From Cohnella panacarvi Gsoil 349 (GTDB lineage: Bacteria > Bacillota > Bacilli > Paenibacillales > Paenibacillaceae), in assembly GCF_000515335.1 (NCBI RefSeq), contig NZ_KI911563.1:1628056-1692055 (forward strand): a stretch of 64,000 nucleotides of DNA, read 5' to 3'. Shown here one piece after another: positions 1 through 64,000 of this stretch. Numbering within the stretch: the first letter of the stretch is position 1; every line of letters begins with the position of its first letter. The notes below the pieces were generated by a model. The model saw only the letters and a list, made by a program, of their open reading frames with translations. It was not told the DNA's origin and did no database searches. The position numbers were made by a program, and so were the translations under genes.

Positions 1-120
1 TTTATCGAAGAGCCTTTCGGCTCAATCTGTATTGCTGGTTTGTTCACCGAAGTGAACGTTTTATTACCGTAAATTACGCTCGATGTTCAGTTTTCAAAGA
101 ACAAGCTTCGTTGCATTTTC
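1..120 (-). other. rRNA operon leader (16S gene expected just off the left edge)
   Basis: Read on the minus strand, about 85-104 gives TTGTTCTTTGAAAACTGAAC, the conserved antitermination/processing-type element that precedes 16S rRNA in Bacillus-group rrn operons (and recurs in the 16S-23S spacer). It is followed by two small hairpins, GTTCAC-CGAA-GTGAAC (42-57) and GAGCC-TTTC-GGCTC (10-23), and the window ends with CTTCGATAAA, where Bacillus leaders run into the 16S start. The ITS is an alternative, but the tandem promoters immediately upstream favour a 16S leader. The 16S gene itself is not in the window. Confidence 0.6.
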
Positions 121-149
121 GTGGCCACCGCGTCAGCGGCGACTTTTAT

Positions 150-179
150 AATATATCACATTCGCCTAACCGATTGCAA
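150..179 (-). promoter_or_regulatory. rrn promoter P2 (proximal)
   Basis: On the minus strand, -35 TTGCAA (174-179) and -10 TATATT (150-155) are separated by 18 nt. The sequence after the -10 (AAAAGTCGCCGCTG) resembles the sequence after the -10 of the promoter 118 bp upstream, as expected for duplicated rrn promoters. It reads toward the rRNA leader. Confidence 0.55.
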
Positions 180-267
180 GAGGTATTTTTTAACTTTACC
201 ACTCGTCGGCTGTTCGACCGTGTCCGCTGCGCGTTTCTTTCGTTACCCGTTTTCAGCGGCGAGACTT

Positions 268-297
268 AATTTATCACAGATCGACATCCGAAGTCAA
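268..297 (-). promoter_or_regulatory. rrn promoter P1 (distal)
   Basis: On the minus strand, -35 TTGACT (292-297) and -10 TAAATT (268-273) are separated by 18 nt. Both this and the proximal promoter have GTGATA(A/T)ATT around the -10 and CGCCGCTG after it, so they look like tandem duplicates driving one rRNA operon. Transcription is away from ygxA. Confidence 0.55.
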
Positions 298-329
298 CGC
301 TTAATTCGACATTTTTGACGATGAAATTT

Positions 330-1217
330 TTAACGGTCCGGCACCTTGTAGCATAGCTCCAGTATGCCCGATCCGCGAGAACGAGTCGGTCTTGCGATCT
401 CCAGGATACACCCGCGCATCGTTAGCTTCTGCAGCAGCAAGGAGATGTCGATCGACAGCTCGGCCAGGTCCGGATGCTGCAGAAGCTCTGCCGGGGACCA
501 TGGCTCCTGACGGGAAGCGATAATGCGAATGAGCAGCGCGCAACAGGACTCCATTTTGGTTAGTACGGAGAACTCGCATGCGAGCAAAACAAGCTGTACC
601 CGTTGCTCGAGCGTCTCTTGGCTTGTCGTCAGCTCCTCGAACAGCTTATAGACGCCGGGGTTGACGCGCCGCAATTGCTCCCATACGGTTAACTCCGGAT
701 GCAAGCCCTCCTCGATCAGAGCGATATGCGCCCAATAATGAAGCGATGACAAGATGTTGGCATAAGCGTCGAGAACTTGCCCGTCCTTAATGTCTTGTTT
801 AGCCTGCAAATACGTGCGCGCGAATTTCGAGAACTCGCATAGCAGCTTCTGGTCGCGGAGCATAGGCGACCACTCGATTAATCTCCCGCGGAGTTCGGCC
901 AGATATCGCTCGCCATCGAGGAGAATCTCGCCTTGCGCAAGCATCTGAACCGCGTTGTGATTATCCCGGCTCAGCAGCAGGCTCTCGAACATCATCGGCG
1001 TAAGCCGCCTTACCTGAACTCGATCTCCGTCCAAGAGGATATGTTCGATCTCCTTGACCGGCTCCACTTCGTTCAGGATCAATACCGCGATACGGTCCAT
1101 TCCGTTGATCATCGGCTGATACGAGTAAGGATTCGCGACGAGCAGCAGCCCGATCAATCCCCTCTCGTCCCCGAACCACTCCGTATACAATAGCCCCTTA
1201 TTGTCCGACCTGACCAT
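330..1217 (-). CDS. ygxA: YgxA-like nucleotidyltransferase-fold protein
   Basis: A 295-residue soluble protein resembling Bacillus YgxA, a nucleotidyltransferase-like protein of unknown substrate with an N-terminal NTase-like region and a C-terminal helical, HTH-like tail. I see no classical GS-D-D catalytic triad, so activity is unproven. The ATG at 1215-1217 is preceded by GGGAGG at 10 nt; the more upstream TTG and GTG codons overlap that ribosome binding site and were not used. Context supports the call: in Bacillus, ygxA, ygzB and perR cluster next to an rRNA operon, and the same set occurs here beside an rrn leader. Function is inferred from family and synteny only. Confidence 0.7.
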   Translation of the reverse strand: MVRSDNKGLLYTEWFGDERGLIGLLLVANPYSYQPMINGMDRIAVLILNEVEPVKEIEHILLDGDRVQVRRLTPMMFESLLLSRDNHNAVQMLAQGEILLDGERYLAELRGRLIEWSPMLRDQKLLCEFSKFARTYLQAKQDIKDGQVLDAYANILSSLHYWAHIALIEEGLHPELTVWEQLRRVNPGVYKLFEELTTSQETLEQRVQLVLLACEFSVLTKMESCCALLIRIIASRQEPWSPAELLQHPDLAELSIDISLLLQKLTMRGCILEIARPTRSRGSGILELCYKVPDR

Positions 1218-1416
1218 CTTCGTCACGCCTCCCAAAGTGATTCGGACAGCACCGAAGCCTGACGCTCGCCTGTCCGCCGAATGTAAGTTATAATAATATT
1301 TCAGGTATGGTCTAGTTCTACAACGCCCCCGCGGTTTCCTGCTGCGGACGTTAACTCCGCGTTGCAGCAGCTAGCCGATTACTAAGTACGGCCTACAAGG
1401 ATGGGAGTTAAACAAC

Positions 1417-1803
1417 ATGAAATGGAAAGCAAGCAAAATATCGACGATGCGCACTTGGGGGCTGCTCCTCGTGTTGCTCGGCATGGGAATTATGGTATTC
1501 GGTACTAGCGGCATTCTGCTGTTCGGCAATGTCGGTAAAATAATCGCCGCCGTATTCATGGTGCTCGGAATGATCAGTTGCTTCGCGAGCATGGGAATTT
1601 ACTTCTATGTAGGAATGCTGTCTACCAGCGCTCCGGTTCTGGATTGCCCGGAATGCGGTAAAAAGACGAAGATGCTAGGCAGGACGGATCGCTGCATGTA
1701 TTGCCATACGATTCTGACTTGGGATCCCGCCTATGCCGCGGACGGTCATGACGAGGATTCCGAACCCGCTTCGCCCACGGTTACCACGACGACTTCTTCT
1801 TGA
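1417..1803 (+). CDS. ygzB: YgzB family membrane/zinc-ribbon protein (DUF2614)
   Basis: 128 residues. Two transmembrane helices lie at about residues 12-35 and 41-65, followed by a cytoplasmic zinc-ribbon with CPEC (about 75-78) and CMYC (about 92-95), and a Ser/Thr-rich tail ending in a run of threonines. This matches the UPF0295/YgzB family, which sits beside perR in Bacillus; no biochemical role is established. It is convergent with the GH18 gene and the pair share a terminator hairpin at 1821-1865. The TATAAT at 1289-1294 lacks a good -35, so I do not claim a promoter. Confidence 0.85.
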   Translation: MKWKASKISTMRTWGLLLVLLGMGIMVFGTSGILLFGNVGKIIAAVFMVLGMISCFASMGIYFYVGMLSTSAPVLDCPECGKKTKMLGRTDRCMYCHTILTWDPAYAADGHDEDSEPASPTVTTTTSS

Positions 1804-1820
1804 TCTGTAGAAGATATCGA

Positions 1821-1865
1821 AACCTCCGCCCGCGGCTGCCAACGAGCCGTAAGCGGAGGTTTTTC
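1821..1865. terminator. Bidirectional intrinsic terminator ygzB / GH18
   Basis: The arms AACCTCCGC (1821-1829) and GCGGAGGT (1853-1860) are followed by TTTT on the plus strand and preceded by A residues usable on the minus strand. The hairpin fills the 70-bp gap between two convergent genes. Confidence 0.8.
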
Positions 1866-1873
1866 GTTGCCTA

Positions 1874-3616
1874 TTACGGACGGCTTTGCAATGCCTCGTC
1901 CAGCACGCCCCAAATATCGGGCGTCTCAAAGCCGCGACGCCATGTCGCCACGCCAGCCAAGTCATACTTCCGGGCGACTTCCGCTCGCGCTTTAATCGAA
2001 GTCGCATCCTCGATCCAAATTCGCATGAGCTTGTCCCCGTCCTTATATTCGACATAGTACTGACCCGTTTCCTCGGAGAACTGAGGCTTCAGCTTTCTGT
2101 CCTTAACGATTTTTTGAACCGCGCTCATTCCCAAGGATTTAGAGCTTACTTTAATGCCGCCTTTACCGTCTGGCTCTTCCGTCCATAATCTGGCGTATAA
2201 TGGAATCCCCATAATCAGCTTGCCGGGCGGCACCCCGTCTTCCTCCAGAATACGCGCTACCGTATTTTCCGCCCATGGCAACGAAGATACGGAGCCGGCT
2301 TTAGGGCTGCTTGCCCAATGCTCGTCATAACTCATGACCATCATATAATCAATGACTTCGCCAAGTCGCGCGCGATCGAGAAACGCGGACCACATTTCGG
2401 TTGTTGATTTGGGCGTAACGTCGATCGATACGACTAGGCCGTATTCATGCAGCAACGGCGTCATCTCGCGTACGAATTGAACAAGGTTGTCTTTATCCTT
2501 CGTATACACGTTCTCGAAGTCGATATTGATGCCTTGCAGCTTGAACGATTTCGCATATGCGATTAACTGTTCGATCATCGCAAGCCGCGTCTCGTAGGAA
2601 GAGAGCGCTTCGTGGGTGCGATCCGGCTCGAAACCGTTGCTGAACAACCCCCACACTTGGATGCCTTTCGACCTTGCCCAGGCGGAATAGCTTCCGTCCG
2701 CCTTGCTGCGGATTTCGCCTTTGCCGTTCAACAGTTCGAACCACGTCGGACTTACGACGTTCACGCCTTGCAACTCGCCGATTTTGCTCGTGTCCGGATT
2801 CGCGGAGTATACCGCTTCCCAAGTCATATTGATTTTGCGCCCGTCGCTTTTCCATGCGACGAACGGTTCTTCGCCGTCCGTGTTCTCCGCGATCTTCTGC
2901 TCCCCGGTAAGGTTCACGGCGCTTGACTTCACGTAACCCAATTGACCGGAAACAGACTGCGCGGCATACCAACCCTCTTGCTCGGACCAGATGCGCAGCG
3001 AAGTTCCCGCAGGCAAATCTTCGACGATCGCGTGCTTGTTGCTTGGCCCCGCGCGCAGCTTGATGTCCTTCTTGGAAGTTGACGGCACTTCGGCAGTCCG
3101 GAATTCGTCGCCCGGCGCGTCGATCGTCACGATCCCGCTGCCGCCGTCCGTATTCGCTTGCAGTCCGAACAGCTTAGTCAGCGGAGCAAGCGGTAAATAC
3201 AAATCGCCGCCCGACTTTTCCGCCGCGAAAGCAAGCGAGAAAGGTTTATTGTTGAGCGTGCCTTCGAGTTCGCCTGTCCGAAAATGAAGCACGTCGTGCT
3301 CCGTCGTAAGAATGATGGATTCGCTGGCCTTCTCGTAACGCAGTCCGTCACCCAACAATTTCTGCGCGACCGACAACGGAACTCGCATCCCTTCTCCGTC
3401 GCCCAACGCATGGCTGCTTGTCCATTCGCCGCGCAGCATGATCGGATGCCGCTGGGACATATATTCCGGTACGACCCGCTCATGCGACGACGTATCCCTC
3501 AGACCGTACCACCATACGACGGCGAAAGCGGCAAGTAATACAACAAAGCTATATAGAAGTAACGGCGCGAATCGTCCGCGGCGGCGGCGTCGGCCCGTCA
3601 TCATCGGATTATCCAA
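1874..3616 (-). CDS. Membrane-anchored GH18 family protein with SH3 domain (YaaH/SleL-like)
   Basis: About 580 residues. An Arg-rich N-terminus (RRRRRGR) precedes one transmembrane segment (about 19-40). A copper-amine-oxidase-N/stalk-like region (about 60-165) and a bacterial SH3 domain (about 180-235, LRAGPS...GWY...GYVKSS) follow, then a C-terminal GH18 barrel (about 265-575). The catalytic strand reads GINIDFENV, the D-x-D-x-E form seen in spore-cortex and peptidoglycan-acting GH18 proteins such as YaaH/SleL. It probably hydrolyses an N-acetylglucosaminyl linkage in cell wall or cortex. The upstream GTG at 3625 overlaps the GGGGAG ribosome site, so the TTG at 3616 (8-nt spacing) is preferred; the start is uncertain. 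Confidence 0.8.
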   Translation of the reverse strand: MDNPMMTGRRRRRGRFAPLLLYSFVVLLAAFAVVWWYGLRDTSSHERVVPEYMSQRHPIMLRGEWTSSHALGDGEGMRVPLSVAQKLLGDGLRYEKASESIILTTEHDVLHFRTGELEGTLNNKPFSLAFAAEKSGGDLYLPLAPLTKLFGLQANTDGGSGIVTIDAPGDEFRTAEVPSTSKKDIKLRAGPSNKHAIVEDLPAGTSLRIWSEQEGWYAAQSVSGQLGYVKSSAVNLTGEQKIAENTDGEEPFVAWKSDGRKINMTWEAVYSANPDTSKIGELQGVNVVSPTWFELLNGKGEIRSKADGSYSAWARSKGIQVWGLFSNGFEPDRTHEALSSYETRLAMIEQLIAYAKSFKLQGINIDFENVYTKDKDNLVQFVREMTPLLHEYGLVVSIDVTPKSTTEMWSAFLDRARLGEVIDYMMVMSYDEHWASSPKAGSVSSLPWAENTVARILEEDGVPPGKLIMGIPLYARLWTEEPDGKGGIKVSSKSLGMSAVQKIVKDRKLKPQFSEETGQYYVEYKDGDKLMRIWIEDATSIKARAEVARKYDLAGVATWRRGFETPDIWGVLDEALQSRP

Positions 3617-3702
3617 TACTTTCACTCCCCATCTAAGTTGAAAAGGTTACGATAACAAAACGAAGCTGCTTGCGCCAAAGTTGCTGATTCGTACGAAATA
3701 AA

Positions 3703-3737
3703 AAAGCGCGCTTAGACCTCGAGTCCTTGCGCGCTTT
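3703..3737 (-). terminator. perR terminator
   Basis: The arms AAAGCGCGC (3703-3711) and GCGCGCTTT (3729-3737) form a stem followed on the minus strand by TTTTTATTT, 15 bp past the perR stop codon. Confidence 0.85.
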
Positions 3738-3751
3738 GTTATTGATGCTCG

Positions 3752-4183
3752 TTATGCATGCATCGTCTTGCAGGTCGGACACAGTCCGTACACTTCCATC
3801 CGATGCCCGAATACGCTGAAGCCCGTCGATGCCGTCGCGGCCTCTTCCACGTCTTTGATCGGTGGATGCTCAAAATCGACCATCGTGCCGCATTTGGTGC
3901 AGATCGCGTGATAATGGTCGGAGAGATCGGCGTCGAATCGGCTGGAGTCGTCCCCGTAAGTATGTTCCCGGACTAGTCCGGCGTCGATGAACACCTTTAG
4001 ATTATTGTACACGGTCGCCACGCTCAGGCTCGGGTATTGCGGAGACAACGCCCGATAGATTTCGTCTGCTGTCGGGTGGTCGTGAGATTCCATTAAATAT
4101 TGCAGTATCGCATACCGTTGCGGCGTCATCCGGACTCCTCCGGATTTGAGCTGGTCCACGGCATGATCGACCCTGGAGTCCAT
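3752..4183 (-). CDS. perR: Peroxide-responsive Fur-family repressor PerR
   Basis: 143 residues, the usual PerR length: an N-terminal winged helix (MTPQR...VYNNLKVF) and a C-terminal metal-binding dimerisation domain. The regulatory-metal ligands of Bacillus PerR are recognisable: the His of HPTAD, the Asp of SRFD, both His of DHYH and the Asp of MVDF. The structural zinc site is CTKC plus CPTC. These identify PerR rather than Fur or Zur; it represses peroxide-stress genes and is inactivated by Fe-dependent histidine oxidation. The GTG at 4192 is only 2 nt from GAAAGG, so the ATG at 4183 is preferred. Synteny with ygzB and ygxA supports the assignment. Confidence 0.93.
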   Translation of the reverse strand: MDSRVDHAVDQLKSGGVRMTPQRYAILQYLMESHDHPTADEIYRALSPQYPSLSVATVYNNLKVFIDAGLVREHTYGDDSSRFDADLSDHYHAICTKCGTMVDFEHPPIKDVEEAATASTGFSVFGHRMEVYGLCPTCKTMHA

Positions 4184-4267
4184 GCTCTTCACAGCCTTTC
4201 ATGTCAGTTATAGCCTCATTGTACGTGCGAGGTTCGAAACTTGTCAATGGAAGAAGCCTCCGAGAGG

Positions 4268-4948
4268 TTATTGCCCGGGTCCGTTAGGTCCGTTAGGTCC
4301 GTTAGGTCCATGAGGACCTCGCAGCTCCCAAGCCCACATCACGATTCCCGCTCCGATCAATAGGACTGCCCCGATGATCGATAGCGTGGATTCGATTTTC
4401 CATCCAGACCAAGTCTCCTCCGCGATAATAATAACCAATAAGAAAACAATCGCCAGCAGCGCCATTTTTTTGAGCGGAACTCCTTTGAGCTCCGGAAAAG
4501 GAGACTGTTGCGGCGGTTGCATCGGCACATGATGTTGCACGGGTTGCTGCGGCGGCATTGGTTGCGAATAACCGTTCGGATACCCGGCGTTTCCGTGCCA
4601 TTCCGCGGCGGCAAGCCTCGCATTGACGCTGTCGGCGCTCTGGATCGCATCGAATAAACTGTAAAAGTAGATGATCGGCAACAACAGGCTCAGCAGCACG
4701 ATGCTGAGCGCATTGCTTCCGGCCATCGCTACCTGTACGATTCCGGTTATGACACCGGCGATCATCAGCATGATGAAGATGGCCTTGATCATTTTCCCTA
4801 CATACATATGCCCGACGCCCGGAATTAAAAACGACAGCAGCCCTGCAAGCCATTTGCTTTTTCTATGCGGGGGGCGTCCGTAGTAGGGCGGATAGCCTTG
4901 AGGCGTCCGATAGCCGCGGTCTTGTTGCCATGGATCGGTTTCATTCAT
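4268..4948 (-). CDS. TM2-like multi-pass membrane protein with Pro/Gln-rich linker
   Basis: 226 residues. A polar N-terminus rich in Tyr, Pro and Gln (1-30) is followed by a segment like the TM2 family (WLAGLLSFLIPGVGHMYVGK...) and three hydrophobic helices (about 33-50, 55-75, 80-100). A Pro/Gln/His-rich linker (about 125-155), two further helices (about 160-178 and 185-208) and a GPxGPxGP tail complete it. The tail comes from a 9-bp repeat at the 3' end. A GGAGG site lies 8 nt before the ATG. Function unknown. It is only 25 bp downstream of the MgtC-like gene, so co-transcription is likely. Confidence 0.7.
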   Translation of the reverse strand: MNETDPWQQDRGYRTPQGYPPYYGRPPHRKSKWLAGLLSFLIPGVGHMYVGKMIKAIFIMLMIAGVITGIVQVAMAGSNALSIVLLSLLLPIIYFYSLFDAIQSADSVNARLAAAEWHGNAGYPNGYSQPMPPQQPVQHHVPMQPPQQSPFPELKGVPLKKMALLAIVFLLVIIIAEETWSGWKIESTLSIIGAVLLIGAGIVMWAWELRGPHGPNGPNGPNGPGQ

Positions 4949-4973
4949 AACGGATTCCTCCGACCTTTCGCTT

Positions 4974-5675
4974 TTACTCCGCGATTACCGATTTAACGCC
5001 TTCGATTCGCCTGAATTGGTCCGCAACCGACATGAGCTGTTCACGGGCCGGTAGCATGATATTCAGATGAATATGCTGCAACGGCGCGGCGTCGTCCGCC
5101 GTCCTGACCGCTTCCCCGAAGCGCACTTGGGTAAGCTTGGCACCTTTGTCCGCTAGCAATTGATGCACGCTTTCCACGAGCTGCGCCTTCGAATCGGCCG
5201 TTATCGTAATCGCATATTCCCGCCTGTGCTTGACGAACCTTTTCTCTACGATATTCAATCCCCACAGAGTGAGAAGCACGAGAACGGCCGTCGTGACGGC
5301 GGGCATATAGAAACCGGCTCCGACCGCCAGCCCGACCGCCATGACGACCCATACGGACGCGGCCGTCGTAAGTCCGGTAATGGCTTTGCCCGTGAATAGG
5401 ATCGTTCCGGCGCCAAGAAAACCGACACCCGTAATGACTTGCGCCGCAAGCCTCGCCGGATCGAGCCTGACGTTCGGTTCGTCCGCGAAGGCGGCGAAGC
5501 CGTACATCGACAACACCATAATCAGGCATGAGCCCAAGCACACTAGTATATGCGTTCGCAATCCCGCGGCGGAATTTTTGCGTTCCCGCTCGAAGCCGAC
5601 CAGGCCGCCCAGCAGCACCGATAACAGCAGCCGCAACGCGAGATGCTCATCGCCGATAATCCATGGATCGTGCAT
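4974..5675 (-). CDS. MgtC/SapB family membrane protein
   Basis: 233 residues with the MgtC/SapB layout: four to five N-terminal helices with the conserved loop GGLVGFERER and the stretch ITGVGFLGAGTI, then a soluble ACT-like C-terminal region (about 150-233). Members are inner-membrane proteins linked to magnesium or phosphate homeostasis, some acting as regulators of other transporters; the exact role here is not evident. It heads a probable two-gene unit with the TM2-like gene. The ATG is preceded by GAGGAAG at a slightly long spacing. Confidence 0.85.
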   Translation of the reverse strand: MHDPWIIGDEHLALRLLLSVLLGGLVGFERERKNSAAGLRTHILVCLGSCLIMVLSMYGFAAFADEPNVRLDPARLAAQVITGVGFLGAGTILFTGKAITGLTTAASVWVVMAVGLAVGAGFYMPAVTTAVLVLLTLWGLNIVEKRFVKHRREYAITITADSKAQLVESVHQLLADKGAKLTQVRFGEAVRTADDAAPLQHIHLNIMLPAREQLMSVADQFRRIEGVKSVIAE

Positions 5676-5764
5676 GTCTTGTCATCTTCCTCGCCCAATT
5701 TTATTCATTGTAGCATGGTTGTTGTCAAGGCAACAACGGGCTGTCGACTAGGCGATCCCAAGCC

Positions 5765-6229
5765 TTAAGACGGAGACACGCCACGTTCGAGCCGAATGAG
5801 CGTGATGCCCGGTGCCGGTCGGAATGCCCCTAGTCTCTTGAATCCGGCTTTCTCGTATAACGCCAAAGCAGGCAGATTACGAGCTTCGGCCGTAACCGAC
5901 CAATGCGCGCCGGGGAAAACATCGAGCAGATGGGAGAGCAGCCTGGAGCCGACGCCTTGGCGAAAATGATCGGGGTTCACCATTACCCTGCAGATGACGT
6001 ATCGCCCTTCTCGCTCTTGCTCATAAGCGATCACGCCCTGTAAATCGCCCTCCGGCCCCCGTATAGCGCAGAACGTCTCCCGGCTTTGGCGGAGGCTCTC
6101 CACCGTATCTTGAAGGGGAGGCAGATCCGCCACGCCGATCAACGTCGCTTCTACCCGATAGGCAGCGTGCTGAAGCGCCCATACTTCTTCGGCGACTTCC
6201 GCGTCTTTTATTCCTATAATCTCGAGCAT
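5765..6229 (-). CDS. GNAT family N-acetyltransferase
   Basis: 154 residues. The acetyl-CoA binding motif A is visible as VNPDHFRQGVGSRLLSHL (about 85-102), followed by ARNLPALALYEKAGFKRLG, the usual GNAT C-terminal motif. The substrate cannot be inferred. The ATG at 6227-6229 has GGAGTG 5 nt upstream; the reading frame extends ten codons further 5' but without a ribosome site. It lies downstream of gatB and upstream of mgtC, all on the same strand. Confidence 0.85.
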   Translation of the reverse strand: MLEIIGIKDAEVAEEVWALQHAAYRVEATLIGVADLPPLQDTVESLRQSRETFCAIRGPEGDLQGVIAYEQEREGRYVICRVMVNPDHFRQGVGSRLLSHLLDVFPGAHWSVTAEARNLPALALYEKAGFKRLGAFRPAPGITLIRLERGVSPS

Positions 6230-6294
6230 ACTATCACTCCCGGATGCACGAAACGACAATTCCGCCCGAGCGGGATTGCCGTTTCCCAGTTCGT

Positions 6295-7734
6295 TTATCC
6301 TTTTAACCGTTCCATCAGCAGCTTGTTCACTAGGCCCGGGTTTGCTTTGCCTTTCGTTTCCTTCATGATCTGGCCGACCAAGAAGCCGATCGCCTTATCC
6401 TTGCCGCCGCGGAAATCCTCCACGGATTGCGGATTCGCGGCGATGACGGCATCGACGACCGCGACGATCGCGCCTTCGTCGCTAATCTGCACGAGGCCTT
6501 GCTCTTCGACGATCTGCGCCGGTGATTTGCCAGTCTCCACGATACCCTTGAACACCGTTTTGGCGATCTTCGTGCTGATCGTACCTTTCTCGATGAGCTG
6601 GATCAACTCTCCGAGACCTTGGCCGGTAATCTTCGCATCTTCGAGCTCAAAGTTGTTCGCGTTCAAGTAGCCGAGCAGATCGCCCATGATCCAGTTAGCC
6701 GATGCTTTCGCGTCGGTCGTGAATTTCAGGCTCTCTTCGAAGAAATTCGCCAGCTTCATCGAAGCGGTCAATACGCCCGCGTCGTATGAGGACAAACCGT
6801 ATTCCGAGATGTAGCGCGCTTGGCGCGCGTCCGGAAGCTCCGGAATCGACGCGCGAACGCGCGCTTTCCACTCGTCGTCGATACGCAGTCGAACGAGATC
6901 GGGATCCGGGAAATAGCGGTAATCGTGCGCTTCTTCCTTGCTGCGCATGCTGAACGTCTTGCCTTGGTTCTCATCCCAACGGCGCGTCTCTTGCACGACT
7001 TGTCCTCCGCCGTCGAGGATGTCCGCTTGACGAAGCTCCTCGTATTCGAGGCCGCGCTGAACGCCGCGGAACGAGTTCATGTTCTTCAGCTCGGCGCGCG
7101 TGCCGAACTTCTCCTGACCGAACGGACGAATGGAGATGTTGGCGTCGCAGCGCATGCTGCCCTCTTCCATCTTCACGTCGGATACGTCGCAATAAAGCAT
7201 GATCGCGCGAAGCTTCTCGAGATACGCTTTCGCTTCTTCTGGAGAGCGGATATCCGGTTCGGACACGATCTCGACGAGCGGCGTACCGACGCGGTTGAAG
7301 TCGGCGAGCGAGCCGAGACCCCCGTCGATATGCGTCAGCTTGCCCGCGTCCTCCTCCAAGTGAAGGCGGGTAATGCCGATCCGCTTCGTCTTGCCGTTAA
7401 CCTCGATATCGATCCAACCGTTCTGTCCGATCGGCTGGTCGTATTGGGAGATTTGGTACGCTTTCGGCGAGTCGGGATAAAAATAGTTCTTCCGGTCGAA
7501 CTTGCACCATTCGGCGATTTCGCAATTGATCGCCATCGCCGCTTTCATGGCGTATTCGACCGCTTGGCGGTTCAGTACGGGCAGGACGCCCGGATGCCCG
7601 AGGCAAACCGGACACGTATGCGTATTAGGCGGCGCGCCGAAAGACGTAGAGCAGCCGCAGAAAATTTTGGACTTCGTGTGGAGCTCGACGTGCACTTCAA
7701 GCCCGACGACGGTTTCGTATTTGGAATTAGCCAT
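6295..7734 (-). CDS. gatB: Aspartyl/glutamyl-tRNA amidotransferase subunit B
   Basis: 479 residues, full length. It begins with the GatB cradle ([23 protein letters not shown]) with zinc-type cysteines (FCGCS...HTCPVC) and ends in the helical/YqeY-like tail ([25 protein letters not shown]). GatB binds the misacylated Glu-tRNA(Gln) or Asp-tRNA(Asn), phosphorylates it and receives ammonia from GatA. AGGAGGG precedes the ATG. Third gene of a gatC-gatA-gatB operon. Confidence 0.97.
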
Positions 7735-7747
7735 GATGAACGCCCTC

Positions 7748-9208
7748 CTAAGACAACGCCGGACGCAGGTTATGGAACCCGGTCTGGCTCTCGAACGCGT
7801 GCGCGGCCCGCAGCACGGTCGCCTCGTCGAAATGCTTGCCGATAATTTGCAGACCGACCGGAAGTCCGTCCGCGGTGCCGCAAGGAATGCTGATCGCGGG
7901 CACGCCGGCCAGGCTGACCGGAATCGTGCAAATATCGTTCAAATACATCGTCAGCGGATCGCCGACCTGCTCTCCGATCTTGAACGCCGGAGTCGGCGCG
8001 GTCGGTCCGATAATGAGATCGTACTTCTCGAACGCTTGATCGAAATCGCGTTTAATGAGCGTGCGCACTTGCTGCGCCTTCTTATAATAAGCGTCGTAAT
8101 ATCCGGAACTAAGGGCGTAAGTCCCGAGCATGATCCGGCGTTTAACCTCCGGACCGAAGCCTTCGCTGCGGGAACGGCGATACATGTCGAGCAGGTTATC
8201 CGGATTGCTCGCGCGGACGCCGTAACGGACGCCGTCGAACCGAGCGAGATTCGAGGATGCTTCGGAAGAAGCCAGCAAATAATAAGTAGCAACGGCATAA
8301 TCGGTATGCGGCAAGGAAATTTCCTCCCAATGCGCGCCCATCGATTCGAATACTTTGAGCGCTTCGAGCACCCGCTCTTTCACTTGCGGGTCGATGCCTT
8401 TGCCCATGTACTCTCTTGGAACACCGATCTTGAGTCCTTTGACGTCGCCGGTAAGCGCGGACAGGTAATCCGGAATGTCCACGTTCGCGGAAGTCGAGTC
8501 GCGCTCGTCGTGACCCGCGATCGCTTGCAGCACGTACGCGGAATCTTCGACGTTCTTCGTAATCGGACCGATCTGATCGAGCGACGACGCGAAGGCGACT
8601 AGCCCGAACCGGGACACGAGACCGTACGTCGGCTTTAAGCCCACTACGCCGCAATAAGCTGCCGGTTGGCGAATCGAGCCGCCGGTATCGGAGCCGAGCG
8701 TGAAATACGCTTGCCTCGCGGCGACCGCTGCGGCCGAACCGCCGCTGGAGCCTCCGGGTACGCGATCCAGCGCCCATGGGTTGCGAACGGGATGGTACGC
8801 GGAGTTCTCGTTAGATCCGCCCATCGCGAATTCGTCCATGTTCAGCTTGCCTACCGTAATCGATTGCGCGGCGCGCAGTTTCTTCATTACGGTGGCGTCA
8901 TAGATCGGGTCGTAATTCTCCAGGAACTTGCTGCCGCAAGTCGTGCGCAAGCCTTCGGTTACGATGTTGTCCTTAATGCCGGCAGGAATGCCGAACAAGA
9001 GGCCTTTCTCGCCGCCGGACGCGAGCTCAGCGTCCAATTCGGATGCCGCTTTGCGCGCGTTCTCTTCATTTAAAGTCAAGAACGCGCCGATCTTGACGTC
9101 GGTCTCCGCGATTCTAGACAGCGAGGCATCGACGAGCTCGGCGACGGATAATTGTTTGGTTGTAAGACGATTATGTAATTCGGAAAGCCGTAAATCGAAC
9201 AACGACAT
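7748..9208 (-). CDS. gatA: Aspartyl/glutamyl-tRNA amidotransferase subunit A
   Basis: 486 residues, amidase-signature family. The Ser-cisSer-Lys triad is visible: Lys in PAGIKDN, the Gly/Ser-rich [14 protein letters not shown] and the nucleophile in [12 protein letters not shown]. GatA hydrolyses glutamine and supplies ammonia through a tunnel to GatB in the GatCAB complex. A GGAGGAG site precedes the ATG, 13 bp separate it from gatB, and gatC lies immediately upstream. Confidence 0.97.
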
Positions 9209-9273
9209 GGGGCTCTGCTCCTCCTAGATTTATTGAATCTTCGTCGGGTTCGAACTAACTCACCCTTAGTTTC

Positions 9274-9561
9274 CTATTCCAGTACTGCCGGCACCTTGAA
9301 TTGACCGTCTTCCTCTTCGGGAGCGTTCAACAGCGCCTTCTCGGCCGTCAATGAAGGCTTAACGGCATCGTCCCGCATCACGTTAACGATCGGGAGCACA
9401 TGGCTCGTCGGCTCGATCTCGTCGGTATGAAGCTCGTTCAGCTTCTCCGCATATTTCAATATCGCGTTAAGCTGCCCCGCGAACTGTTCTTTGTCGGCAT
9501 CCGACAGTTCTAGTCTCGCTAGGTTAGCTACATGTTCGACGTCTTTAATACTGATGCTCAT
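9274..9561 (-). CDS. gatC: Aspartyl/glutamyl-tRNA amidotransferase subunit C
   Basis: 95 residues, the normal GatC size. Typical segments are VEHVANLARLELSD near the N-terminus and the GatA-wrapping tail ending in FKVPAVLE. It stabilises GatA and the GatAB interface. First gene of gatCAB; the ATG is preceded by AGGAGG. The 80-bp gap to the divergent EAL gene must hold both promoters, but none is clear by eye. Confidence 0.95.
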   Translation of the reverse strand: MSISIKDVEHVANLARLELSDADKEQFAGQLNAILKYAEKLNELHTDEIEPTSHVLPIVNVMRDDAVKPSLTAEKALLNAPEEEDGQFKVPAVLE

Positions 9562-9658
9562 TCGTGTAAATCCTCCTTAACAACCGTATTTCCGCTCATT
9601 CCTACCATTATATCGGACATACTCGCGCTTAAGCAACAACATGACAAGGAGGGTTAAC

Positions 9659-10705
9659 ATGCCACTCGAGAACGAACCCCGCAGCGGACGTTACCCGCTT
9701 CCGCTTAAAGATAACGGTTACGTAGAGTTCGCGGCGGACAACGCCGGCGCGCGCGCCTTGCTTCGCGACGTCATTCATGAAGTATCGCCGTCCGAGAATA
9801 TGCCGCTATCGCTGCATTACGATGAAGAGGGACAGCTTCTGCGTCTGATCAGCACGCTTCAAAGACGGCTTCCTCCAGATGAAACGAGGCGGATACGCTT
9901 CCGAATTTCCGACGGTCCCGACATGAAACCGGATTGGAAGCCGCTTCCCGAGTTGTTCGGCGAAGTCGGGGGAAGAAGCGTTGCCGAGACGATCCTGCAT
10001 CGCCTGTTCACGACCTACATGCAGCCGATCGTACAGTCCGGAGGCCGCATCGAGGGATACGAGTTCCTGCTGCGTCCGTTGCCGGAGCTTGCTCCGTTCC
10101 AGCCCGCGAATCTGTTCGAAACCGCGCGGAGAATCGGCCATCACGCCTTCCTGGATCGCGCCGCTCGCCGGTCTGCCATTCGCCTGGGAGCCAGCCATCT
10201 GCCGGCGGGTACGAAGCGATTCATCAACTTCCTCCCCTCTTCCCTCCATCAACCCGACGAGTGCTTGCAAGGGACGTTCGATTGCATTCGCGAATCCGGG
10301 ACCTACGCGCAGGATTACGTGTTCGAGGTCATGGAAACCGAACGGTTGGACGACCCTGCGCTCGGCAGGGTGTTCGACATCGCTCGTTCGCAAGGCGTTC
10401 GACTAGCTTTGGATGACGTCGGTATGGGCTTCGCGACGCTAAGTACGGTAGATCGGCTGAAGCCGGACTACGTCAAAATGGACAGAAGGTGGGTAAGCGG
10501 CTGCGATACCGACGAGGCAAAGAAACGGTATATCGGCGATTTGGTTAATCGCGCGGCGAAATTCGGGGGAACGGTTCTTGCCGAAGGAGTCGAAAGGGAA
10601 GAGGAATGGAGTTATTTGCGCCAAGTCGGTATCCCGTTGTTCCAGGGATTCCTATTCGGCCGAGCATCGCCGGGGCCTGCCCGAATGTTGGCGTCTTCGC
10701 GATAA
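9659..10705 (+). CDS. EAL-domain cyclic-di-GMP phosphodiesterase-like protein
   Basis: 348 residues. The N-terminal ~105 residues are unassigned; the remainder is an EAL domain. The signature is EFL (135-137) rather than EAL, with the catalytic Glu kept. Other active-site residues can be followed: Asn190, the Glu pair in EVMETE (226/228), Asp252-253 (DDVG instead of DDFG), Lys273 and Asp275 (VKMD), Glu309/312 (AEGVE) and Gln329 (FQG). Hydrolysis of c-di-GMP to pGpG is therefore plausible. AAGGAGG lies 6 nt before the ATG at 9659; the upstream ATG at 9641 overlaps that site. PilZ and GGDEF genes occur about 14 kb away. Confidence 0.85.
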   Translation: MPLENEPRSGRYPLPLKDNGYVEFAADNAGARALLRDVIHEVSPSENMPLSLHYDEEGQLLRLISTLQRRLPPDETRRIRFRISDGPDMKPDWKPLPELFGEVGGRSVAETILHRLFTTYMQPIVQSGGRIEGYEFLLRPLPELAPFQPANLFETARRIGHHAFLDRAARRSAIRLGASHLPAGTKRFINFLPSSLHQPDECLQGTFDCIRESGTYAQDYVFEVMETERLDDPALGRVFDIARSQGVRLALDDVGMGFATLSTVDRLKPDYVKMDRRWVSGCDTDEAKKRYIGDLVNRAAKFGGTVLAEGVEREEEWSYLRQVGIPLFQGFLFGRASPGPARMLASSR

Positions 10706-10710
10706 GGAAA

Positions 10711-10741
10711 GGGACGGAGCGGGTAAATCCTGCTCCGTCCC
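10711..10741 (-). terminator. Terminator between EAL gene and hypothetical gene
   Basis: The 10-bp arms GGGACGGAGC (10711-10720) and GCTCCGTCCC (10732-10741) form a perfect stem. Only the minus strand has a T-rich tail (TTTCCTT), so it best serves the gene at 10750-11136; it may also stop the convergent EAL gene. Confidence 0.65.
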
Positions 10742-10749
10742 GATTGATC

Positions 10750-11136
10750 TCAAATCCATGCCTTTAAGTTGACTTGCTTAATGAACGCTTCCGGGCTGAG
10801 AACTTCGGCGCCCTCATCGTCTTCCTGCTCCGCTTGAACCCCGTTGCCGCCGTTCATAATGCTCTTGAACAGCTCCTCGTTACGGGTGGCGAGCGCATAA
10901 TCGATCAGCGCCTCGCGCGAAGTCCGTTCCGCCTCCAGCTCCAGCAACGTCGTTTCCAATTCAATATCGGTAGCAGGCACGTAGAACTGCCTGTTCGCTT
11001 TCGGAACGCGGATAATGTAGTCGAACGCGCTGTCGTTGTTACGATCATAAGCGATAATAAAGCCGTACTCGCCAACGGGCATATTCTGCTCGAAGCGATC
11101 TTCCACGATTATGATTTTTTCCCCGAGCTTCAGCAT
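10750..11136 (-). CDS. Conserved hypothetical protein (128 aa)
   Basis: No recognised domain. The first ~60 residues look like a small beta-rich fold (KLGEKIIIVEDRF...GEYGFIIAYDR...FDYIIRVP...FYVPATDIEL). A predicted helix follows (LLELEAERTSREALIDYALATRNEELFKSIM), then an acidic stretch (EQEDDEGAE). Soluble, no signal peptide. A strong AGGAGGAG precedes the ATG and a terminator follows the stop, so it appears to be a single-gene unit. Function unknown. Confidence 0.65.
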   Translation of the reverse strand: MLKLGEKIIIVEDRFEQNMPVGEYGFIIAYDRNNDSAFDYIIRVPKANRQFYVPATDIELETTLLELEAERTSREALIDYALATRNEELFKSIMNGGNGVQAEQEDDEGAEVLSPEAFIKQVNLKAWI

Positions 11137-11282
11137 CGCTACTCCTCCTACTGTAACAAGTTACAAGCTGCCTTTTCGTTTCTATTAGCTATATCCTACT
11201 AAAATCGACAACGCTATGCAAATCGCCGGAAAACAAATGCGGCGCTTCCGCCGAGGAAACGCCTTAAGAGAGTAGATGAGAA

Positions 11283-11864
11283 CTACTTGAAAGTCAGGCC
11301 GTCGACGACTTTAAAACGCACGCAGCGAATATGCTCGGATTCGACGTATTCTTCCGCCGTGTACACGTTCAGAAGCTCGTAGGGTTGGCCTGCATGCGCG
11401 AGCGAATATTGTTCTATCGTAATATGTGCAGGGTCCACGATCCAATACTCGGGTACGCCGAATTGCGCGTACGTGCGCAGCTTCATCATCCGATCGCGCT
11501 TGATCGAGGTCGGGGACAAGATCTCGATCACGAGATCCGGCGGTCCGACGACGGCATGTTCCTGCACGATGTGAGCGCGGGAACGGTGCACCATCAGAAT
11601 GTCGGGTTGCCGCGTATCCTGTTCGGAGAGGATAACGTCCATCGGCGCATCTATAATGATATATTCATTCTCGCAACTTCCCAGTAAAATTCTCTCCAAC
11701 TTCTGACTAACTCTTTGATGAGTCGTCGATGCAGACGGTTTTAACTCTAGCATTCCCGCCACGATCTCGTATTGATTGCCGTTATCGGGAAGCTCCGCGT
11801 AATCCTCGTAAGTCCAGCCCGACTCTTTGATCAGAAAAGGATCGAACGACGTTCTATCCGACAT
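11283..11864 (-). CDS. Uma2 family putative restriction-like endonuclease (DUF820)
   Basis: 193 residues with the DUF820/Uma2 arrangement, a PD-(D/E)xK nuclease fold: YEIVAGMLELKPSAS, QPDILMV, and PDLVIEILSPTSIKRDRMMK near the catalytic Glu/Lys, then YAQFGVPEYWIVDP. Such genes are widespread in cyanobacteria and some Bacillota; their cellular role is unresolved. The start ATG (11862-11864) follows a run of six G at good spacing. It stands alone, without a recognisable methyltransferase or toxin-antitoxin partner. Confidence 0.8.
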   Translation of the reverse strand: MSDRTSFDPFLIKESGWTYEDYAELPDNGNQYEIVAGMLELKPSASTTHQRVSQKLERILLGSCENEYIIIDAPMDVILSEQDTRQPDILMVHRSRAHIVQEHAVVGPPDLVIEILSPTSIKRDRMMKLRTYAQFGVPEYWIVDPAHITIEQYSLAHAGQPYELLNVYTAEEYVESEHIRCVRFKVVDGLTFK

Positions 11865-11917
11865 TGCAATCCCCCCAACGTGCATTATTTTCCATTATAA
11901 TACAGATTCTAGCATGT

Positions 11918-13135
11918 CTACAACGGCAACTCAAATAGGCGCTCCGGCGACTTCGTGATCGCCTTGCAGCCCGTCTCCGTCACGACGTACGTATTCTCGA
12001 TTCCGACGACGCCCCATTCCGGGAACGTAAATTTCGGTTCGATCGCGATAACCATGCCCGGTTCGAGCGGCGCGCGAAATCCGCGGGCCAGCACCGGCCA
12101 TTCGTCGATCTCGAGTCCGATGCCGTGTCCGAGAAATTTGACCTGGTCTCTGCCGTAGCCCATGAAATGCTCGGACAATCCCGCTTGCGCGGCCATCTCA
12201 AGCGCTTCCGCGTACAGATCTTCCGGCTTTGCGCCGGGCTTCAGAAGCTCTTCGCTTCTTCTTATAATCGAAACCGACGTGTCGTATGCCGCTTGTAGTT
12301 CAGGGCGAAGCTTACCCATAACGGCCGTGCGGGTCTGATCGATCGTATAGCCGTCAACGCAGCAACCGATATCGAGCAGAATCGGCTCGTTCCGGCCGAT
12401 CGGCCTCGTGCTCGAGCTTTGCGGCGCGGCCTCGGTTAATCCCCTGCCGCCGGCCGGTCCGTCGAAATAAGACGGTTCGGCGGCAGCCGCTCCCGCGGCG
12501 ACGACGCCGGTCATAATCTCTTGATTGTACCCTCTCATCCGCATGATTCCGACATGGCCGCGCAATCGCATCGCGTTCTCGATGACCGCCATCAGCTCGA
12601 GCTCGGTCATCCCTTCCTTAAGCGCGGCAAGTCCCGCCTCAAGCGCATCCGCGGCTACCTGCGCCGAGTTCGAGATGCATTCAAGCTCGTATTCGGACTT
12701 TACGCTTCTTGCCTCGCGCAGCAGCGACGAACCGTCCGTCCATGCGACCCCTGGAGCGGCCTCCGCCAAGCGCAAGTACAACTGCGCCGGCATGACGTCG
12801 AGATCTGCTCCGATCGCAGGTTTGTTCTGATCTTCGGCCGCCTTCAGCCACGGATAATCCGCCGCTAACTGCTCGCCGAAATTCCGGAACGAAAGAAGCT
12901 CCGAGGCGCGGATCTTCGACTCCCGCTCCGCTCGCGCGACGCTTCTTCGCACGTAGTACGTCGGCTCGCCTTGCGCGGGCATGAACAAATACCCAGTCTG
13001 CATCGCTCCGGCGTAATAATAGATGCCGACGTTCTGCGAGATCAGACAGCCCTGCATCCCTGCCTCTCGAAGCCGCGTCTGGAGCTTCGCCGCCCGGTTG
13101 TTCCATTCCTCCGGATGCGCTTGTCGTTGCGTCAT
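11918..13135 (-). CDS. M24 family metallopeptidase (Xaa-Pro aminopeptidase-like)
   Basis: 405 residues: an N-terminal creatinase/prolidase-type domain (1-165) and a C-terminal pita-bread M24 domain. The dinuclear metal ligands are readable: Asp in LLDIGCC, Asp in YTIDQTRT, His in FLGHGIG, Glu in IAIEPKF and Glu in VGIENTY. It should cleave an N-terminal residue before proline, or a related dipeptide; Xaa-Pro specificity is only a family inference. Cytoplasmic, no signal peptide. GGGGG precedes the ATG. Not obviously co-transcribed with the Tad-like operon upstream, since 84 bp intervene. Confidence 0.88.
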   Translation of the reverse strand: MTQRQAHPEEWNNRAAKLQTRLREAGMQGCLISQNVGIYYYAGAMQTGYLFMPAQGEPTYYVRRSVARAERESKIRASELLSFRNFGEQLAADYPWLKAAEDQNKPAIGADLDVMPAQLYLRLAEAAPGVAWTDGSSLLREARSVKSEYELECISNSAQVAADALEAGLAALKEGMTELELMAVIENAMRLRGHVGIMRMRGYNQEIMTGVVAAGAAAAEPSYFDGPAGGRGLTEAAPQSSSTRPIGRNEPILLDIGCCVDGYTIDQTRTAVMGKLRPELQAAYDTSVSIIRRSEELLKPGAKPEDLYAEALEMAAQAGLSEHFMGYGRDQVKFLGHGIGLEIDEWPVLARGFRAPLEPGMVIAIEPKFTFPEWGVVGIENTYVVTETGCKAITKSPERLFELPL

Positions 13136-13218
13136 GCTCGCGATCCCCCTTCCGATTCGTTCGCTATGAAACCATTAGAGCAAATGGAAGGGGGCGCGTC
13201 AACTATGGCCATCGGCCG

Positions 13219-13701
13219 CTAATAGACCAATTCCGCCGAGCTTCTGACGTCCCACCCGATCGGGGCGAGAACGCCGAACAACGCCGGGTATCGCACGTGC
13301 ACGATCAGCACGACGCCGGGGCGGTCGAACGTAACCTCGTAATCGTATTCCTCGTTCCTATACGTATAAGGATATAAGGTATGTTCGCCGAATACCTCGA
13401 ACGCGCGTACCTCGACTGCGCTTTCCAATATACTCTCTTCCGTAGGCTGTAAATTTAGATCGAGCGCAAGGTTCTCCATTAAATAGGTTGCCGCCGCTTG
13501 TTCCGCCCGGTCATAATCGATCGTCACAACGCCTAGCTCCAGCTTGTCCCTGTCTAACTGCTGGGCGGCGGCGTGCGCGGCGCTGTTCGCCGCCTGCTTC
13601 ACGTCGTTCAACGTTCCCATTGCCGCTTCTTCGTCAAGCTGAAGCGCGTGCAGCATCCACCATACGACGGTCATCAGAATACCGAATAGCAGCTTGGCCA
13701 T
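13219..13701 (-). CDS. TadE/minor-pilin-like protein, last gene of Tad operon
   Basis: 160 residues: an N-terminal hydrophobic helix (about 3-20) followed by a helical, Ala-rich stretch and a beta-rich C-terminal region. This single-TM, exposed-domain layout and its position suggest a minor pseudopilin or TadE-like subunit, though the standard TadE signature is not clear. It lies 20 bp after the preceding Tad gene on the same strand. Function inferred from context. Confidence 0.55.
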   Translation of the reverse strand: MAKLLFGILMTVVWWMLHALQLDEEAAMGTLNDVKQAANSAAHAAAQQLDRDKLELGVVTIDYDRAEQAAATYLMENLALDLNLQPTEESILESAVEVRAFEVFGEHTLYPYTYRNEEYDYEVTFDRPGVVLIVHVRYPALFGVLAPIGWDVRSSAELVY

Positions 13702-13721
13702 CCGCCCTCACCGTCCTTCCG

Positions 13722-14147
13722 TCAAGGCACGTACTCGCTCATTCGCATGCCGCGCCCGGCAATTCGCGCATCTTCCGAAGGAGGAGCTAAACCTATTAAT
13801 CGATCGATGTCCAGCAGCCGTTCGTACGGATACGTCAGCTTCAGGCGCAATCCGGCTCCTCTCGGCAACGGCTCGGAAGCGCTCCGGCCTTCCCCCCCTG
13901 TCGTGGATGTCACTTCGTATTCCAGCAAAGCAGGGTTAAAGCCGTATTCACCCATTCTCTGCCGGGAGTCCGCGACCATGCTTTCGTCGATATAGCCGTA
14001 ATTCCCGCTGGCCCCGATCTCGAGCATGTAGTTAACCTCCTGTTGAAGTAGCGCTTGCCTAATGACGAGCACATGCTTATAGATCGGGGAGAACATGAGC
14101 CAGCAGAACATCGCCGCGAACAGAACGAATACGAGCAATTGCTTCAC
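13722..14147 (-). CDS. Small TadE-like membrane-anchored protein of Tad operon
   Basis: 141 residues: one N-terminal transmembrane helix (about 3-24, LLVFVLFAAMFCWLMF), then an extracytoplasmic domain with a Gly/Ser-rich loop. The GTG start overlaps the stop codon of the preceding 48-residue gene (GTGA), indicating translational coupling. No family could be named with confidence; a pilus-associated role is inferred from its place between tadC and the last Tad gene. Confidence 0.55.
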   Translation of the reverse strand: MKQLLVFVLFAAMFCWLMFSPIYKHVLVIRQALLQQEVNYMLEIGASGNYGYIDESMVADSRQRMGEYGFNPALLEYEVTSTTGGEGRSASEPLPRGAGLRLKLTYPYERLLDIDRLIGLAPPSEDARIAGRGMRMSEYVP

Positions 14148-14290
14148 GGGCTCATCTTGGCGATCCTATCCGCCATCCGTGACCCCGAGTACGAGATTTG
14201 CTCTCTTGTACCGTCTTCTCCGCTCACAAGATTCGAATACAGCAAGGCGACGGTCATAAGCAACAGCACGGTCGTCAATATTTGCCGCAT
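14144..14290 (-). CDS. Tiny membrane peptide B of Tad operon (48 aa)
   Basis: 48 residues from the ATG at 14288-14290 to the TGA at 14144-14146. The first 22 residues are hydrophobic (MRQILTTVLLLMTVALLYSN); the tail is polar (GEDGTREQI...MADRIAKMSP). GGGGAGG lies 9 nt upstream, and the stop overlaps the next start (GTGA). It resembles its neighbour at 14309-14458 in size, N-terminal MRxIL.TV pattern, a TGTR/DGTR turn and an MxP C-terminus, so the two look like a tandem duplication. Neither has the canonical Flp-pilin Gly-x5-Glu cleavage motif. They could be very short pilins or membrane scaffolding peptides. Confidence 0.6.
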   Translation of the reverse strand: MRQILTTVLLLMTVALLYSNLVSGEDGTREQISYSGSRMADRIAKMSP

Positions 14291-14308
14291 ATCATACAAC
14301 CTCCCCGA

Positions 14309-14458
14309 TTATGGCGTCATGCTTCCGATCGTCGAATTCGCCGCCGTACCTTGCGTCTCGATCCGAGCGCGCGTACCCGTAGTATCGTTGGCGATGATGC
14401 CGTTGAACATCAAAGCCACTACGATAATCATCATCACCGTGATTAAAATGTTTCTCAT
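14309..14458 (-). CDS. Tiny membrane peptide A of Tad operon (49 aa)
   Basis: 49 residues from the ATG at 14456-14458 to the TAA at 14309-14311. The N-terminus is a long hydrophobic helix (MRNILITVMMIIVVALMF), followed by NGIIAND and a short polar tail rich in Thr, Ala and Ser ending SMTP. GGAGG lies 8 nt upstream. It sits 21 bp after tadC and 18 bp before peptide B, where Flp pilin or TadE-type genes often occur. Too short to assign by motif; in the operon by spacing and strand. Confidence 0.6.
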   Translation of the reverse strand: MRNILITVMMIIVVALMFNGIIANDTTGTRARIETQGTAANSTIGSMTP

Positions 14459-14479
14459 TCGTTAATCCTCCGATTCGAA

Positions 14480-15373
14480 TTATGGATTCAATGCATCGAA
14501 CAGCTTCGCCGCTTCCCTTACCCATGGATACAAGAAGATTTGGAACATATACAAAATCGGAATTCCCGCCAGTACGAACAGCAAATAGGACGTCGTCTCC
14601 TTGCGGCTGTTCTTCGCAAGCTCGGTCTTGTTCTTGTATTCGCGGACGACTTCCCGGAGCAAATCGTAGATCGATTCGCTCTCGTCCAGCCGTAAAGACC
14701 TTAACGTCTCCGCAAAACCGTACGCTTCTTCCGTGCCGAGCCGCTCCTTGAACCGCTTCAGCGAAGCGTCGGCATCGTGATACCATTCGTTAAGAAGCAA
14801 GTTCATCTCGTTACGGATACCGCGGGTAAGCGGCAAGCATTTCATCAGCTTGGCATGAAGATGAAGCCTGGAACCCGTGTAATAGAGAAGCTGGCTGCAG
14901 ACCGATACGATCTCCTTGCGGATCCGATCCGTTCGATATCGTTTGAAGGCTTGGAGCAACGCATGATCGTAAGCGATCGCAACGAACAGGATTCCGATCG
15001 CCAACCCGATGTTCCAGCTCGCGAACCCGAACCCTATCCCCCGCCTGGCAAGCAGATATAAGATTCCGGCGACTAACAGGCACATCGCCATGGAAAAGCG
15101 CCGATAAGCCAAATACGAATCGGGCGGAAATCGAATGCCGCAACCCGCGAGCAGCACGCGCCTCTCCTGCAACGCGGCGCTCTCCGCGCTAGCCCGCCAT
15201 AGCGCGAGCCACCACCTCGGCGATCGATGCAACCGCCAATCTTTTAGATGAATGCGCCATCGATTACGCGAGGAGGTCAACGCCTTCAGCAAAGCCGCAA
15301 TGCTTACGAAAGCGAGAGCGAATTGCAGCAGCCAGCCGATAGCGTAACTTAACCCTTCGCCATATCCAGTCAT
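14480..15373 (-). CDS. tadC: TadC-like type II/IV secretion inner-membrane protein (GspF superfamily)
   Basis: 297 residues. Transmembrane helices lie near the N-terminus (about 10-30), in a central pair (about 90-130) and at the C-terminus (about 265-290). The helical cytoplasmic T2SSF-type region includes RKEIVSVCSQLLYYTGSRLHLHAKL and ESESIYDLLREVVREYKN. This is the layout of TadC, one of two platform proteins of Flp/Tad machines. The ATG at 15371-15373 has GAGGAGGAAGG upstream; the open frame runs 35 codons further into tadB, without support. Confidence 0.75.
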   Translation of the reverse strand: MTGYGEGLSYAIGWLLQFALAFVSIAALLKALTSSRNRWRIHLKDWRLHRSPRWWLALWRASAESAALQERRVLLAGCGIRFPPDSYLAYRRFSMAMCLLVAGILYLLARRGIGFGFASWNIGLAIGILFVAIAYDHALLQAFKRYRTDRIRKEIVSVCSQLLYYTGSRLHLHAKLMKCLPLTRGIRNEMNLLLNEWYHDADASLKRFKERLGTEEAYGFAETLRSLRLDESESIYDLLREVVREYKNKTELAKNSRKETTSYLLFVLAGIPILYMFQIFLYPWVREAAKLFDALNP

Positions 15374-15413
15374 TACGCTGCCTTCCTCCTCCCGAATGAT
15401 CTCCGAAGCGCAT

Positions 15414-16349
15414 TTACAGCTTTCGCCGAGATAAGACCAATCCCATAATGAACGAAACGAACAACAGGACGACCGCATTCAACAACATGCTTCTGCCTCC
15501 CGGATCCACGATATAATATTGATGGCTCGCTTCCGGATTCATCTGAAAGTTAATGCCGAGGAACACCGCCAAAAACACGATCGGAGTAAAGTTGGCGATC
15601 CGGATTTCAAGCAATCGATATCTCTCCGCTTGATTGTCCATCTGGGATTTGCGCATATCAGCGATCAATTCCTTCAAATTGGCCGAGATATCGTTGCCTT
15701 CTTCCAGCGACACCTTCAAGATGCTTCCGAAATAATCGGCCCAGACATGTCCGAACGACAGCGTAAACCTGCGAATGCTGCTCTCGTCCTCCGATCGTAT
15801 CGATAAATGGCGATACAGCTGGTCGAATACGAACTGCACGCGACCGCCAAGCCGCCTCTCCTCGACCGTCTTCTGAAGAGCGGTTCGCACGTGTCTGCGC
15901 CCCGTAACCAAATAACATTGATAAAACAGCTCGACCGCCGGCAGAAATTCGAGCCGGGTCGCCATTTGCCGATTAACGAGCGACATCCGAAGGAGCATAT
16001 ACGGGAAGCATCCGAGAATCGCCAGCAAGATGGTCGAGGATTTCAGGGATTGAAACAGCAGCGCCCCGATTACGATGCCGGCAACACCGAGCAGCGACGA
16101 CATGAGCATGAACCCGATCGGTCCCGTCTTCCAACCGAGAGCAAGCAACAAATCCGCGATATGCTCATAAGGCTTGCCGATCTTCATGAGTTGACGGTTC
16201 AGAAACTTGCTCCATAACGTGTCTCGATAAGCTTTCAACCTGCGTTTGCGAGAATATCCATCCGACCAAGCCGATAGTCCGTGCTTAAAGCTAACGTAGA
16301 GCAACACGAAGAGCAGGGCGGCAAGAGACGCGAGGGCTAACGTCAGCAT
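15414..16349 (-). CDS. tadB: TadB-like secretion platform protein (GspF superfamily)
   Basis: 311 residues: an N-terminal transmembrane helix (about 2-20), a central TM pair (about 75-120) and two C-terminal helices (about 250-268 and 285-306). A cytoplasmic T2SSF-like domain lies between (ELFYQCYLVTGRRHVRTAL...SLEEGNDISANLKEL). With TadC it would form the inner-membrane platform driven by the TadA ATPase. It overlaps the tadA stop by 7 bp, so the two are coupled. Confidence 0.78.
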   Translation of the reverse strand: MLTLALASLAALLFVLLYVSFKHGLSAWSDGYSRKRRLKAYRDTLWSKFLNRQLMKIGKPYEHIADLLLALGWKTGPIGFMLMSSLLGVAGIVIGALLFQSLKSSTILLAILGCFPYMLLRMSLVNRQMATRLEFLPAVELFYQCYLVTGRRHVRTALQKTVEERRLGGRVQFVFDQLYRHLSIRSEDESSIRRFTLSFGHVWADYFGSILKVSLEEGNDISANLKELIADMRKSQMDNQAERYRLLEIRIANFTPIVFLAVFLGINFQMNPEASHQYYIVDPGGRSMLLNAVVLLFVSFIMGLVLSRRKL

Positions 16350-17746
16350 TCCGCCACCGCGTACAACCGCCGAATGGCTTCATAGCCTTCAGGATCCATT
16401 CTGGCCATTCTAGCTGCCGCCCGCTCGGAAGGAGGTCCGGGAAATTCCCATCTCCTCGCCCCCTCATCGTAGTGCATGACGGTTCGGACCCTCACCTCGC
16501 CGTCCCGCCATTCGTACTCGCCGATTCGCACGAGCTTGCGAACGCCGCCGACGATTCGCATCTCAAGGCCGATCTGCGTGACATGCTCCGTAATGCGCCG
16601 CGTCATTCTCGCCGGATTCATGCCGCGTCCGTCGAGCATGCACATGTCGGTTATCGTGTCGGGCACGTCCTCGAGCGCATTCGCGTGAACCGAAGTCAGG
16701 CTGCCTTCGTGCCCCCTCGTGCAAGCGCGCACGTAAATGTTCGCGTCCTCGTCCCTGATCTCGGCGTGGCATATGCGTTGCGGCGACTGACGCAAAGCCA
16801 GCTTGAACGCCTGCCTCGAACCGTGCTGGGGATCATCCTCCTCCGACTCGTATTCGACGACGTTCTTATCCGGGAAATCCCTCGTCAACATCAGCTCGAA
16901 CCGCCCCTCGATCGTCACGATCCGCTCTTCGTCCGGCATTCCGGCGATCAAAGCTTTGATTAAATGCGTCTTCCCCGTATTCGTGGCGCCGATGATGACC
17001 ATGTTGAATCGGCTCCGGAGAATGACGAGCAGCAGTTGCCGCACGTTGTCGTCGATCGTCTGGTATTCCTGCCGGCATAGCGTATCGAGCCCGAACCGTT
17101 TAACCGTGTACAAACGGATCGTCATCGTCGGTTGGGAAGTAAATCCGAAGCCGGTGAGCGTCACCCGCGAACCGTCCTGAAGCAGCACCTCTGCCCATCT
17201 CTTGCGCGGATTGATCCTGTCGTTATTGAACAACACCAAATTTTGCTGGATCCGCTCCACGTCCGCGATGCTCTGGAACCTGTAGGGCGAAGCCGTCGCC
17301 CGGCCGTCCCGCACCTCGAAAATCCGAGTGCCGACGACCTGCACCTCCTCGAGCCCTTCCCGGTTCCGCAGCACCAATTCGAGCACGTTAAGTCCGATCA
17401 CCTCGGCGAACATCGCCTCCGCTAGCGATACGTATTGGGACTGCTCGATCGGCATATGCTGCAGCCGTTTCTTAATGATCCAGTCCGAAATAATGGCGAG
17501 CATCTCCAGCCGCTCTTGCGAAAATCCGATGACCGAACGATTCAGCTTCTCCGTATATTGCCTTCGCTCTTCCTCGGTATGACCTCGCGGTGTGGCCAGC
17601 ATGCGTCTGATCTCCTCCGCGTACGCGCGCATATCGGATCCGCTCTCCGATCGGGCCTTCTGTTCTGCCGGATCCGGCGAACGAATCTGCAGATCGGCGG
17701 CGTAGGCGGAAGTCGAAAACCGCTTCGGCGACGATGTCGCGCTCAT
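16343..17746 (-). CDS. tadA: CpaF/TadA family secretion ATPase
   Basis: 467 residues. The N-terminal helical domain is followed by a RecA-like domain with Walker A GATNTGKTHL, the Asp-box/Walker-B region RICHAEIRDEDA and the His-box GHEGSLTSVHA typical of CpaF/TadA traffic ATPases. It should power pilus assembly or secretion at the membrane. The P-loop departs from the common GGTGSGKTT, but Gly-Lys-Thr is kept. The ATG at 17744-17746 overlaps the tadZ stop (ATGA); an upstream TTG at 17818 lacks a ribosome site. Confidence 0.88.
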   Translation of the reverse strand: MSATSSPKRFSTSAYAADLQIRSPDPAEQKARSESGSDMRAYAEEIRRMLATPRGHTEEERRQYTEKLNRSVIGFSQERLEMLAIISDWIIKKRLQHMPIEQSQYVSLAEAMFAEVIGLNVLELVLRNREGLEEVQVVGTRIFEVRDGRATASPYRFQSIADVERIQQNLVLFNNDRINPRKRWAEVLLQDGSRVTLTGFGFTSQPTMTIRLYTVKRFGLDTLCRQEYQTIDDNVRQLLLVILRSRFNMVIIGATNTGKTHLIKALIAGMPDEERIVTIEGRFELMLTRDFPDKNVVEYESEEDDPQHGSRQAFKLALRQSPQRICHAEIRDEDANIYVRACTRGHEGSLTSVHANALEDVPDTITDMCMLDGRGMNPARMTRRITEHVTQIGLEMRIVGGVRKLVRIGEYEWRDGEVRVRTVMHYDEGARRWEFPGPPSERAAARMARMDPEGYEAIRRLYAVAEC

Positions 17747-18579
17747 CTTGTTCTGGACCGATGCACCATCAGCCTGCGCAGCCACGGACGATCGGTTTGT
17801 TGTAACCGCTTCGTCCAATTCAGCCGGTGGAGCAGCTTATTCGCCACCGGATCGAAGGAAGCCGCGTTCCTTTCTTGCGCGCTTAGCCATTCGTCCAGTC
17901 TTCCGCTGTCCAACTGCAGATGAAGGTTCTCGACCAGCTTCATCTCGGTAAATGCGATGCATCCTGTTTCTTTGCGGACTTCCTTCATGCGGTATCCCCC
18001 CGATATTCGTTCGTTTCCTTGCAGCAGCACCAATTCGAATTGCTCAGGCGCGATGCCGAACATCGAACCGACTTGACCGGTCCATTTATGGACGTCTTCT
18101 TGAAAATGGCTCAGACGACCGGTCGTTACGAGAAACCGGTCATCGGCTTCTCTCATCGCGCACACCGTAGCCGCATTGTCCCAATACGCGCTAACGTCGG
18201 CGATCGTAAGATCGAAGGCATCCCTCGCGGCAGCGAACAACTGGCTCATATCCTCCGGTTCGTAGTACTCCGCCTGTTCCCGGGCCATATTGCCGAATAG
18301 AACGCTCAACCCGCCCATTCGCGGCGATTGAAAGGCGTATTGCCGAAGCTTGTCCCCGGTTAACGTTCTCGCCCTAAGCTCCGGGCGAACGCCGTCCAGC
18401 GTAACCTCCGGTTTATCGACGCCCAAGTACAAATGCGACTTGGCGCTCTTCAGGTTCAAGCATAAATAGCCGACGCGCAGCTCCGTCGTGGCCGCGATCC
18501 GGTACGCCGTTCCTAGCGCCGTCAATGACGTGCCGATATTCGGCGTGGACCCTGCGAACGCTGCCAATCTTCCCGTCAT
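17743..18579 (-). CDS. tadZ: CpaE/TadZ-like MinD-fold protein with degenerate P-loop
   Basis: 278 residues. The N-terminus (GRLAAFAGSTPNIGTSLTAL) aligns with the deviant Walker A of ParA/MinD proteins, but the invariant GK(T/S) is missing. Later segments fit the fold: YEPEDMSQLFAAARDAFDLTIADVSAYWD resembles the switch/Walker-B region, and RFLVTTGRLSHFQ follows. TadZ/CpaE localises the pilus machine at the pole and is often ATPase-defective. The ATG follows GGAGGAAAGG and overlaps the rcpC/cpaB stop. The open frame extends far upstream in the cpaB antiphase and is not coding there. Confidence 0.72.
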   Translation of the reverse strand: MTGRLAAFAGSTPNIGTSLTALGTAYRIAATTELRVGYLCLNLKSAKSHLYLGVDKPEVTLDGVRPELRARTLTGDKLRQYAFQSPRMGGLSVLFGNMAREQAEYYEPEDMSQLFAAARDAFDLTIADVSAYWDNAATVCAMREADDRFLVTTGRLSHFQEDVHKWTGQVGSMFGIAPEQFELVLLQGNERISGGYRMKEVRKETGCIAFTEMKLVENLHLQLDSGRLDEWLSAQERNAASFDPVANKLLHRLNWTKRLQQTDRPWLRRLMVHRSRTR

Positions 18580-19304
18580 TCCCTTTCCTCCTCCTTCTCT
18601 CCAATGGATGACGCTTGGTAAGCGATAATCAGCTTGGCGCCCCCTCCTTTGCAGACAGCGTCCAATTCCAGCCATTGCGCTTCCGTCAGGTTCAAGTTGA
18701 TCGAATCGATCGCTCCGTTGGCGTCCCTCCGCGAGGCATACATGCTCTCCTTGTCGTCGTTCGCGAGCGAGAGCAAATTCGGATTTTTCGGATCGTCGAT
18801 CTCCAGGTTCGCAGCCGTCTTGACCGCAGCCACGACGATTTGCCCGTCGAACAGCTTGCGCGAAGGCGCTTGTTCCGACTCCCCGGATACGTACACCGCG
18901 ACTTGATCTCCGGCGCGAATGCCATTGGATATCGACTTGACGTAGGCTCGCGGAATTTGGAAAGTCGCTTCGTCCACCCGAGGAAGCAGCCTGTATTTGT
19001 CCAGCTTCCAACGAAGCAGCGGCTCTCCCCCGCCGAGAGGTACGACCGCTTCCATGCCGACCGCGTCTGCCATCGCCCTGACCATCCCCTCATCTACCGC
19101 TCCTCGAGGCAGATCTATCGTCTTCAGATCCGCTTCGGTCAACATCGTGCCGACCGGAACGAACCGCTTCGGAGCGACGACCTCCACCGTCTCCTCGAGC
19201 TTGATCTGTTTCAATTGAAGCAGGTATACGCCGTACACCAGCAGACCGGACAATACGGCCGCCGCTAGACTGATCGTCAGTTGCTTGCGCCTGTTCATCT
19301 CCAT
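18576..19304 (-). CDS. cpaB: CpaB/RcpC-like SAF-domain pilus assembly protein
   Basis: 242 residues: an N-terminal transmembrane helix (about 9-28, LTISLAAAVLSGLLVYGVYL) followed by an SAF domain (VVAPKRFVPVGTMLTEADLKTIDLP) and a longer beta-rich region. CpaB/RcpC proteins act outside the membrane in Flp pilus assembly. First gene of the operon; its stop overlaps the tadZ start by 4 bp. Immediately upstream is a terminator-like hairpin that any transcript from the only visible promoter must read through. Confidence 0.8.
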   Translation of the reverse strand: MEMNRRKQLTISLAAAVLSGLLVYGVYLLQLKQIKLEETVEVVAPKRFVPVGTMLTEADLKTIDLPRGAVDEGMVRAMADAVGMEAVVPLGGGEPLLRWKLDKYRLLPRVDEATFQIPRAYVKSISNGIRAGDQVAVYVSGESEQAPSRKLFDGQIVVAAVKTAANLEIDDPKNPNLLSLANDDKESMYASRRDANGAIDSINLNLTEAQWLELDAVCKGGGAKLIIAYQASSIGEKEEERE

Positions 19305-19328
19305 CACCGCTTTCCGGAAAAATAAAAA

Positions 19329-19364
19329 ACGCAGGCGTAGGAGATCAATCTCCTTCGCCTGCGT
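19329..19364 (-). terminator. Intrinsic terminator in Tad operon leader (possible attenuator)
   Basis: The arms ACGCAGGCG (19329-19337) and CGCCTGCGT (19356-19364) enclose AGGAGAT/ATCTCCT, giving an almost uninterrupted long stem, followed on the minus strand by TTTTTTATTTTT. It lies 25 bp before cpaB and downstream of a consensus promoter (19408-19436). It could simply terminate the upstream MBL gene, but no promoter fits in the 24 bp left before cpaB. A competing hairpin CTGCG-AAGCA-CGCAG on the minus strand (about 19359-19373) would occlude part of the 5' arm. Confidence 0.75.
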
Positions 19365-19407
19365 GCTTCGCAGCGATCAAATAGCCTATATCGGATTTGT
19401 CACGCTC

Positions 19408-19436
19408 AATATAACAAATACACGTACGGGTGTAAA
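19408..19436 (-). promoter_or_regulatory. SigmaA-type promoter upstream of Tad operon
   Basis: On the minus strand, -35 TTTACA (19431-19436) and -10 TATATT (19408-19413) are separated by exactly 17 nt, with an A-rich stretch upstream. The predicted RNA start, near 19401, is about 37 nt before the strong terminator hairpin, so the default product would be a short RNA of about 75-80 nt. Confidence 0.55.
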
Positions 19437-19467
19437 GCCCTTTTTTATCCAATTGACGATTCCCGGG

Positions 19468-20094
19468 CTATGCGCTTACGAACGGATTATCCCGTTTCTC
19501 TTCCCCGATCGTCGTCTCCGAACCGTGGCCCGGCAGCACGATAACGGTGTCGGGCAACGTATACAGCTTCTCGCGGATCGAACGGACAAGCTGCCCGTGA
19601 TCGGCGCCGGGCATGCCCGTCGCCCCGATCGAGCGGCGGAACAACGCGTCTCCGGAGAACAGGAAATCGCCGACCAAGAAACTCACGCTGCCCGGGGAAT
19701 GCCCCGGCGTATGCAGCACATGGAACGTCTCGCCGATCAACCCCAGCGACTGCCCGTCCTCGAGCAAGTAGTCCGGGGGCGACGCCGTAATCTCCGGCAC
19801 GTTCGGCCAATTGAGCGATAGATTACGATCCGTGTCCCACAGCCAGTCTTTCTCCAAGTCATGGAGGTATACCGGGCAATCATATCGCTTCCGCAGCGCT
19901 TCGACGCCGCCGAAATGGTCGAAATGCGCATGCGTCAGGAGGATCGCCTCGACCTTCAGGCCGTCAAGCTGCCGCATAAGCGCTTCGTCCGCCGTGCCGG
20001 GGTCGATGACGACCGCTTTCGTGCCAGCCTCATTCACGACGACGTACGCGTTCGTCTGCACCACGCCGAGACAATAGGAGCGATAGGTCGGCAT
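19468..20094 (-). CDS. MBL-fold metallohydrolase (glyoxalase II-like), copy 2
   Basis: 208 residues with the metallo-beta-lactamase motif THAHFDHFGG, later ligands HTPGHSPGS, SGDALF and LPGHG. Single-domain members of this size hydrolyse thioesters such as hydroxyacyl-glutathione or bacillithiol conjugates; the substrate here is unknown. It starts 1 nt after the stop of a clearly paralogous gene (20096-20725). By eye the two share roughly two thirds to three quarters of their residues, including the identical run GLKVEAILLTHAHFDH and the C-terminal EEKRDNP. No separate ribosome site is obvious, so coupling is likely. Confidence 0.88.
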   Translation of the reverse strand: MPTYRSYCLGVVQTNAYVVVNEAGTKAVVIDPGTADEALMRQLDGLKVEAILLTHAHFDHFGGVEALRKRYDCPVYLHDLEKDWLWDTDRNLSLNWPNVPEITASPPDYLLEDGQSLGLIGETFHVLHTPGHSPGSVSFLVGDFLFSGDALFRRSIGATGMPGADHGQLVRSIREKLYTLPDTVIVLPGHGSETTIGEEKRDNPFVSA

Positions 20095-20095
20095 C

Positions 20096-20725
20096 TTATG
20101 CTCTCACGTACGGATTGTCCCGCTTCTCTTCCCCGATCGTCGTATCCGGCCCGTGACCCGGCAATACGATAACGGAATCGGGCAATGCGTACAGCTTCTC
20201 GCGGATCGAACGGGACAACTGCTCGTGATTGCCGCCGGGCAAATCGGTACGCCCGACGGAACGCCGGAACAGCGCGTCTCCGGCGAACAGCAAATCGCCG
20301 ACCAAGAAGCTTACGCTGCCCGGGGAATGTCCGGGCGTATGCAGCACTCGGAAATTCTCTCCGAGGAACGTCAGCGATTGACCGTCCGCGAGCAAATGCT
20401 CCGGAGCATCCGTCGTGATCGGAGGCGTCACCTGCGCCCAGCGCAGGGAGCCGTTCTTGGCGGCGTCGGTCAGCCAATCCTTCTCCAGCGAATGAATGTA
20501 AACCGGACATTCATAGCGCTTGCGCAAAGCGTCTACGCCGCCGATATGATCGAAGTGCGCGTGTGTCAGCAGAATCGCCTCGACCTTCAGGCCGTCCAGC
20601 TTGCGCATGAGCGCGCCGTCGGCCGTACCCGGATCGATGACGACCGCATGCGTACGCTCCGCGTTCACGACGGCGTAGCCGTTCGTCTCCAGCGCGCCTA
20701 GACTATAGGTATGGAACGTCAACAT
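20096..20725 (-). CDS. MBL-fold metallohydrolase (glyoxalase II-like), copy 1
   Basis: 209 residues, paralogue of the following gene, with the same zinc motif (THAHFDHIGG), HTPGHSPGS, AGDALF and LPGHG. It starts at the ATG at 20723-20725, with AAGGGG 10 nt upstream; the open frame continues upstream over the thioredoxin-like gene but that part is a shadow. Both copies keep all visible zinc ligands, so neither looks like a pseudogene. Confidence 0.88.
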   Translation of the reverse strand: MLTFHTYSLGALETNGYAVVNAERTHAVVIDPGTADGALMRKLDGLKVEAILLTHAHFDHIGGVDALRKRYECPVYIHSLEKDWLTDAAKNGSLRWAQVTPPITTDAPEHLLADGQSLTFLGENFRVLHTPGHSPGSVSFLVGDLLFAGDALFRRSVGRTDLPGGNHEQLSRSIREKLYALPDSVIVLPGHGPDTTIGEEKRDNPYVRA

Positions 20726-20739
20726 GATCGATAAACCCC

Positions 20740-21306
20740 TTATACCCCGGACAGAAGCTCGCGCAGCTCTTCCAGAATCAGCTTCTGATAGTCGGTGCCT
20801 TCGCCGTAACGCGCCATGATCTCTTTGCGCGCCGCAGCCAGATTGTCCTGATAATCCGGCGCCTCGCGGTCCGGATTGTCGCGTTTGAACGCCACCATCG
20901 GCTCTTGGATGTACTTCGGACGAGGTCCCCATTTGCCAAGCAGATGACCGCCCGTGTCCACGATCAGCACGACCGGAATCGAACGTCCGCCCATCACGAG
21001 GAACTGGTCGATCAACTCCAGGTGCTGCTCCATAATGTACATTTCCGTAGGGATGCCTGCCTTCTCCATCGCCGCGAGAACGACGGGAACGTTGCGCACG
21101 ACGTCGCCGCACCATTCCGCCGCGATGATCATGCAGCGCAGGTCGTCTCGGTTATTCTGCGATTCGAAGAAATACTCCGTGTCCGCGTCCGGCCACTCGA
21201 ACTTCTCCTGCCACGAACGGAGAGCCTCTTGATTCTTGGCCATTCCGTCTATGAATTGCTGCGGCGAGATGCCTTTTCTCAAATAATCTCCCAATTGCTG
21301 ACTCAT
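20740..21306 (-). CDS. Thioredoxin-fold protein with monothiol WCGD motif
   Basis: 188 residues. A helical N-terminal segment (1-50) precedes a thioredoxin-like domain: MIIAAEWCGDVVRNVPVVLAAMEKAGI, later RSIPVVLIVDTGGHLLGKWGPRP with the cis-proline. The usual WCGPC is replaced by WCGD, leaving a single cysteine, so ordinary disulfide exchange is unlikely. Small Bacillota proteins of this type are annotated only as thioredoxin family. AAGGAGAGG lies 5 nt before the ATG at 21304-21306. The two MBL genes follow at short spacing. Confidence 0.78.
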   Translation of the reverse strand: MSQQLGDYLRKGISPQQFIDGMAKNQEALRSWQEKFEWPDADTEYFFESQNNRDDLRCMIIAAEWCGDVVRNVPVVLAAMEKAGIPTEMYIMEQHLELIDQFLVMGGRSIPVVLIVDTGGHLLGKWGPRPKYIQEPMVAFKRDNPDREAPDYQDNLAAARKEIMARYGEGTDYQKLILEELRELLSGV

Positions 21307-21359
21307 CGTAACCTCTCCTTGATCAATCTGATTTTTCGCCGAGCCCGAACAAGCTCTCT

Positions 21360-21971
21360 TTATTTGTTTTTGCCCCGCTTGCGCCAATACTGAACGACAA
21401 AGTACAAACAAAGAAGCCCGAGAGCCGAACAAAGGATCCATATCACCAGGTCCCCCGACTCGCTTTCGATCGTGTCCCATTTATTCCCGAGCTCGTTACC
21501 TAAATAAACGAACAAGATCGACCACGGAATAGATGCCAGTGCGGTGAGCAGCGTGTATAAGCTTAGTTTCATCCGCGCCATTCCCGCAGGGATCGATATG
21601 ACTTGTCTCATCACCGGCACGAACCGCGCGGTGAATACGATGATCGTCCCGTGCTTCTCGAACCATCGCTCCGCGATATCGATATGCTTCGGCTTCAAGT
21701 GCAAATACTTGCCGAACTTGTCCACGAAAGGCCGTCCGCCGTACCTCCCGATGGCGTAGAGGAGCCACTGCTGCAGGAGCGCGCCGATCACGCCGCATAT
21801 GACGGCGACCGGGAACGAAACTTCTCCGCGGAACACGAGATACCCCGCGTATGCCAAGACGATTTCGCTCGGAATGACTTCGATGGCGAGACCGATAATA
21901 ATACCCCAATACCCTAAGTCCTCGATCCATAACAACAATTGGTCAAGCCATTGGTGAATCGTATCCATCAT
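21360..21971 (-). CDS. DedA family membrane protein
   Basis: 203 residues with four to five hydrophobic segments and the DedA hallmarks: EVIPSEIVLAYAGYL with conserved acidic residue, the re-entrant GALLQQWLLYAIGRYGG, and FTARFVPVMRQVISIPAGMARM. DedA/SNARE-associated proteins act as lipid scramblases or undecaprenyl-phosphate/phosphatidylethanolamine transporters in Bacillota; which lipid is moved here cannot be told. Downstream lies the thioredoxin-like gene with 53 bp between. Confidence 0.88.
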   Translation of the reverse strand: MMDTIHQWLDQLLLWIEDLGYWGIIIGLAIEVIPSEIVLAYAGYLVFRGEVSFPVAVICGVIGALLQQWLLYAIGRYGGRPFVDKFGKYLHLKPKHIDIAERWFEKHGTIIVFTARFVPVMRQVISIPAGMARMKLSLYTLLTALASIPWSILFVYLGNELGNKWDTIESESGDLVIWILCSALGLLCLYFVVQYWRKRGKNK

Positions 21972-22140
21972 CGCGCAAACCTGCTTTCTCTCCCATGATT
22001 ACCGTTACCATTCTAGCATATGGTATGTTGCTTGTTCCACTTCAAGACTTGTCTCGTTATTTCGTACGGGCCTGTCATGACGGAGCGGACATGCGCATAC
22101 ACATTCGGTAGGTGGACAAAGTTGAAGAGGAGAGAGTGGC

Positions 22141-22590
22141 ATGAGCAAAGTCGTATTACTTAACCGGAAAAAGATTCAGTTTTACGGTATTTTGGCGCTC
22201 GTCGTGATCCTGGCGGGGGCATACATCGGGTGGCAGCAGTCCAAGCCTGCGTCGGCGCCGGCCGCGTCCGGCGACGTGCAAGTGTATCACATGGTTACGG
22301 GCGAATTTACGGCAGACGTCGGCGGCAAAAAGCTCGAAGCCTACCAATTCATTCCCGGTTCCATCTACGTGAAAAGAAACCAGCCGGTAGAGCTTCGCAT
22401 CTCGGGCGTCAACGGCCAATCGCATCCTTTCGTAATCGAAGGACTCGGCATCTCCGCAACCGTCAATAAAGGCAAAACGACGATCGTGAAATTCACGCCG
22501 AAGGAGTCCGGAGTCTACAGCATTATTTGCGAGACCCACTCCGAAGAAAACTCAAGCACCCCGATGATCGGTTACTTGTACGTTCAGTAA
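22141..22590 (+). CDS. Membrane-anchored cupredoxin-domain protein
   Basis: 149 residues: an N-terminal transmembrane anchor (about 12-32), a short Pro/Ala/Ser linker, and a cupredoxin domain (about 45-149). Likely copper ligands are the His of GQSHPF, the Cys of SIICETH and the following His. It would sit outside the membrane as an electron carrier or copper-binding protein. GAGGAGAG precedes the ATG and a strong terminator follows the stop, so it appears monocistronic. It is divergent from dedA. Confidence 0.82.
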   Translation: MSKVVLLNRKKIQFYGILALVVILAGAYIGWQQSKPASAPAASGDVQVYHMVTGEFTADVGGKKLEAYQFIPGSIYVKRNQPVELRISGVNGQSHPFVIEGLGISATVNKGKTTIVKFTPKESGVYSIICETHSEENSSTPMIGYLYVQ

Positions 22591-22606
22591 GCATAGTCCG
22601 ATTCGC

Positions 22607-22634
22607 GAAGAACGCTCTTATGGGAGCGTTCTTC
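22607..22634 (+). terminator. Cupredoxin gene terminator
   Basis: The 11-bp perfect arms GAAGAACGCTC (22607-22617) and GAGCGTTCTTC (22624-22634) flank a 6-nt loop, followed by TTGCTCGTTC. Confidence 0.8.
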
Positions 22635-22721
22635 TTGCTCGTTCTAGACGTTCGCCCAACCCGGTGTCCCCTCCCCTGCCCTCCGCATAGGGTATCGAAA
22701 GAGAGGCATGGTGAAGCAAGG

Positions 22722-23033
22722 ATGACAATATTCAAAGAAAAGCATACTTCCCCTCTTCCGTCCCCGCGGAGCATTCGCAGGGCGTGCGGCAACGAGCTGT
22801 ACAGGACGGTCAAGAGGCTGAAGCTGCACGTCCCCGCCCCCCTTGTGAAGCAAGCCGAAGAGTCATACGTGCGCAAAGTGATCGGCAACCTGCTCTGGAT
22901 CCACGATAACCGCAGCAATCGCAAGGCGCTGGCCGATTGGTGGGACGATGCGGTCAGCGAAGAAATCGCCGCGTTGTGGAACGTCGATCTCGAGCGTCTG
23001 CGGCAAGCGTTCAGAGCGGCATTCGGCGGATAA
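22722..23033 (+). CDS. Conserved hypothetical protein (103 aa)
   Basis: A small basic, helical, soluble protein with RRACGNELYRTVKRLKLHVP and VKQAEESYVRKVIGNLLWIHDNRSNRKALADWWDD. It resembles short proteins of unknown function common in Paenibacillaceae. The ATG at 22722 has only a weak AAGG directly upstream and GAGAGG at 15 nt, so the exact start is unsure; the frame extends 5' into the cupredoxin gene without support. Function unknown. Confidence 0.6.
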   Translation: MTIFKEKHTSPLPSPRSIRRACGNELYRTVKRLKLHVPAPLVKQAEESYVRKVIGNLLWIHDNRSNRKALADWWDDAVSEEIAALWNVDLERLRQAFRAAFGG

Positions 23034-23123
23034 GGGACGATCATTCGTGCAGGACTCGCGCCGGAGCGGCGGTCATCCTCCAGAAGATTTGAAGTAAATA
23101 AGTCCTGTAAGCAGCACCAAGAG

Positions 23124-23353
23124 GCCAACGCAGCGTCATCTCATTGCTCGACACTAACTGCATGAACGGCAGGTATTCCAATCGAGCGAGTTTAGTCCTT
23201 GACCTGTAAACGGTACGAAGTGCAGCTATTTTGTGGAAAATGAGAGTTCTGACGGTTTCGGCGATAATGAGATGTATTCAATGCCGTTATTCAGTAGAAA
23301 AAGGGCGATATGGCGATACGAACTGTACTCCGTGCAGTTGGGGTAGCGAGGAA
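23124..23353 (+). repeat. Dispersed ~230-bp intergenic repeat, copy 1
   Basis: A non-coding stretch in the 459-bp convergent gap 23034-23492. It is closely similar, in inverted orientation, to 52199-52426. Shared blocks include CTCGACACTAACTGCATGAA, CCTTGACCTGTAAACGGTAC, GGTTTCGGCGATAATGAG and GAACTGTACTCCGTGCAGT. Inside, a pattern (T)GCAG(C/T)TATTCxGTAGAAAA recurs about every 55-60 nt (cgaaGTGCAGC..., caATGCCGTTATTCAGTAG..., cCGTGCAGT), so the element is itself built of degenerate subunits. No transposase and no conserved ORF. Confidence 0.75.
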
Positions 23354-23413
23354 GGCTATGCGCTGTCGGTCAATCGGGTGATTGAAGAAGGCTGCGATGG
23401 ACCAAAAAACGCG

Positions 23414-23454
23414 AAATGGTGGCTACAGGGATCATCCCCCTATAGCCACCATTT
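23414..23454 (-). terminator. Long hairpin, terminator of the gene at 23493-23852
   Basis: AAATGGTGGCTA (23414-23425) pairs with TAGCCACCATTT (23443-23454), extended inward by AGGG/CCCT after one mismatch. The minus strand continues CGCGTTTTTTGG. Part of the arm (GGCTACAGG) also flanks repeat copy 2 near 52190, so the hairpin may belong to the repeat unit. Confidence 0.65.
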
Positions 23455-23492
23455 CTAAAATATGATCGATTTTCTTTCAGCAAGCTCGAAGA

Positions 23493-23852
23493 TTAACCGA
23501 TGACGACGAACGTCTCGATGCCCGCGGGAATCGTCCTCGTACGGAACAAGACGCCGTTCGCGTTGAAGAGACGAAGCGTAAAGCGGGAGGTCGTTAACGT
23601 TCTGACGTTGTTGAAGCGCGCAACGCCGAAACGGTCGAATCTCGTCGTCGCTACGAGCGTGCCCCCGATCGATAAGCTGGCGAAAAATCCGGTTGTATTA
23701 AAGGGAACGCCGTTCCTTTGCACCCATTCGACCGTGAGGCGGGTAAAAATCGGTCCCGTTCTCAAGGCGCGGGGTCTCTTGATCGATGTTCGGCGCACGA
23801 TTCTGGATCGGCCTGAATCGGACCTCGGCGGTGTTGGACACCGGACAGTCAT
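23493..23852 (-). CDS. Hypothetical beta-rich protein (119 aa)
   Basis: A very Arg/Thr-rich, basic N-terminus (TVRCPTPPRSDSGRSRIVRR) precedes a predicted beta-sandwich-like region with alternating hydrophobics: TGPIFTRLTVEWVQRNGVPF, FFASLSIGGTLVATTRFDRFG, RFTLRLFNANGVLFRTRTIP, ending ETFVVIG. No signal peptide or known catalytic motif. AAGGAGTG lies 5 nt before the ATG (23850-23852). Flanked by the repeat and its hairpin on one side and a 340-bp gene-poor stretch on the other. Function not recognised. Confidence 0.6.
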   Translation of the reverse strand: MTVRCPTPPRSDSGRSRIVRRTSIKRPRALRTGPIFTRLTVEWVQRNGVPFNTTGFFASLSIGGTLVATTRFDRFGVARFNNVRTLTTSRFTLRLFNANGVLFRTRTIPAGIETFVVIG

Positions 23853-24192
23853 GGAATCACTCCTTGAAGCGATAGTTTCAACTTCAATGTATGTGGTTCC
23901 ATCGCCGACAGCTACGGGCAGCCTCCTATGAACGCGTCCATTTATTCGTCCAATAACTTTAGCGCCATCTCCTGCCAATCGCCGGCCAACCTAACGTAAC
24001 GCAAACAATCCCGGATCCTATAGGCGCCGGCAGCAGTTGCACCATTCTTTTTGCGCCTTCTATCGTCAATCTCCCCACGATATCCCTTCAAGCGATAACA
24101 AATAAGTCCTCGCCATTAACGAACGAAACCTGCCTAAAGTTGCATCGCATGACCGCAAATAAAAAAGGCCCCGCTCGGGAGCCTGTAATCGA
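23853..24192. other. 340-bp gene-poor intergenic stretch
   Basis: It holds the promoter region of the 23493 gene (none recognisable by eye) and the PilZ-gene terminator at its right end. Short minus-strand frames exist, for example about 39 codons near 23985-24100 following GGGGAG, but they lack conservation or coupling evidence and are not called. Confidence 0.4.
24166..24184 (-). terminator. PilZ gene terminator
   Basis: A short GC-rich hairpin (AGGC...GCCT with an inner CCG/CGG) is followed on the minus strand by TTTTTTATTT, starting 9 bp after the PilZ stop. Confidence 0.65.
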
Positions 24193-24891
24193 TTAGAAGC
24201 GTTTTTTCATGACCGTTTCCTTGCGAAGCGCAGCGCTCTTCTCCACCTGATGCTTCAAGATCATAGCTCTAAGCGGGCGCATCATCTCCTGCTCGATCAA
24301 GTGCATTTTCGCGCCTAGCAGCAGTTTGTCGTCTTGACGTTCTCTCCGGATCACTTCGAGCTCGCAATTGAAGGCGAAGTCGAATTCGACGCTCGCTCTT
24401 AGCTTCATATTGCGAAAAATTTGCGTTGTATCGGGCGCCGAAATACCGATACCGGACAGACTGATGTCGTTCACCTCGAACGTTAACGGGTGCTCGAACT
24501 TCATTACCTGCCCGCCTTCGTCTTGAACGGAGTGAACCATTATGCTCCCGTTGACGTTGACGCGAGGATGCTCGCGCCTTTCCTTGAACCGTTTCTGCAC
24601 GTTGGGCGGCTGAATCAAGGCGATCGCGCCTTCGTATTTGGCGAACACGGTCGATTGGATCGTCTGCAAACCCGCGGGAGAATAGACCGTCAGCTTCACG
24701 CTCTCTCCTAATTCGAACTTGTCGAAATCGTGCAATTCGACTTCGAACAGCTCTCCTTCGACGTGTGTCATCACCCCGGTCGTCAGGCTGTTCGCGCTCT
24801 CCACTACGGTCCGACAGTGCAACAGTACATTGAGAGGAGGAAGCTCCTTCTCGTCGGCTACAACTCTTTTTGCGTTTCCGGCCTGTGTCAT
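24193..24891 (-). CDS. PilZ-domain c-di-GMP effector (YcgR-like)
   Basis: 232 residues. The N-terminal half (about 20-105) resembles the YcgR-N/PilZN flagellar-brake-like domain (GELFEVELHDFDKFELGESVKLTVYSPAGL). The C-terminal half is PilZ, with RFKERREHPRVNV (an RxxxR c-di-GMP clamp around 101-110) and NDISLSGIGI (D/NxSxxG). It should bind c-di-GMP and act on motility, surface or exopolysaccharide targets. It lies 281 bp from a diguanylate cyclase-like gene on the same strand. The C-terminal tail is strongly basic (KETVMKKRF). Confidence 0.85.
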   Translation of the reverse strand: MTQAGNAKRVVADEKELPPLNVLLHCRTVVESANSLTTGVMTHVEGELFEVELHDFDKFELGESVKLTVYSPAGLQTIQSTVFAKYEGAIALIQPPNVQKRFKERREHPRVNVNGSIMVHSVQDEGGQVMKFEHPLTFEVNDISLSGIGISAPDTTQIFRNMKLRASVEFDFAFNCELEVIRRERQDDKLLLGAKMHLIEQEMMRPLRAMILKHQVEKSAALRKETVMKKRF

Positions 24892-25172
24892 CAGCTACCA
24901 CCTTTCCGCCTTCGGAAAATATCATTCTAGCGAAAAAAAGGCGGCCCCGTTAAGGAGCTGCCTGATGTACCTAATAGACCCAACTTACGGGACTGATCGG
25001 CAGCCAGGCTGTCATCGTTCGCGTGAACATTAGACCCTGTAGCTTTGCGTCCTTGCCTTTCAGCAAGTTTGCCATTATCGGATAGCCACAAATCGCATCT
25101 TGGAGAAGATTGTAACATAAACTTGTGACCTAAGTCACTAAGATTTCTATAAGAATAGGATTAGGGATGGAA

Positions 25173-26837
25173 TTAATAGGCAGTGACGACGCGATTCCGA
25201 CCTTCGTTCTTCGCTTTATACAGCGCAGCATCCGCCCTCGAAAACAAATCGCGTAAATATTCCTTCGGATTCTCGACCGTAAGGTCGTCCGTATCTTCGG
25301 AGACGACGCCCATACTGATCGTCACGCTGACTTGCTCGGTGCCCGCCTGCACGATGTTCGCGCCGATGGCATGCATGATTCGATCCGCAAGAAGCTCTGC
25401 TTGCTCGCGATTCGTATGCGGCAGATAGACCGTAAACTCTTCCCCGCCGTACCTCGCGAGAATATCCGTCCTGCGAAGCTTCGAACGGACGGTGTCCGCC
25501 GTGCTGCGAATGACCTCGTCGCCGACAAGGTGACCGTATTTGTCGTTAATCTGCTTGAAATGATCAATATCGAACAGAAAGATGGAGAACGGAATACGAT
25601 AACGAACGTTAAGGAGCACTTCATGCTCAAGCTGCTGCATCAGATATCTTCTATTGAAGCAGCCGGTGAGCGCGTCCGTGACCGCCATCTGCTCGAGCTT
25701 CTGGTTGACGTTGAACAGTTCTTCCTGAATGGAGATGAGCTCCAGATTGCGTTCATGCAACGCTTCGTTCTTGCGGTTCATCTCGTCCACCAGCTTGCGC
25801 AGCTCCGTCACGTCGTGGAACGTAATGACACGCCCCAGCAACGTCTTCCGATCGTCCAGAATCGGGGAAATCTGTATCGATACGTGACGCCCCGCGGCAT
25901 CCTGCAACGCGTATTCCATCTGTATTCTTTCGTGCGGATGGTTGATGTAACGATACAGGAATTCGTACACTTCGCCTTGCGCGTGCATCGGCGACAGAAA
26001 CCTCTCCATCTCGAACGGCTCGCCCTTGGAAATTTGGAGGAACGGAGACACGCCCCGATTCACCTCAAGCACTTTCCCCTCTTCGTCGATGACGATGATG
26101 CCCGTCGTCATATGTTCGATGAAGTCTCTTTGCGCCATGCTGAGCAGATCGAACATGCCGTAACGGTAGATCGCAACGACGAAGCAGAGATCCGACAGCA
26201 GAATTCCGGTAGCCAGAAGACCTGGAACGATCGGAAGCCATTGCGACAGCAGTACGTTGACCAGCACGTCCAGCAAGCCGAAGCCCGTCAGCACGAACAT
26301 GCCGATGAGCGCGGTAGCGAGCTGCTTGCGCTGATTGATTCCGTTAACCGTCTTCAAAGCTTGGAACATGTTCATGAGCGCGGTGAAAAAGTAGGCGAAC
26401 TGCACGAGCACGAGCAGCCAGAACAGCGGTCCGTAAATCCGGTCCACATAGGTGCCGCCGACGGGAGACATGAACAAGCGGCCGGGATTCCACATCGCGA
26501 GCGTAATGCAGGCGAACGCCGGCGTTAAGTATAGAAGGATGCGCTTCCATTTCAGCATCGGACTTCTTCCGGTTAGGAAGAACACGAAGATCAGCCAGCC
26601 GGGTCCGAGCAAACCCATTGCCACGAATGACATATTGATGAAAAACAATTCGTATTCGTGGAGGTCCGTCAAGTGTGTCGAGAATTGACCTAGCGGCCAG
26701 ATCATCATAACGAAATGGAACGCCAAATACACCTTATGCGTCTGCGTGATGCGATTAAAAGCGAGCACGCCGACGAACATCAGGAATAAAAACACGAATA
26801 AAAAGAAATCGGGCCGAAGAAACGCCAAGGCATTCAC
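25173..26837 (-). CDS. Membrane PAS-GGDEF diguanylate cyclase
   Basis: 554 residues. The N-terminus is a seven-helix membrane sensor (about 8-232, like the histidine-kinase N-terminal 7TM module), followed by a PAS domain (about 240-345, IIVIDEEGKVLEVNRG...VTELRK), a coiled linker (about 345-385) and a GGDEF domain. The active-site loop is RYGGEEF, preceded at the right distance by an RxxD inhibitory-site motif (RRTD), so it should make c-di-GMP with product inhibition. The start is uncertain: the GTG at 26837 is close to GGAAGA, and a TTG three codons later has better spacing. Confidence 0.88.
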   Translation of the reverse strand: MNALAFLRPDFFLFVFLFLMFVGVLAFNRITQTHKVYLAFHFVMMIWPLGQFSTHLTDLHEYELFFINMSFVAMGLLGPGWLIFVFFLTGRSPMLKWKRILLYLTPAFACITLAMWNPGRLFMSPVGGTYVDRIYGPLFWLLVLVQFAYFFTALMNMFQALKTVNGINQRKQLATALIGMFVLTGFGLLDVLVNVLLSQWLPIVPGLLATGILLSDLCFVVAIYRYGMFDLLSMAQRDFIEHMTTGIIVIDEEGKVLEVNRGVSPFLQISKGEPFEMERFLSPMHAQGEVYEFLYRYINHPHERIQMEYALQDAAGRHVSIQISPILDDRKTLLGRVITFHDVTELRKLVDEMNRKNEALHERNLELISIQEELFNVNQKLEQMAVTDALTGCFNRRYLMQQLEHEVLLNVRYRIPFSIFLFDIDHFKQINDKYGHLVGDEVIRSTADTVRSKLRRTDILARYGGEEFTVYLPHTNREQAELLADRIMHAIGANIVQAGTEQVSVTISMGVVSEDTDDLTVENPKEYLRDLFSRADAALYKAKNEGRNRVVTAY

Positions 26838-26994
26838 TCTTCCATCGACAGTAATGTGAAAGAATTTACAAGCCCAATATTACCATATCGTGCGATATTA
26901 CGACAGTAATTGCGTCCAAATGTCCCGCAATTTTATACAAACTTATTTGATTTAAAGGACTTTCCGGCGATTTCCTTATGACTTAAGTCGTAAA

Positions 26995-28182
26995 TTAACG
27001 AAGCAATTTCTCCATATATGGGGATATGCCTAAAAACTCCCTGAAATTGATATAATCATCCAGAACTTCGGAGTTGTCGGCTTGACGCTGCTTGACCGCA
27101 CGAATCAGGATATTCTTCGGCGTATGCTCCATATCGATAAATTCCAACAGCTGCACGCGATAGCCCGCCGTCTCAAGCAAATTCGCGCGAACGGCGTCTG
27201 TCACGAGCGAAGCGAACCGTTCTTTGAGTATGCCGTGTTTCAGAAGCGGCTTCAGAATCGGCTGCGATACTTGCCGGAACAACTCATGCTGGCAGCAAGG
27301 CACGGACAGGATGACGCTCGCGTTCCAGCCTAGCGCCTTGAGCAGCGCGGCATCGGTTGCCGTATCGCAGGCGTGAAGCGTAACGACCATGTCGACGCTG
27401 GAGAGCCCTTCATATTGAGAGATGTCGCCCACGGCGAACGATAGCTTGTCCCATTGCAATTGATCGGCGAGCTTGGCGCAGGCGACAATGACGTCTTCCT
27501 TCAAGTCGAGGCCGATAATGCGCACGGGCAATTGCTCTTTGACCGCGAGCAGATGATATAACGCGAACGTTAAATACGATTTGCCGCAGCCGAAGTCGAC
27601 GATCGTCAGCTCTTTGTCTCTCGGCAGCTCGGGCAGAACGTCGGATACCATCTCCAGGAACCGATTGATTTGACGGAACTTATCGTACTTCGCTTTAACG
27701 ACTTTGCCTTCGGCTGTCATCACCCCGAGCGCGATCAGGAAAGGAACCGGTTCTCCATCCGGGATCACGTAGGACTTGTTGCGGTTGTGCGTTAACGGAG
27801 CTTCCGCCGCTTTGGCCGTGGGCTTGCGGGCAAGCAGCGACAGTGCGCCTTTCTTGTTCGCAAGCACTTGAACGTCCGCCTCCGGCGTCTTGAACAACGC
27901 CTGCTTGTATTGCGACATCACGGCGTTCAGCCGATCCTTCAAACGTTCGGCAGGTACGTTGTCGTGATACGCTTTATTGTTCAACCGGCTCTCGAACTGA
28001 AAGTGGACACCGTTCTTCAATTTAATCGGCCTCACCGTGATTTTCCTGGCTATATCCGAGCTTTTGTCACGTGGTCCGCTGAACGAAGCTTGCAGCAGCT
28101 TGCCCGGCTCGGCAAGCTCGTCCGCGAAGTCGTCCCACTCCGCGGAACGGTTGCGCTTGGCGTTCGTCTGATTATCCGTCAT
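26995..28182 (-). CDS. Class I SAM-dependent methyltransferase (Methyltransf_32-like)
   Basis: 395 residues. An N-terminal region (1-150) contains KLKNGVHFQFESRLNNKAYHDN. The Rossmann methyltransferase domain has motif I IVDFGCGKSYLTFALYH, then IIGLDLKEDVI and VDMVVTLHACDTATDAAL, the last like an HxCD motif seen in this family. The substrate is unknown; RNA and small molecules are both possible. The ATG at 28182 follows GAAGGAGAAC and overlaps the end of the preceding gene by 4 bp. Confidence 0.82.
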   Translation of the reverse strand: MTDNQTNAKRNRSAEWDDFADELAEPGKLLQASFSGPRDKSSDIARKITVRPIKLKNGVHFQFESRLNNKAYHDNVPAERLKDRLNAVMSQYKQALFKTPEADVQVLANKKGALSLLARKPTAKAAEAPLTHNRNKSYVIPDGEPVPFLIALGVMTAEGKVVKAKYDKFRQINRFLEMVSDVLPELPRDKELTIVDFGCGKSYLTFALYHLLAVKEQLPVRIIGLDLKEDVIVACAKLADQLQWDKLSFAVGDISQYEGLSSVDMVVTLHACDTATDAALLKALGWNASVILSVPCCQHELFRQVSQPILKPLLKHGILKERFASLVTDAVRANLLETAGYRVQLLEFIDMEHTPKNILIRAVKQRQADNSEVLDDYINFREFLGISPYMEKLLR

Positions 28183-28841
28183 CCGATGTTCTCCTTCATG
28201 AGCGCTTGCCATTGTCTGCGCCCTTCCTCCAATTCGTCGCGCGGCATGCCTCCGGACTGTAGCCGCTCGTCGCTGTGCAACCCCAGACGGACGTAGAAGT
28301 CTTCGCCTTCTAGGGCCGTAACGCCGGAATCGCCCGCGAGTTCATATAGAACGTTCTCCGCGTCCGCGAACCTGCCGTTCTCTTCGTGCCAGCTCCAGAT
28401 CGCCCGTTTCGTCCCGACTTCGATCCGATAAGGAGCGATGGCCATCATCAGCGCGTTAACCCTTCCTTCGAGATTCCATTCCTGAATCTCGACATGATTA
28501 CGCAGTAAATAAAGGTGTAACCTCAACGCCTTCTCATATCTGGGCAGCGCTTGATCTTCTTGGCCGAGCTCGGCGAGCAGATCCGCCTCTTCCTGCAGGA
28601 AAGCCGCGATGACGGCAACCGACTCCGCGTTCGGAACGCCGCCGACAGTGAGCATTTGCAGCAGTTGCTCGTCGGTAAGACCCATGGCTAGCCGCGTGCG
28701 TATGCGCAGCTCCTTGCTAAGAAACTCGTCGATGAGATCGAGCGCTTCATTCGGTTTCATTTGCTCTCTTAATCCCATCGATCGACCCAGCACTAACGCG
28801 GCTTGCGAGATCAAGCGCATCAAATAGTCTCTTTCCAGCAC
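28179..28841 (-). CDS. DUF6483-like helical protein
   Basis: 220 residues, almost entirely helical and TPR-like: REYLMRLISQAA-type start (LERDYLMRLISQAALVLGR), NEALDLIDEFLSKELRIRTR, LGQEDQALPRYEKALRLHLYLL and DAENVLYELAGD. This is the arrangement of the DUF6483 family of Paenibacillaceae, with no known function. GTG start; it follows the alpha/beta hydrolase by 1 nt and overlaps the methyltransferase start, so the three form one operon. Confidence 0.7.
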   Translation of the reverse strand: MLERDYLMRLISQAALVLGRSMGLREQMKPNEALDLIDEFLSKELRIRTRLAMGLTDEQLLQMLTVGGVPNAESVAVIAAFLQEEADLLAELGQEDQALPRYEKALRLHLYLLRNHVEIQEWNLEGRVNALMMAIAPYRIEVGTKRAIWSWHEENGRFADAENVLYELAGDSGVTALEGEDFYVRLGLHSDERLQSGGMPRDELEEGRRQWQALMKENIG

Positions 28842-28842
28842 G

Positions 28843-29604
28843 TTATTTTCCCGTCCCTTGCACGAAAGCTGTAATCGCGTCGGTTAACGCGCGCGGATTC
28901 TCCATCATGCTCATATGACCGACTCCCGATAGCGTCACCTGCGCGATAGAAGGACCCGAGACGGGGAATCTCCGCTCTTCGGTTATCACTTCGTCTTTCT
29001 CCCCGGCAAGCAGGAGAATGGGCATATTCGCGCGCCGCAGCACCGAGGTGCGGTCCGGCCGGTCCCGCATGCCGAGAGCGCAGCCGATCGCCCCTTGAGA
29101 GGAAGTGCCGTAACCGATCTCGAGCGCCTTGCGCATCGGGTATTGCTCCTCGTTCCGATGCTCCGGAGCGAACAGCTTGGGCACGAGACCGTTAACGAAC
29201 GCTTCAACGCCTTCTTTGCCGATCGTGTCGACTGCTTTGTCGCGGTTCGCTCTCGCCGCGTCCGTGTCCGGGTACGAAGTCGAATGCACCAACCCGTAGC
29301 CGAATAGGCGATCGGCATATTGTTCGGCGAACGCCAGCGCGACGTACCCGCCTAAGGAGTGGCCGAACAAATAAACCCGCGCCAGATCGAGACGGTCGAG
29401 CAGCCGAAGCGTATCCTCGGCCAAGCTTTCCATCGGGTAGTCGCCATCCGCAGCCGGCGAATCGCCATGGCCGCGCAAGTCCGGGGTAATGACGCGATAG
29501 CGCTCGGCCAGGAGCGCTGCCGCCTCATCCCAATATCGATGGCTGCCGCAATAGCCATGCAGCAAGACGAGCGGCACGCCGCTCCCGGTTTCTTTAACGA
29601 ACAT
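28843..29604 (-). CDS. Alpha/beta-fold hydrolase
   Basis: 253 residues. The oxyanion-hole HGYCGSHRYW, the nucleophile elbow GHSLGG (Ser), the acid in GEKDEV (Asp) and the base in GVGHMSM (His) are all present, giving a complete triad of the esterase / hydrolase / carboxylesterase class. The natural substrate is unknown. AAGGAAGGG lies 7 nt before the ATG at 29604; the frame extends eight codons further through the ribosome site. First gene of an operon with DUF6483 and the methyltransferase. Confidence 0.87.
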   Translation of the reverse strand: MFVKETGSGVPLVLLHGYCGSHRYWDEAAALLAERYRVITPDLRGHGDSPAADGDYPMESLAEDTLRLLDRLDLARVYLFGHSLGGYVALAFAEQYADRLFGYGLVHSTSYPDTDAARANRDKAVDTIGKEGVEAFVNGLVPKLFAPEHRNEEQYPMRKALEIGYGTSSQGAIGCALGMRDRPDRTSVLRRANMPILLLAGEKDEVITEERRFPVSGPSIAQVTLSGVGHMSMMENPRALTDAITAFVQGTGK

Positions 29605-29624
29605 GTTCGCACCCTTCCTTTTTG

Positions 29625-30164
29625 TCATGCTAGATTCGTGTTCTTCCTCAACGTTGTCAACGCGTCGGCGATGTCCTTAGCCATGCCGATTACCCGATAT
29701 AGCGAAGTCGTCTGCAGCGTCCAATAAGGCTTCGGACCGTTCTCGTTCACGATGGCGGCGATGCTGTACGCGCCGATCGGAGGGAACGTCCTGCCTACGG
29801 ATTGCGCTGGAACGAGCGGGCCGCTCGATACTAAATAAGCGCCGACGCCCTCCGGCCGTCCCAGGCAAGCGTCGATCGCGACTAACGTTCTTCCTTCCTC
29901 GGCTTCGCGCGCGAATCGATCTGCCATCTGCGGCAGCCGGTCCGCATCGCAGGGCTCGCGCAAGGTGCCGATGACCCGCCGGAAGCCGCTCTCCTCGAGC
30001 ATCGTTCCGACGAGCGGTCCCAAGCTGTCCCCGGTGGAACGATCGGTGCCGATGCAGACGAAAGTCAATTGCTCGATCGGATGCGTCCGGCAGATCTGTT
30101 TTATAAAATCGGCGACGCCCGCGATATCGACGCGTTTGGCCGCCTGCGCCAATGGATCCGACAT
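29625..30164 (-). CDS. yyaC: YyaC family spore protein (germination-protease-like, DUF1256)
   Basis: 179 residues with the YyaC/GPR-related fold: FVCIGTDRSTGDSLGPLVG near residue 40, GTLREPCDADRL, TLVAIDACLGRPEGVG and IGAYSIAAIVN. It is related to the GPR spore protease and found only in spore formers; it is thought to act in sporulation but its activity is not established here. AGAAGAG precedes the ATG at 30164. Divergent from yfkK. The gene supports assignment of the organism to endospore-forming Bacillota. Confidence 0.87.
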   Translation of the reverse strand: MSDPLAQAAKRVDIAGVADFIKQICRTHPIEQLTFVCIGTDRSTGDSLGPLVGTMLEESGFRRVIGTLREPCDADRLPQMADRFAREAEEGRTLVAIDACLGRPEGVGAYLVSSGPLVPAQSVGRTFPPIGAYSIAAIVNENGPKPYWTLQTTSLYRVIGMAKDIADALTTLRKNTNLA

Positions 30165-30328
30165 GTCATTCTCTTCTTTCTTTCGATTGAACAAGTTACA
30201 TACAGGTTACCATTCTCGCTCGTCGATTGCTACCGCTGCGGGCTAGCCGCGTGTTGGCGCATGGCGGACGGTTGGCGCTCTATGATACAATGACGGCATC
30301 CCTATTCTCCGGAGAGGATGTTAACCGA

Positions 30329-30550
30329 ATGGATCTTAGCGTTCCGAATGAGCAAAACATCGAATATATGATCGAAGCGATCAAAACGAAGCTGCGGATG
30401 GCAACCGGCGCCGCCATGCAAGCGTCCAGCTTCGCCGTCGACAAGTACGAGGACATTAAAGACATTTACGACATGGTCGCGTCCAAAGACCGATTCAGCA
30501 TCAGCGAAGTCGAGGCGCTCGTCTCCGAGCTCGGCAAGCTGCGGGCATAG
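30329..30550 (+). CDS. yfkK: YfkK-like UPF0435 (DUF1128) protein
   Basis: 73 residues matching Bacillus YfkK in length and in the segments MDLSVPNEQNIEYMIEAIK and DKYEDIKDIYDMVASKD, ending VSELGKLRA. A small helical cytoplasmic protein of unknown role. GGAGAGG lies 11 nt before the ATG. It has no terminator of its own: a 51-bp tandem repeat array begins 8 nt after the stop codon. Confidence 0.87.
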   Translation: MDLSVPNEQNIEYMIEAIKTKLRMATGAAMQASSFAVDKYEDIKDIYDMVASKDRFSISEVEALVSELGKLRA

Positions 30551-30557
30551 AAGTAAC

Positions 30558-30920
30558 CTTATTTCGCCGAAACCCGCGCCACCGACGCATTTAGAGTCAC
30601 CACGTGTGCTTATTTCGCCGAAACCCGCGCCACCGACGCATTTAGAGTCACCACGTGTGCTTATTTCGCCGAAACCCGCGCCACCGACGCATTTAGAGTC
30701 ACCACGTGTGCTTATTTCGCCGAAACCCGCGCCACCGACGCATTTAGAGTCACCACGTGTGTTTATTTCGCCGAAACCCGCGCCACCGACGCATTTAGAG
30801 TCACCACGTGTGCTTATTTCGATGAAACCCGCGCCACCGACGCATTTAGAGTCACCACGTGTGCTTATTTCGCCGAAACCCGCGCCACCGACGCATTTAG
30901 AGTCACCACGTGTGCTTATT
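30558..30920 (+). repeat. 51-bp tandem repeat array A1 (7 full copies)
   Basis: Seven contiguous 51-bp units start at 30558, 30609, 30660, 30711, 30762, 30813 and 30864, with a partial CTTATT at 30915. Copies are nearly identical; unit 5 begins with T and unit 6 has GATGAAACC for GCCGAAACC. Each contains TCAC-CACGTGTG followed by CT and TATTTCGCC. It lies in the convergent gap between yfkK and a DUF4380 gene. The unit is 17 codons long, so both strands stay open, but no start site supports translation. Confidence 0.95.
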
Positions 30921-30930
30921 CTCCTAAAAA

Positions 30931-30962
30931 AATCCTTCAACCCGATTGCGGTTGAAGGATTT
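30931..30962. terminator. Bidirectional terminator after array A1
   Basis: AATCCTTCAACC pairs with GGTTGAAGGATT around an 8-nt loop, flanked by AAAAAAA on the left and TTTTG on the right. It can stop transcription from the DUF4380 gene (stop codon at 30967) and readthrough from array A1. Confidence 0.85.
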
Positions 30963-30966
30963 TTGT

Positions 30967-31896
30967 TTACTGCACATAGGGCTGAAGCTTCGCTACCGCC
31001 TCTTGCTCGGTGCCTCGCTTCAGGTCAAGCCCTTTCACGACTCGCCATGTCTCGACGTGCGTAAGGGTTTCCCCGGATTCCACTTCCTGCAGCTCGCCGA
31101 GCGTCTCCAGCTCCAGCATGAGGTTGTTCGTGTACAGCTCGAACGAAACGCCGAAATCAGGATACGTTCCGCCGGGAACTGACGTATAACGCTTAATGAA
31201 CGTGTCGCCGTGGTTGCTGTAAGCCGCCCAACCGGCTTCGTTGTCGCTGCCGAACTTGTAAGGCGTCGGCCCGTCTCCTTGGTTGACGACGACCTCGGAT
31301 TCCGTGAACACGATCCGCGAATCGTTCAAGCGCGCGTAAGGCCACAGAATGAAGCGGCGATTCGGCAGCAAGCCCGTATTCGCGCCGCTCATCGGCACGA
31401 TCGCCCGGCCGCCGGCGCCCATGACGGACAATGCCCATACCGCGAAGTTGATCGGCCAAGCTCCTTTGTTCGTCACGCGGTGCGTAACCGTAATGCCGTC
31501 GCCGGAAGCATCCAATTGGATTTCGATTTCCTTGGCGACTTGGTTCCACCGTTCTTCGGAAGGACGAAGAACGATGCCGCGCTCGCCGACTTGCGCCCAT
31601 TCGATCGGATCGTTGTCCGGGTAAGTCGTGCGCGGCAGTCGTTCAGGGCTCGTCCACAGGCGGTGTCCGCCGTAAATGTGCCACTTGTCCCCGCCGACCG
31701 GCTCGAACGCGTCGCCGCCGTTCGTCAGCGCGTCGTCTTTATCTTCCAAGAACAGATTGGTCCCGCCCTGGGAGGACAGGTGAATAATGCGCGGCCCGAA
31801 ATCGAGCGTTGCCAGCAGTTCCACGCGATCGCTCGCCAACGATACGCAGCGGCCCCATCTTTCATGTTGAATGACTTTAATCGTTGCTACCGACAT
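30967..31896 (-). CDS. DUF4380 / galactose-mutarotase-fold protein
   Basis: 309 residues, beta-sandwich pattern of the galactose-mutarotase-like superfamily: LATLDFGPRIIHLSSQGGTNLF, DKWHIYGGHRLWTSPE, VTHRVTNKGAWPINFAVWAL and a C-terminal THVETWRVV. It resembles DUF4380. It is the last gene after galK-galE-galT and would supply the otherwise missing aldose 1-epimerase step of the Leloir pathway, but this is inference: the usual GalM catalytic His/Glu are not certain by eye. The ATG follows GGAG at 9 nt. Confidence 0.72.
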   Translation of the reverse strand: MSVATIKVIQHERWGRCVSLASDRVELLATLDFGPRIIHLSSQGGTNLFLEDKDDALTNGGDAFEPVGGDKWHIYGGHRLWTSPERLPRTTYPDNDPIEWAQVGERGIVLRPSEERWNQVAKEIEIQLDASGDGITVTHRVTNKGAWPINFAVWALSVMGAGGRAIVPMSGANTGLLPNRRFILWPYARLNDSRIVFTESEVVVNQGDGPTPYKFGSDNEAGWAAYSNHGDTFIKRYTSVPGGTYPDFGVSFELYTNNLMLELETLGELQEVESGETLTHVETWRVVKGLDLKRGTEQEAVAKLQPYVQ

Positions 31897-31937
31897 ATTC
31901 AAGCGCTCCTCTATCGTCTAGATTCCAACTTATTGTA

Positions 31938-33524
31938 TCAGATAATCGAAGTTTTCGTTAAGAAGCGTTTGAACGCTTCGCGCCCGGCGGCATCCGTCTT
32001 GTATACGCCGGCGTCCCGCAACACCGCCGCGAACTTGTCCCCGACCGCGGCTTCCAGCAGACGCCGCGCGTCCTCGGCTTCGTTCGCCGTTCCGTGCCTG
32101 GCAACGAGCTCGCCGATCCAATCCGCGTGCAAGTTCAGCGGGTGAGACGGCGATCGCAGCATGGAGGCGTCGTACGGCGCGACGCCCGTAAGCAAGTCGG
32201 CAATCTGCGCAAGCTCGCCTTTCAGCCGTCCCGGCAATACCGCGAGTCCCATCACTTCGATCAACCCGATATTTTCGCGTTTAATATGATGCAGTTCTTG
32301 ATGAGGGTGGAAAATGCCAGCCGGGTGCTCTTCGCTGGTACGATTGTTGCGCAGCACCAGGTCAAGCTCGTACGAGCCGTCTTCCCGTCGCCGCGCGATC
32401 GGCGTGATCGTGTTGTGCGGCACTCGTTCGCTTCCGTTAGCGCTGAACGCCAATACATCCGCATCCGGGTCGCTGTATGCTCTCCAGCTCGCCAGAATGT
32501 ACGTCGCCGCGCGCAGCAACGCATGGCGGTCCGCAGCGCGCATACGCAGCACGGACATCGGCCACTCCACCCTTCCGATCGATACGGAAGGCTCGGCCGC
32601 GCAGGCATTCCAATCGAGCGCGTCGGCCTTCTCCATCGGGAAGACGTGACGTCCGGCTTGGAAATGATCGTGATTCAGAATCGATCCGCCGACAATCGGC
32701 AAATCCGCGTTGGAACCGATGAAGTAGTGCGGGAATTGGTCGACGAAATCGAGCAGCCTGACGAACGTCGCCGGAGAGATGACCATCGGCGTATGCTCGC
32801 CTTTGAGCAGGATGCTATGCTCGTTATAATAAGCGTAAGGCGAGTATTGGAAAAACCACGGCTCGCCATGAAGCGTTAACGGCAGGATGCGCAAGTTTTG
32901 CCTGGCCGGATGGTCGAGACGTCCGGCATAGCCGACGTTATCCCGACAAAGCAGGCATGGCGGATAGTTCGCCTGAGGCATCGACTTGAGAAGCGCGATT
33001 TCCTTCGGATCCTTCTCCGGCTTCGCGAGGTTGATCGTGATTTCCAGCTCGCCGAACGGCGTCGCGTGTCTCCAATACCCGTTCTTCCGGTTGCGGTCCT
33101 CGCGAATATAGTTCACGACGATGTTCATTTTGTAGAACCAGTCCGTCGCGCCCGTAACGCCGCTGCTCTCGACCTTCTCCCGAAAAATCCTGTTCGTCTC
33201 CGAAGGCCGAGGCATGAGCAATCCCATCAGACGGGAATCGAACAAATCGCGATACGCCGCAAGATGATCTTCGATAAGCCCTTGAGCCGCAGCGATATCC
33301 AAGAGCGGTTCTAGCAGCGGCACGGGGCTGTCCGGAAGCGCGTCTAAGTCCGCCGAGTATCCCGTAACCGGCTCCGTCAGTCCGAATAAGTCCAATAGCG
33401 AGTTGCGAGAGAACTCTAAATCCATAGAATCGATAAGTCCGTTCTTCAAAGCGAAAGCGACAAGCCTCTCGATGTGCATACCGGTCGTTGCCCGATCCGG
33501 TACGGTTGAATTCGTCCGCGACAT
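31938..33524 (-). CDS. galT: UDP-glucose--hexose-1-phosphate uridylyltransferase (class II GalT)
   Basis: 528 residues, the long Gram-positive GalT type. Family landmarks are PQANYPPCLLCRDNVGYAGRL near the middle, SNADLPIVGGSILNHDHFQAGRH containing the HDHFQ active-site histidines, and PHNTITPIARR. It transfers UMP from UDP-glucose to galactose-1-phosphate. GGAGGAACGAC precedes the ATG at 33524; the open frame extends 49 codons into the spacer without a ribosome site. Third gene of galK-galE-galT. Confidence 0.93.
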   Translation of the reverse strand: MSRTNSTVPDRATTGMHIERLVAFALKNGLIDSMDLEFSRNSLLDLFGLTEPVTGYSADLDALPDSPVPLLEPLLDIAAAQGLIEDHLAAYRDLFDSRLMGLLMPRPSETNRIFREKVESSGVTGATDWFYKMNIVVNYIREDRNRKNGYWRHATPFGELEITINLAKPEKDPKEIALLKSMPQANYPPCLLCRDNVGYAGRLDHPARQNLRILPLTLHGEPWFFQYSPYAYYNEHSILLKGEHTPMVISPATFVRLLDFVDQFPHYFIGSNADLPIVGGSILNHDHFQAGRHVFPMEKADALDWNACAAEPSVSIGRVEWPMSVLRMRAADRHALLRAATYILASWRAYSDPDADVLAFSANGSERVPHNTITPIARRREDGSYELDLVLRNNRTSEEHPAGIFHPHQELHHIKRENIGLIEVMGLAVLPGRLKGELAQIADLLTGVAPYDASMLRSPSHPLNLHADWIGELVARHGTANEAEDARRLLEAAVGDKFAAVLRDAGVYKTDAAGREAFKRFLTKTSII

Positions 33525-33576
33525 GTCGTTCCTCCTCGATAATTGTAATCTTCGTCGGGCTCGAACAAACTCGCCA

Positions 33577-34566
33577 TCAGTCTTGCCCGTAACCTTCCGG
33601 ATGGTTGACGTGCCATTGCCAAGCGCTGGCGATAATATCTTCCAGGCGATCGCGTCTTGGCGTCCAACCAAGCTCCCGTATCGCTCTAGCAGGCGAAGCG
33701 ACTAACGCAGCCGGGTCTCCCGCGCGGCGAGGCTCGTATTTCGCCTGAATTTCTCGTCCCGTCACTTGGCGAGCGACGTCGATCACTTGCTTCACCGTGA
33801 AGCCTTGGCCGCTGCCGAGATTGAAGATACCGCTCTCCCCGCCGTTGCACAGCCGCTCCAACGCGAGCAAATGCGCGTCCGCCAGATCGCTTACGTGAAC
33901 GTAATCGCGCACGCAGGTGCCGTCGACCGTCGGATAGTCGTCTCCGAACACGGAGATGTGCGAGCGCTGCCCTAGCGCGGCTTGCAGGACGAGCGGGACG
34001 AGATGCGTCTCCGGGCTATGGTCTTCGCCGATCCTACCGCTCTCGTGCGCGCCGGCGGCGTTGAAATAACGAAGCGATACGTATTTGATGCCGTGCGCGA
34101 CGTCGAACCAACGAATCATGCGCTCCATCGAGAGCTTCGTCTCGCCGTACGTGTTCGTCGGCAAGGTCCGGTCGAACTCGTCGATCGGAGTGCGCTCCGG
34201 CTCTCCGTAAGCAGCCGCCGTGGAGGAGAACACGATTCTCTTCACGTCGGACTTGTGCATTTGCTCCAGCAAGCATAAGGTGCCGTATACGTTATTGCGA
34301 TAGTATTTGGCCGGATCCTGCATGCTCTCGCCGACGAGGGAGCTCGCCGCGAAATGAATAACGCCGTCGATCTCGTTCTCCGCGAACACGTTCGATAGAA
34401 ACTCCGCATCCCGTATATCGCCGACGTACAATTTTCCGCCGAGCACCGCTTTCCGATGTCCTTGCGCCAAGTTATCCACGACGACAACCTGCTCGCCCTT
34501 TTCCAATAATGCCGCAACCGCGTGCGACCCGATGTATCCTGCGCCGCCTGTAACGAGAACAGCCAT
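33577..34566 (-). CDS. galE: UDP-glucose 4-epimerase
   Basis: 329 residues, extended SDR: the NAD motif GGAGYIGSH at the N-terminus, the Ser of FSSTAAAYG, the YxxxK pair in YGETK, and RYFNAAGA. It interconverts UDP-glucose and UDP-galactose. A poly-G/GGGGGGG ribosome site precedes the ATG; 3 bp separate it from galK. Confidence 0.96.
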   Translation of the reverse strand: MAVLVTGGAGYIGSHAVAALLEKGEQVVVVDNLAQGHRKAVLGGKLYVGDIRDAEFLSNVFAENEIDGVIHFAASSLVGESMQDPAKYYRNNVYGTLCLLEQMHKSDVKRIVFSSTAAAYGEPERTPIDEFDRTLPTNTYGETKLSMERMIRWFDVAHGIKYVSLRYFNAAGAHESGRIGEDHSPETHLVPLVLQAALGQRSHISVFGDDYPTVDGTCVRDYVHVSDLADAHLLALERLCNGGESGIFNLGSGQGFTVKQVIDVARQVTGREIQAKYEPRRAGDPAALVASPARAIRELGWTPRRDRLEDIIASAWQWHVNHPEGYGQD

Positions 34567-34569
34567 CGT

Positions 34570-35751
34570 TTACGCCCCCCCTTTGATCTCGCGTACCCCG
34601 TCGCCGATATCGCAAACGTAAAAGTCCGCGCGCAAGCCGGTTTTCGCTTCATATTCACGGCCAACGTCCGCTTTGAATCGCTCGACCGAATCGCGATGCA
34701 CGAGCGACACCGTGCAGCCGCCGAATCCCGCTCCCGTCATGCGCGCGCCGAGCACGCCCGGCACTCTGCGCGCCGCGTCTACCATCGCGTCGAGCTCCTT
34801 GCCCGTCACTTCATAGAGATCGCGCAGCGAGTCATGGGAAGCGTTCATCAGCTTGCCGAAAGCCGCCAGATCGTCTTGGCCGAGCACGGCCATCGACTGC
34901 TTCACGCGGTCGATCTCTTCGATGACGTGCCGCGCGCGTCGTCGTACCGTATCGTTCTCGATCAGGCGTTGATGCGACTCGAACTGCGCCGGAGTCAACT
35001 GTCCGAGCAATGCGAGATCAGGGACCGCCCCCTTCAGATCGGCAACCGCCCGGTCGCACTCGGAACGACGCTCGTTGTACTTCGAATCTACTAATCCGCG
35101 GCGTTTGTTCGTGTTGCTTATTACGATTTTATAGTCGCCGGAGCGAAAAGGAACGAGCGTGTAGTCGAGCGTATCGCAATCAAGCAGAATCGCGTGATCC
35201 TTCCGTCCGTTCGCGACCGCGAACTGGTCCATGATGCCGCATTTGACGCCGATATATTCGTTCTCCGCATGCTGCGACCAGCGTGCGATCGCGATTTTAT
35301 CCGTTGGCTGGCCTTCCAGCGTCAATAACGCGTAAGCCGTAACGACCTCGATCGATGCCGAGGAAGACAAGCCGGAGCCGTTCGGAATTTCACCGTGGTA
35401 GAGAAAGCTGTACCCTTGGCTCAGGCCGACGCCTTGCCGCGCGAGTTCCCATACGATTCCTTTCGGGTAGTTCGCCCAGTCGTGCTCATCCGCGTAAGCG
35501 ATGTCGTCCGCGGATATCTCGAGCGAGTAAGGAAAATTCGTCGAAGCGAAGCTGAGCCTGCCGTCTTGGCGAGGCGCGATCAGCAGCGTCGTTCCGAACG
35601 TAAGCGCCGCCGGGAAAACCGCGCCGCCGTTGTAGTCCGTGTGCTCGCCGATCAGATTCACGCGTCCGGGAGCTTGAAATACGGAAATGTCGGAGGCGTT
35701 GCCGCCAAACCGTTCTACGAACCGCTGTTTCAAAGAAGTCACATCTGCCAT
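34570..35751 (-). CDS. galK: Galactokinase
   Basis: 393 residues, GHMP kinase: galactose-binding signature PGRVNLIGEHTDYNGG, ATP-binding GSGLSSSASIEV, catalytic Asp in KCGIMDQFA, C-terminal GARMTGAGFGGC. It phosphorylates alpha-D-galactose. First gene of the gal operon; AAGGAGAG precedes the ATG, with a consensus promoter 39 bp upstream. Confidence 0.96.
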   Translation of the reverse strand: MADVTSLKQRFVERFGGNASDISVFQAPGRVNLIGEHTDYNGGAVFPAALTFGTTLLIAPRQDGRLSFASTNFPYSLEISADDIAYADEHDWANYPKGIVWELARQGVGLSQGYSFLYHGEIPNGSGLSSSASIEVVTAYALLTLEGQPTDKIAIARWSQHAENEYIGVKCGIMDQFAVANGRKDHAILLDCDTLDYTLVPFRSGDYKIVISNTNKRRGLVDSKYNERRSECDRAVADLKGAVPDLALLGQLTPAQFESHQRLIENDTVRRRARHVIEEIDRVKQSMAVLGQDDLAAFGKLMNASHDSLRDLYEVTGKELDAMVDAARRVPGVLGARMTGAGFGGCTVSLVHRDSVERFKADVGREYEAKTGLRADFYVCDIGDGVREIKGGA

Positions 35752-35789
35752 CGGAACTTTCTCTCCTTGGTACGTCTATTTTTGTAATC

Positions 35790-35818
35790 AGTATAGCGAA
35801 TCCGCTTGCTTACCCCAA
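35790..35818 (-). promoter_or_regulatory. gal operon promoter
   Basis: On the minus strand, -35 TTGGGG (35813-35818) and -10 TATACT (35790-35795) are spaced by 17 nt, directly upstream of galK in the intergenic region shared with the divergent AraC regulator. Confidence 0.5.
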
Positions 35819-35884
35819 TGGCTTGAAATGCTTTATACATGGAGAAATGTGACTTTCAGAGGAACTCCTGCCGACTGTTCGTGC

Positions 35885-35890
35885 TATAAT
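35885..35890 (+). promoter_or_regulatory. -10 element of araC-type regulator gene
   Basis: A perfect TATAAT lies 36 bp before the regulator's start codon; the matching -35 (around GAACTC, 17 nt upstream) is poor, as for activator-dependent or autoregulated promoters. The two divergent -10 elements are about 90 bp apart. Confidence 0.4.
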
Positions 35891-35925
35891 GAGGGAAAGT
35901 TTATGAGGTCATAAGGAGTATAACC

Positions 35926-36798
35926 ATGACTGCATCCGACGCTTATACGTATCGCGTGGCGTCCAATCCGGTCACCCTGCAGCCGCGCGGATTGACGGTG
36001 CTGTTCTCCGGGGAAAGCCAGACGAAGCCGGGTCACCGCATCGGTCCTAAAGTCGTCGATTACTATTTGTTGCACCATGTTTTGTCCGGAAGAGGGCGGT
36101 TTCATAGCGGCGAATACGACGGGGAGCTGACGGCCGGCTCAAGCTTCCTCATCCATCCGCATCAATTGTTCGACTACGTCTCCGACGAGGCCGAGCCGTG
36201 GCGCTATCGTTGGGTGGCTTTCATCGGCGCGGATGCGGGCGAGCTGGTTGCATCGGCGGGACTCGGGCTCCTCTCGCCGGTCGTCGACACCGGCGACAGC
36301 CCGGCGCCGGCGGATCGCTGCCGCGCGATTTTCGATTGTTTTCGCATGCGTGCCGGGGCCGCTTCGGTGGAAGCGACCGGCCACCTGCACTTGCTGTTCG
36401 CGGACCTGGCGACCGGCGCTTCCGATCGCGCGGCTTCGCCGCAACTTCGTCCGAATTCGCACAACGAAGAGCTTGTCCAGCTCGTGATCGGCTATCTGAC
36501 GACGCAGTACGCCGAGCCGATCACCATCGAAGCGATGGCGGAAACGTTAGGCTACAATCGCGCCTACTTATCGCGTCTGTTCAAGCAGGTCGTCGGGTTG
36601 TCGCCGGTCACCTTCCTGACCAAGCTGCGAATCGACCATGGAAGACGCCTGCTTCGGGAGCGCCCGGAGCTGACCGTCGAGCAAATCGCGTCCTCCGTCG
36701 GTATCCAAGATCCGCTCTACTTCTCGAAGCAATTCCGGCGCTGGCACGGTCAATCGCCGTCGATGTACCGGTCCGCGGTCGGACAGGGGGCCAAATAA
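35926..36798 (+). CDS. AraC family transcriptional regulator, probably of the gal operon
   Basis: 290 residues: an N-terminal cupin-like sensor domain (about 1-165, HHVLSGRGRFHSGEYDGELTAG...FLIHPHQ) and a C-terminal double HTH (about 185-285) with ITIEAMAETLGYNRAYLSRLFKQ and TVEQIASSVGIQDPLYFSKQFRRWHGQSP. Divergent placement 174 bp from galK suggests it controls galKET in response to a sugar. AAGGAGT precedes the ATG. No secretion signal; cytoplasmic. A strong terminator follows at 36801. Confidence 0.87.
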   Translation: MTASDAYTYRVASNPVTLQPRGLTVLFSGESQTKPGHRIGPKVVDYYLLHHVLSGRGRFHSGEYDGELTAGSSFLIHPHQLFDYVSDEAEPWRYRWVAFIGADAGELVASAGLGLLSPVVDTGDSPAPADRCRAIFDCFRMRAGAASVEATGHLHLLFADLATGASDRAASPQLRPNSHNEELVQLVIGYLTTQYAEPITIEAMAETLGYNRAYLSRLFKQVVGLSPVTFLTKLRIDHGRRLLRERPELTVEQIASSVGIQDPLYFSKQFRRWHGQSPSMYRSAVGQGAK

Positions 36799-36800
36799 AG

Positions 36801-36833
36801 GCGGACATGCCTCTATTCGATGCGCATGTCCGC
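36801..36833 (+). terminator. Terminator of the AraC regulator gene
   Basis: GCGGACATGC (36801-36810) pairs perfectly with GCATGTCCGC (36824-36833), followed by GTTTCCTCC. It lies between the regulator stop and array A2. Confidence 0.75.
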
Positions 36834-36854
36834 GTTTCCTCCATTTTAGGGCGA

Positions 36855-37460
36855 TTTTGCTTCTATTTGGCATTCGCGTTTTCGCCCCGCTCCGTATTTC
36901 CGCCAAATAAGATCACGCCGTGTCTCTATTTCGTCCTCTGCACCGGATTTCCGCAAATTAAGATCACGCCGTGTCTCTATTTCGCCCTCTGCACCGGTTT
37001 CCCGCCAAATAAGATCACGCCGTGTCTCTATTTCGCCAACTACACCGGTTTCCCGCTAATTAAGATCACGCCGTGTCTCTATTTCGCCCTCTGCACCGGT
37101 TCCCCGCCAAATAAGATCACGCCATGTCTCTATTTCGCCATCTGCACCGGTTCCCCGCCAAATAAGATCACGCCGTGTCTCTATTTCGCCCTCTGCACCG
37201 GTTTCCCGCTAATTAAGATCACGCCGTGTCTCTATTTCGCCCTCTGCACCGGTTCCCCGCCAAATAAGATCACGCCGTGTCTCTATTTCGTCCTCTGCAC
37301 CGGATTTCCGCAAATTAAGATCACGCCGTGTCTCTATTTCGCCCTCTGCACCGGTTTCCCGCTAATTAAGATCACGTCGTGTCTCTATTTCGCCCTCTGC
37401 ACCGGTTTCCCGCAAATTAAGATCACACAGTGACTCTATTTCGCCCTCTGCACCGGTTCT
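36855..37460 (+). repeat. 51-bp tandem repeat array A2 (11 copies plus degenerate start)
   Basis: Units beginning GATCACG recur at 36911, 36962, 37013, 37064, 37115, 37166, 37217, 37268, 37319, 37370 and 37421; 36855-36910 holds a decayed unit. Each has TCAC-GCCGTGTC, then TC and TATTTCGCC, then a segment ending CCAAATAA, CTAATTAA or CAAATTAA. These endings alternate in a non-random order. The last unit is divergent (CACACAGTGAC). The array stops 12 nt before the asparaginase stop codon. Confidence 0.95.
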
Positions 37461-37471
37461 AACGCGCCAGC

Positions 37472-38494
37472 TCACGGAAGCGCCGCTTCCCACCGACCTG
37501 CCGATTCTCCCGCATCGTTCTGGAACTCCGCCGGGAACGCGGCCGCGAGGCGTTGCTTCGTCTCCTCGGCCAAGTTGCCGAACCGCTCCAACAGCGCCAT
37601 TGCGATATAAGGCCACGCGATTTCCGTGCCGTTCGCCACCGTGAAGGCGACGCCAAGCCGCTCGCGACGGAGGCCGAACGCGAATACGCCGTGCGCGCCG
37701 CTCTTGGCGACGACGTTCGGGTCGGCCAGCAGGATGCTGGCTAAACGACGGTCGCCTTCGACGAGCAGCGGGTGAGCGTTCATCGCCTGCGCCATCGCGG
37801 CCGCTGCCGCCGTCGAAGCGGCGTCGACGCCTGCTGTCGCGGCCAGTTCGGGACTCGCGAGCCTGCCGTACCCGAGCGCCAGCCTCCGCAGCGGCATCGC
37901 CGCCACCGGGAAGCCGCAGCCGTCGCGGCCGACCGTCACCTGCGAAGCGTCTTCGCCGGTCCACCGCGCCACCGCGCCGAGCACTTCCCGCTGGGCGGGA
38001 TGATCCGGATGAATGTATCCCTCCAGCGGCCATCCCTTCAGCTTGCTATACGCCAGCACGCCAAGATGTTTGCCCGCGCACGTATGAAACAGCTTGCGAG
38101 GCCGACCTCCCCCCGCAACGAAGGCATCGCGGTTTCGACTGCCTGCCGGCAACGTAGCCCCAACCGCAAGCGCGTCTTCCGGCACCCCGGTCAGCGCCAG
38201 CATCTCCTCCAGCACGACCATCTGCTCGGAACTTCCCCGATGAGAAGCCCCCATCAGAGCAAGGTGCCGCGACTCCAATTCGTACGCTTCCGCGAGTCCA
38301 TCCTCCAATGACGCGATCGCCTGCATCGGCTTCGCCGTCGAACGCACGTAGGTCGGCGCCCCGGTATCCCCGACCGAATACAGCTCGCGGCCGTCCGTCG
38401 CCGCAACGACGCTGATCCGCCCCCGATGCGCGTTCTCCGGGAGTGCTCCGCGAATCATCACGGCTAATGTCTGATCTTGAGGTATATGGTTCAT
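37472..38494 (-). CDS. L-asparaginase (Asparaginase_II family)
   Basis: 340 residues with the AnsA/asparaginase_II layout: VRSTAKPMQA with the Ser/Thr-x-Lys motif, MGASHRGS, HTCAGKHLGVLA, GRDGCGFPV and KSGAHGVFAFGL. It should hydrolyse asparagine to aspartate in the cytoplasm. The C-terminal half is Ala/Arg-rich with high GC. AGGAG lies 8 nt before the ATG. No terminator follows other than array A2. Confidence 0.87.
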   Translation of the reverse strand: MNHIPQDQTLAVMIRGALPENAHRGRISVVAATDGRELYSVGDTGAPTYVRSTAKPMQAIASLEDGLAEAYELESRHLALMGASHRGSSEQMVVLEEMLALTGVPEDALAVGATLPAGSRNRDAFVAGGGRPRKLFHTCAGKHLGVLAYSKLKGWPLEGYIHPDHPAQREVLGAVARWTGEDASQVTVGRDGCGFPVAAMPLRRLALGYGRLASPELAATAGVDAASTAAAAAMAQAMNAHPLLVEGDRRLASILLADPNVVAKSGAHGVFAFGLRRERLGVAFTVANGTEIAWPYIAMALLERFGNLAEETKQRLAAAFPAEFQNDAGESAGRWEAALP

Positions 38495-38578
38495 CTCGTT
38501 TACTCCTATCTCTTATGTCCCAGATTCGTGTTGTTAGCGTAGCTCCATTGTTCACTTCTATGCAGGCACGCACATATA

Positions 38579-38606
38579 AGAGACGACCAACGCGTTGGTC
38601 GTCTCT
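38579..38606 (-). terminator. 28-bp perfect palindrome downstream of the GT2 gene
   Basis: AGAGACGACCAACG is followed immediately by its exact reverse complement CGTTGGTCGTCTCT. It lies 13 bp past the glycosyltransferase stop codon. There is little T-run on either side and no loop, so it could be a terminator or a protein-binding site. Confidence 0.6.
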
Positions 38607-38618
38607 CTACGTTCCTGA

Positions 38619-39614
38619 TCAGCTTCCGGCTCCGGCGCCTACAGGTTCGGTCAACTTGCGATCGTCCCGCGCTTCGCTCGTAAAATTCACTTTGTCCGAG
38701 ACGAGATAGAGCGGCCGCCCTTTCGTCTCTTCGTATATCCTTCCGATATATTCGCCCAGCACGCCGAGCAGCGACAGCGTAATCCCGTTGAACAGCAAGC
38801 TGATCGCGATCAGCGAAGTCCAGCCGGGCGTCGTCGTATCCGTGAAGAAGTGCTGGCATAGAACGACGATCAGATAAATAAATCCTCCCGCCGACAGAAG
38901 AAAACCGAGTATTCCCGCGATCTTAAGCGGTTTCGTCGAGAACGACGTAATGGCATCGAGGGACAGCCTTAGCATTTTGCGAAGCGGATATTTCGTCTCC
39001 CCGGCGAACCGCTCTTCCCGCACGTATTCCACCGAAGCTTGCTTGAAGCCCGACCAGCTTACCATCCCGCGGATGAATCGGCTCCTCTCGCGCATTTGCG
39101 TAAGCGCGTCGCGCACTTTCCGGTCCATGAGCCGGAAATCGCCCGTGTCCACCGGAATGTTCACGGAAGTCATCGAACGAAGCAGCCGATAGAACATCGC
39201 GGCCGTCGTTTTCTTGAACCACGTCTCGCCTTTGCGTTCCATCCGTTTGCCGTACACGACGTCGTACCCTTCCCGCCACTTGGCGACCATATCCAGAATA
39301 ATTTCCGGAGGATCCTGCAAATCCGCGTCGATAAGCACGACGGTTCTGCCGCTGGAATGGTCCATGCCGGCCGTTACCGCGATTTGATGCCCGAAGTTAC
39401 GCGAGAAGTCGACCAGCTTCACGGTACGGTCGCGCGCGCAAATTTCCCTTACGATCGCCGCGGTCCGGTCTCGGCTGCCATCGTTCACGAACACGATCTC
39501 GTACGTCTCCCCGAGCGACTGCAGTACCGTTCTCAGCCGATTATAGGTCACTTCGATGACTTCTTCCTCGTTATACATCGGTACGACGACGGAAAGGAAA
39601 ATCGGCTCCTTCAC
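38619..39614 (-). CDS. GT2 family polyprenyl-phosphate glycosyltransferase (GtrB/DPM1-like)
   Basis: 331 residues. The N-terminal GT-A domain has VVVPMYNEEEVI, FVNDGSRDRT and VVLIDADLQDPP (DxD-type metal site); the C-terminus has two transmembrane helices (about 235-260 and 270-295). This is the DPM1/GtrB class that loads a sugar onto undecaprenyl or dolichyl phosphate. It lies 22 bp downstream of a PMT-family gene and would make its lipid-linked donor. GTG start with GGGGG upstream. Confidence 0.88.
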   Translation of the reverse strand: MKEPIFLSVVVPMYNEEEVIEVTYNRLRTVLQSLGETYEIVFVNDGSRDRTAAIVREICARDRTVKLVDFSRNFGHQIAVTAGMDHSSGRTVVLIDADLQDPPEIILDMVAKWREGYDVVYGKRMERKGETWFKKTTAAMFYRLLRSMTSVNIPVDTGDFRLMDRKVRDALTQMRERSRFIRGMVSWSGFKQASVEYVREERFAGETKYPLRKMLRLSLDAITSFSTKPLKIAGILGFLLSAGGFIYLIVVLCQHFFTDTTTPGWTSLIAISLLFNGITLSLLGVLGEYIGRIYEETKGRPLYLVSDKVNFTSEARDDRKLTEPVGAGAGS

Positions 39615-39636
39615 GCGTGTAACCCCCTTCTTGTCT

Positions 39637-41460
39637 CTAGAAATCCCAGCTCGGCAACCACCGGATCGCGATATTCATCCAGTCTTTGTCGATCGTAATG
39701 CCCGTATATACCGGATAGAACCAGACGAATAAGAACGCGGTGACGAATAAGCATGCGTACGTAATCCATCTGCCGAAGTAACTCCGCTCCTCCTGCCATT
39801 TGAACAACCAGACGAGGAACAAGATCAGCAGCGGAACGATCGGAAAATAGTGATAGAGGAACGTCACGCTTCTCGGAGCGACGATCCAAGGAACGTAGAA
39901 CGACAGGTATGCGACCGTAAGCGTAAGAACGATGCGGTCCCTGCGCAGCGAGCCCCGGAACCAAGCGATCGTCGATAGCGCCCATGCGGCAAGCATCGCG
40001 GCGAGACCGCCCCACCATATCGCGGGATTCCCCATCGCGGCGATACTCTGCTTCGTGTCCGGCGCGAGGTCTTTGCCTCCGTAATACCATACCGGGCGCA
40101 GCATAAGCGGCCACGTATACCATTTGGACGAGAACGGATGCTTCTCCTTGACGCCTTTGTGGTAGTTATATATGTTCTTCTGCTGCTGCCACAAGTCTTT
40201 GGCGTTAACGCCGTCCTCCGCTTTCGTCGCATGGAAGAAAGGAACGTAGGAAGCGGAATAGATGCCGACCGGAACCGCAACGTAAATAACGATGCAAGCC
40301 ATCAACGTAAGCACGAGCTTCTGCGCGAAGCCGCGTTCCCTTTCGTATCTCGCCTCCCGCCAGCGGCGGACGAGCGCGAGCAAGAGCAGAAAGGCCAGTC
40401 CGGCTCCGCCGTACAAATAGTTCCACTTCACCGCGGCCGCGGCGCCGAAGAAAACGCCCCCAAGGGCCAGCCAGCCGAGACCGCGGCCGAACTCTCCTTT
40501 GCGCCAAGCCGTCTCGCCGTACCGGTACATGGCGTAGAACATGATGATCGTGAACGTCACGCCGATGATATCGATGTTGGAGCTGCGGGAATGCACGAGG
40601 TGAAAGCCTTCAAGCACCATTAGCGCCGTCGCGATGACCGCGTAACGCGTGCGTTTGAACATCCCTCTAGCGACGGCATAGAAAACCGGAATCATCAGCG
40701 TGCCGAAGACGCCGGCCATAAAGCGCCAACCGTAAGGCGTCATGTCGAACAGCTTAACCCCGATCGACAGCAGCACTTTGCCGAGCGGCGGGTGCGTCCA
40801 CTCGTACGGTTCCATATCGTGCAGGAATTCGTAGGCCGTTCTTCCGTGATAAATTTCGTCGAAGTACATGCTGTTACGGTAATCCGGGCGATAAGGAGCG
40901 AGTTCCTGCTCGTCGAATACGTTCAGCTCGCTGCCTTCCGTATCCGCGCCCGGCGTGCCGATCGGCTCTAACTTGTCGAACGGGATCGCGACGTCCGTGA
41001 TGCCTTTGGTGTAGAAAGCCGCTTCGTAGAGCCGGTAACCGATGCTCTCCGCCGTAAAACGCATGTATCTGGCCTTTACCGACTTCTCGTCCGTTTTCCA
41101 CGTGAACACGCGGTTCGTCTTGTGTTCGACTTCTATGTAGGGTAACCAATTCCGACCATCTATCGACGATTCGACGCGAGTCTTGCCTTTAGCCCCCGGC
41201 CCTTCGTATAGATTGAGCCGGTCGACGTCGCGAGCTTGACCGAAATCCACGACGAAGCCCTCCCCGGCATGGCCCGGTTTCCAGAACGTCTGCGGCGCCG
41301 ATCGGTTGCCCAAATCCGTAAACGTCATCACGGCGGAAATCAACGTTAGAAGCAATATCCAAATCAGATCCGTCCGCGTCCAGCGTCTGTGCTCGCGCGA
41401 CGATTCATTCCTCCGTCCGTAGTATGCGTAGCCGCTATTCGCGGTGTTTAAAGCTTCCAT
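39637..41460 (-). CDS. PMT/GT39-family glycosyltransferase with discoidin-like insert
   Basis: 607 residues, about ten to twelve transmembrane helices. The first loop after TM1 (about 50-165) looks like an F5/8-type C (discoidin) carbohydrate-binding module: GFVVDFGQARDVDRLNLY, SSIDGRNWLPYIEV, KARYMRFTAES. It is followed by the PMT catalytic loop MYFDEIYHGRTAYEF and EPYEWTHPPLGK with the acidic pair. It should transfer mannose (or another sugar) from a lipid carrier to protein or polymer at the outer membrane face, with the adjacent GT2 as donor-maker. GAGGACGG precedes the ATG. Confidence 0.83.
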   Translation of the reverse strand: MEALNTANSGYAYYGRRNESSREHRRWTRTDLIWILLLTLISAVMTFTDLGNRSAPQTFWKPGHAGEGFVVDFGQARDVDRLNLYEGPGAKGKTRVESSIDGRNWLPYIEVEHKTNRVFTWKTDEKSVKARYMRFTAESIGYRLYEAAFYTKGITDVAIPFDKLEPIGTPGADTEGSELNVFDEQELAPYRPDYRNSMYFDEIYHGRTAYEFLHDMEPYEWTHPPLGKVLLSIGVKLFDMTPYGWRFMAGVFGTLMIPVFYAVARGMFKRTRYAVIATALMVLEGFHLVHSRSSNIDIIGVTFTIIMFYAMYRYGETAWRKGEFGRGLGWLALGGVFFGAAAAVKWNYLYGGAGLAFLLLLALVRRWREARYERERGFAQKLVLTLMACIVIYVAVPVGIYSASYVPFFHATKAEDGVNAKDLWQQQKNIYNYHKGVKEKHPFSSKWYTWPLMLRPVWYYGGKDLAPDTKQSIAAMGNPAIWWGGLAAMLAAWALSTIAWFRGSLRRDRIVLTLTVAYLSFYVPWIVAPRSVTFLYHYFPIVPLLILFLVWLFKWQEERSYFGRWITYACLFVTAFLFVWFYPVYTGITIDKDWMNIAIRWLPSWDF

Positions 41461-41656
41461 GTCCGTCCTCGCTCTCTCGCACGTAGTCCTTCCTATTGTA
41501 GACGAAAGCGCTGTCGCCGAAAAGTACGCGTTTCAACGTTGTGCGGCAATCTCTAACCGAATGACGTTATGACCGCGCGAATAGTTGCACTGCATAGCCT
41601 GACATCGATTTCGGCATATTAGTGTATCGTTATCAACGGACGGAGGAACCGCTGCC

Positions 41657-42910
41657 ATGAGCTTGCATTTCGGAACGTTATATTGGCCCGAGACTTGCGC
41701 GAAGCCCGCCTCCTATGCCGCGCTGAACGAAGACGTCAAGACGCGCGTCGCCATCGTCGGCGGAGGCATGTCCGGCGTTGCATGCGGATACGAGCTCGCA
41801 CGGTCCGGCATGGAAGCCGTCCTCATCGAGCAAGGGCGGATCGCCGGCGGCAGCTCGGCGGCGAATAGCGGAATCGTGCAATTTATGAGCGATAGAATGC
41901 TAGGCGATTTCATAGGCACGCTCGGCGAGCGGGATGCCGTGACTTTATATCGGGCCTGCCTTCAAGCCGTCGAACGCTTGCTCGCGATCTCCGAGCGTTT
42001 GCCTCGCGGCGCGCAAGCCCGAAGACGCTGCAGCCTGTACTATGCTTCGACCCCGGAGGAAGCCGCTCCGCTCCGCCAAGAATACGAGCTTCTTCGCCGG
42101 CATGGGTTCGGCGCGGACTGGTGGGACGCGAGCATGATTGCCGAGCGCTTCCCCTTTCGCAAAGACGCGGCGATCCTTACGCACGGAGACGCCGAGTTCA
42201 ACCCTTACTTATTCGTGCTCGCCCTCGCCGAAGAAGCCGTCAAGCTCGGATTATCCGTCTATGAGCATACGGCGTTGAAATCCGTCCATCATGCGCCCGC
42301 CGGCAGCGGCGCGAGATTCGTCGTCGAGACGAGCGGCGGCACGATCGAAGCCGACCACATCGTCTATGCGGTCGGTTATACGCCCGAACAAGCCGGAGGC
42401 CGCTGGATACGCGCCAGAACGTGCCGCACGTACGCGATCGTCACGGACCCGCTGGCAAGCCTGACCGGCTGGCATGAACGCTGCTTGCTCTGGGAGACGG
42501 CCCGCCCTTACCTATACGCCCGGACGACGCCGGATAACCGCCTCGTCGTCGGCGGACTGGACGAGAATCTCAGGTTGCCGGTGCTCACCGCCAAGGAATT
42601 GCGCGCGCATTCGCTTCGATTGCTGTCCGAAATGAACAAGCTGTTCCCGCAATGGAAGCCGGAAATCCGGTATGAATGGTGCGGCTCCTTCTGCGAATCG
42701 GCGGACGGGTTGCCTTGGATCGGCGAAGATCCCGACCGCCCGGGCCAGCACTACTTGCTCGGCTACGGCGGGAACGGCGCGGTATACAGCATGCTTGGCG
42801 CGAATGTCATTCGGGATAATCTGACGGGCAACGATCATCCGGCTTCAACCATCGTCCGGCCCGATCGCCGCGTCGCCATTCCGGGCGCCGGCGCCGCTTC
42901 GTCCGTCTAA
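41657..42910 (+). CDS. FAD-dependent oxidoreductase (DAO family)
   Basis: 417 residues: VAIVGGGMSGVACGYELAR dinucleotide-binding motif near residue 31, SAANSGIVQFMSD, and a C-terminal GYGGNGAVYSML typical of glycine/D-amino-acid oxidase-like enzymes. The N-terminus (SLHFGTLYWPET) and the absence of a CxxxC or Rieske tail leave the substrate open. GGAGGAACC precedes the ATG. It is divergent from the PMT gene and convergent with the stress-protein gene. Confidence 0.85.
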   Translation: MSLHFGTLYWPETCAKPASYAALNEDVKTRVAIVGGGMSGVACGYELARSGMEAVLIEQGRIAGGSSAANSGIVQFMSDRMLGDFIGTLGERDAVTLYRACLQAVERLLAISERLPRGAQARRRCSLYYASTPEEAAPLRQEYELLRRHGFGADWWDASMIAERFPFRKDAAILTHGDAEFNPYLFVLALAEEAVKLGLSVYEHTALKSVHHAPAGSGARFVVETSGGTIEADHIVYAVGYTPEQAGGRWIRARTCRTYAIVTDPLASLTGWHERCLLWETARPYLYARTTPDNRLVVGGLDENLRLPVLTAKELRAHSLRLLSEMNKLFPQWKPEIRYEWCGSFCESADGLPWIGEDPDRPGQHYLLGYGGNGAVYSMLGANVIRDNLTGNDHPASTIVRPDRRVAIPGAGAASSV

Positions 42911-42915
42911 GGAAA

Positions 42916-42952
42916 GAGCTGCCTCCGCCTTAAGTCAGGGTTGAAGCAGCTC
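42916..42952. terminator. Terminator-like hairpin between oxidoreductase and stress-protein genes
   Basis: GAGCTGC (42916-42922) pairs with GCAGCTC (42946-42952). The minus strand continues TTTCCTTAG and the plus strand CTCCTTATTT, so either direction may use it. Confidence 0.5.
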
Positions 42953-42960
42953 CTCCTTAT

Positions 42961-43443
42961 TTATACGCCTTCCCAGCCAACGATGTCCGTTGCCCCCGAT
43001 CGCCTAAGCAAGGCTTCGGCGTTTATGCCGACCTCGGTATCGGTAACGACGACGTACCTTCCGTTCTCGATCGCTTTCGCGCAGCAGCCGGCGGCTTCGC
43101 CAGGTATGCCGATGTCGCGCAGCAGCTCCTCGCTAGACGGCTCGTCGCGGTGCGGGTTGCCGACGAGCGCTGCTTCGAGTCCGGTCGAGCCGTACTGCGA
43201 CAGCCCGCCCGGCTGAAGTCCCGGGGTAATCAGACGCGCATCGCCCCCGTTGTCCAAGCGGGCCAACTGCAGCTCGTAGAGCTCCTCGATCCGAACATTG
43301 CCCTCCGACGTAAGCCTGGGCGCTCCTTCTCGATTGTTCACGACGACGCGGATATCGTCTTGCTCCGCACCCGCCTCGCGAAGCAAGCGAATGGCATCCA
43401 GCACGCCTTGTTCGTTATCGAATATCGCGATGTTCTCCATCAT
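42961..43443 (-). CDS. General stress protein 17M-like domain protein (YflT family)
   Basis: 160 residues beginning MMENIAIFDNEQGVLDAIRLLREAGAEQDDIRVVVNNRE, characteristic of the YflT/GSP17M domain (a small ferredoxin-like fold), with a central variable linker and a C-terminal AAGCCAKAIENGRYVVVTD. Members are stress-induced in Bacillus. GGAGGTGCGAC lies before the ATG at 43443. The ribosome site doubles as the end of a short upstream frame. Confidence 0.75.
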   Translation of the reverse strand: MMENIAIFDNEQGVLDAIRLLREAGAEQDDIRVVVNNREGAPRLTSEGNVRIEELYELQLARLDNGGDARLITPGLQPGGLSQYGSTGLEAALVGNPHRDEPSSEELLRDIGIPGEAAGCCAKAIENGRYVVVTDTEVGINAEALLRRSGATDIVGWEGV

Positions 43444-43675
43444 GTCGCACCTCCGTCCGAATTCTGTTGTTCCTGTTGGGACATGCGTCCTTGGTATTCC
43501 CGTTGTCGCGGGTTTGAATCCGAAACCCGGCGCCGGCATGCTTTGTCCTTCCCGGAACGAAGCATAAACCATTTTGACCCCAAGTATAAATCTGTTAGCT
43601 GAACGACGACGTTGGAAAATAAGGTTGCGAGACGCTTTTCCGGGGAACACTTGAAATAACGGAGGTTGATCCCAC

Positions 43676-44719
43676 ATGAAAGCACTGTTACTCGCCGGCG
43701 GACTCGGTACCAGGCTTCGCCCCCTGACGGAACATCTTCCGAAGCCGATGGCGTTAGTCGGCAACCGCCCCTGGCTGGAGCATCTGCTGCTGAATTATAG
43801 GGAACAAGGCGTGCAACGATTCGTCATCGCCGTCAAACATTACCGCGAGCTCATCGAAGGCTACCTCGGCGACGGTTCTAAATACGGAGTCGGCATCGAA
43901 TACGCCGTCGAGAAAGACTTGCTCGGCACGGCGGGCGCTATCAAGAACGCGGAACATCTGCTGGGCGATCGGTTTATCGTCGTCAACGCGGATATTATTC
44001 ACTCAGTCGATCTCGCTTCCGCTTTGAAATTCCATGAACGGCACGGAGGGGCGGCGACGATCTGCCTGACGGAGGTCGACGATCCGTCGCATTACGGCGT
44101 CGTCGAGCAGCTGGACAGCGGGGAAATCGTCCGTTTCGTCGAGAAGCCGAAGCGGGACGAGGCGCCTTCGAATCTGATCAACGCGGGCATATACATTCTG
44201 GAACGAAGGGCGCTCGGCCTTATTCCGTACGGCAAGCCTGCGTCTATCGAGAGAGAAACGTTCCCGCTGCTGATCGCCAACGGAAGCGGCGTGTACGGCC
44301 ATCCGATCGGCGGGTATTGGATGGACATGGGCACGACGGAACGTTACCGCCAGCTTCATTGGGATTTGCTCGATCGCCGTTTTCCGGTCAGCATCGACGG
44401 ACAGGAGATGGACGACAAAGGGATATGGCTCGGCAACGACGTTCGGATCGGTCAAGGCGTCTTGATCGTGCCGCCCGTCATGATCGGCGACGACGTGACG
44501 ATCGGAGACCGGTCCATCATCGGTCCGTACGCCGTTATCGGCAACGGAAGCCGAATCGGCGGGCAGGTCCGCTTATCCAACTCCATCCTGTGGGATCGCT
44601 GCAGAGTTCGCGCGGGCGCGCAGCTTAACAATTGTATTTTCGGTTCCGGGATGCAAGCCGGTCCCCATATTCTTCACGAAGCCGTATGTAATCGTAACTT
44701 GGAGGTTAATCGTCAATGA
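43676..44719 (+). CDS. Sugar-phosphate nucleotidyltransferase (mannose-1-P guanylyltransferase-like)
   Basis: 347 residues. NTP-transferase signature LAGGLGTRLRPLTEHLPKPM, then NADIIHSVDL and INAGIYILE; the C-terminal ~90 residues are left-handed beta-helix hexapeptide repeats (GVLIVPPVMIGDDVTIGDRSIIGPYAVIG). It should make an NDP-sugar, GDP-mannose or UDP/ADP-glucose being the usual candidates. ACGGAGG lies upstream of the ATG. It overlaps the following GT4 gene by 4 bp. Confidence 0.87.
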   Translation: MKALLLAGGLGTRLRPLTEHLPKPMALVGNRPWLEHLLLNYREQGVQRFVIAVKHYRELIEGYLGDGSKYGVGIEYAVEKDLLGTAGAIKNAEHLLGDRFIVVNADIIHSVDLASALKFHERHGGAATICLTEVDDPSHYGVVEQLDSGEIVRFVEKPKRDEAPSNLINAGIYILERRALGLIPYGKPASIERETFPLLIANGSGVYGHPIGGYWMDMGTTERYRQLHWDLLDRRFPVSIDGQEMDDKGIWLGNDVRIGQGVLIVPPVMIGDDVTIGDRSIIGPYAVIGNGSRIGGQVRLSNSILWDRCRVRAGAQLNNCIFGSGMQAGPHILHEAVCNRNLEVNRQ

Positions 44720-45897
44720 ACGCCAAATATCCGCAAATCGCCTACGTCAGCACTTACGTTCCGAAAAAATGCGGTTTAGCTACTTACACGCACCATCTGC
44801 GGGAAGCCGTCTCCAAAGCCAAAGAAGGCTCGCTTCCCGATCCCGTCGTCGCGATGTGCAACGCGGATGAGTTGCCCGACTATCGGGAGCCCTGGATGCA
44901 TCCGCTCGTCAAGGTGAACCTAAGCGACTATCGCGACATCGCCGATCTCATTAACGACAGCGCCGCCGAAGTCGTGTCGCTGCAGCATGAATTCGGTATT
45001 TTCGGCGGTGAAGCCGGCCATTACGCGATCGAATTGATTCGCAGGCTTAAGAAGCCCGTCGTCACGACTTTCCACACCGTATTCGAACAGCCCGCCGCTC
45101 CTTACTCGGACGTGCAGAAGCAGATCGCGCATTGGAGCAATCATCTGATCGTGATGAACCGCAAAGGCATCGGCTATTTGCAGGACGGATTCGAGATCGC
45201 TCCCGCTAAAATATCGTTCATTCCCCACGGCACGCCGGTTCTAGGCAGCGTCGATCGAGCGCGGATACGCCGGGATAACGGTTGGGATCAGCGCAAAGTC
45301 ATGTTCACTTTCGGCCTTCTTGGGCGCAGCAAAGGCATCGAGCTCATTCTGCAGGCCATGGAAAGCGCGGTCCGCGAAGTTCCCGAGCTGCTGTACGTCG
45401 TCGCCGGGCAGACCCATCCCGAAGTCCGCAAGCACGAAGGCGAAGCCTACCGGGACGAGCTGTTAACGCTCGTCAATCGCCTCGGACTTAACCGGCACGT
45501 GCAATGGATCGACCGCTACGTGCCGGAGGACGAGCTTGCCTCGATGATTGCGGCTTCCGATCTATACGTGACGCCTTATCCCGGCCTGTCTCAGATTACG
45601 AGCGGCACGCTCGCGTATGCGGCGGGTTTAGGCCGTCCGATCTTGTCTACGCCTTATGTATATGCGAGAGATTTGGTTCAAGGACATGAGGAGATGCTGC
45701 TTCCGTTCGGGGACTCGGATCAGTGGGGACAGAAATTGATCGAGCTTTTCACGACGCCGGGAATGCTTGCGGAATGGGAGCGCGTCATGTCGGAAATCGG
45801 ACAAGGGATGCATTGGCCGCATGTGGGGGCGCAGCATTTGCGGTTGTTCCGGCAGCTCATCGATCGGCAATCGAGAGGAATCGCGGATGTCGTCTAA
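44716..45897 (+). CDS. GT4-family glycosyltransferase
   Basis: 393 residues, GT-B fold: N-terminal IAYVSTYVPKKCGLATYTHHL and C-terminal nucleotide-sugar region FTFGLLGRSKGIELILQAM with PEDELASMIAASDLYVTPY and QITSGTLAYAAGLGRPILST (E/T-x7-E-like motif). It overlaps the nucleotidyltransferase and the next gene, so all three are probably translated together; the pair likely makes a mannose- or glucose-containing oligosaccharide. Acceptor unknown. Confidence 0.87.
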   Translation: MNAKYPQIAYVSTYVPKKCGLATYTHHLREAVSKAKEGSLPDPVVAMCNADELPDYREPWMHPLVKVNLSDYRDIADLINDSAAEVVSLQHEFGIFGGEAGHYAIELIRRLKKPVVTTFHTVFEQPAAPYSDVQKQIAHWSNHLIVMNRKGIGYLQDGFEIAPAKISFIPHGTPVLGSVDRARIRRDNGWDQRKVMFTFGLLGRSKGIELILQAMESAVREVPELLYVVAGQTHPEVRKHEGEAYRDELLTLVNRLGLNRHVQWIDRYVPEDELASMIAASDLYVTPYPGLSQITSGTLAYAAGLGRPILSTPYVYARDLVQGHEEMLLPFGDSDQWGQKLIELFTTPGMLAEWERVMSEIGQGMHWPHVGAQHLRLFRQLIDRQSRGIADVV

Positions 45898-47050
45898 GCT
45901 TCGCTCGCTGCCGCGCCCGGATCAACGCCCTTCGTTCGTCCATTTGCGCCGACTGACGGACGATACCGGCTTGCTCGAGCATGCGCTAGGGCGAATCCCG
46001 CGCCGCAAGGAGGGCTATACCGCCGACGACAACGCCCGCGCGTTATGGACGGCGACGGAATGGCTCACGGGCGACGACAGCCGGATTCTCCCGAGCGAGC
46101 GCTCCGAGCTTGAACGTCTTGCCGATATATACATTGCCTACCTGCTATGGAGCCAGAACGACAACGGCTGGATTCATAACAATATCGCTTACGATCGGAC
46201 GCCCGAACGGGAAGAACGCTCCCACGATTGCCAAGGCCGTGCGATCTGGGCATGCGCCGACGCTTGGGTGCGGCTGTCTCAATCTTCGCGCGAAACCGCC
46301 AAGGCGATCGTCGCGCGCGCGATGCCGACGCTCGGCAGCATCGATTCGCACAGAGGGCAAGCGTTCGCGATGGCCGCCTGCGCGCATCTGCTGGATGCGT
46401 CGGATCGCGGCGTGATCGCCCTTCCGGGCGACATTCGCTTAGAGCTGCTGTACCACATGGATCGATACGAAGGCGTGCTCGCACGCGCATTCAGCCACTT
46501 TAACGACGGGGAATGGAGATGGTTCGAGCCCGCCATGACTTACGGCAACGGCGTTCTGCCCTGGGCCATGCTTCGTACGTACCGGTATACCCGTCGCTCA
46601 GGAACGCTCGCGGCGGGGCTCGAAAGCCTGGCTTTTCTGCTGGAAACGATGCTGGCCGAGGAAGGTTGGCTTCGCCCGATCGGCAACGAAAGCTGGTGCA
46701 CGCGAAATCGTTCGAGCCGATGGGACCAGCAGCCGTTGGAGGTGTTCAAGCTCGCGCTGGCGCTGGCTGAAGCCGCGACGGTTCTGCAGCCGGCGGAACG
46801 GGACGATCGAGGCGTGCTCGTCGGCAACTTCGCGGCGGGCGGTCTTCCGGACAGCATCGTCGATCACCGCGCGTTCCGGGACCTTTGCCGGGATTGGTTC
46901 TACGGCCGCAACGACCTCCACGCCCCGCTCGTCGACGCATCCGACGGGAGCTGCTGCGACGGGCTGACGCGCTACGGGCCGAATATGAACTGCGGCGCGG
47001 AATCGACGATATCCTATTTAATGACGATTGCGATCTGCAGAGATCGGTAA
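45887..47050 (+). CDS. Alpha/alpha-toroid glycosidase-like protein
   Basis: 387 residues. Helical-repeat (alpha/alpha)6 toroid pattern: KEGYTADDNARALWTATEWLTG, DIYIAYLLWSQNDNGWIHNN, SHDCQGRAIWACADAWVRLSQ, SHRGQAFAMAACAHLL, YGNGVLPWAMLRTYRYTRR, NESWCTRNRSSRWDQQPLEV. Such proteins often follow GT4 enzymes, but specificity and even hydrolytic versus structural role are open; the Trp/Asp-rich motifs suggest sugar binding. The ATG lies inside the end of the GT4 gene, after GAGAGG. Confidence 0.68.
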   Translation: MSSKLRSLPRPDQRPSFVHLRRLTDDTGLLEHALGRIPRRKEGYTADDNARALWTATEWLTGDDSRILPSERSELERLADIYIAYLLWSQNDNGWIHNNIAYDRTPEREERSHDCQGRAIWACADAWVRLSQSSRETAKAIVARAMPTLGSIDSHRGQAFAMAACAHLLDASDRGVIALPGDIRLELLYHMDRYEGVLARAFSHFNDGEWRWFEPAMTYGNGVLPWAMLRTYRYTRRSGTLAAGLESLAFLLETMLAEEGWLRPIGNESWCTRNRSSRWDQQPLEVFKLALALAEAATVLQPAERDDRGVLVGNFAAGGLPDSIVDHRAFRDLCRDWFYGRNDLHAPLVDASDGSCCDGLTRYGPNMNCGAESTISYLMTIAICRDR

Positions 47051-47054
47051 AATG

Positions 47055-47099
47055 AAGGCGTCCCGCCGTCATCATCGAGATGACTGCAGGACGCCTTTT
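47055..47099 (+). terminator. Terminator of the nucleotidyltransferase-GT4-toroid operon
   Basis: AAGGCGTCC (47055-47063) pairs with GGACGCCTT (47089-47097), with inner TCATC/GATGA stem, followed by TTA. It separates the operon from array A3. Confidence 0.82.
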
Positions 47100-47125
47100 A
47101 GATGCTCCAGATTCGTCGCATTAGC

Positions 47126-47822
47126 TTAGCGTTGCCACGCAACGTTACTTCGCCGCTCTCCCGCCACACCTTCGCATTAGCGTTGCCACGCAACGTTACT
47201 TCGCCGCTCTCCCGCCACACCTTCGCATTAGCGTTGCCACGCAACGTTGCTTCGCCGCTCTCCCGTCGCACCTTCGCATTAGCGTTGCCACGCAACGTTG
47301 CTTCGCCGCTCTCCCGTCGCACCTTCGCATTAGCGTTGCCACGCAACGTTACTTCGCCGCTCTCCCGTCGCACCTTCGCATTAGCGTTGCCACGCAACGT
47401 TACTTCGCCGCTCTCCCGCCACACCCTCGCATTAGCGTTGCCACGCAACGTTACTTCGCCGCTCTCCCGTCGCACCTTCGCATTAGCGTTGCCACGCAAC
47501 GTTACTGCGGCGCTCTTCCGCCACACCTTCGCATTAGCGTTGCCACGCAACGTTACTTCGCCGCTCTCCCGTCACACCTTCGCATTAGCGTTGCCACGCA
47601 ACGTTACTTCGCCGCTCTCCCGTCGCACCTTCGCATTAGCGTTGCCACGCAACGTTGCTTCGCCGCTCTCCCGTCGCACCTTCGCATTAGCGTTGCCACG
47701 CAACGTTGCTTCGCCGCTCTCCCGTCGCACCTTCGCATTAGCGTTGCCACGCAACGTTGCTTCGCCGCTCTCCCGTCACACCTTCGCATTAGCGTTGCCA
47801 CGCAACGTTACTTCGCCGCTCT
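47126..47822 (+). repeat. 51-bp tandem repeat array A3 (14 copies)
   Basis: The motif GTTGCC recurs at exactly 51-bp steps from 47131 to 47794. Each unit has CGTTG-CCAC-GCAACG, then TACTTCGCC (TGCTTCGCC in some), GCTCTCCCG and CGCATTAG. Point variants (Y at the CGC/CAC position, GCGGCGCTCTTCC in one unit) show ongoing divergence. It lies between the GT4 operon terminator and the RluA-family stop, only 4 nt away from the latter. On both strands a frame is open through the array; no start site supports coding. Confidence 0.95.
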
Positions 47823-47825
47823 CCA

Positions 47826-49061
47826 TTAATCCTGCCGCAGCTTGTTCAGCGCCTCGCTGAAATCGTCCGGCAGCGGCGCGCGAACCGATTGCTTTTCCCC
47901 TGTCCACGGATGGCTCCAGATGAGCTGCTCGCCGTGGAGCGCTTGCCTGGACATGACGCCTCGCGAACCGCCGTACATGCCGTCTCCGGCCAGCGGATGG
48001 TTGATCGAGGACAGGTGCACCCTGATCTGATGCGTCCTGCCGGTCTCGAGCCGCAGCCTTACGAGCGTATGGTCGCGCAGCCGTTCGACGACCTCGAAAT
48101 GCGTAACCGCATGCTCGCCTGTATCGCTGACTCGGCGTCTCGTCGAGTGATGGCGGTCTTGTCCGATCGGCTTGTTGATCGTGCCTCTATTTCCTTCCAC
48201 GTATCCTTCGGCGAGCGCCAAATAAATCCGCTCGGTCTTCTTCTCGCGCATCGCTTTGTCATATTGGTAGTGGGCAAACTCGTTCTTCGCATAGAGGACG
48301 GGGCCCGTCGTGTCCTTGTCGATCCGATGGACGTGGCGAACGCGGATGTCTTGCCCGGACATCTCGTAATAGGCGGCTACCGCATGCGCCAACGTCTTCC
48401 TCTGGCCGTGCTCGCTCGGATGAACCTCGATTCCCGCAGGTTTATTGACGACAAGCGTAAATTCATCCTCGTATAAAATATTAAGCTCCATCCAGTCCGG
48501 CGGAAAATCGCGCTGCTCGCGAGGGAACAGGTGCAGACGCAAATTCGGTCCTTGAAGCAATAATCCGCGCGCCTGCAGCAGCTTGGAGATATGCTTCGGC
48601 GGCAACGGCAGATGAGCCGTCACCTTCGCTAACGGCGCGCCAGCCAAATAATCAGGAAGCCGTATTTCCATCCATTCGCCTTTAATCCGACCCATCTTTA
48701 GCAGGGACGACGGATGGACCATGGCCTGCTGCGCCTGCGGACGCGATCCGTTTCTAACCGGAGCGCCTCCGGACGCGCCGGTCCGCCCCGCGCCGTCCTT
48801 GCTTCCTCCTCTCGCGAAGCTTCCGCCTCGCGAGACGCTCTCGCCGCGACCGTCTCTAGCCGTACGATCATGCGGCCCGGATCGCCCTGCCCCTTTGCTT
48901 GGTCCCGGACGTCCGGCGCCGTCTCTCCGTCCGCTTCGTCCGGCGCCATCGCCTCTGCCCCCGCGGCCTGCGTAATCGCTACGGCCCCCTTGGCCCGATC
49001 TGCCGCCGTTTCGTCCGCCGCGATCGGAACCGCCCGATCTCCCTCTGCCTGCTCCACTCAT
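47826..49061 (-). CDS. RluA-family pseudouridine synthase with RGG-rich N-terminal extension
   Basis: 411 residues. The first ~110 residues are low complexity, Gly/Arg-rich (repeats such as GRGGRGDGAGRSG), with no hydrophobic core, resembling RGG tails. The rest is a canonical RluA catalytic domain: LNILYEDEFTLVVNKPAGIEVHP, RHVHRIDKDTTG with the catalytic Asp, IYLALAEGYV and LETGRTHQIRVHLSSINHPLAGD. It isomerises a uridine in rRNA or tRNA; the tail could bind RNA. GGAGGTAAATCGC precedes the ATG and the tail is in frame with it. Array A3 starts 4 nt past the stop codon. Confidence 0.88.
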   Translation of the reverse strand: MSGAGRGRSGGSDRGGRNGGRSGQGGRSDYAGRGGRGDGAGRSGRRDGAGRPGPSKGAGRSGPHDRTARDGRGESVSRGGSFARGGSKDGAGRTGASGGAPVRNGSRPQAQQAMVHPSSLLKMGRIKGEWMEIRLPDYLAGAPLAKVTAHLPLPPKHISKLLQARGLLLQGPNLRLHLFPREQRDFPPDWMELNILYEDEFTLVVNKPAGIEVHPSEHGQRKTLAHAVAAYYEMSGQDIRVRHVHRIDKDTTGPVLYAKNEFAHYQYDKAMREKKTERIYLALAEGYVEGNRGTINKPIGQDRHHSTRRRVSDTGEHAVTHFEVVERLRDHTLVRLRLETGRTHQIRVHLSSINHPLAGDGMYGGSRGVMSRQALHGEQLIWSHPWTGEKQSVRAPLPDDFSEALNKLRQD

Positions 49062-49527
49062 GCGATTTACCTCCGAATTTATCCCGTACGGGCACGGTCG
49101 TGCCGCGCCGAATCACGAACAATATACGGGAACTGACCAGCCTTGTCAAACTTCGCGCCTTAACCGCAAGCTCAGCGCAAAGCTAAGGGTTTACAAAACC
49201 TATAAAAATAGGACAGGAAAAGCTTGCTAGCTCCATTTCGCTCTTCTAGACTTTGCTTGCGCGTGGAAGTATTCGTCGCCGCGCGGTGTTGAATAACCCC
49301 TGCGCACGCCATGCTCAGACAGCGTTATCCTTCTTTCACTATGCTTCAACTTTTCGACCTTCATAGGAACCTCTGCCGTTAAATAACGGAAAAACGCGAC
49401 TTGTCCCGCTTTCGATCAAAGGCGCCATTAAGTTACAAAATAACACCGTTGCCAGTTTTTGACTTCCGTTATAACGTTGATTTTAGGGGGCTTGTCCCCT
49501 TAATCACTTCTCGGGAGGGTATTCGAA
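49062..49527. other. 466-bp divergent intergenic region
   Basis: Between the RluA-family gene and the acidic-protein gene. It is AT-richer than its surroundings and contains several small palindromes (GTTACAAAATAAC near 49434, a GGGG-gcttgt-CCCC hairpin near 49485-49499) but no ORF, riboswitch or clear sigmaA promoter that I can defend. It should hold at least two divergent promoters. Confidence 0.45.
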
Positions 49528-49899
49528 ATGGATCAAAACGAAGAAGTAGTAGCGGTTGAAGGATTGGAAGCGTCTTCAGAAGACGCTCAGGCAGAAACGG
49601 CGGCCGAGGAGGCCGAAGTCAGCCTTCAAGCCGAGGAAGCTGAAGCTGCGGAACAAGCAACCGAGGAGGTCGTCGCGGAGGCGGAATCCGTGGAAGCGGA
49701 AGCGGCAGCGGAAGTCGAGTCCGAAGCGGTAGAAGCCGAGCTGGAAGCGGTAGAAACCGAGGCGCAAGCCGAGGAATCGGTTGAAGCGGAAGCGGAACAA
49801 GCCGAAGTGACGGCAGAGGCAGAAGCCGACGAGCCTGCTCTGGCGGAAGTTGCCGCGGACGAATCGGAAGCCGTTAGCGAAGAGTCCGTCGTAGACTGA
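49528..49899 (+). CDS. Extremely acidic low-complexity protein (123 aa)
   Basis: Made almost only of Glu, Ala, Val, Ser and Thr: I count 41 Glu and 5 Asp, and no Lys, Arg, His, Cys, Trp, Tyr or Phe. The heptad-like alternation (AEAEEAE, VEAEAEQAE) suggests disorder or coiled-coil. GGGAGGG at 8 nt before the ATG is one of the best ribosome sites here, so the frame is very likely translated. No family recognised. It is divergent from the Arg-rich-tailed RluA protein, which may be coincidental. Confidence 0.65.
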   Translation: MDQNEEVVAVEGLEASSEDAQAETAAEEAEVSLQAEEAEAAEQATEEVVAEAESVEAEAAAEVESEAVEAELEAVETEAQAEESVEAEAEQAEVTAEAEADEPALAEVAADESEAVSEESVVD

Positions 49900-49928
49900 C
49901 ATCATTCCTACCGATCCGTTTCCGTGCA

Positions 49929-49974
49929 AAGGGGCTTTCTCAGACGGTCGCCAAGACCGAGGAGGAAGCCCCTT
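49929..49974. terminator. Hairpin between acidic-protein and TPR genes
   Basis: AAGGGGCTT (49929-49937) pairs with AAGCCCCTT (49966-49974), with inner GGTC/GACC pairing. It lacks a clear T-run, so termination strength is uncertain. It fills the 82-bp convergent gap. Confidence 0.55.
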
Positions 49975-49981
49975 GACTACG

Positions 49982-50653
49982 TTATTTACGATTGCGCAGC
50001 ATGCTTCGAATCGCCCATTTACGCTCGTGCCGTTTCATGTAACGCGGCAGCGTCCGGTAAAGCTGAGTGCACTCCCGAAACGCGAGTTTCGCATCGTCGG
50101 CCCGGCCGAGGCCGTCATAGATCGTGCCTAGCCGATAATAAGCTTCGCAGGAAGACGAGTTTACGTCCTTGAAACGCTGCAAGCACCCGATCGCCTTCTC
50201 GGGCTCGGTCTTAGCGAACGATTCCGCCAACCTTAAATAAGGCTGGCCGTATTTGACTCTCGGGCTGATGGCCAGCGCCTGCTCCATCTCCCGTTCCCCT
50301 TCTATCAACCTGCCGAGCGCCAAATCGCAAGTGCCGATGTCGCTCCAATATTCCGCGGAATGATCCATCTGCGTCTCGATCCCGGACAGGATCCCGCGCG
50401 CCTCCGCATAGCTTTTGCGTTCGATTAACAGCCTCGCAAGCTCCGATTTCGCCGACACGTCGTGAGGACTCATCTGAATGTGCCGCCTCCATCTGGAGAT
50501 GGCGCTTCTGCGTTTCAACGGGCGCACGATGCTTGGGGATAATCCGATATAGCGCCGCTCCAAAAAATAGAAGATGACGAGCAAGACCAATACGGCGACG
50601 AAAGGATTTCCGAACAACCACCATAACGCTCCGAACGCTAATAGCTTACTCAT
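49982..50653 (-). CDS. Membrane-anchored TPR protein
   Basis: 223 residues. Two hydrophobic segments near the N-terminus (about 4-14 and 18-32, WWLFGNPFVAVLVLLVIFYFL) are followed by a basic RR-containing stretch and a helical-repeat region with TPR-like ELARLLIERKSYAEARGIL, EYWSDIGTCDLALGRLIEGEREM, YLRLAESFAKTEPEKAIGCLQRF and YYRLGTIYDGLGRADDAKLAF. Likely a scaffold on the cytoplasmic side. The ATG at 50653 has GAGG 6 nt upstream; the frame extends 21 codons further without support. Confidence 0.7.
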   Translation of the reverse strand: MSKLLAFGALWWLFGNPFVAVLVLLVIFYFLERRYIGLSPSIVRPLKRRSAISRWRRHIQMSPHDVSAKSELARLLIERKSYAEARGILSGIETQMDHSAEYWSDIGTCDLALGRLIEGEREMEQALAISPRVKYGQPYLRLAESFAKTEPEKAIGCLQRFKDVNSSSCEAYYRLGTIYDGLGRADDAKLAFRECTQLYRTLPRYMKRHERKWAIRSMLRNRK

Positions 50654-50831
50654 TATTGACCTCGTACCTCCCAGTGTTGGCGTTCGCGCCAATCTACTGT
50701 CGTTATCAATCATCATATCACAGTATCCTAATCGTATGGTCTATCTCTCTATCGTTCTCCAAAATCATGAAACCGATTTCCACAATTTACGTCAATAAGA
50801 TATACACTAGGAGAGGTGGATAGGTTCCAAG

Positions 50832-52166
50832 ATGGGGAGAAGCACAATAATCGGCATTCTGCTCGCGGCGGCGCTAACCGCAGTAGCTCTTACCGGCTGC
50901 TCGAATGCAAAGCCGAAGTTCGAGGAAGTCGCGATCACGGTGCTCGTGGACGATCAAGGCGCGAGCGCGCTAGGTTCGCAGGTGAACACATTGCTGGATA
51001 AAAGCAAAACGTTCGTGGAGCAGGAAAATCCCGGACTTATCGTTAACTTGGTGCGAGTGCCCCATGACCAATACGCGGACAAGATCATCGAACTGAAGCC
51101 GGACATTTACTGGGCCCTACCATACGAGCTGACGAAGCCTCAGAACGCGGGAAAACTGTACGACTTGAATCCTCTGCTGGAGCAAGCGAACGTGGATATT
51201 ACGCAATATTTCCCGAGTAGTCTTCTTGATATGGCGACAGTGGACGGCAAACTGCTCGGGATCCCTCTAACCGCTAACCATATGGCGGTCGCCTACAGCA
51301 AATCGTGGTATGGCAACGCCGGTTTGGCCGAGCCAAGTCCGAATTGGACTTGGGAACAGTTCGAGTCCGATGCCATCGCCCTCAAAGAGGCGAACGGCGC
51401 GGATTCCACAACCGTATACGGAGCTAGCTTCCCGTTGTATTCGGAATATATCGAGTCGATCGTCTTGAGCAGAGGCGGCTCGTTCCTATCACCCGACGGA
51501 AAACAGACTTCCGGTTACATGGACGGTCCTGTGACGGTCGGTACGATGGCGTGGTTGAAAGGGCTTGCCGACAGCGGCGCTCTCGATCCCGACTCTACCG
51601 GGGACTTGTCGCAGATCGGTACAACGACGGGAATGGTCGTTTCCGCAACGCCGATTATCAACAGCTTCATGTCCGCGAACGCCGATATCGGAATCGTTCC
51701 TCTGCCGAGCATAAATGGAGACTATATCGTCAGCGCTCCGTACGTAACGATGTTCAACATTAACTCGTCTAGTTTGAATCCTGAAGCCGCATTAAAATAT
51801 ATTATCGCATTGACGATGGAAGACAACGAAATAACAAGAGAGGCGTTGCGAATCGGGATGAGCATTTCGAAGAAAGTGTTCGACAACAGCGGTGCCGATG
51901 TCAATCCTTCGCTGGCCCTCGACTATCAACTGCTCCCCTATTCGCAACAACGCGCGGTCATGCAATCGAGCGGATGGGGCGAGGCGATGGGGTACTATTC
52001 GAACCACTTTATGCTTATGATGCAAGAAGATGTTAGCGAGCTTGTTCCTACGTTGCAAGATATGGCCCAAGGCATCGACGCTAAATTGGCGGAATTGCGC
52101 GCGAAAGACGAGGAAGAGGCCGCGGCTGCCGCCGTCGGCGAGACGACGGCCGATACAAGCGAATAG
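50832..52166 (+). CDS. ABC-type sugar-binding lipoprotein (orphan)
   Basis: 444 residues with a lipoprotein signal (ILLAAALTAVALTGC, Cys23) and a periplasmic-binding-protein family 1 fold. The body has the extracellular solute-binding features LGIPLTANHMAVAYSKSWYG and NWTWEQFESDAIALKE, and ends in an acidic/Ala-rich tail. No permease genes adjoin it, so it may serve a transporter elsewhere or have a signalling role. GGAGAGGTGG lies a little far (16 nt) before the ATG. Confidence 0.82.
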   Translation: MGRSTIIGILLAAALTAVALTGCSNAKPKFEEVAITVLVDDQGASALGSQVNTLLDKSKTFVEQENPGLIVNLVRVPHDQYADKIIELKPDIYWALPYELTKPQNAGKLYDLNPLLEQANVDITQYFPSSLLDMATVDGKLLGIPLTANHMAVAYSKSWYGNAGLAEPSPNWTWEQFESDAIALKEANGADSTTVYGASFPLYSEYIESIVLSRGGSFLSPDGKQTSGYMDGPVTVGTMAWLKGLADSGALDPDSTGDLSQIGTTTGMVVSATPIINSFMSANADIGIVPLPSINGDYIVSAPYVTMFNINSSSLNPEAALKYIIALTMEDNEITREALRIGMSISKKVFDNSGADVNPSLALDYQLLPYSQQRAVMQSSGWGEAMGYYSNHFMLMMQEDVSELVPTLQDMAQGIDAKLAELRAKDEEEAAAAAVGETTADTSE

Positions 52167-52198
52167 TAAGATTAAAAGAGGCTTTCCCGAAATAGGCG

Positions 52199-52426
52199 GC
52201 TACAGGGGCCTTTCGCTACTGCACGGAGTACAGTTCTTTATCACCCTATCGTCATTCCTCTACTGAATAGCTGCATCGAATACTCCTCATTATCGCCGAA
52301 ACCGTCCGAACTCTCATTTTCTACAGAATAACTGCACTTCGTACCGTTTACAGGTCAAGGAGTATCCCATTGACTAGAATACCTGCCATTCATGCAGTTA
52401 GTGTCGAGCGATGATGCTGCGTTGGC
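52199..52426 (-). repeat. Dispersed ~230-bp intergenic repeat, copy 2
   Basis: Reverse complement of the family seen at 23124-23353, with CTCGACACTAACTGCATGAA, CCTTGACCTGTAAACGGTAC, GAAAATGAGAGTTCGGACGG and GAACTGTACTCCGTGCAGT blocks almost identical. It occupies the convergent gap between the orphan binding protein and the SGNH hydrolase, and ends next to a terminator hairpin. Confidence 0.75.
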
Positions 52427-52457
52427 TTAGTTGATATCGATCAGTAAACAACAAAGA

Positions 52458-52492
52458 GGCGTCCCTCGGTCTAATCGACCTTTGGGACACCC
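52458..52492 (-). terminator. Terminator of the carbohydrate operon (after the SGNH gene)
   Basis: GTCCC (52461-52465) pairs with GGGAC (52484-52488), and GGTC (52468-52471) with GACC (52477-52480). The minus strand continues CTCTTTGTTGTTTAC. It lies 10 bp past the SGNH stop codon. Confidence 0.65.
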
Positions 52493-52501
52493 CCTTGACC
52501 G

Positions 52502-53116
52502 TTATTGATCCGAGATTCGACGAAGGAACGGCACCGCGAGCGAAGCGATCCGCTCGTGGCCGCGGTCGTTCGGGTGCAAGCCGTCGAACGTGAACAATGG
52601 CAGCGTCAGCTTGGTGAACCCGCTCTCCGCGTACAGATCGAGCACGGGAAGGCTGTACTCGCGGCCGAGCGCCAGCACGGCTTCGACGTATTCGGACAAC
52701 CGGTGTCCCGCCGCGTTTGGCGCTTCGGTATCATATCCGTCCTTATCCCGCTGCAGCGGCGTCCACAAATTCAACCGAGCCGCGGGATTCCGCGCCAGCA
52801 GTCCCTCGATCAGCCCGGCGTATGCGCCGACGAACGTCTGAGGATCTCCCTCGTTCCGCCTGCCGAGCGGCTTGCCGAGCCGGTAATCGTTCGTTCCCGC
52901 GAAGATCGTGACGCAGTCGGGTACCGATTCGATACCGAGACCGACCCGGTATGTCGACCCTTCATCGGTATCCCCGCCCGCGGTCATCGGGCACCCGCTC
53001 TTGCCGTGGTTGCGTACATCTGCAAAGCCGAGCGCTTCCCGGACCAGCGGCTGATAACCGTTCGCAGCCGTTATGCTGTCACCTAGCGTCGCCCATGTTT
53101 TCCCTTGCCAGTTCAC
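52502..53116 (-). CDS. SGNH/GDSL-family hydrolase
   Basis: 204 residues with the SGNH blocks: GDSI (Ser) near the N-terminus, AGTND with the Asn, and DGLHPND carrying the catalytic Asp/His. Block II Gly is likely in NHGKSG. It would deacylate a carbohydrate ester such as acetyl-xylan or acetyl-mannan. GTG start with AAGGAGGAGAAG upstream; it overlaps the preceding FAD gene by 38 bp, so it is last in the operon. No secretion signal, so intracellular. Confidence 0.85.
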   Translation of the reverse strand: MNWQGKTWATLGDSITAANGYQPLVREALGFADVRNHGKSGCPMTAGGDTDEGSTYRVGLGIESVPDCVTIFAGTNDYRLGKPLGRRNEGDPQTFVGAYAGLIEGLLARNPAARLNLWTPLQRDKDGYDTEAPNAAGHRLSEYVEAVLALGREYSLPVLDLYAESGFTKLTLPLFTFDGLHPNDRGHERIASLAVPFLRRISDQ

Positions 53117-54464
53117 CTTCTTCTCCTCCTTCGCCGAGCCATGCGCCCTGCTCCAGCAACGCGCTGCGAAGCTGCGCGACCTGGATATCCCGCGATCCGC
53201 CTCTTCCGCGCAGCGCCATGGCCGCCGCGGTGCCCGACGCTTGCCCCATGGCGAAACAGTTCGGCATGACCCGCAGCGATCCCTGTACCGCCCGGTCCGC
53301 GGAAGCCGCGCGCCCGGGCACCCATAGGTTGTCGACGCCTACGGGCAGAAGCGAGCGGTAAGGCACGCCGTGCGACTGTCCCGGCTTCAGATGCGTGAAC
53401 GTCATGCTGCCCTTGCTGTTCGCCAGATGGATATCGATATAATAAGCGTTGCGCGCGATATCGTCCGGGAACGAGCGGGCGTTCATGAAGTCCTCCGCCG
53501 TCAAGACGTAATCGCCTTGAATGCGCCGCGTCTCGCGAATGCCCACCTGCTCGCCCGTCGCGATGAGATGCGCATGCTCGAAGCCCGGCACGTACGCGCG
53601 GAAGAATTGCATCTGCCGCTCGACGAGACGGCGGCCTTCGACGGCGCCGCGCGTCAAATCCTCCGCGCGGGTGCCGTCGATGCCGAACACGTGTCCGAAG
53701 TTCACGCCGACCAGGTAATCGTTCACCCAAGCGAGGCCGGAGATCGACTTGCGTCCTTCCGGCAGGGCGCCTTCGGCGATCGCGCGCTCCACCGTCCTGT
53801 GCAACTGCCCGGTATCGCCCGTCTCCTCTACATAGCGGTTGAACCGCTTGCGGTCCACGTTGGCGACGTAATAGCACATCGATCCCGGTTGGAGCTCTCC
53901 TTGCTCGCTTCCTTTCTGGAACGGCACCCCGGCAAGCGCCGCGATGTCGGCATCGCCGGTCGCGTCGATGACATACTTGCAGCGTACGACGGAACGGCCG
54001 GATTTGTTGACGATGACAATCCCTTCGATCGTTCGCCCGTCTGGGGACATGAGCACGTCGTATACGAACGTGTGGAACAGGAGCTCTACGCCGCTCTCGA
54101 CCGCCGCGTCGTCGTACACCCGCTTCAGCGTCTCCGGGTCGATGGGCACCCAATCGAGCGTATTCGCGTATGCCTCGCGATATTCCGCGTTGCATGCGAG
54201 TTTCATCCGTTCCATCAGCTCCATGCCGATCCCGCGAACGATCGGCTTCACCTTATCCGTGAACGGGCAGAAAGCCGGCACGAGCGATACCGTACCCATT
54301 CCGCCGAGAAACCCTCTCTGTTCGATAAGCAACGTGCGCGCGCCGCCTTTCGCCGCGCTGATCGCGGAAGCGATGCCCGATGCGCCTCCTCCGACGACGA
54401 CAACGTCCGCTTCCCGCGATACGGGCACGGATGTCTCCGGCAGCGTAACTTCGATAGCTCTCAT
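53079..54464 (-). CDS. FAD-dependent oxidoreductase (FAD_oxidored, PF12831-like)
   Basis: 461 residues: FAD-binding VVVVGGGASGIASAISAAKGG (about 18-38), LIEQRGFLGGMGT, and VIDATGDADIAALAG. This is the class of FAD proteins frequently found in Paenibacillus carbohydrate loci; the reaction is not established. The ATG at 54464 follows GGGAGGG; the extra 24 codons upstream lack support. Followed by, and overlapping, the SGNH gene. Confidence 0.83.
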   Translation of the reverse strand: MRAIEVTLPETSVPVSREADVVVVGGGASGIASAISAAKGGARTLLIEQRGFLGGMGTVSLVPAFCPFTDKVKPIVRGIGMELMERMKLACNAEYREAYANTLDWVPIDPETLKRVYDDAAVESGVELLFHTFVYDVLMSPDGRTIEGIVIVNKSGRSVVRCKYVIDATGDADIAALAGVPFQKGSEQGELQPGSMCYYVANVDRKRFNRYVEETGDTGQLHRTVERAIAEGALPEGRKSISGLAWVNDYLVGVNFGHVFGIDGTRAEDLTRGAVEGRRLVERQMQFFRAYVPGFEHAHLIATGEQVGIRETRRIQGDYVLTAEDFMNARSFPDDIARNAYYIDIHLANSKGSMTFTHLKPGQSHGVPYRSLLPVGVDNLWVPGRAASADRAVQGSLRVMPNCFAMGQASGTAAAMALRGRGGSRDIQVAQLRSALLEQGAWLGEGGEEGELARENMGDAR

Positions 54465-54478
54465 TTCCGTCCCTCCCG

Positions 54479-55483
54479 TCATTCGCCTTCGAGGCATATT
54501 CGTACCAAATCGTTCACGTCCGCGGACGCCAAGCACTCGACGGTATCCGCCGCTCCGTAATAAATCTTCACTTCACCCGAAGGTTCGAGAATCATGCCGC
54601 CCGGAAAAATAACGTCGTTGCGGAACCCGCCGCTCGTCTCATAGGCCGCTTCGGGCGCGAGCAGCGGCTTGCGGGACATGCCGACGATCTTGCTCGGATC
54701 TTCTAGATCCAGCAGCATGATCCCTGCGGTATATCGCTTCTTCCAAGACGGCTCCCAGCCGTTCTTCCCGCGCGAGCGGTCGAGATCCACCGCATGGAAA
54801 GTCGTTAGCCAGCCATGGCTTGTCTTGACGGGCGGGGCGCCCGGACCGACCTTGTCGTTGGCGAACGGTACCTGCTCGACGGAGAGCAAGAGACTGGAGT
54901 TGCCCCAATAGCGTAAATCAGGCGAATCGCTCATCCACATGTCGAAGCGATCGATGCCGCCGCGGCTATAAACCGGGAACGGGCGCTCCAACCGCACGTA
55001 CTTTCCGCCGATCCGCTCGGGGAACAGCACCATGTTGCGATTGTCCGGCAGCGACAGGCTTTGAATGTCGAACGTCTTGAAGTCTTCCGTAATCGCGATA
55101 CCGCCGCGCAAGCCGTGCTTCGTATCGACCGCGAAGCACATATGGCACTTGCCGTCGATGACGGTAAGGCGCGGATCGTACACGCGAACGACTTCCTCGT
55201 CGTTCCAGCTCCAGCACGGCGCGGGCTGCACGTCCCATCGGATGCCGTCGTCGCTATACGCGAGTCCCAGATTCGTCGTCGCGTGCGGCTCGATCGTCTC
55301 GTTCTCGGCGTTGCCGTAGTCGTTGCGGAAGACCATCACGTATTTCCCTTCGTATTTGGCGACGCCCGCGTTGAACACCATCGCAGGCCCGTAAGGCACA
55401 TTCTTGGGCTCAAGCAGCGGATTCGCCGGATGACGGCGGATGATCGGGCTCGAGACTAGCGTGCCGATTCGTTGTTCGTTCAT
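54479..55483 (-). CDS. GH130-like beta-mannoside phosphorylase/hydrolase family protein
   Basis: 334 residues, five-bladed beta-propeller pattern: NPLLEPKNVPYGPAMVFNAGV, MVFRNDYG, TNLGLAYSDDGIRW, YDPRLTVIDGKCHMCFA, YSRGGIDRFDMWMSDSPD, GGFRNDVIFPGGMI and KIYYGAADT. The family cleaves beta-1,4-mannose linkages, mostly by phosphorolysis; catalytic Asp likely lies in YDPRLT. GGAGG lies 9 nt before the ATG. It is part of a sugar-uptake operon, so it probably degrades the imported oligosaccharide. Confidence 0.8.
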   Translation of the reverse strand: MNEQRIGTLVSSPIIRRHPANPLLEPKNVPYGPAMVFNAGVAKYEGKYVMVFRNDYGNAENETIEPHATTNLGLAYSDDGIRWDVQPAPCWSWNDEEVVRVYDPRLTVIDGKCHMCFAVDTKHGLRGGIAITEDFKTFDIQSLSLPDNRNMVLFPERIGGKYVRLERPFPVYSRGGIDRFDMWMSDSPDLRYWGNSSLLLSVEQVPFANDKVGPGAPPVKTSHGWLTTFHAVDLDRSRGKNGWEPSWKKRYTAGIMLLDLEDPSKIVGMSRKPLLAPEAAYETSGGFRNDVIFPGGMILEPSGEVKIYYGAADTVECLASADVNDLVRICLEGE

Positions 55484-55535
55484 GGTGCACACCCTCCAAT
55501 GTTGAATGAATCTCCCGTATTCGAACGGTTAAAGA

Positions 55536-56408
55536 TTAGCCTTTGATAGAGCCGGCCGTCACCTGCATGAACGTGCGATTCGCCAAGACGTAAACGATCA
55601 GCATCGGCACGATCGACAGGCATGCCCCCGCCATCATCAGATTCGTCTGCATCGCGGCCGAAGAGCCGTATCTCAAATTCGCCAGGCCGACGGTTAACGT
55701 CTGCAGCTTCGGATTCGTCATCGTGAAGACGAGCGGCAATATATATTCGTTCCAAGCGTGACGGAAGGCGAATAGCCCCGAGACGCCAAGACCTGGAGCC
55801 AATAACGGAAGAATGATCCGATAGAAGCTCCTCGTGAAGCTCGCTCCGTCCATCATGGCCGACTCGTCGATTTCCCGAGGGATCGCCTTGAGGAAACTAA
55901 GCAGAATGAAGAACGTGCTCGCGTGGGCGCTCATGAGGATCAGGATGACGCCCCATAGCGACGTATTCAACCCCAGCTTGACCATGAGGTCGAACTGCGG
56001 ACGAAGCACGATCGCCCCCATCGAGATGAACATCGTCGAAGCCTGCAAGCCTATATACAGCGATTTGCCCGGAAAGCTTCTGCGATCGACGACGTAGGCA
56101 GCCATCGCTGCAACGAGCAGCGTGCCCACGGTGGCCATGACGCTAAGGAAGACGCTATTCCACGTGAACCGGGCGAAGTTGCTCTGCCGCCAAGCATCCG
56201 CGTAATTGCCGAACTGCCAGCTCTTGGGGAGGATGTTGCCGCCGCCCAGCAATTCGGCATTCGTCATGAGCGAGCCCGTAACGGTCATGAGGATCGGAAA
56301 TACGGTGACGACGGCGACGGCCGCCAGGAATAACCAAACGATGACTTTACCGGCGATGACCGGGAGACGGGTGGCCGATCGGCCGCCTTTTAATGTATGT
56401 TCGCGCAT
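55536..56408 (-). CDS. ABC sugar transporter permease (MalG-like)
   Basis: 290 residues, about six transmembrane helices. The EAA loop (EIDESAMMDGASFTRSFYRIILPLLAPG) is typical of carbohydrate-type inner-membrane permeases. Paired with the MalF-like permease and the binding protein upstream; there is no ATPase gene here, so a shared MsmX-type ATPase is likely. GGAGGCGGG precedes the ATG. Confidence 0.88.
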   Translation of the reverse strand: MREHTLKGGRSATRLPVIAGKVIVWLFLAAVAVVTVFPILMTVTGSLMTNAELLGGGNILPKSWQFGNYADAWRQSNFARFTWNSVFLSVMATVGTLLVAAMAAYVVDRRSFPGKSLYIGLQASTMFISMGAIVLRPQFDLMVKLGLNTSLWGVILILMSAHASTFFILLSFLKAIPREIDESAMMDGASFTRSFYRIILPLLAPGLGVSGLFAFRHAWNEYILPLVFTMTNPKLQTLTVGLANLRYGSSAAMQTNLMMAGACLSIVPMLIVYVLANRTFMQVTAGSIKG

Positions 56409-56423
56409 GGAATAACCCGCCTC

Positions 56424-57323
56424 CTAGTAAACTTTGTTCATTTTTCTGGACATGTAATAGTACGCTGCCGTGATGACGCCTACGATGAGCGCCGTCGCGA
56501 AGCCGACCGCGCTGCCGTAGCCGAATTGCTGATCGACCGGCGTGCCGGAGCCCGCGATCGGGAACAACAGCTTGTACAGGTAGAGGTACATGACTTCCGT
56601 CTTGCCGATCGGACCGCCCTCGGTCATGACCATAATGCTCTCGTAGCCTTTCAACGAAGCGATAATCGCGAGCATGATGATGATCTGCATGACCGGCCCG
56701 AGCATCGGTACGGTAATGCTCCAGAACCGCCGTGCGGGACCTGCGCCGTCGATCGACGCGCTTTCGTACAAGTCATGAGGAATGCTCTGCAGCCCCGCCA
56801 GGAACAACAGCATATAGTTGCCGATCGCTCCCCACGCCGCCACGATTATGACCGTCAGCATCGCGAATTTAGGTCCCAGCCACGCGATCGGCTCCGCGAT
56901 GGCGCCGTTCGTCAGGAGCAATTGATTAATCATTCCGTTGTAGGAATTAAAGATAATGTAGAAAACAACCGCGATGACGGCCGTACTGATTACCGTCGGC
57001 ATGAAGAATACCGCTCTCAGCACGTGCTTGCCTCTCAGCTTGCCGTTCAATATGACCGCGAGCAGCAACGAGACCGGTATCGTAAGCAGCAGCTTGCCTC
57101 CGGCAAATACGAACGTGTTGCGGACGGATGCCCAGAAATCGTCATCCCTCCATAGCCGTTCGAAATTGTCGAGCCCGATGAACGTCTCTTGGCCGTACCC
57201 GGCATACTCGTAGAACATGTAGCGAAGCACCCACGCCAGCGGATAAATACCGAGTGCCAACGTCAGCGCGACGCTAGGAAGCAGAAACAGGGAATTTTCC
57301 CGCCATTTCCCCCAACGTGTCAT
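56424..57323 (-). CDS. ABC sugar transporter permease (MalF-like)
   Basis: 299 residues, about six transmembrane helices; EAA loop LYESASIDGAGPARRFWSITVPMLGP; N-terminal SLFLLPSVALTLALGIYPLAWVL. It should form the heterodimeric membrane pore with the MalG-like protein, 15 bp downstream. A terminator hairpin lies between it and the binding protein (57465-57495), so expression relative to the binding protein may be reduced. Confidence 0.88.
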   Translation of the reverse strand: MTRWGKWRENSLFLLPSVALTLALGIYPLAWVLRYMFYEYAGYGQETFIGLDNFERLWRDDDFWASVRNTFVFAGGKLLLTIPVSLLLAVILNGKLRGKHVLRAVFFMPTVISTAVIAVVFYIIFNSYNGMINQLLLTNGAIAEPIAWLGPKFAMLTVIIVAAWGAIGNYMLLFLAGLQSIPHDLYESASIDGAGPARRFWSITVPMLGPVMQIIIMLAIIASLKGYESIMVMTEGGPIGKTEVMYLYLYKLLFPIAGSGTPVDQQFGYGSAVGFATALIVGVITAAYYYMSRKMNKVY

Positions 57324-57464
57324 CTCCCATTCCCCTTTCTTCTAAATCTTGCTTCTTTCATTATAGGAAGCGGCGGCGGATTGGCGCGTACGGCGGATTC
57401 ACTATCCAGGGCTACAAAATGACGGTTCATGACGTCAGGTACAGCCGTGCGCGGCAAAAACAAA

Positions 57465-57495
57465 GAGGCTTTCGACGCTCGCGCGCGAAAGCCTC
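57465..57495 (-). terminator. Terminator between binding-protein and permease genes
   Basis: GAGGCTTTC (57465-57473) pairs with GAAAGCCTC (57487-57495). The minus strand continues TTTGTTTTTG. It is 19 bp past the binding-protein stop and would allow the lipoprotein to be made in excess of the permeases. Confidence 0.78.
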
Positions 57496-57514
57496 CCTTA
57501 CATCGTGCTCTTCC

Positions 57515-58915
57515 TTACAGCTTGCCAGGATCGAACGCCGGATCAGGCGTTACCGTTACGTCGCCCTTGGCGACTGCTTTGGACAGCGCATCGTTATAGC
57601 GGGCATTCAGATCCGCCGTAATGTCCTGCAAATTCCCGCCGCTCAGAACGTATTTGAAGAATGCATCCCCGTAGTTCGCGCCTTCCGGCGTTACGCTCGG
57701 AGCTGCCGGCCACAACGAATCGTTCTCGCCGACGAGGAAGCCTTCCATTCCCGCGATGTCCGGCTGTTTCGCCTTCGCCGCGATGGACGGCACGACGGAG
57801 ATGCCGAAGCCTTTCTCATGGTAGGCGGTTAGAATGCTGTCTTGGTGCATGTATTCCATGAACTTCCAAGCAGCGTCCTTGTTCTTTGACTTGTCGCTTA
57901 TACCGAGCCACGTACCAGCCGATACGATCTCGGACGTTCCTTTAATTTGACCGTCGAGCGTCGGCGCAAGCGCCCCGCCCCAATTGATCGTCGTCGGGAA
58001 CTGATCCTTGTACACGCCGGGTTCGGTCGAGAAGCTGAGGTACATGCCGATCTTGCCTGCCGCGAATTGCGCGCGCATCGGATCGATATCCAGCGTCTCC
58101 GCGCCCGGAATGATGCTTCCGTCATCCTGCATCTGTTTGAAGTATTCGATGACTTGGCTGTATGGGCCGAAGTCGAATTGCCCGGTTTTGAAATCGAAGC
58201 CTAAGCCTTGATAGCCGCTGAGCGATAGAATTTCCCGCACCGAGCGTTCGAAAGCGCTTTTCGGATTTTTGAAGTTGAGCGCGAACCCGTATACGCCGTC
58301 TTTCTTGCCCATCTCGGTAATTTTCTTCGCGTCGTCCACCATCTCTTGAAGCGACTTCGGCGGATTCGCGATACCCGCTTGTTGGAATAAATCCTTGTTA
58401 TACACGAGCCGCAGCGTCAGCCCGGAGTTCGGAAGACTGTACAGCTTGCCGCCGAACACGTTGACGTCGTTAAGGATAACGGAAGAAAATTTCGCCTTCA
58501 GCTCGTCGGTCATATATTCGTCGAGCGGAGCAAGATAGCCCTTCTTCACGAACGTTCCCGTGTTCGCGCTCTTGAGGCGGAGGAGATCCGGCGCCTGGTT
58601 GCTGGAGAAGGCGATATCGACGCTCTGGTTGTAATTCTCGGACAGCACCGTCAATTCCACTTCGATGTTATCCGTATTGTTCGCGTTGAATTCGTCGATG
58701 ACTTGCTTGATATACTCTTGATCGTGACGGTCGTCCGTCCAGTACGCAATGACTTTCTTCTCTCCGGACGGAGCGGACGGCGAAGCCGATGTCGTCGCGG
58801 AAGCCGTCGATGTTGCCGGTGCGGATTCCTTATCGTTCGAATTCGAATTGCCGCATGCTGCCGTCGAAGCGGCCATTACGGTGACCAGTCCGATACCTAG
58901 CGCTTTTTTCCACAT
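57515..58915 (-). CDS. Extracellular sugar-binding lipoprotein
   Basis: 466 residues: lipoprotein signal ending AASTAACGN (Cys21), Ser/Thr/Pro-rich linker (about 28-50), then a type-1 solute-binding domain (VIAYWTDDRHDQEYIKQVIDEFNANN...SSNQAPDLLRLKSAN). With the two permeases it would import an oligosaccharide. AGAGGGG precedes the ATG at 58915. A separate promoter-like element lies at 58958. Confidence 0.88.
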   Translation of the reverse strand: MWKKALGIGLVTVMAASTAACGNSNSNDKESAPATSTASATTSASPSAPSGEKKVIAYWTDDRHDQEYIKQVIDEFNANNTDNIEVELTVLSENYNQSVDIAFSSNQAPDLLRLKSANTGTFVKKGYLAPLDEYMTDELKAKFSSVILNDVNVFGGKLYSLPNSGLTLRLVYNKDLFQQAGIANPPKSLQEMVDDAKKITEMGKKDGVYGFALNFKNPKSAFERSVREILSLSGYQGLGFDFKTGQFDFGPYSQVIEYFKQMQDDGSIIPGAETLDIDPMRAQFAAGKIGMYLSFSTEPGVYKDQFPTTINWGGALAPTLDGQIKGTSEIVSAGTWLGISDKSKNKDAAWKFMEYMHQDSILTAYHEKGFGISVVPSIAAKAKQPDIAGMEGFLVGENDSLWPAAPSVTPEGANYGDAFFKYVLSGGNLQDITADLNARYNDALSKAVAKGDVTVTPDPAFDPGKL

Positions 58916-58957
58916 GTGACTAACCCCTCTTTGCCGTGATTTGGTTGCTACGTCCTC

Positions 58958-58980
58958 ATTATAGAAGGGGATCATCGGAG
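58958..58980 (-). promoter_or_regulatory. Possible promoter of the binding-protein gene
   Basis: On the minus strand a perfect TATAAT (58958-58963), with a weak -35 such as TTGCCT at 15 nt, precedes the binding-protein start by about 45 bp. The weak -35 fits an activator-controlled promoter, plausibly bound by the upstream YesN-like regulator. Confidence 0.4.
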
Positions 58981-59017
58981 GCAACGTGCGGCGAGTCCAC
59001 TATTCAGGGCGACAAAA

Positions 59018-60658
59018 TCATTGTCTGTCCGAAGGAGTCGAACTCCGGAAGTAGCTCTCGCGGAACTCCGACGGCGTCATTCCCGTCGCTTTCTTGAACA
59101 TCTCGCTGAAGTACCTTCGTTCTTCGTACCCGACGGCCGCGGCGACGTCTTGCACCGGCATGCCGCCGACGATCATCGCCTTCGCTTTGTTGATTCTTTC
59201 CGACGTTACGTATTGAGTGAACGTCATCCCCGTTACCTTCTTGAACAGGCTGGAGTAGTAACTGGCGCTCAAGTGCACGCATGCCGCGCAATCCGCCACC
59301 GTGACTCCCGCGTTACTGTCCAACTGACTCTTTAAGAAATCGAGCGATTTGTAGACGATCGCCTGACCTTCCGACAACGAATTATCCCTAACGAGGTCGG
59401 CCCCTCCGCGCACGAGCGCGTGAATGCGCTGCTCCAATCCCGTCAGCGTCGAGCCCGCCGATTCCCGGGCCGCGCGATAGCGATCGACGAGCGGCTGCGC
59501 TTCTTGATAAGGGACCAGCTCGTACAGCGTACGGATCGCCGACGCCGCGAGTTCCTCGTACAAGCTGAGCGAATACAGAGGATTCGGCTGAGGATCGGCC
59601 ATCGTGAGCGATCGCGAGATGTCCGCGAGGAGCGCCGACGCCCGTTCTCCGTTGCCGGAACGGAGGACGAGCAGCAGCTCTTCCTTGCCGTCGAATCCGA
59701 CCGGCTCCTGCCCGCCCGTCTTGGCGACGGCGTCGTACCCGACCGCGCCGTTGCCGCCCGTGAACAGATGATAGGCAAGGGCGCGTTCGGCCTGCCTATA
59801 CGAGTCCGGGAGCTCGTGCACGTGTTCGACCGTACCCCCGACGCCGATCGAGACGGTGAACTTCGTGAACCGCGCGATATTCTGGCAGCATCGCTCCGCG
59901 ATTTCCCCGACTTGGAATAAGGTCGGTTCGTTAAGCACCGCGACGAACCGGTTGACGCCGAAGCGGAACACGACGCTCTTCGCGTGCTTGCCGACCGTCT
60001 CCTCGACGATGTTCTGAAGCGAGAACCGGACAAGCTCGACCTCGTGAACGTTCTGTCCGGCCGCATGCTCCTCGAATCCGTCGACAGACAGCAGCATGAC
60101 CGCGAATCCCCGCGGCTCGAGGCCGACGTTCAAGAACGCCCACCGGTTAGCCGCTTGCTCCCATGGCGTTCGATGGTTGACGAGCAACGTGAAGTATTCT
60201 TGCCGCAGAAGCGGCATGCTTTCCCTCAGTCTTCGCTCCATCTCCTTGATTCCCGTTACCTTCGTCCGCTCCTCCAGCACTTGGTCCCGAGCTTTAACGA
60301 CCGCGCCGACGATCTCTTCCTCCGTGAACGGCTTGACGACAAAGTCGAAGGCGCCAAGCTGAACCGCTTGCTTGGCGTATTCGAAATCGGAATATCCGCT
60401 GATCAAGATGACTTTGCAAGCATGCTTCAACGCCAATATTTCCTTCAGCATCGTTAATCCGTCCATGCGAGGCATCCGAATATCGGTAATGACGATGTCC
60501 GGCTTCGTTTCGCTCACGAGAGCGAGGCCGTCCAGCCCGTTGGCCGATACGCCTGCGACCTCTACCCCGCAAGACGTCCACTCGATGGAGGTCAGCCCGT
60601 CGACAACGCTCTTAATGTCGTCGATGATGACCATGCGGACGGGTTCCCGGTTATTCAT
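59018..60658 (-). CDS. YesN-like AraC-type response regulator
   Basis: 546 residues: a receiver domain (1-125, phospho-acceptor Asp59 in IVITDIRMP, DD at 13-14, conserved Lys in VVKPF), a long central region, and a C-terminal double HTH of the AraC type (about 435-530: TVADCAACVHLSASYYSSLFKKV...PVQDVAAAVGYEERRYFSEMFKKATGMTPSEFR). It is paired with the YesM-like kinase upstream (8-bp overlap) and probably activates the binding-protein/permease genes downstream. GGAGAGGAGAGG precedes the ATG at 60658. Confidence 0.88.
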   Translation of the reverse strand: MNNREPVRMVIIDDIKSVVDGLTSIEWTSCGVEVAGVSANGLDGLALVSETKPDIVITDIRMPRMDGLTMLKEILALKHACKVILISGYSDFEYAKQAVQLGAFDFVVKPFTEEEIVGAVVKARDQVLEERTKVTGIKEMERRLRESMPLLRQEYFTLLVNHRTPWEQAANRWAFLNVGLEPRGFAVMLLSVDGFEEHAAGQNVHEVELVRFSLQNIVEETVGKHAKSVVFRFGVNRFVAVLNEPTLFQVGEIAERCCQNIARFTKFTVSIGVGGTVEHVHELPDSYRQAERALAYHLFTGGNGAVGYDAVAKTGGQEPVGFDGKEELLLVLRSGNGERASALLADISRSLTMADPQPNPLYSLSLYEELAASAIRTLYELVPYQEAQPLVDRYRAARESAGSTLTGLEQRIHALVRGGADLVRDNSLSEGQAIVYKSLDFLKSQLDSNAGVTVADCAACVHLSASYYSSLFKKVTGMTFTQYVTSERINKAKAMIVGGMPVQDVAAAVGYEERRYFSEMFKKATGMTPSEFRESYFRSSTPSDRQ

Positions 60659-62411
60659 GCTTGTCCTCTCCTCTCCATGGCATGACGATCTCGACCGTAG
60701 TCCCTTCATCGATTCCGCTATGCACCGTTAATCGGGCCTCGTCGCCGTAACAAAGCTGCAATCGGCTTAACAGATTGCTTACGGCGTAACCATGGCCGGC
60801 CTCCTGCGCATAAAGGCTTCCGACCGCAGACGGGTCCATTCCGCGTCCGTTATCCCTCACGCGAACGAACCATTGGCCCTCGTTCGGTCCGAGATCCGCC
60901 TCGATCGCGATTTCGCCGCCCGTCTCCATGCTGTCGAAGCCGTGCAGGATGCTGTTCTCGACCAACGGCTGAACGATGATGCGCGGCACGGGCTGTTCCA
61001 GCAGCGTTTCGTCCCGTACCGCGATCTCGTATCGAAACAGGTTCTCGTAGCAGTCGCCCTGAAGCGCGAGATATTGGCGAGCGTGCTCGATCTCGTTGCG
61101 CAGGGTCGTCATTTCCTGTCCTTTGTTAAGTCCGATCTGGAAAAGGCGAGACAACGCCACAACCATCCGTTGGGAATGCTCGACCTGATTCAGCTTCAGC
61201 TTCCAGTAGATCGTATTGAGCGTGTTATAGAGGAAGTGCGGATCCATCTGGGCAGATAGCGCTTTGATTTCCGCCGATCGCTTGCTCGCCTCCGCCGCTT
61301 TCACCTCGTCGATGAGCAGCACGATCTGCTCCAGCATGCGGTTGAATCTCGTCCCGAGCTGCGCAAGCTCGTCTTCGTTGTCACGGCTTTCGAAGCGGGC
61401 GGCAAGATCGTTGCTCTCGACCCGCTTCATGACGAGCTGCAGCCGCTGCAGCGGACGAAGCAGGAATCTCGTGAACCATTCCGAGAGCAGGACGGTGACG
61501 ATGAGGCTTAAGCCCGCAATCAGCAGGATCGTCCATTTGACGACGTTCAAATCTTTAAGCACGTATGCTTTGGATTGAATCGCCACGACGGTCCAATCGT
61601 TCAGTTCCAGCTTCGCGAAGTTCAGCAAATACGTCTTGTTATCGAGATCGAAAGAAGTATAGCCCGACGCGTTCTCTCCGGCCATTCCCGCGACGAGCCC
61701 CGTCTCCGCCGTCTGGCGGATGAGCGGATCGGACTCGTTATAGACAAGGTCGCCGCTTGCATCGAGCAGGAATCGCGAAGAGCTCCCTTCGCTCGACGAT
61801 CCGACGATTCGGCGCAAGCCGTCCTCCCTGACGTTAACGACGACATAAACGTCCTTGGCCGGATATTCCGCTATCGGCTGCAGGATAAGCGAGGCGACGC
61901 GGCGCTTGCCCGTGAACAGCTGATCCTCGTGTCCTTCGATCCAGACGTTGCGATTCTCCTCCGCGATGCGCCGGTACAGCTGCGTATCCTCGAATGCGGT
62001 CGCCCGGTTCCGGTTCATGGAGAGCGGATAGAACTCTCCGATGGGCGTCGAGATATAGATCGATTGAATGAGCGGCTCCGCGATGCGGGCTTGAGAGAAC
62101 ACGTTATCCATGTTGGTCAAATGCGTGAAGTAAGCGCGGTCGTTGCCGCTCGTCGCGTCTTTAAGCATATTCTGGAACGAGCTGCTAATCATAAACGTCA
62201 TCATGACGAGCATGAGCTTGTTCAACTTCTCGTCGACGATCTGCGCGGATTTGACGACGCTGTCCTGGGTTAGCTTAAGCGCGTTATTCTCCAGAATGTT
62301 CGCCGTCGTCGTGTAGGAGAAAAATCCGGTAATGAGAATAGACAGGATCGCGAGCGCGATGAACGCGGACTGCAGCTTATTGCGAAACGATAGCTTAGAT
62401 CCGATCTTCAT
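60651..62411 (-). CDS. YesM-like sensor histidine kinase
   Basis: 586 residues: TM1 (about 13-33), large extracytoplasmic dCache-like sensor (35-275), TM2 (about 282-303), HAMP (about 305-360), then His_kinase with AQMDPHFLYNTLNTI (phospho-His), the N box IVQPLVENSILHGF and the G box DNGRGMDPS. The sensor probably responds to an extracellular sugar or oligosaccharide. GGAGGCCAGCC precedes the ATG. First gene of the two-component/uptake locus. Confidence 0.9.
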   Translation of the reverse strand: MKIGSKLSFRNKLQSAFIALAILSILITGFFSYTTTANILENNALKLTQDSVVKSAQIVDEKLNKLMLVMMTFMISSSFQNMLKDATSGNDRAYFTHLTNMDNVFSQARIAEPLIQSIYISTPIGEFYPLSMNRNRATAFEDTQLYRRIAEENRNVWIEGHEDQLFTGKRRVASLILQPIAEYPAKDVYVVVNVREDGLRRIVGSSSEGSSSRFLLDASGDLVYNESDPLIRQTAETGLVAGMAGENASGYTSFDLDNKTYLLNFAKLELNDWTVVAIQSKAYVLKDLNVVKWTILLIAGLSLIVTVLLSEWFTRFLLRPLQRLQLVMKRVESNDLAARFESRDNEDELAQLGTRFNRMLEQIVLLIDEVKAAEASKRSAEIKALSAQMDPHFLYNTLNTIYWKLKLNQVEHSQRMVVALSRLFQIGLNKGQEMTTLRNEIEHARQYLALQGDCYENLFRYEIAVRDETLLEQPVPRIIVQPLVENSILHGFDSMETGGEIAIEADLGPNEGQWFVRVRDNGRGMDPSAVGSLYAQEAGHGYAVSNLLSRLQLCYGDEARLTVHSGIDEGTTVEIVMPWRGEDKHE

Positions 62412-62563
62412 GGCTGGCCTCCGTATTCGTTCTCGTCTTCGTTCAACTAGCGTAGACGCTCGCAGCTACGGGCAAGGAGCGGTATAGCGACTGGCTTGGG
62501 CGGCGATTTCACTAAAAATATTGTGCGATGGGGCTGAAGCGGTATCCCGAGAAAAGCTCGAGG

Positions 62564-64000
62564 TTACCGACCCGGAGGCTTCGCCCGGCGCGTCGCCTGG
62601 GCTTCGAGGGGGTCGTCCGGCCAATAGTGCTTCGGATATCGTCCCTTCAAATCTTTGCGAACCTCGAAATACGCGCTGCGCCAGAAGCTCGCCAGATCGC
62701 GCGTCACTTGCACGGGGCGCTGCGCCGGCGACAGCAAATGCAGCGTTAGCGCTACGCGCCCTCCCGCGATGCAAGGCGTCTCGGGCAGGCCGAACAGCTC
62801 CTGCAGCCGAACGGCCAGCACGGGAGCTTCGATGTCCGCGTAATCGATCGGAAGGCGCGAGCCGCTTGGCACGGTCCAATGCGTCGGCGCGTACGTATCG
62901 AGCAAGCGTCTCTGCTCCCAGTTCAGCATCGCTTCGAGCAGCTCCTTGACGTTAAGGCGCTGCAAATCCGATCGCCCTCTCATCCCCTCCACATAAGGAG
63001 CGAGCCATTCTTCCAGGCCTTCCAACAACGCATCGTCGGAAAGATCCGGCCATTGCGGATCGTGATGACGCACGAACACGACGCGTTCCTGATATTGCCG
63101 AGCCGCGCGCGTCCAAGGCAGTATACCCAAACCCTCTGCCCGAATGCCCTTCAGCAGCCCGGCAAGCACGAGCTCTGCCGGAGGCCGGTTCGTCGGGGTT
63201 TCTTCCAGCACGATCGCCCCGAGCCTCCGTCGCGTTCGCGCTCTTACCGAATGGGATTCCGAATCCCAATACACGTCCGTCTCCTCATCAATATCTTCTT
63301 TCAAGTGCTCGAGCAGCTTCGAATAGGCGAGCGGGGCCGCCAGCCGGATTCGGCTGTCCGTGCCGGCATCGTCCACGTCCGCGACGACGATCCATTCTTC
63401 CCCGGATAGCGCTTGTCCGCTTGCGAACGCCGCTCCTCTGCCCCCGCTGAGCAAATACTTGCCGGTATCGCGCCGGCGAGCGATGCGATCGGGATAGGCG
63501 AAAGCCAACAGCAAACCGCAGTCGTCCGCTGCGCCTGCGCCTTCGCCTTTTACGTCTAGCTCCCGCTTCAGTCTTCCCGCTTCGTCCAGCAGCCTCCGCC
63601 GCGCGCCTTCGTCCGCTGTCGTGCCGCCTCTTCCGTGGAGCGCATCTAACCGCAGCCTGATGTCGGCGCCCGCGCGCCCTTTAACGATATCCCGTTCGCT
63701 CAGGAGCACCGCAAGCTCGCAAGCGATCGCGCCCAAACCGAGCGGCAGCGCCTTAATCAGCATGTGCGCGACGCGCGGATGGACGCCGTGCTCGCTCATG
63801 CGTTTGCCGTGCGCCGTGATTGCGCCGCTTCCCGCATCCAGTGCGCCAAGCTGCGTCAGCAACTCCTTCGCTTGCTGTTGGGCAGGGAGCGGCGGCGCAT
63901 CGAGCCATGCCAGCTCGGCCGGATCGCGGACTCCCCAGACGGCCAGCTCGAGCAGCAAAGGCGATAAATCCGCCTCCATGATCTCGGGAATGCCGCGCGG
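62564..64000 (-). CDS. hrpB: ATP-dependent helicase HrpB (C-terminal part, runs off the window)
   Basis: 478 residues visible. The frame continues in phase through the right edge (…RGIPEI directly before MEADLSPLLLELAVWG), so the true start is outside. The visible part covers the helicase-associated domain (MSEHGVHPRVAHMLIKALPLGLGAIACELAVLLSERDI) and the HrpB-type C-terminal region ending PVQVTRDLASFWRSAYFEVRKDLKGRYPKHYWPDDP. The N-terminal DEAH motor lies outside. Its role in Bacillota is unclear. Tail residues are Arg/Lys/Pro-rich. Confidence 0.87.
   Translation of the reverse strand, partial: PRGIPEIMEADLSPLLLELAVWGVRDPAELAWLDAPPLPAQQQAKELLTQLGALDAGSGAITAHGKRMSEHGVHPRVAHMLIKALPLGLGAIACELAVLLSERDIVKGRAGADIRLRLDALHGRGGTTADEGARRRLLDEAGRLKRELDVKGEGAGAADDCGLLLAFAYPDRIARRRDTGKYLLSGGRGAAFASGQALSGEEWIVVADVDDAGTDSRIRLAAPLAYSKLLEHLKEDIDEETDVYWDSESHSVRARTRRRLGAIVLEETPTNRPPAELVLAGLLKGIRAEGLGILPWTRAARQYQERVVFVRHHDPQWPDLSDDALLEGLEEWLAPYVEGMRGRSDLQRLNVKELLEAMLNWEQRRLLDTYAPTHWTVPSGSRLPIDYADIEAPVLAVRLQELFGLPETPCIAGGRVALTLHLLSPAQRPVQVTRDLASFWRSAYFEVRKDLKGRYPKHYWPDDPLEAQATRRAKPPGR

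What the first reader, a model, noticed from the sequence alone, without database searches (positions are those of the whole stretch)
30558..47822. Three tandem arrays with the same 51-bp period and a shared core
Arrays A1 (30558-30920, 7 units), A2 (36855-37460, 11 units) and A3 (47126-47822, 14 units) differ in sequence but all have a period of exactly 51 bp. Aligned by eye, each unit has a dyad-type element, then TATTTCGCC (A1, A2) or TACTTCGCC (A3), at the same 14-nt offset: A1 TCACCACGTGTGCT, A2 TCACGCCGTGTCTC, A3 TTGCCACGCAACGT. A1 and A3 also share CGCATTtAG. They look like diverged members of one repeat family that expands in place. I know of no described element of this kind.
Basis: partly seen in the sequence, partly recalled or inferred. 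Interest (0 to 1): 0.85.

Follow-up and report, generated by a model that had tools for sequence, protein, structure and literature searches.

The report
Five-turn DNA satellites at gene ends
This bacterium (a Cohnella relative) carries many short tandem-repeat blocks whose repeat sequence differs from block to block but whose repeat length stays at 50-52 bases, and the A/T-rich spots in them are spaced about one DNA-helix turn apart, which offers a physical reason for a length rule that was described before without an explanation.

Summary
In detail: A1, A2 and A3 are real 51-bp arrays with one core; a core profile trained without each array and its near kin still scores it above 500 of 500 shuffles.

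In 852 kb of this genome, 19 of 25 arrays (period 25 or more) have units of 50-51 bp or a multiple. New here: over 50 arrays of separate sequence clusters, A/T steps are phased at 10.2 bp (z 12 against intergenic DNA). Published Bacillus families repeat this at 10.4 bp; 35 arrays of other periods do not. Where a hairpin is strong, its centre has one rotational phase (24 of 24). Own arrays favour convergent gaps (19 of 39 against 86 of 719 gaps) and recur at two tested orthologous sites in other species, mostly with unrelated sequence.

Best reading: DNA bending or wrapping elements five helical turns long; the partner protein is unknown. A3 itself shows little phasing.

The parts
30558..30920 (+). 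Array A1, 7.1 units of 51 bp; dyad CAC-CAC-GTG, then TATTTCGCC
   Evidence: TRF; WW 10.2-bp power 7.31, rank 1 of 13 harmonics, phase at dyad 10 deg
36855..37460 (+). Array A2, about 11-12 units of 51 bp; dyad CAC-GCC-GTG, then TATTTCGCC; first unit degenerate
   Evidence: TRF (36900-37458); WW power 5.04, rank 1 of 13, phase at dyad -4 deg
47126..47824 (+). Array A3, 13.7 units of 51 bp; hairpin TAGCGTTG-CCACG-CAACGTTA, then CTTCGCC
   Evidence: TRF; hairpin; WW power only 0.32, rank 11 of 13, phase at dyad 4 deg
30329..30550 (+). DUF1128 gene whose stop codon lies 8 bp before A1
   Evidence: PF06569, 105.7 bits for 30227-30550; an array lies on the 3' side in 11 of 30 orthologous loci including this one
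30926..30964. Long perfect stem-loop between A1 and the next gene, with an A run before and a T run after it, so terminator-like on both strands (by eye; not listed by the scan). It follows A1 on the + strand, so A1 may be read into the DUF1128 transcript
   Evidence: sequence
30967..31902 (-). Mutarotase-like gene convergent with the DUF1128 gene
   Evidence: NF052227, 300 bits, below its cut-off of 550
35926..36798 (+). AraC-family regulator gene, 3' end before A2
   Evidence: PF12833, PF00165
36801..36832 (.). Stem-loop GCGGACATGC...GCATGTCCGC between the AraC-family gene and A2 (by eye; no clear T run)
   Evidence: sequence
37472..38494 (-). Asparaginase II gene convergent with the AraC-family gene
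   Evidence: PF06089, 300 bits
45887..47050 (+). Gene without a Pfam or NCBIfam match at E<=0.001, 3' end before A3
47056..47099 (.). Stem-loop AGGCGTCC...GGACGCCTTTT between that gene and A3 (by eye)
   Evidence: sequence
47826..49061 (-). RluA/RluD-family pseudouridine synthase gene, convergent; 3' end 2 bp from A3
   Evidence: TIGR00005, 230 bits, over cut-off; an array lies on the 3' side in 7 of 30 orthologous loci including this one

Best explanation
The arrays are DNA-level structural elements. Each unit is five helical turns long (50-52 bp), with A/T steps turned to one face of the helix and, in about half of the sequence clusters, a hairpin-forming dyad at a fixed rotational position. 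A run of units is therefore one long stretch of DNA that prefers to bend in one direction, or to wrap on a protein surface. The arrays lie mostly just beyond the 3' ends of genes and often between convergent genes, where transcription piles up positive supercoils. Shown: the unit length, the phasing, the dyad lock, the position and the recurrence at two orthologous sites. Inferred: that selection acts on this rotational geometry and not on sequence, which would let sequences turn over while length and position stay. Inferred and least certain: that a protein wraps the arrays and that the effect is topological. DNA gyrase, which prefers phased G/C DNA and the palindrome arrays called BIME-2 in E. 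coli, is the first candidate; a nucleoid protein is the second. The units multiply and homogenise by unequal exchange or slippage.
For: Period: 19 of 25 arrays (period 25 or more) in 852 kb of this genome are 50-51 bp or multiples of it (two, of 203 and 258 bp, counted as 4 and 5 units by eye). Phasing: in 50 cluster representatives (of 102 arrays) the WW power at 51/5 = 10.2 bp is 4.72, z 16.7 against shuffles and 12.3 against intergenic 51-mers; next best harmonic z 2.9; in 25 representatives without type-I core words z 7.3 and 5.0. In 26 of 50 without a strong hairpin z 10.8. In 14 arrays of the own genome's stretches taken by coordinate, z 7.4. Linear, non-circular autocorrelation peaks near 10, 20-21 and 30. 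Replication: 23 published Bacillus families, WW at 10.4 bp z 8.1. Negative control: 35 non-overlapping arrays of other periods z -1.0. Dyad lock: 24 of 24 strong-hairpin representatives within 60 degrees, resultant 0.95, 12 of 12 also without core words; 294 intergenic hairpins resultant 0.11. Position: 19 of 39 own arrays in convergent gaps against 86 of 719 gaps (P 2e-8; without the core-directed ones 8 of 18, P 6e-4); in tandem gaps 14 of 15 nearer the 3' end. Recurrence: 10 of 29 other species have an array 3' of DUF1128 and 6 of 29 3' of the RluD-like gene, 1 and 1 of 30 on the 5' side; identity to the own array 0.39-0.55 (shuffled pairs mean 0.41, 99th percentile 0.49).
Against: A3 has almost no WW signal at 10.2 bp (power 0.32, rank 11 of 13), and 10.2 bp is the strongest harmonic in only 24 of 50 representatives (12.8% of intergenic 51-mers). 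A strong hairpin is not universal: 20 of 50 at P<=0.05. In the published Bacillus families the dyad lock has the opposite sign (14 of 15 near 180 degrees), which speaks against one conserved partner with one geometry. The gyrase motif has a period of 10.75 bp (PMC6379681, passages), not 10.2. Arrays are not scarcer between divergent genes than gaps in general (5 of 39 against 83 of 719); what they lack is tandem gaps. A1 probably lies inside the DUF1128 transcript. The other-period control is made mostly of arrays with periods that are multiples of three (31 of 35), so it does not speak for non-coding arrays. Ordinary intergenic DNA of this genome has a weak peak at the same 10.2 bp (power 1.80 against 4.57). 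No curvature was measured or modelled and no protein is known to bind.
Confidence: 0.42

Rival explanations
1. Neutral or selfish satellites: a slippage or repair process with a built-in ruler of five helical turns makes and enlarges the arrays, and they survive where they do least harm, beyond gene ends. The phasing is a by-product of that machinery (for instance looping of curved DNA), not a function.
For: Within-array homogeneity, degenerate edges and higher-order blocks; patchy presence at orthologous sites, 10 of 29 and 6 of 29 species; in tandem gaps 14 of 15 lie nearer the upstream gene's end than the next gene's start.
Against: A ruler alone fixes the length but does not obviously phase A/T steps inside a new unit or lock the dyad to them. 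The rate at the DUF1128 site (10 of 29) is above that of convergent gaps in the own genome (8 of 86, P 2e-4).
Confidence: 0.28
2. Gyrase landing pads (a special case of the best explanation): the arrays work like BIME-2 of E. coli and attract DNA gyrase to gene ends.
For: Gyrase sites have symmetric, phased G/C arms, gather downstream of transcribed operons and occur in BIME-2 palindrome arrays (PMC6379681, abstract and passages; PMC12393610, passages). The arrays here have phased A/T, dyads and 3'-end positions.
Against: 10.75 bp in the E. coli motif against 10.2 here; opposite dyad phase in Bacillus; that paper finds that gyrase's downstream enrichment seems not hard-wired in sequence. No gyrase score could be computed.
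Confidence: 0.15
3. RNA-level function: the arrays are transcribed from one or both sides and act as chains of hairpins (3'-end stabilisers, sponges or small RNAs).
For: In 30 core units 79.3% of stem cells are paired against 70.7 +- 1.6 in shuffles, and 37 cells carry changes on both sides against 21.9 +- 3.4 (0 of 500 shuffles each); slid structures pair 31-47%. A1 lies between the DUF1128 stop and a terminator-like stem-loop, so it is probably transcribed. 52-nt repeats of B. coagulans appear in RNA-seq (PMC8625621, one section).
Against: Only 20 of 50 representatives have a stem at P<=0.05 while phasing is about as strong without one (z 10.8 against 12.9); pairs with a change on both sides (5) and further pair types (12) do not exceed the shuffles; A2 and A3 come after a stem-loop that follows the upstream gene. 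RNA gives no reason for a 10.2-bp rhythm.
Confidence: 0.15
4. Coding repeats: 51 = 17 codons, so A2 and A3 could encode peptide repeats.
For: Long open frames run through A2 (36198-37433) and A3 (47102-47860).
Against: Members with the same core have period 50, which shifts the frame at each unit; own arrays lie in gaps between called genes; 0 of 50 representatives lie inside a clearly longer called gene.
Confidence: 0.02

Closest known systems
Constant-size 52-nt tandem repeats of Firmicutes (Subirana & Messeguer 2021, PMC8161180; their 2020 J Bacteriol paper is not held)
   Same: Non-coding, constant unit (51-53 nt), many unrelated families in one genome, short words present with their reverse in the same unit, abundant in Paenibacillus.
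   Different: Here units are 50-52, mostly 51. Helical phasing, dyad lock, place beyond gene ends and recurrence at orthologous sites are not in the text read; [quoted passage not shown]
REP / BIME-2 palindrome arrays
   Same: Short extragenic palindromes, mostly beyond gene 3' ends and between unidirectional and convergent genes (PMC3733652, abstract and passages).
   Different: No GTAG tag in the aligned cores, no Y1 transposase found in the genome, fixed unit length, one stem sequence per array.
E. coli DNA gyrase motif (PMC6379681)
   Same: Symmetric, helically phased G/C variation; gyrase gathers downstream of transcription units.
   Different: A single 130-bp site with period 10.75 bp; here tandem units with period 10.2 bp.
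CRISPR arrays
   Same: Dyad-bearing repeat plus spacer at regular spacing.
   Different: The 'spacer' is nearly the same in all units of an array. cas genes were not searched.
Nucleosome positioning sequences
   Same: A/T steps phased at about 10.2 bp around a dyad (general knowledge, recalled).
   Different: No histone-fold gene of PF00808 found in this genome.

Membership tests
Constant-size 52-nt tandem repeats (Subirana & Messeguer) | Unit length constant at 51-53 nt over unrelated sequences | tested here: met
   19 of 25 arrays in 852 kb are 50-51 bp or multiples; 102 arrays of period 50-52 form 50 sequence clusters. The range is shifted down by one base
Constant-size 52-nt tandem repeats (Subirana & Messeguer) | Not protein-coding | tested here: met
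   Period-50 members with the same core; own arrays lie in gaps between called genes; 0 of 50 representatives flagged inside a longer gene by my own gene caller, though one (L180) looks coding by eye
Constant-size 52-nt tandem repeats (Subirana & Messeguer) | Characteristic short words and their reverse in the same repeat | tested here: met
   CGAAATA (either strand) in 11 of 50 representatives, maximum 5 in 20 shuffled sets; both orientations in one unit seen by eye in several arrays
Constant-size 52-nt tandem repeats (Subirana & Messeguer) | Firmicutes, notably Paenibacillus | tested here: met
   28 of 37 stretches with the tandem core pattern are Cohnella (20) or Paenibacillus (8); 9 are other organisms
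REP / RAYT | GTAG tag at the stem foot | tested here: not met
   No GTAG at columns 7-10 in 30 of 30 chosen units
REP / RAYT | RAYT (Y1_Tnp) gene in the genome | tested here: not met
   0 matches of PF01797 at E<=0.001; control rings in 5 of 14 genomes
CRISPR | Different spacer in each unit | tested here: not met
   Spacers near-identical inside arrays
CRISPR | Adjacent cas genes | not tested
   -
Gyrase-binding BIME-like element | Bound and cut by gyrase in vivo | not testable with these tools
   -
Gyrase-binding BIME-like element | Helically phased base composition at the motif's period of 10.75 bp | tested here: inconclusive
   Strong phasing, but best period 10.2 bp
Known RNA families | Match to an Rfam model over the arrays | tested here: not met
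   3 gathering-level matches in 8 sources (134 kb), none over an array

The most novel reading that the evidence does not exclude
The 50-52 nt satellites of Paenibacillaceae and Bacillaceae follow a chromatin-like DNA code: dyad-centred units five helical turns long that wrap an unidentified protein at the ends of transcription units. Selection keeps rotational geometry, length and place while the sequence is free to drift. Cohnella and Bacillus use the two opposite dyad phases.
Probability: 0.27. Interest if true: 0.87.

Novelty: new variant of a known kind. Interest (0 to 1): 0.68.

Why it matters
A published puzzle, why many Firmicutes keep tandem repeats of one length and almost any sequence, gets a simple physical hypothesis that can be tested at the bench: the unit is five helical turns with A/T steps on one face. 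It predicts which proteins to look for (those that bend or wrap DNA), where they act (mostly beyond gene ends), and that adding half a turn per unit should abolish the effect. If true it would be a sequence-independent, geometry-dependent element in bacterial chromosomes.

Tried and rejected
Replichore polarity: the first genome-wide lists seemed to show all arrays on + in one half and on - in the other. The list is cut (a minus-strand site at 2088190, seen, is missing from it), and the stretches taken by coordinate hold opposite cases. With a core profile, 24 of 40 arrays have a clear strand (mean score over 15, difference 3 or more, sorted by eye); 19 of these 24 fit the replichore and five do not. 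Ascertainment was partly by that core. I treat it as suggestive only and do not build on it.

IS200/IS605 or RAYT mobilisation: no Y1_Tnp match. Histone-fold partner PF00808: no match. A dif-site pattern gave only two weak hits, so the terminus was placed by GC skew, between about 0.36 and 0.46 Mb. Rfam: nothing on the arrays. My first hairpin test (18 of 40 at P<=0.05) was spoiled for several arrays by indels in the consensus and was replaced. The first other-period control (69 rows, z 0.9) held overlapping TRF rows, some of them half-units of 51-bp arrays; it was replaced by 35 non-overlapping arrays. G.U against A.C strand bias in stems was looked at by eye only and showed nothing clear. 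WW and SS being in antiphase is nearly automatic and is not used as evidence.

Limits: genes were called with my own codon-score script. The cluster cut (62% ungapped, single linkage) was chosen, not tuned. The 102 arrays come from stretches taken by coordinate and from array-directed loci of this genus, Paenibacillus and two other families of the order; eleven loci (the nine from other organisms, and L131 and L145, which TRF shows without arrays) and the overlapping loci L001-L030, L038-L067 and L081 were left out. Of the own genome's 40 arrays one (L155) lay at a locus edge and was dropped from the context count; two arrays of L076 share one gap and count twice. Of the 40 stretches taken by coordinate one is 7.9 kb and the second twenty are not exactly even. 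The genome search scored at most 150 candidates per genome with the RNA model. Loci were returned for 30 of 37 genomes in each and only those were examined. The Bacillus dyad test allowed loops of 3-11 and the Cohnella test 3-8; with 3-11 the Cohnella result is unchanged (24 of 24).

I dropped an earlier remark that they avoid promoter gaps.
Full report
What is there. The window holds three period-51 tandem arrays at the stated places, far above chance. They share a core: an A/T-rich foot, a dyad, and TTTCGCC or a near variant, which aligns without gaps in 30 units of nine arrays (chosen from 69 pieces). A core profile that never saw a given array or its nearest relative still scores a 102-bp piece of A1, A2 and A3 above 500 of 500 shuffles each. 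Over whole units only A1 and A2 resemble each other more than shuffles do.

How far it goes. A scan of the own genome for the spaced core and a covariance model led to more arrays, with units of 50 as well as 51 bp. To escape the bias of searching with the core I took 40 stretches by coordinate (788 kb) and added the window. Of 25 arrays with period 25 or more, 17 have a unit of 50 or 51 bp and two more (203 and 258 bp) are four- and five-unit blocks of it, judged by eye. The other six have periods 21, 27, 30, 39, 40 and 48. Without the window the count is 16 of 22 arrays in 788 kb, about 20 per Mb. Some of these arrays do not have the TATTTCGCC core at all: one group has ATTGTCGC-loop-GCGACAAT, another AATAATTG...TAGTTGTT. 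In smaller samples of relatives 3 of 7 (G015), 5 of 12 (G018), 4 of 9 (G013) and 1 of 6 (G025, another family) arrays have a unit of 50-52. The core model matches 19 of 24 other genomes of the genus and 2 of 15 genomes of other families at E<=0.01. Named hits place the genus as Cohnella: 20 of 37 stretches with the tandem core are Cohnella, 8 Paenibacillus, 9 other, and G015 has the contig length of Cohnella cholangitidis.

The class is known. Subirana and Messeguer describe tandem repeats of constant size, 52 (51-53) nt, with variable sequence, in about 30% of the Bacillus species they studied and particularly abundant in Paenibacillus, with short words that recur with their reverse in a unit. 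[quoted passage not shown] An earlier survey by the same authors calls non-coding satellite families rare in prokaryotes (PMC6749651, three of five parts read). Their 2020 paper is not held, so I cannot say what it contains.

A reason for the length. 51 bp is five turns of 10.2 bp. I tested whether the inside of the unit follows the helix. From 102 arrays of period 50-52 I kept one per sequence cluster, 50 in all (shuffled pairs reach 0.49 identity at the 99th percentile, the clusters were cut at 0.62). The circular spectrum of WW steps has one outstanding peak, the fifth harmonic (10.2 bp): power 4.72, z 16.7 against shuffles and 12.3 against 1,816 intergenic 51-mers of the own genome; the second best harmonic has z 2.9. 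It remains in 25 representatives without the type-I core words (z 7.3 and 5.0), in 26 without a strong hairpin (z 10.8), and in the 14 arrays from own-genome stretches taken by coordinate (z 7.4). The linear autocorrelation inside one unit, which knows nothing of the repeat, peaks near 10, 20-21 and 30. Thirty-five non-overlapping arrays of other periods from the same loci show nothing at 10.2 bp (z -1.0); 31 of them have periods that are multiples of three, so they are mostly not the ideal non-coding control. As an independent set I took the consensus repeats printed in Table 1 of PMC8161180, 23 after dropping two near-duplicates: WW at 52/5 = 10.4 bp has z 8.1, the next best harmonic 2.2.

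The dyad. 20 of 50 representatives have a stem at P<=0.05 against dinucleotide shuffles (2.5 expected; intergenic control 13 of 150). Where the hairpin is strong (24 of 50), its centre has the same rotational phase: 24 of 24 within 60 degrees, resultant 0.95; A/T fraction is 0.96 and 1.00 at 9 bp on either side and low at 5 and 15 bp; 294 intergenic 51-mers with equally strong hairpins show resultant 0.11, with 129 within 60 degrees. In the Bacillus families the lock is also tight but opposite in sign (14 of 15 near 180 degrees, resultant 0.85). A symmetric element favours one of these two values, so the result means that each lineage uses one of them. That is unexpected and speaks against a single conserved partner with fixed geometry.

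Where they sit. With my own gene calls, 19 of 39 placeable arrays of the own genome lie between convergent genes, against 86 of 719 gaps (P 2e-8); without the arrays that were found by the core, 8 of 18 (P 6e-4). In tandem gaps, which hold 15 of 39 arrays against 550 of 719 gaps, 14 of 15 arrays are nearer to the 3' end of the upstream gene than to the next gene's start. Divergent gaps hold 5 of 39, the same share as in general (83 of 719). All three window arrays lie between convergent genes. A2 and A3 follow a stem-loop after the upstream gene; A1 starts 8 bp after the DUF1128 stop and comes before a terminator-like stem-loop, so it is probably transcribed (by eye).

Turnover in place. DUF1128 (beside A1) has a match in 37 of 37 genomes of the genus. 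The RluD-like gene (beside A3) also has one in 37 of 37, but in G021 only a distant paralogue. In the 30 loci returned for each, an array of 50-52 bp or a multiple lies within 400 bp 3' of DUF1128 in 11 (10 of 29 without our own) and of the RluD-like gene in 7 (6 of 29); on the 5' side in 1 and 1. Four further loci have only arrays of other periods there. Identity of these arrays to ours is 0.39-0.55; two of 16 exceed the 99th percentile of shuffled pairs. Among the other species, 3 of 45 pairs at the DUF1128 site and 2 of 15 at the RluD-like site reach 0.6, so a few species share an array and most do not. Place and unit length persist or recur while the sequence does not. For DUF1128 the rate exceeds that of convergent gaps in the own genome (8 of 86; P 2e-4).

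Mechanism. Constant length, phased A/T, fixed dyad phase and free sequence point to DNA shape as what matters. I infer that the arrays bend or wrap, and that their place links them to transcription-driven positive supercoiling. Gyrase is a candidate because its motif has symmetric phased G/C arms, it gathers downstream of transcribed operons, and it cuts BIME-2 palindrome arrays (PMC6379681, abstract and passages). Against gyrase stand its 10.75 bp period and the opposite dyad phase in Bacillus. The main rival is a neutral satellite made by a process with a five-turn ruler. An RNA role is less likely because phasing does not depend on hairpins, but it is not excluded. Coding is excluded for the family by its period-50 members.

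Against my reading. A3 itself has almost no WW signal at 10.2 bp. The fifth harmonic is the strongest in 24 of 50 representatives, not all. The covariation count is mixed: paired cells and double changes exceed all shuffles, but the number of pairs with a double change and of pair types does not. One representative (L180) looks coding by eye although my gene caller flags none of the 50. Nothing about binding, curvature or function has been measured.

Novelty statement. That helical phasing and the dyad lock of these repeats are not in print rests on reading PMC8161180 and on two searches in an open-access library; the 2020 paper by the same authors could hold part of it.

Noticed in passing
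window 24996-25083 (-): c-di-GMP-I riboswitch, 81.6 bits.
   Followed up: no
L037 5580-5834 (+) and L036 1024-1107 (+): T-box leader beside array C3 and a ZMP/ZTP riboswitch near the C2/D1 arrays.
   Followed up: no
L156, L157, L161, L164, L036, L261: A second palindrome group, ATTGTCGC-loop-GCGACAAT or close to it, with the same 51-bp unit but no type-I core; it occurs in the own genome and, in a variant, at the DUF1128 site of another species.
   Followed up: partly
published Bacillus families against Cohnella arrays: Dyad phase is near 180 degrees in Bacillus (14 of 15) and near 0 in Cohnella (24 of 24), both tightly locked; unexplained.
   Followed up: partly
L163 13179-13347: A 40-bp tandem array, the one array in the own sample whose period is neither 50-51 (or a multiple) nor a multiple of three.
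   Followed up: no
L132 1406-2422: Candidatus Epulonipiscium viviparus has a 20-copy 51-bp array containing CTATTTCGCC next to 33-bp arrays; possibly coding.
   Followed up: no
window 36198-37433 (+) and 47102-47860 (+): Long open frames run through A2 and A3 because 51 is a multiple of three; gene finders may call false genes there.
   Followed up: partly
G000:C1, about 0.4-2.89 Mb and the rest: Among 24 arrays with a clear core strand, 19 put TTTCGCC on the lagging (C-rich) strand; suggestive only.
   Followed up: partly
L149, L151, L265, L281 and others: Higher-order repeats of several units (152-258 bp), as in eukaryotic satellites, point to block duplication inside arrays.
   Followed up: no
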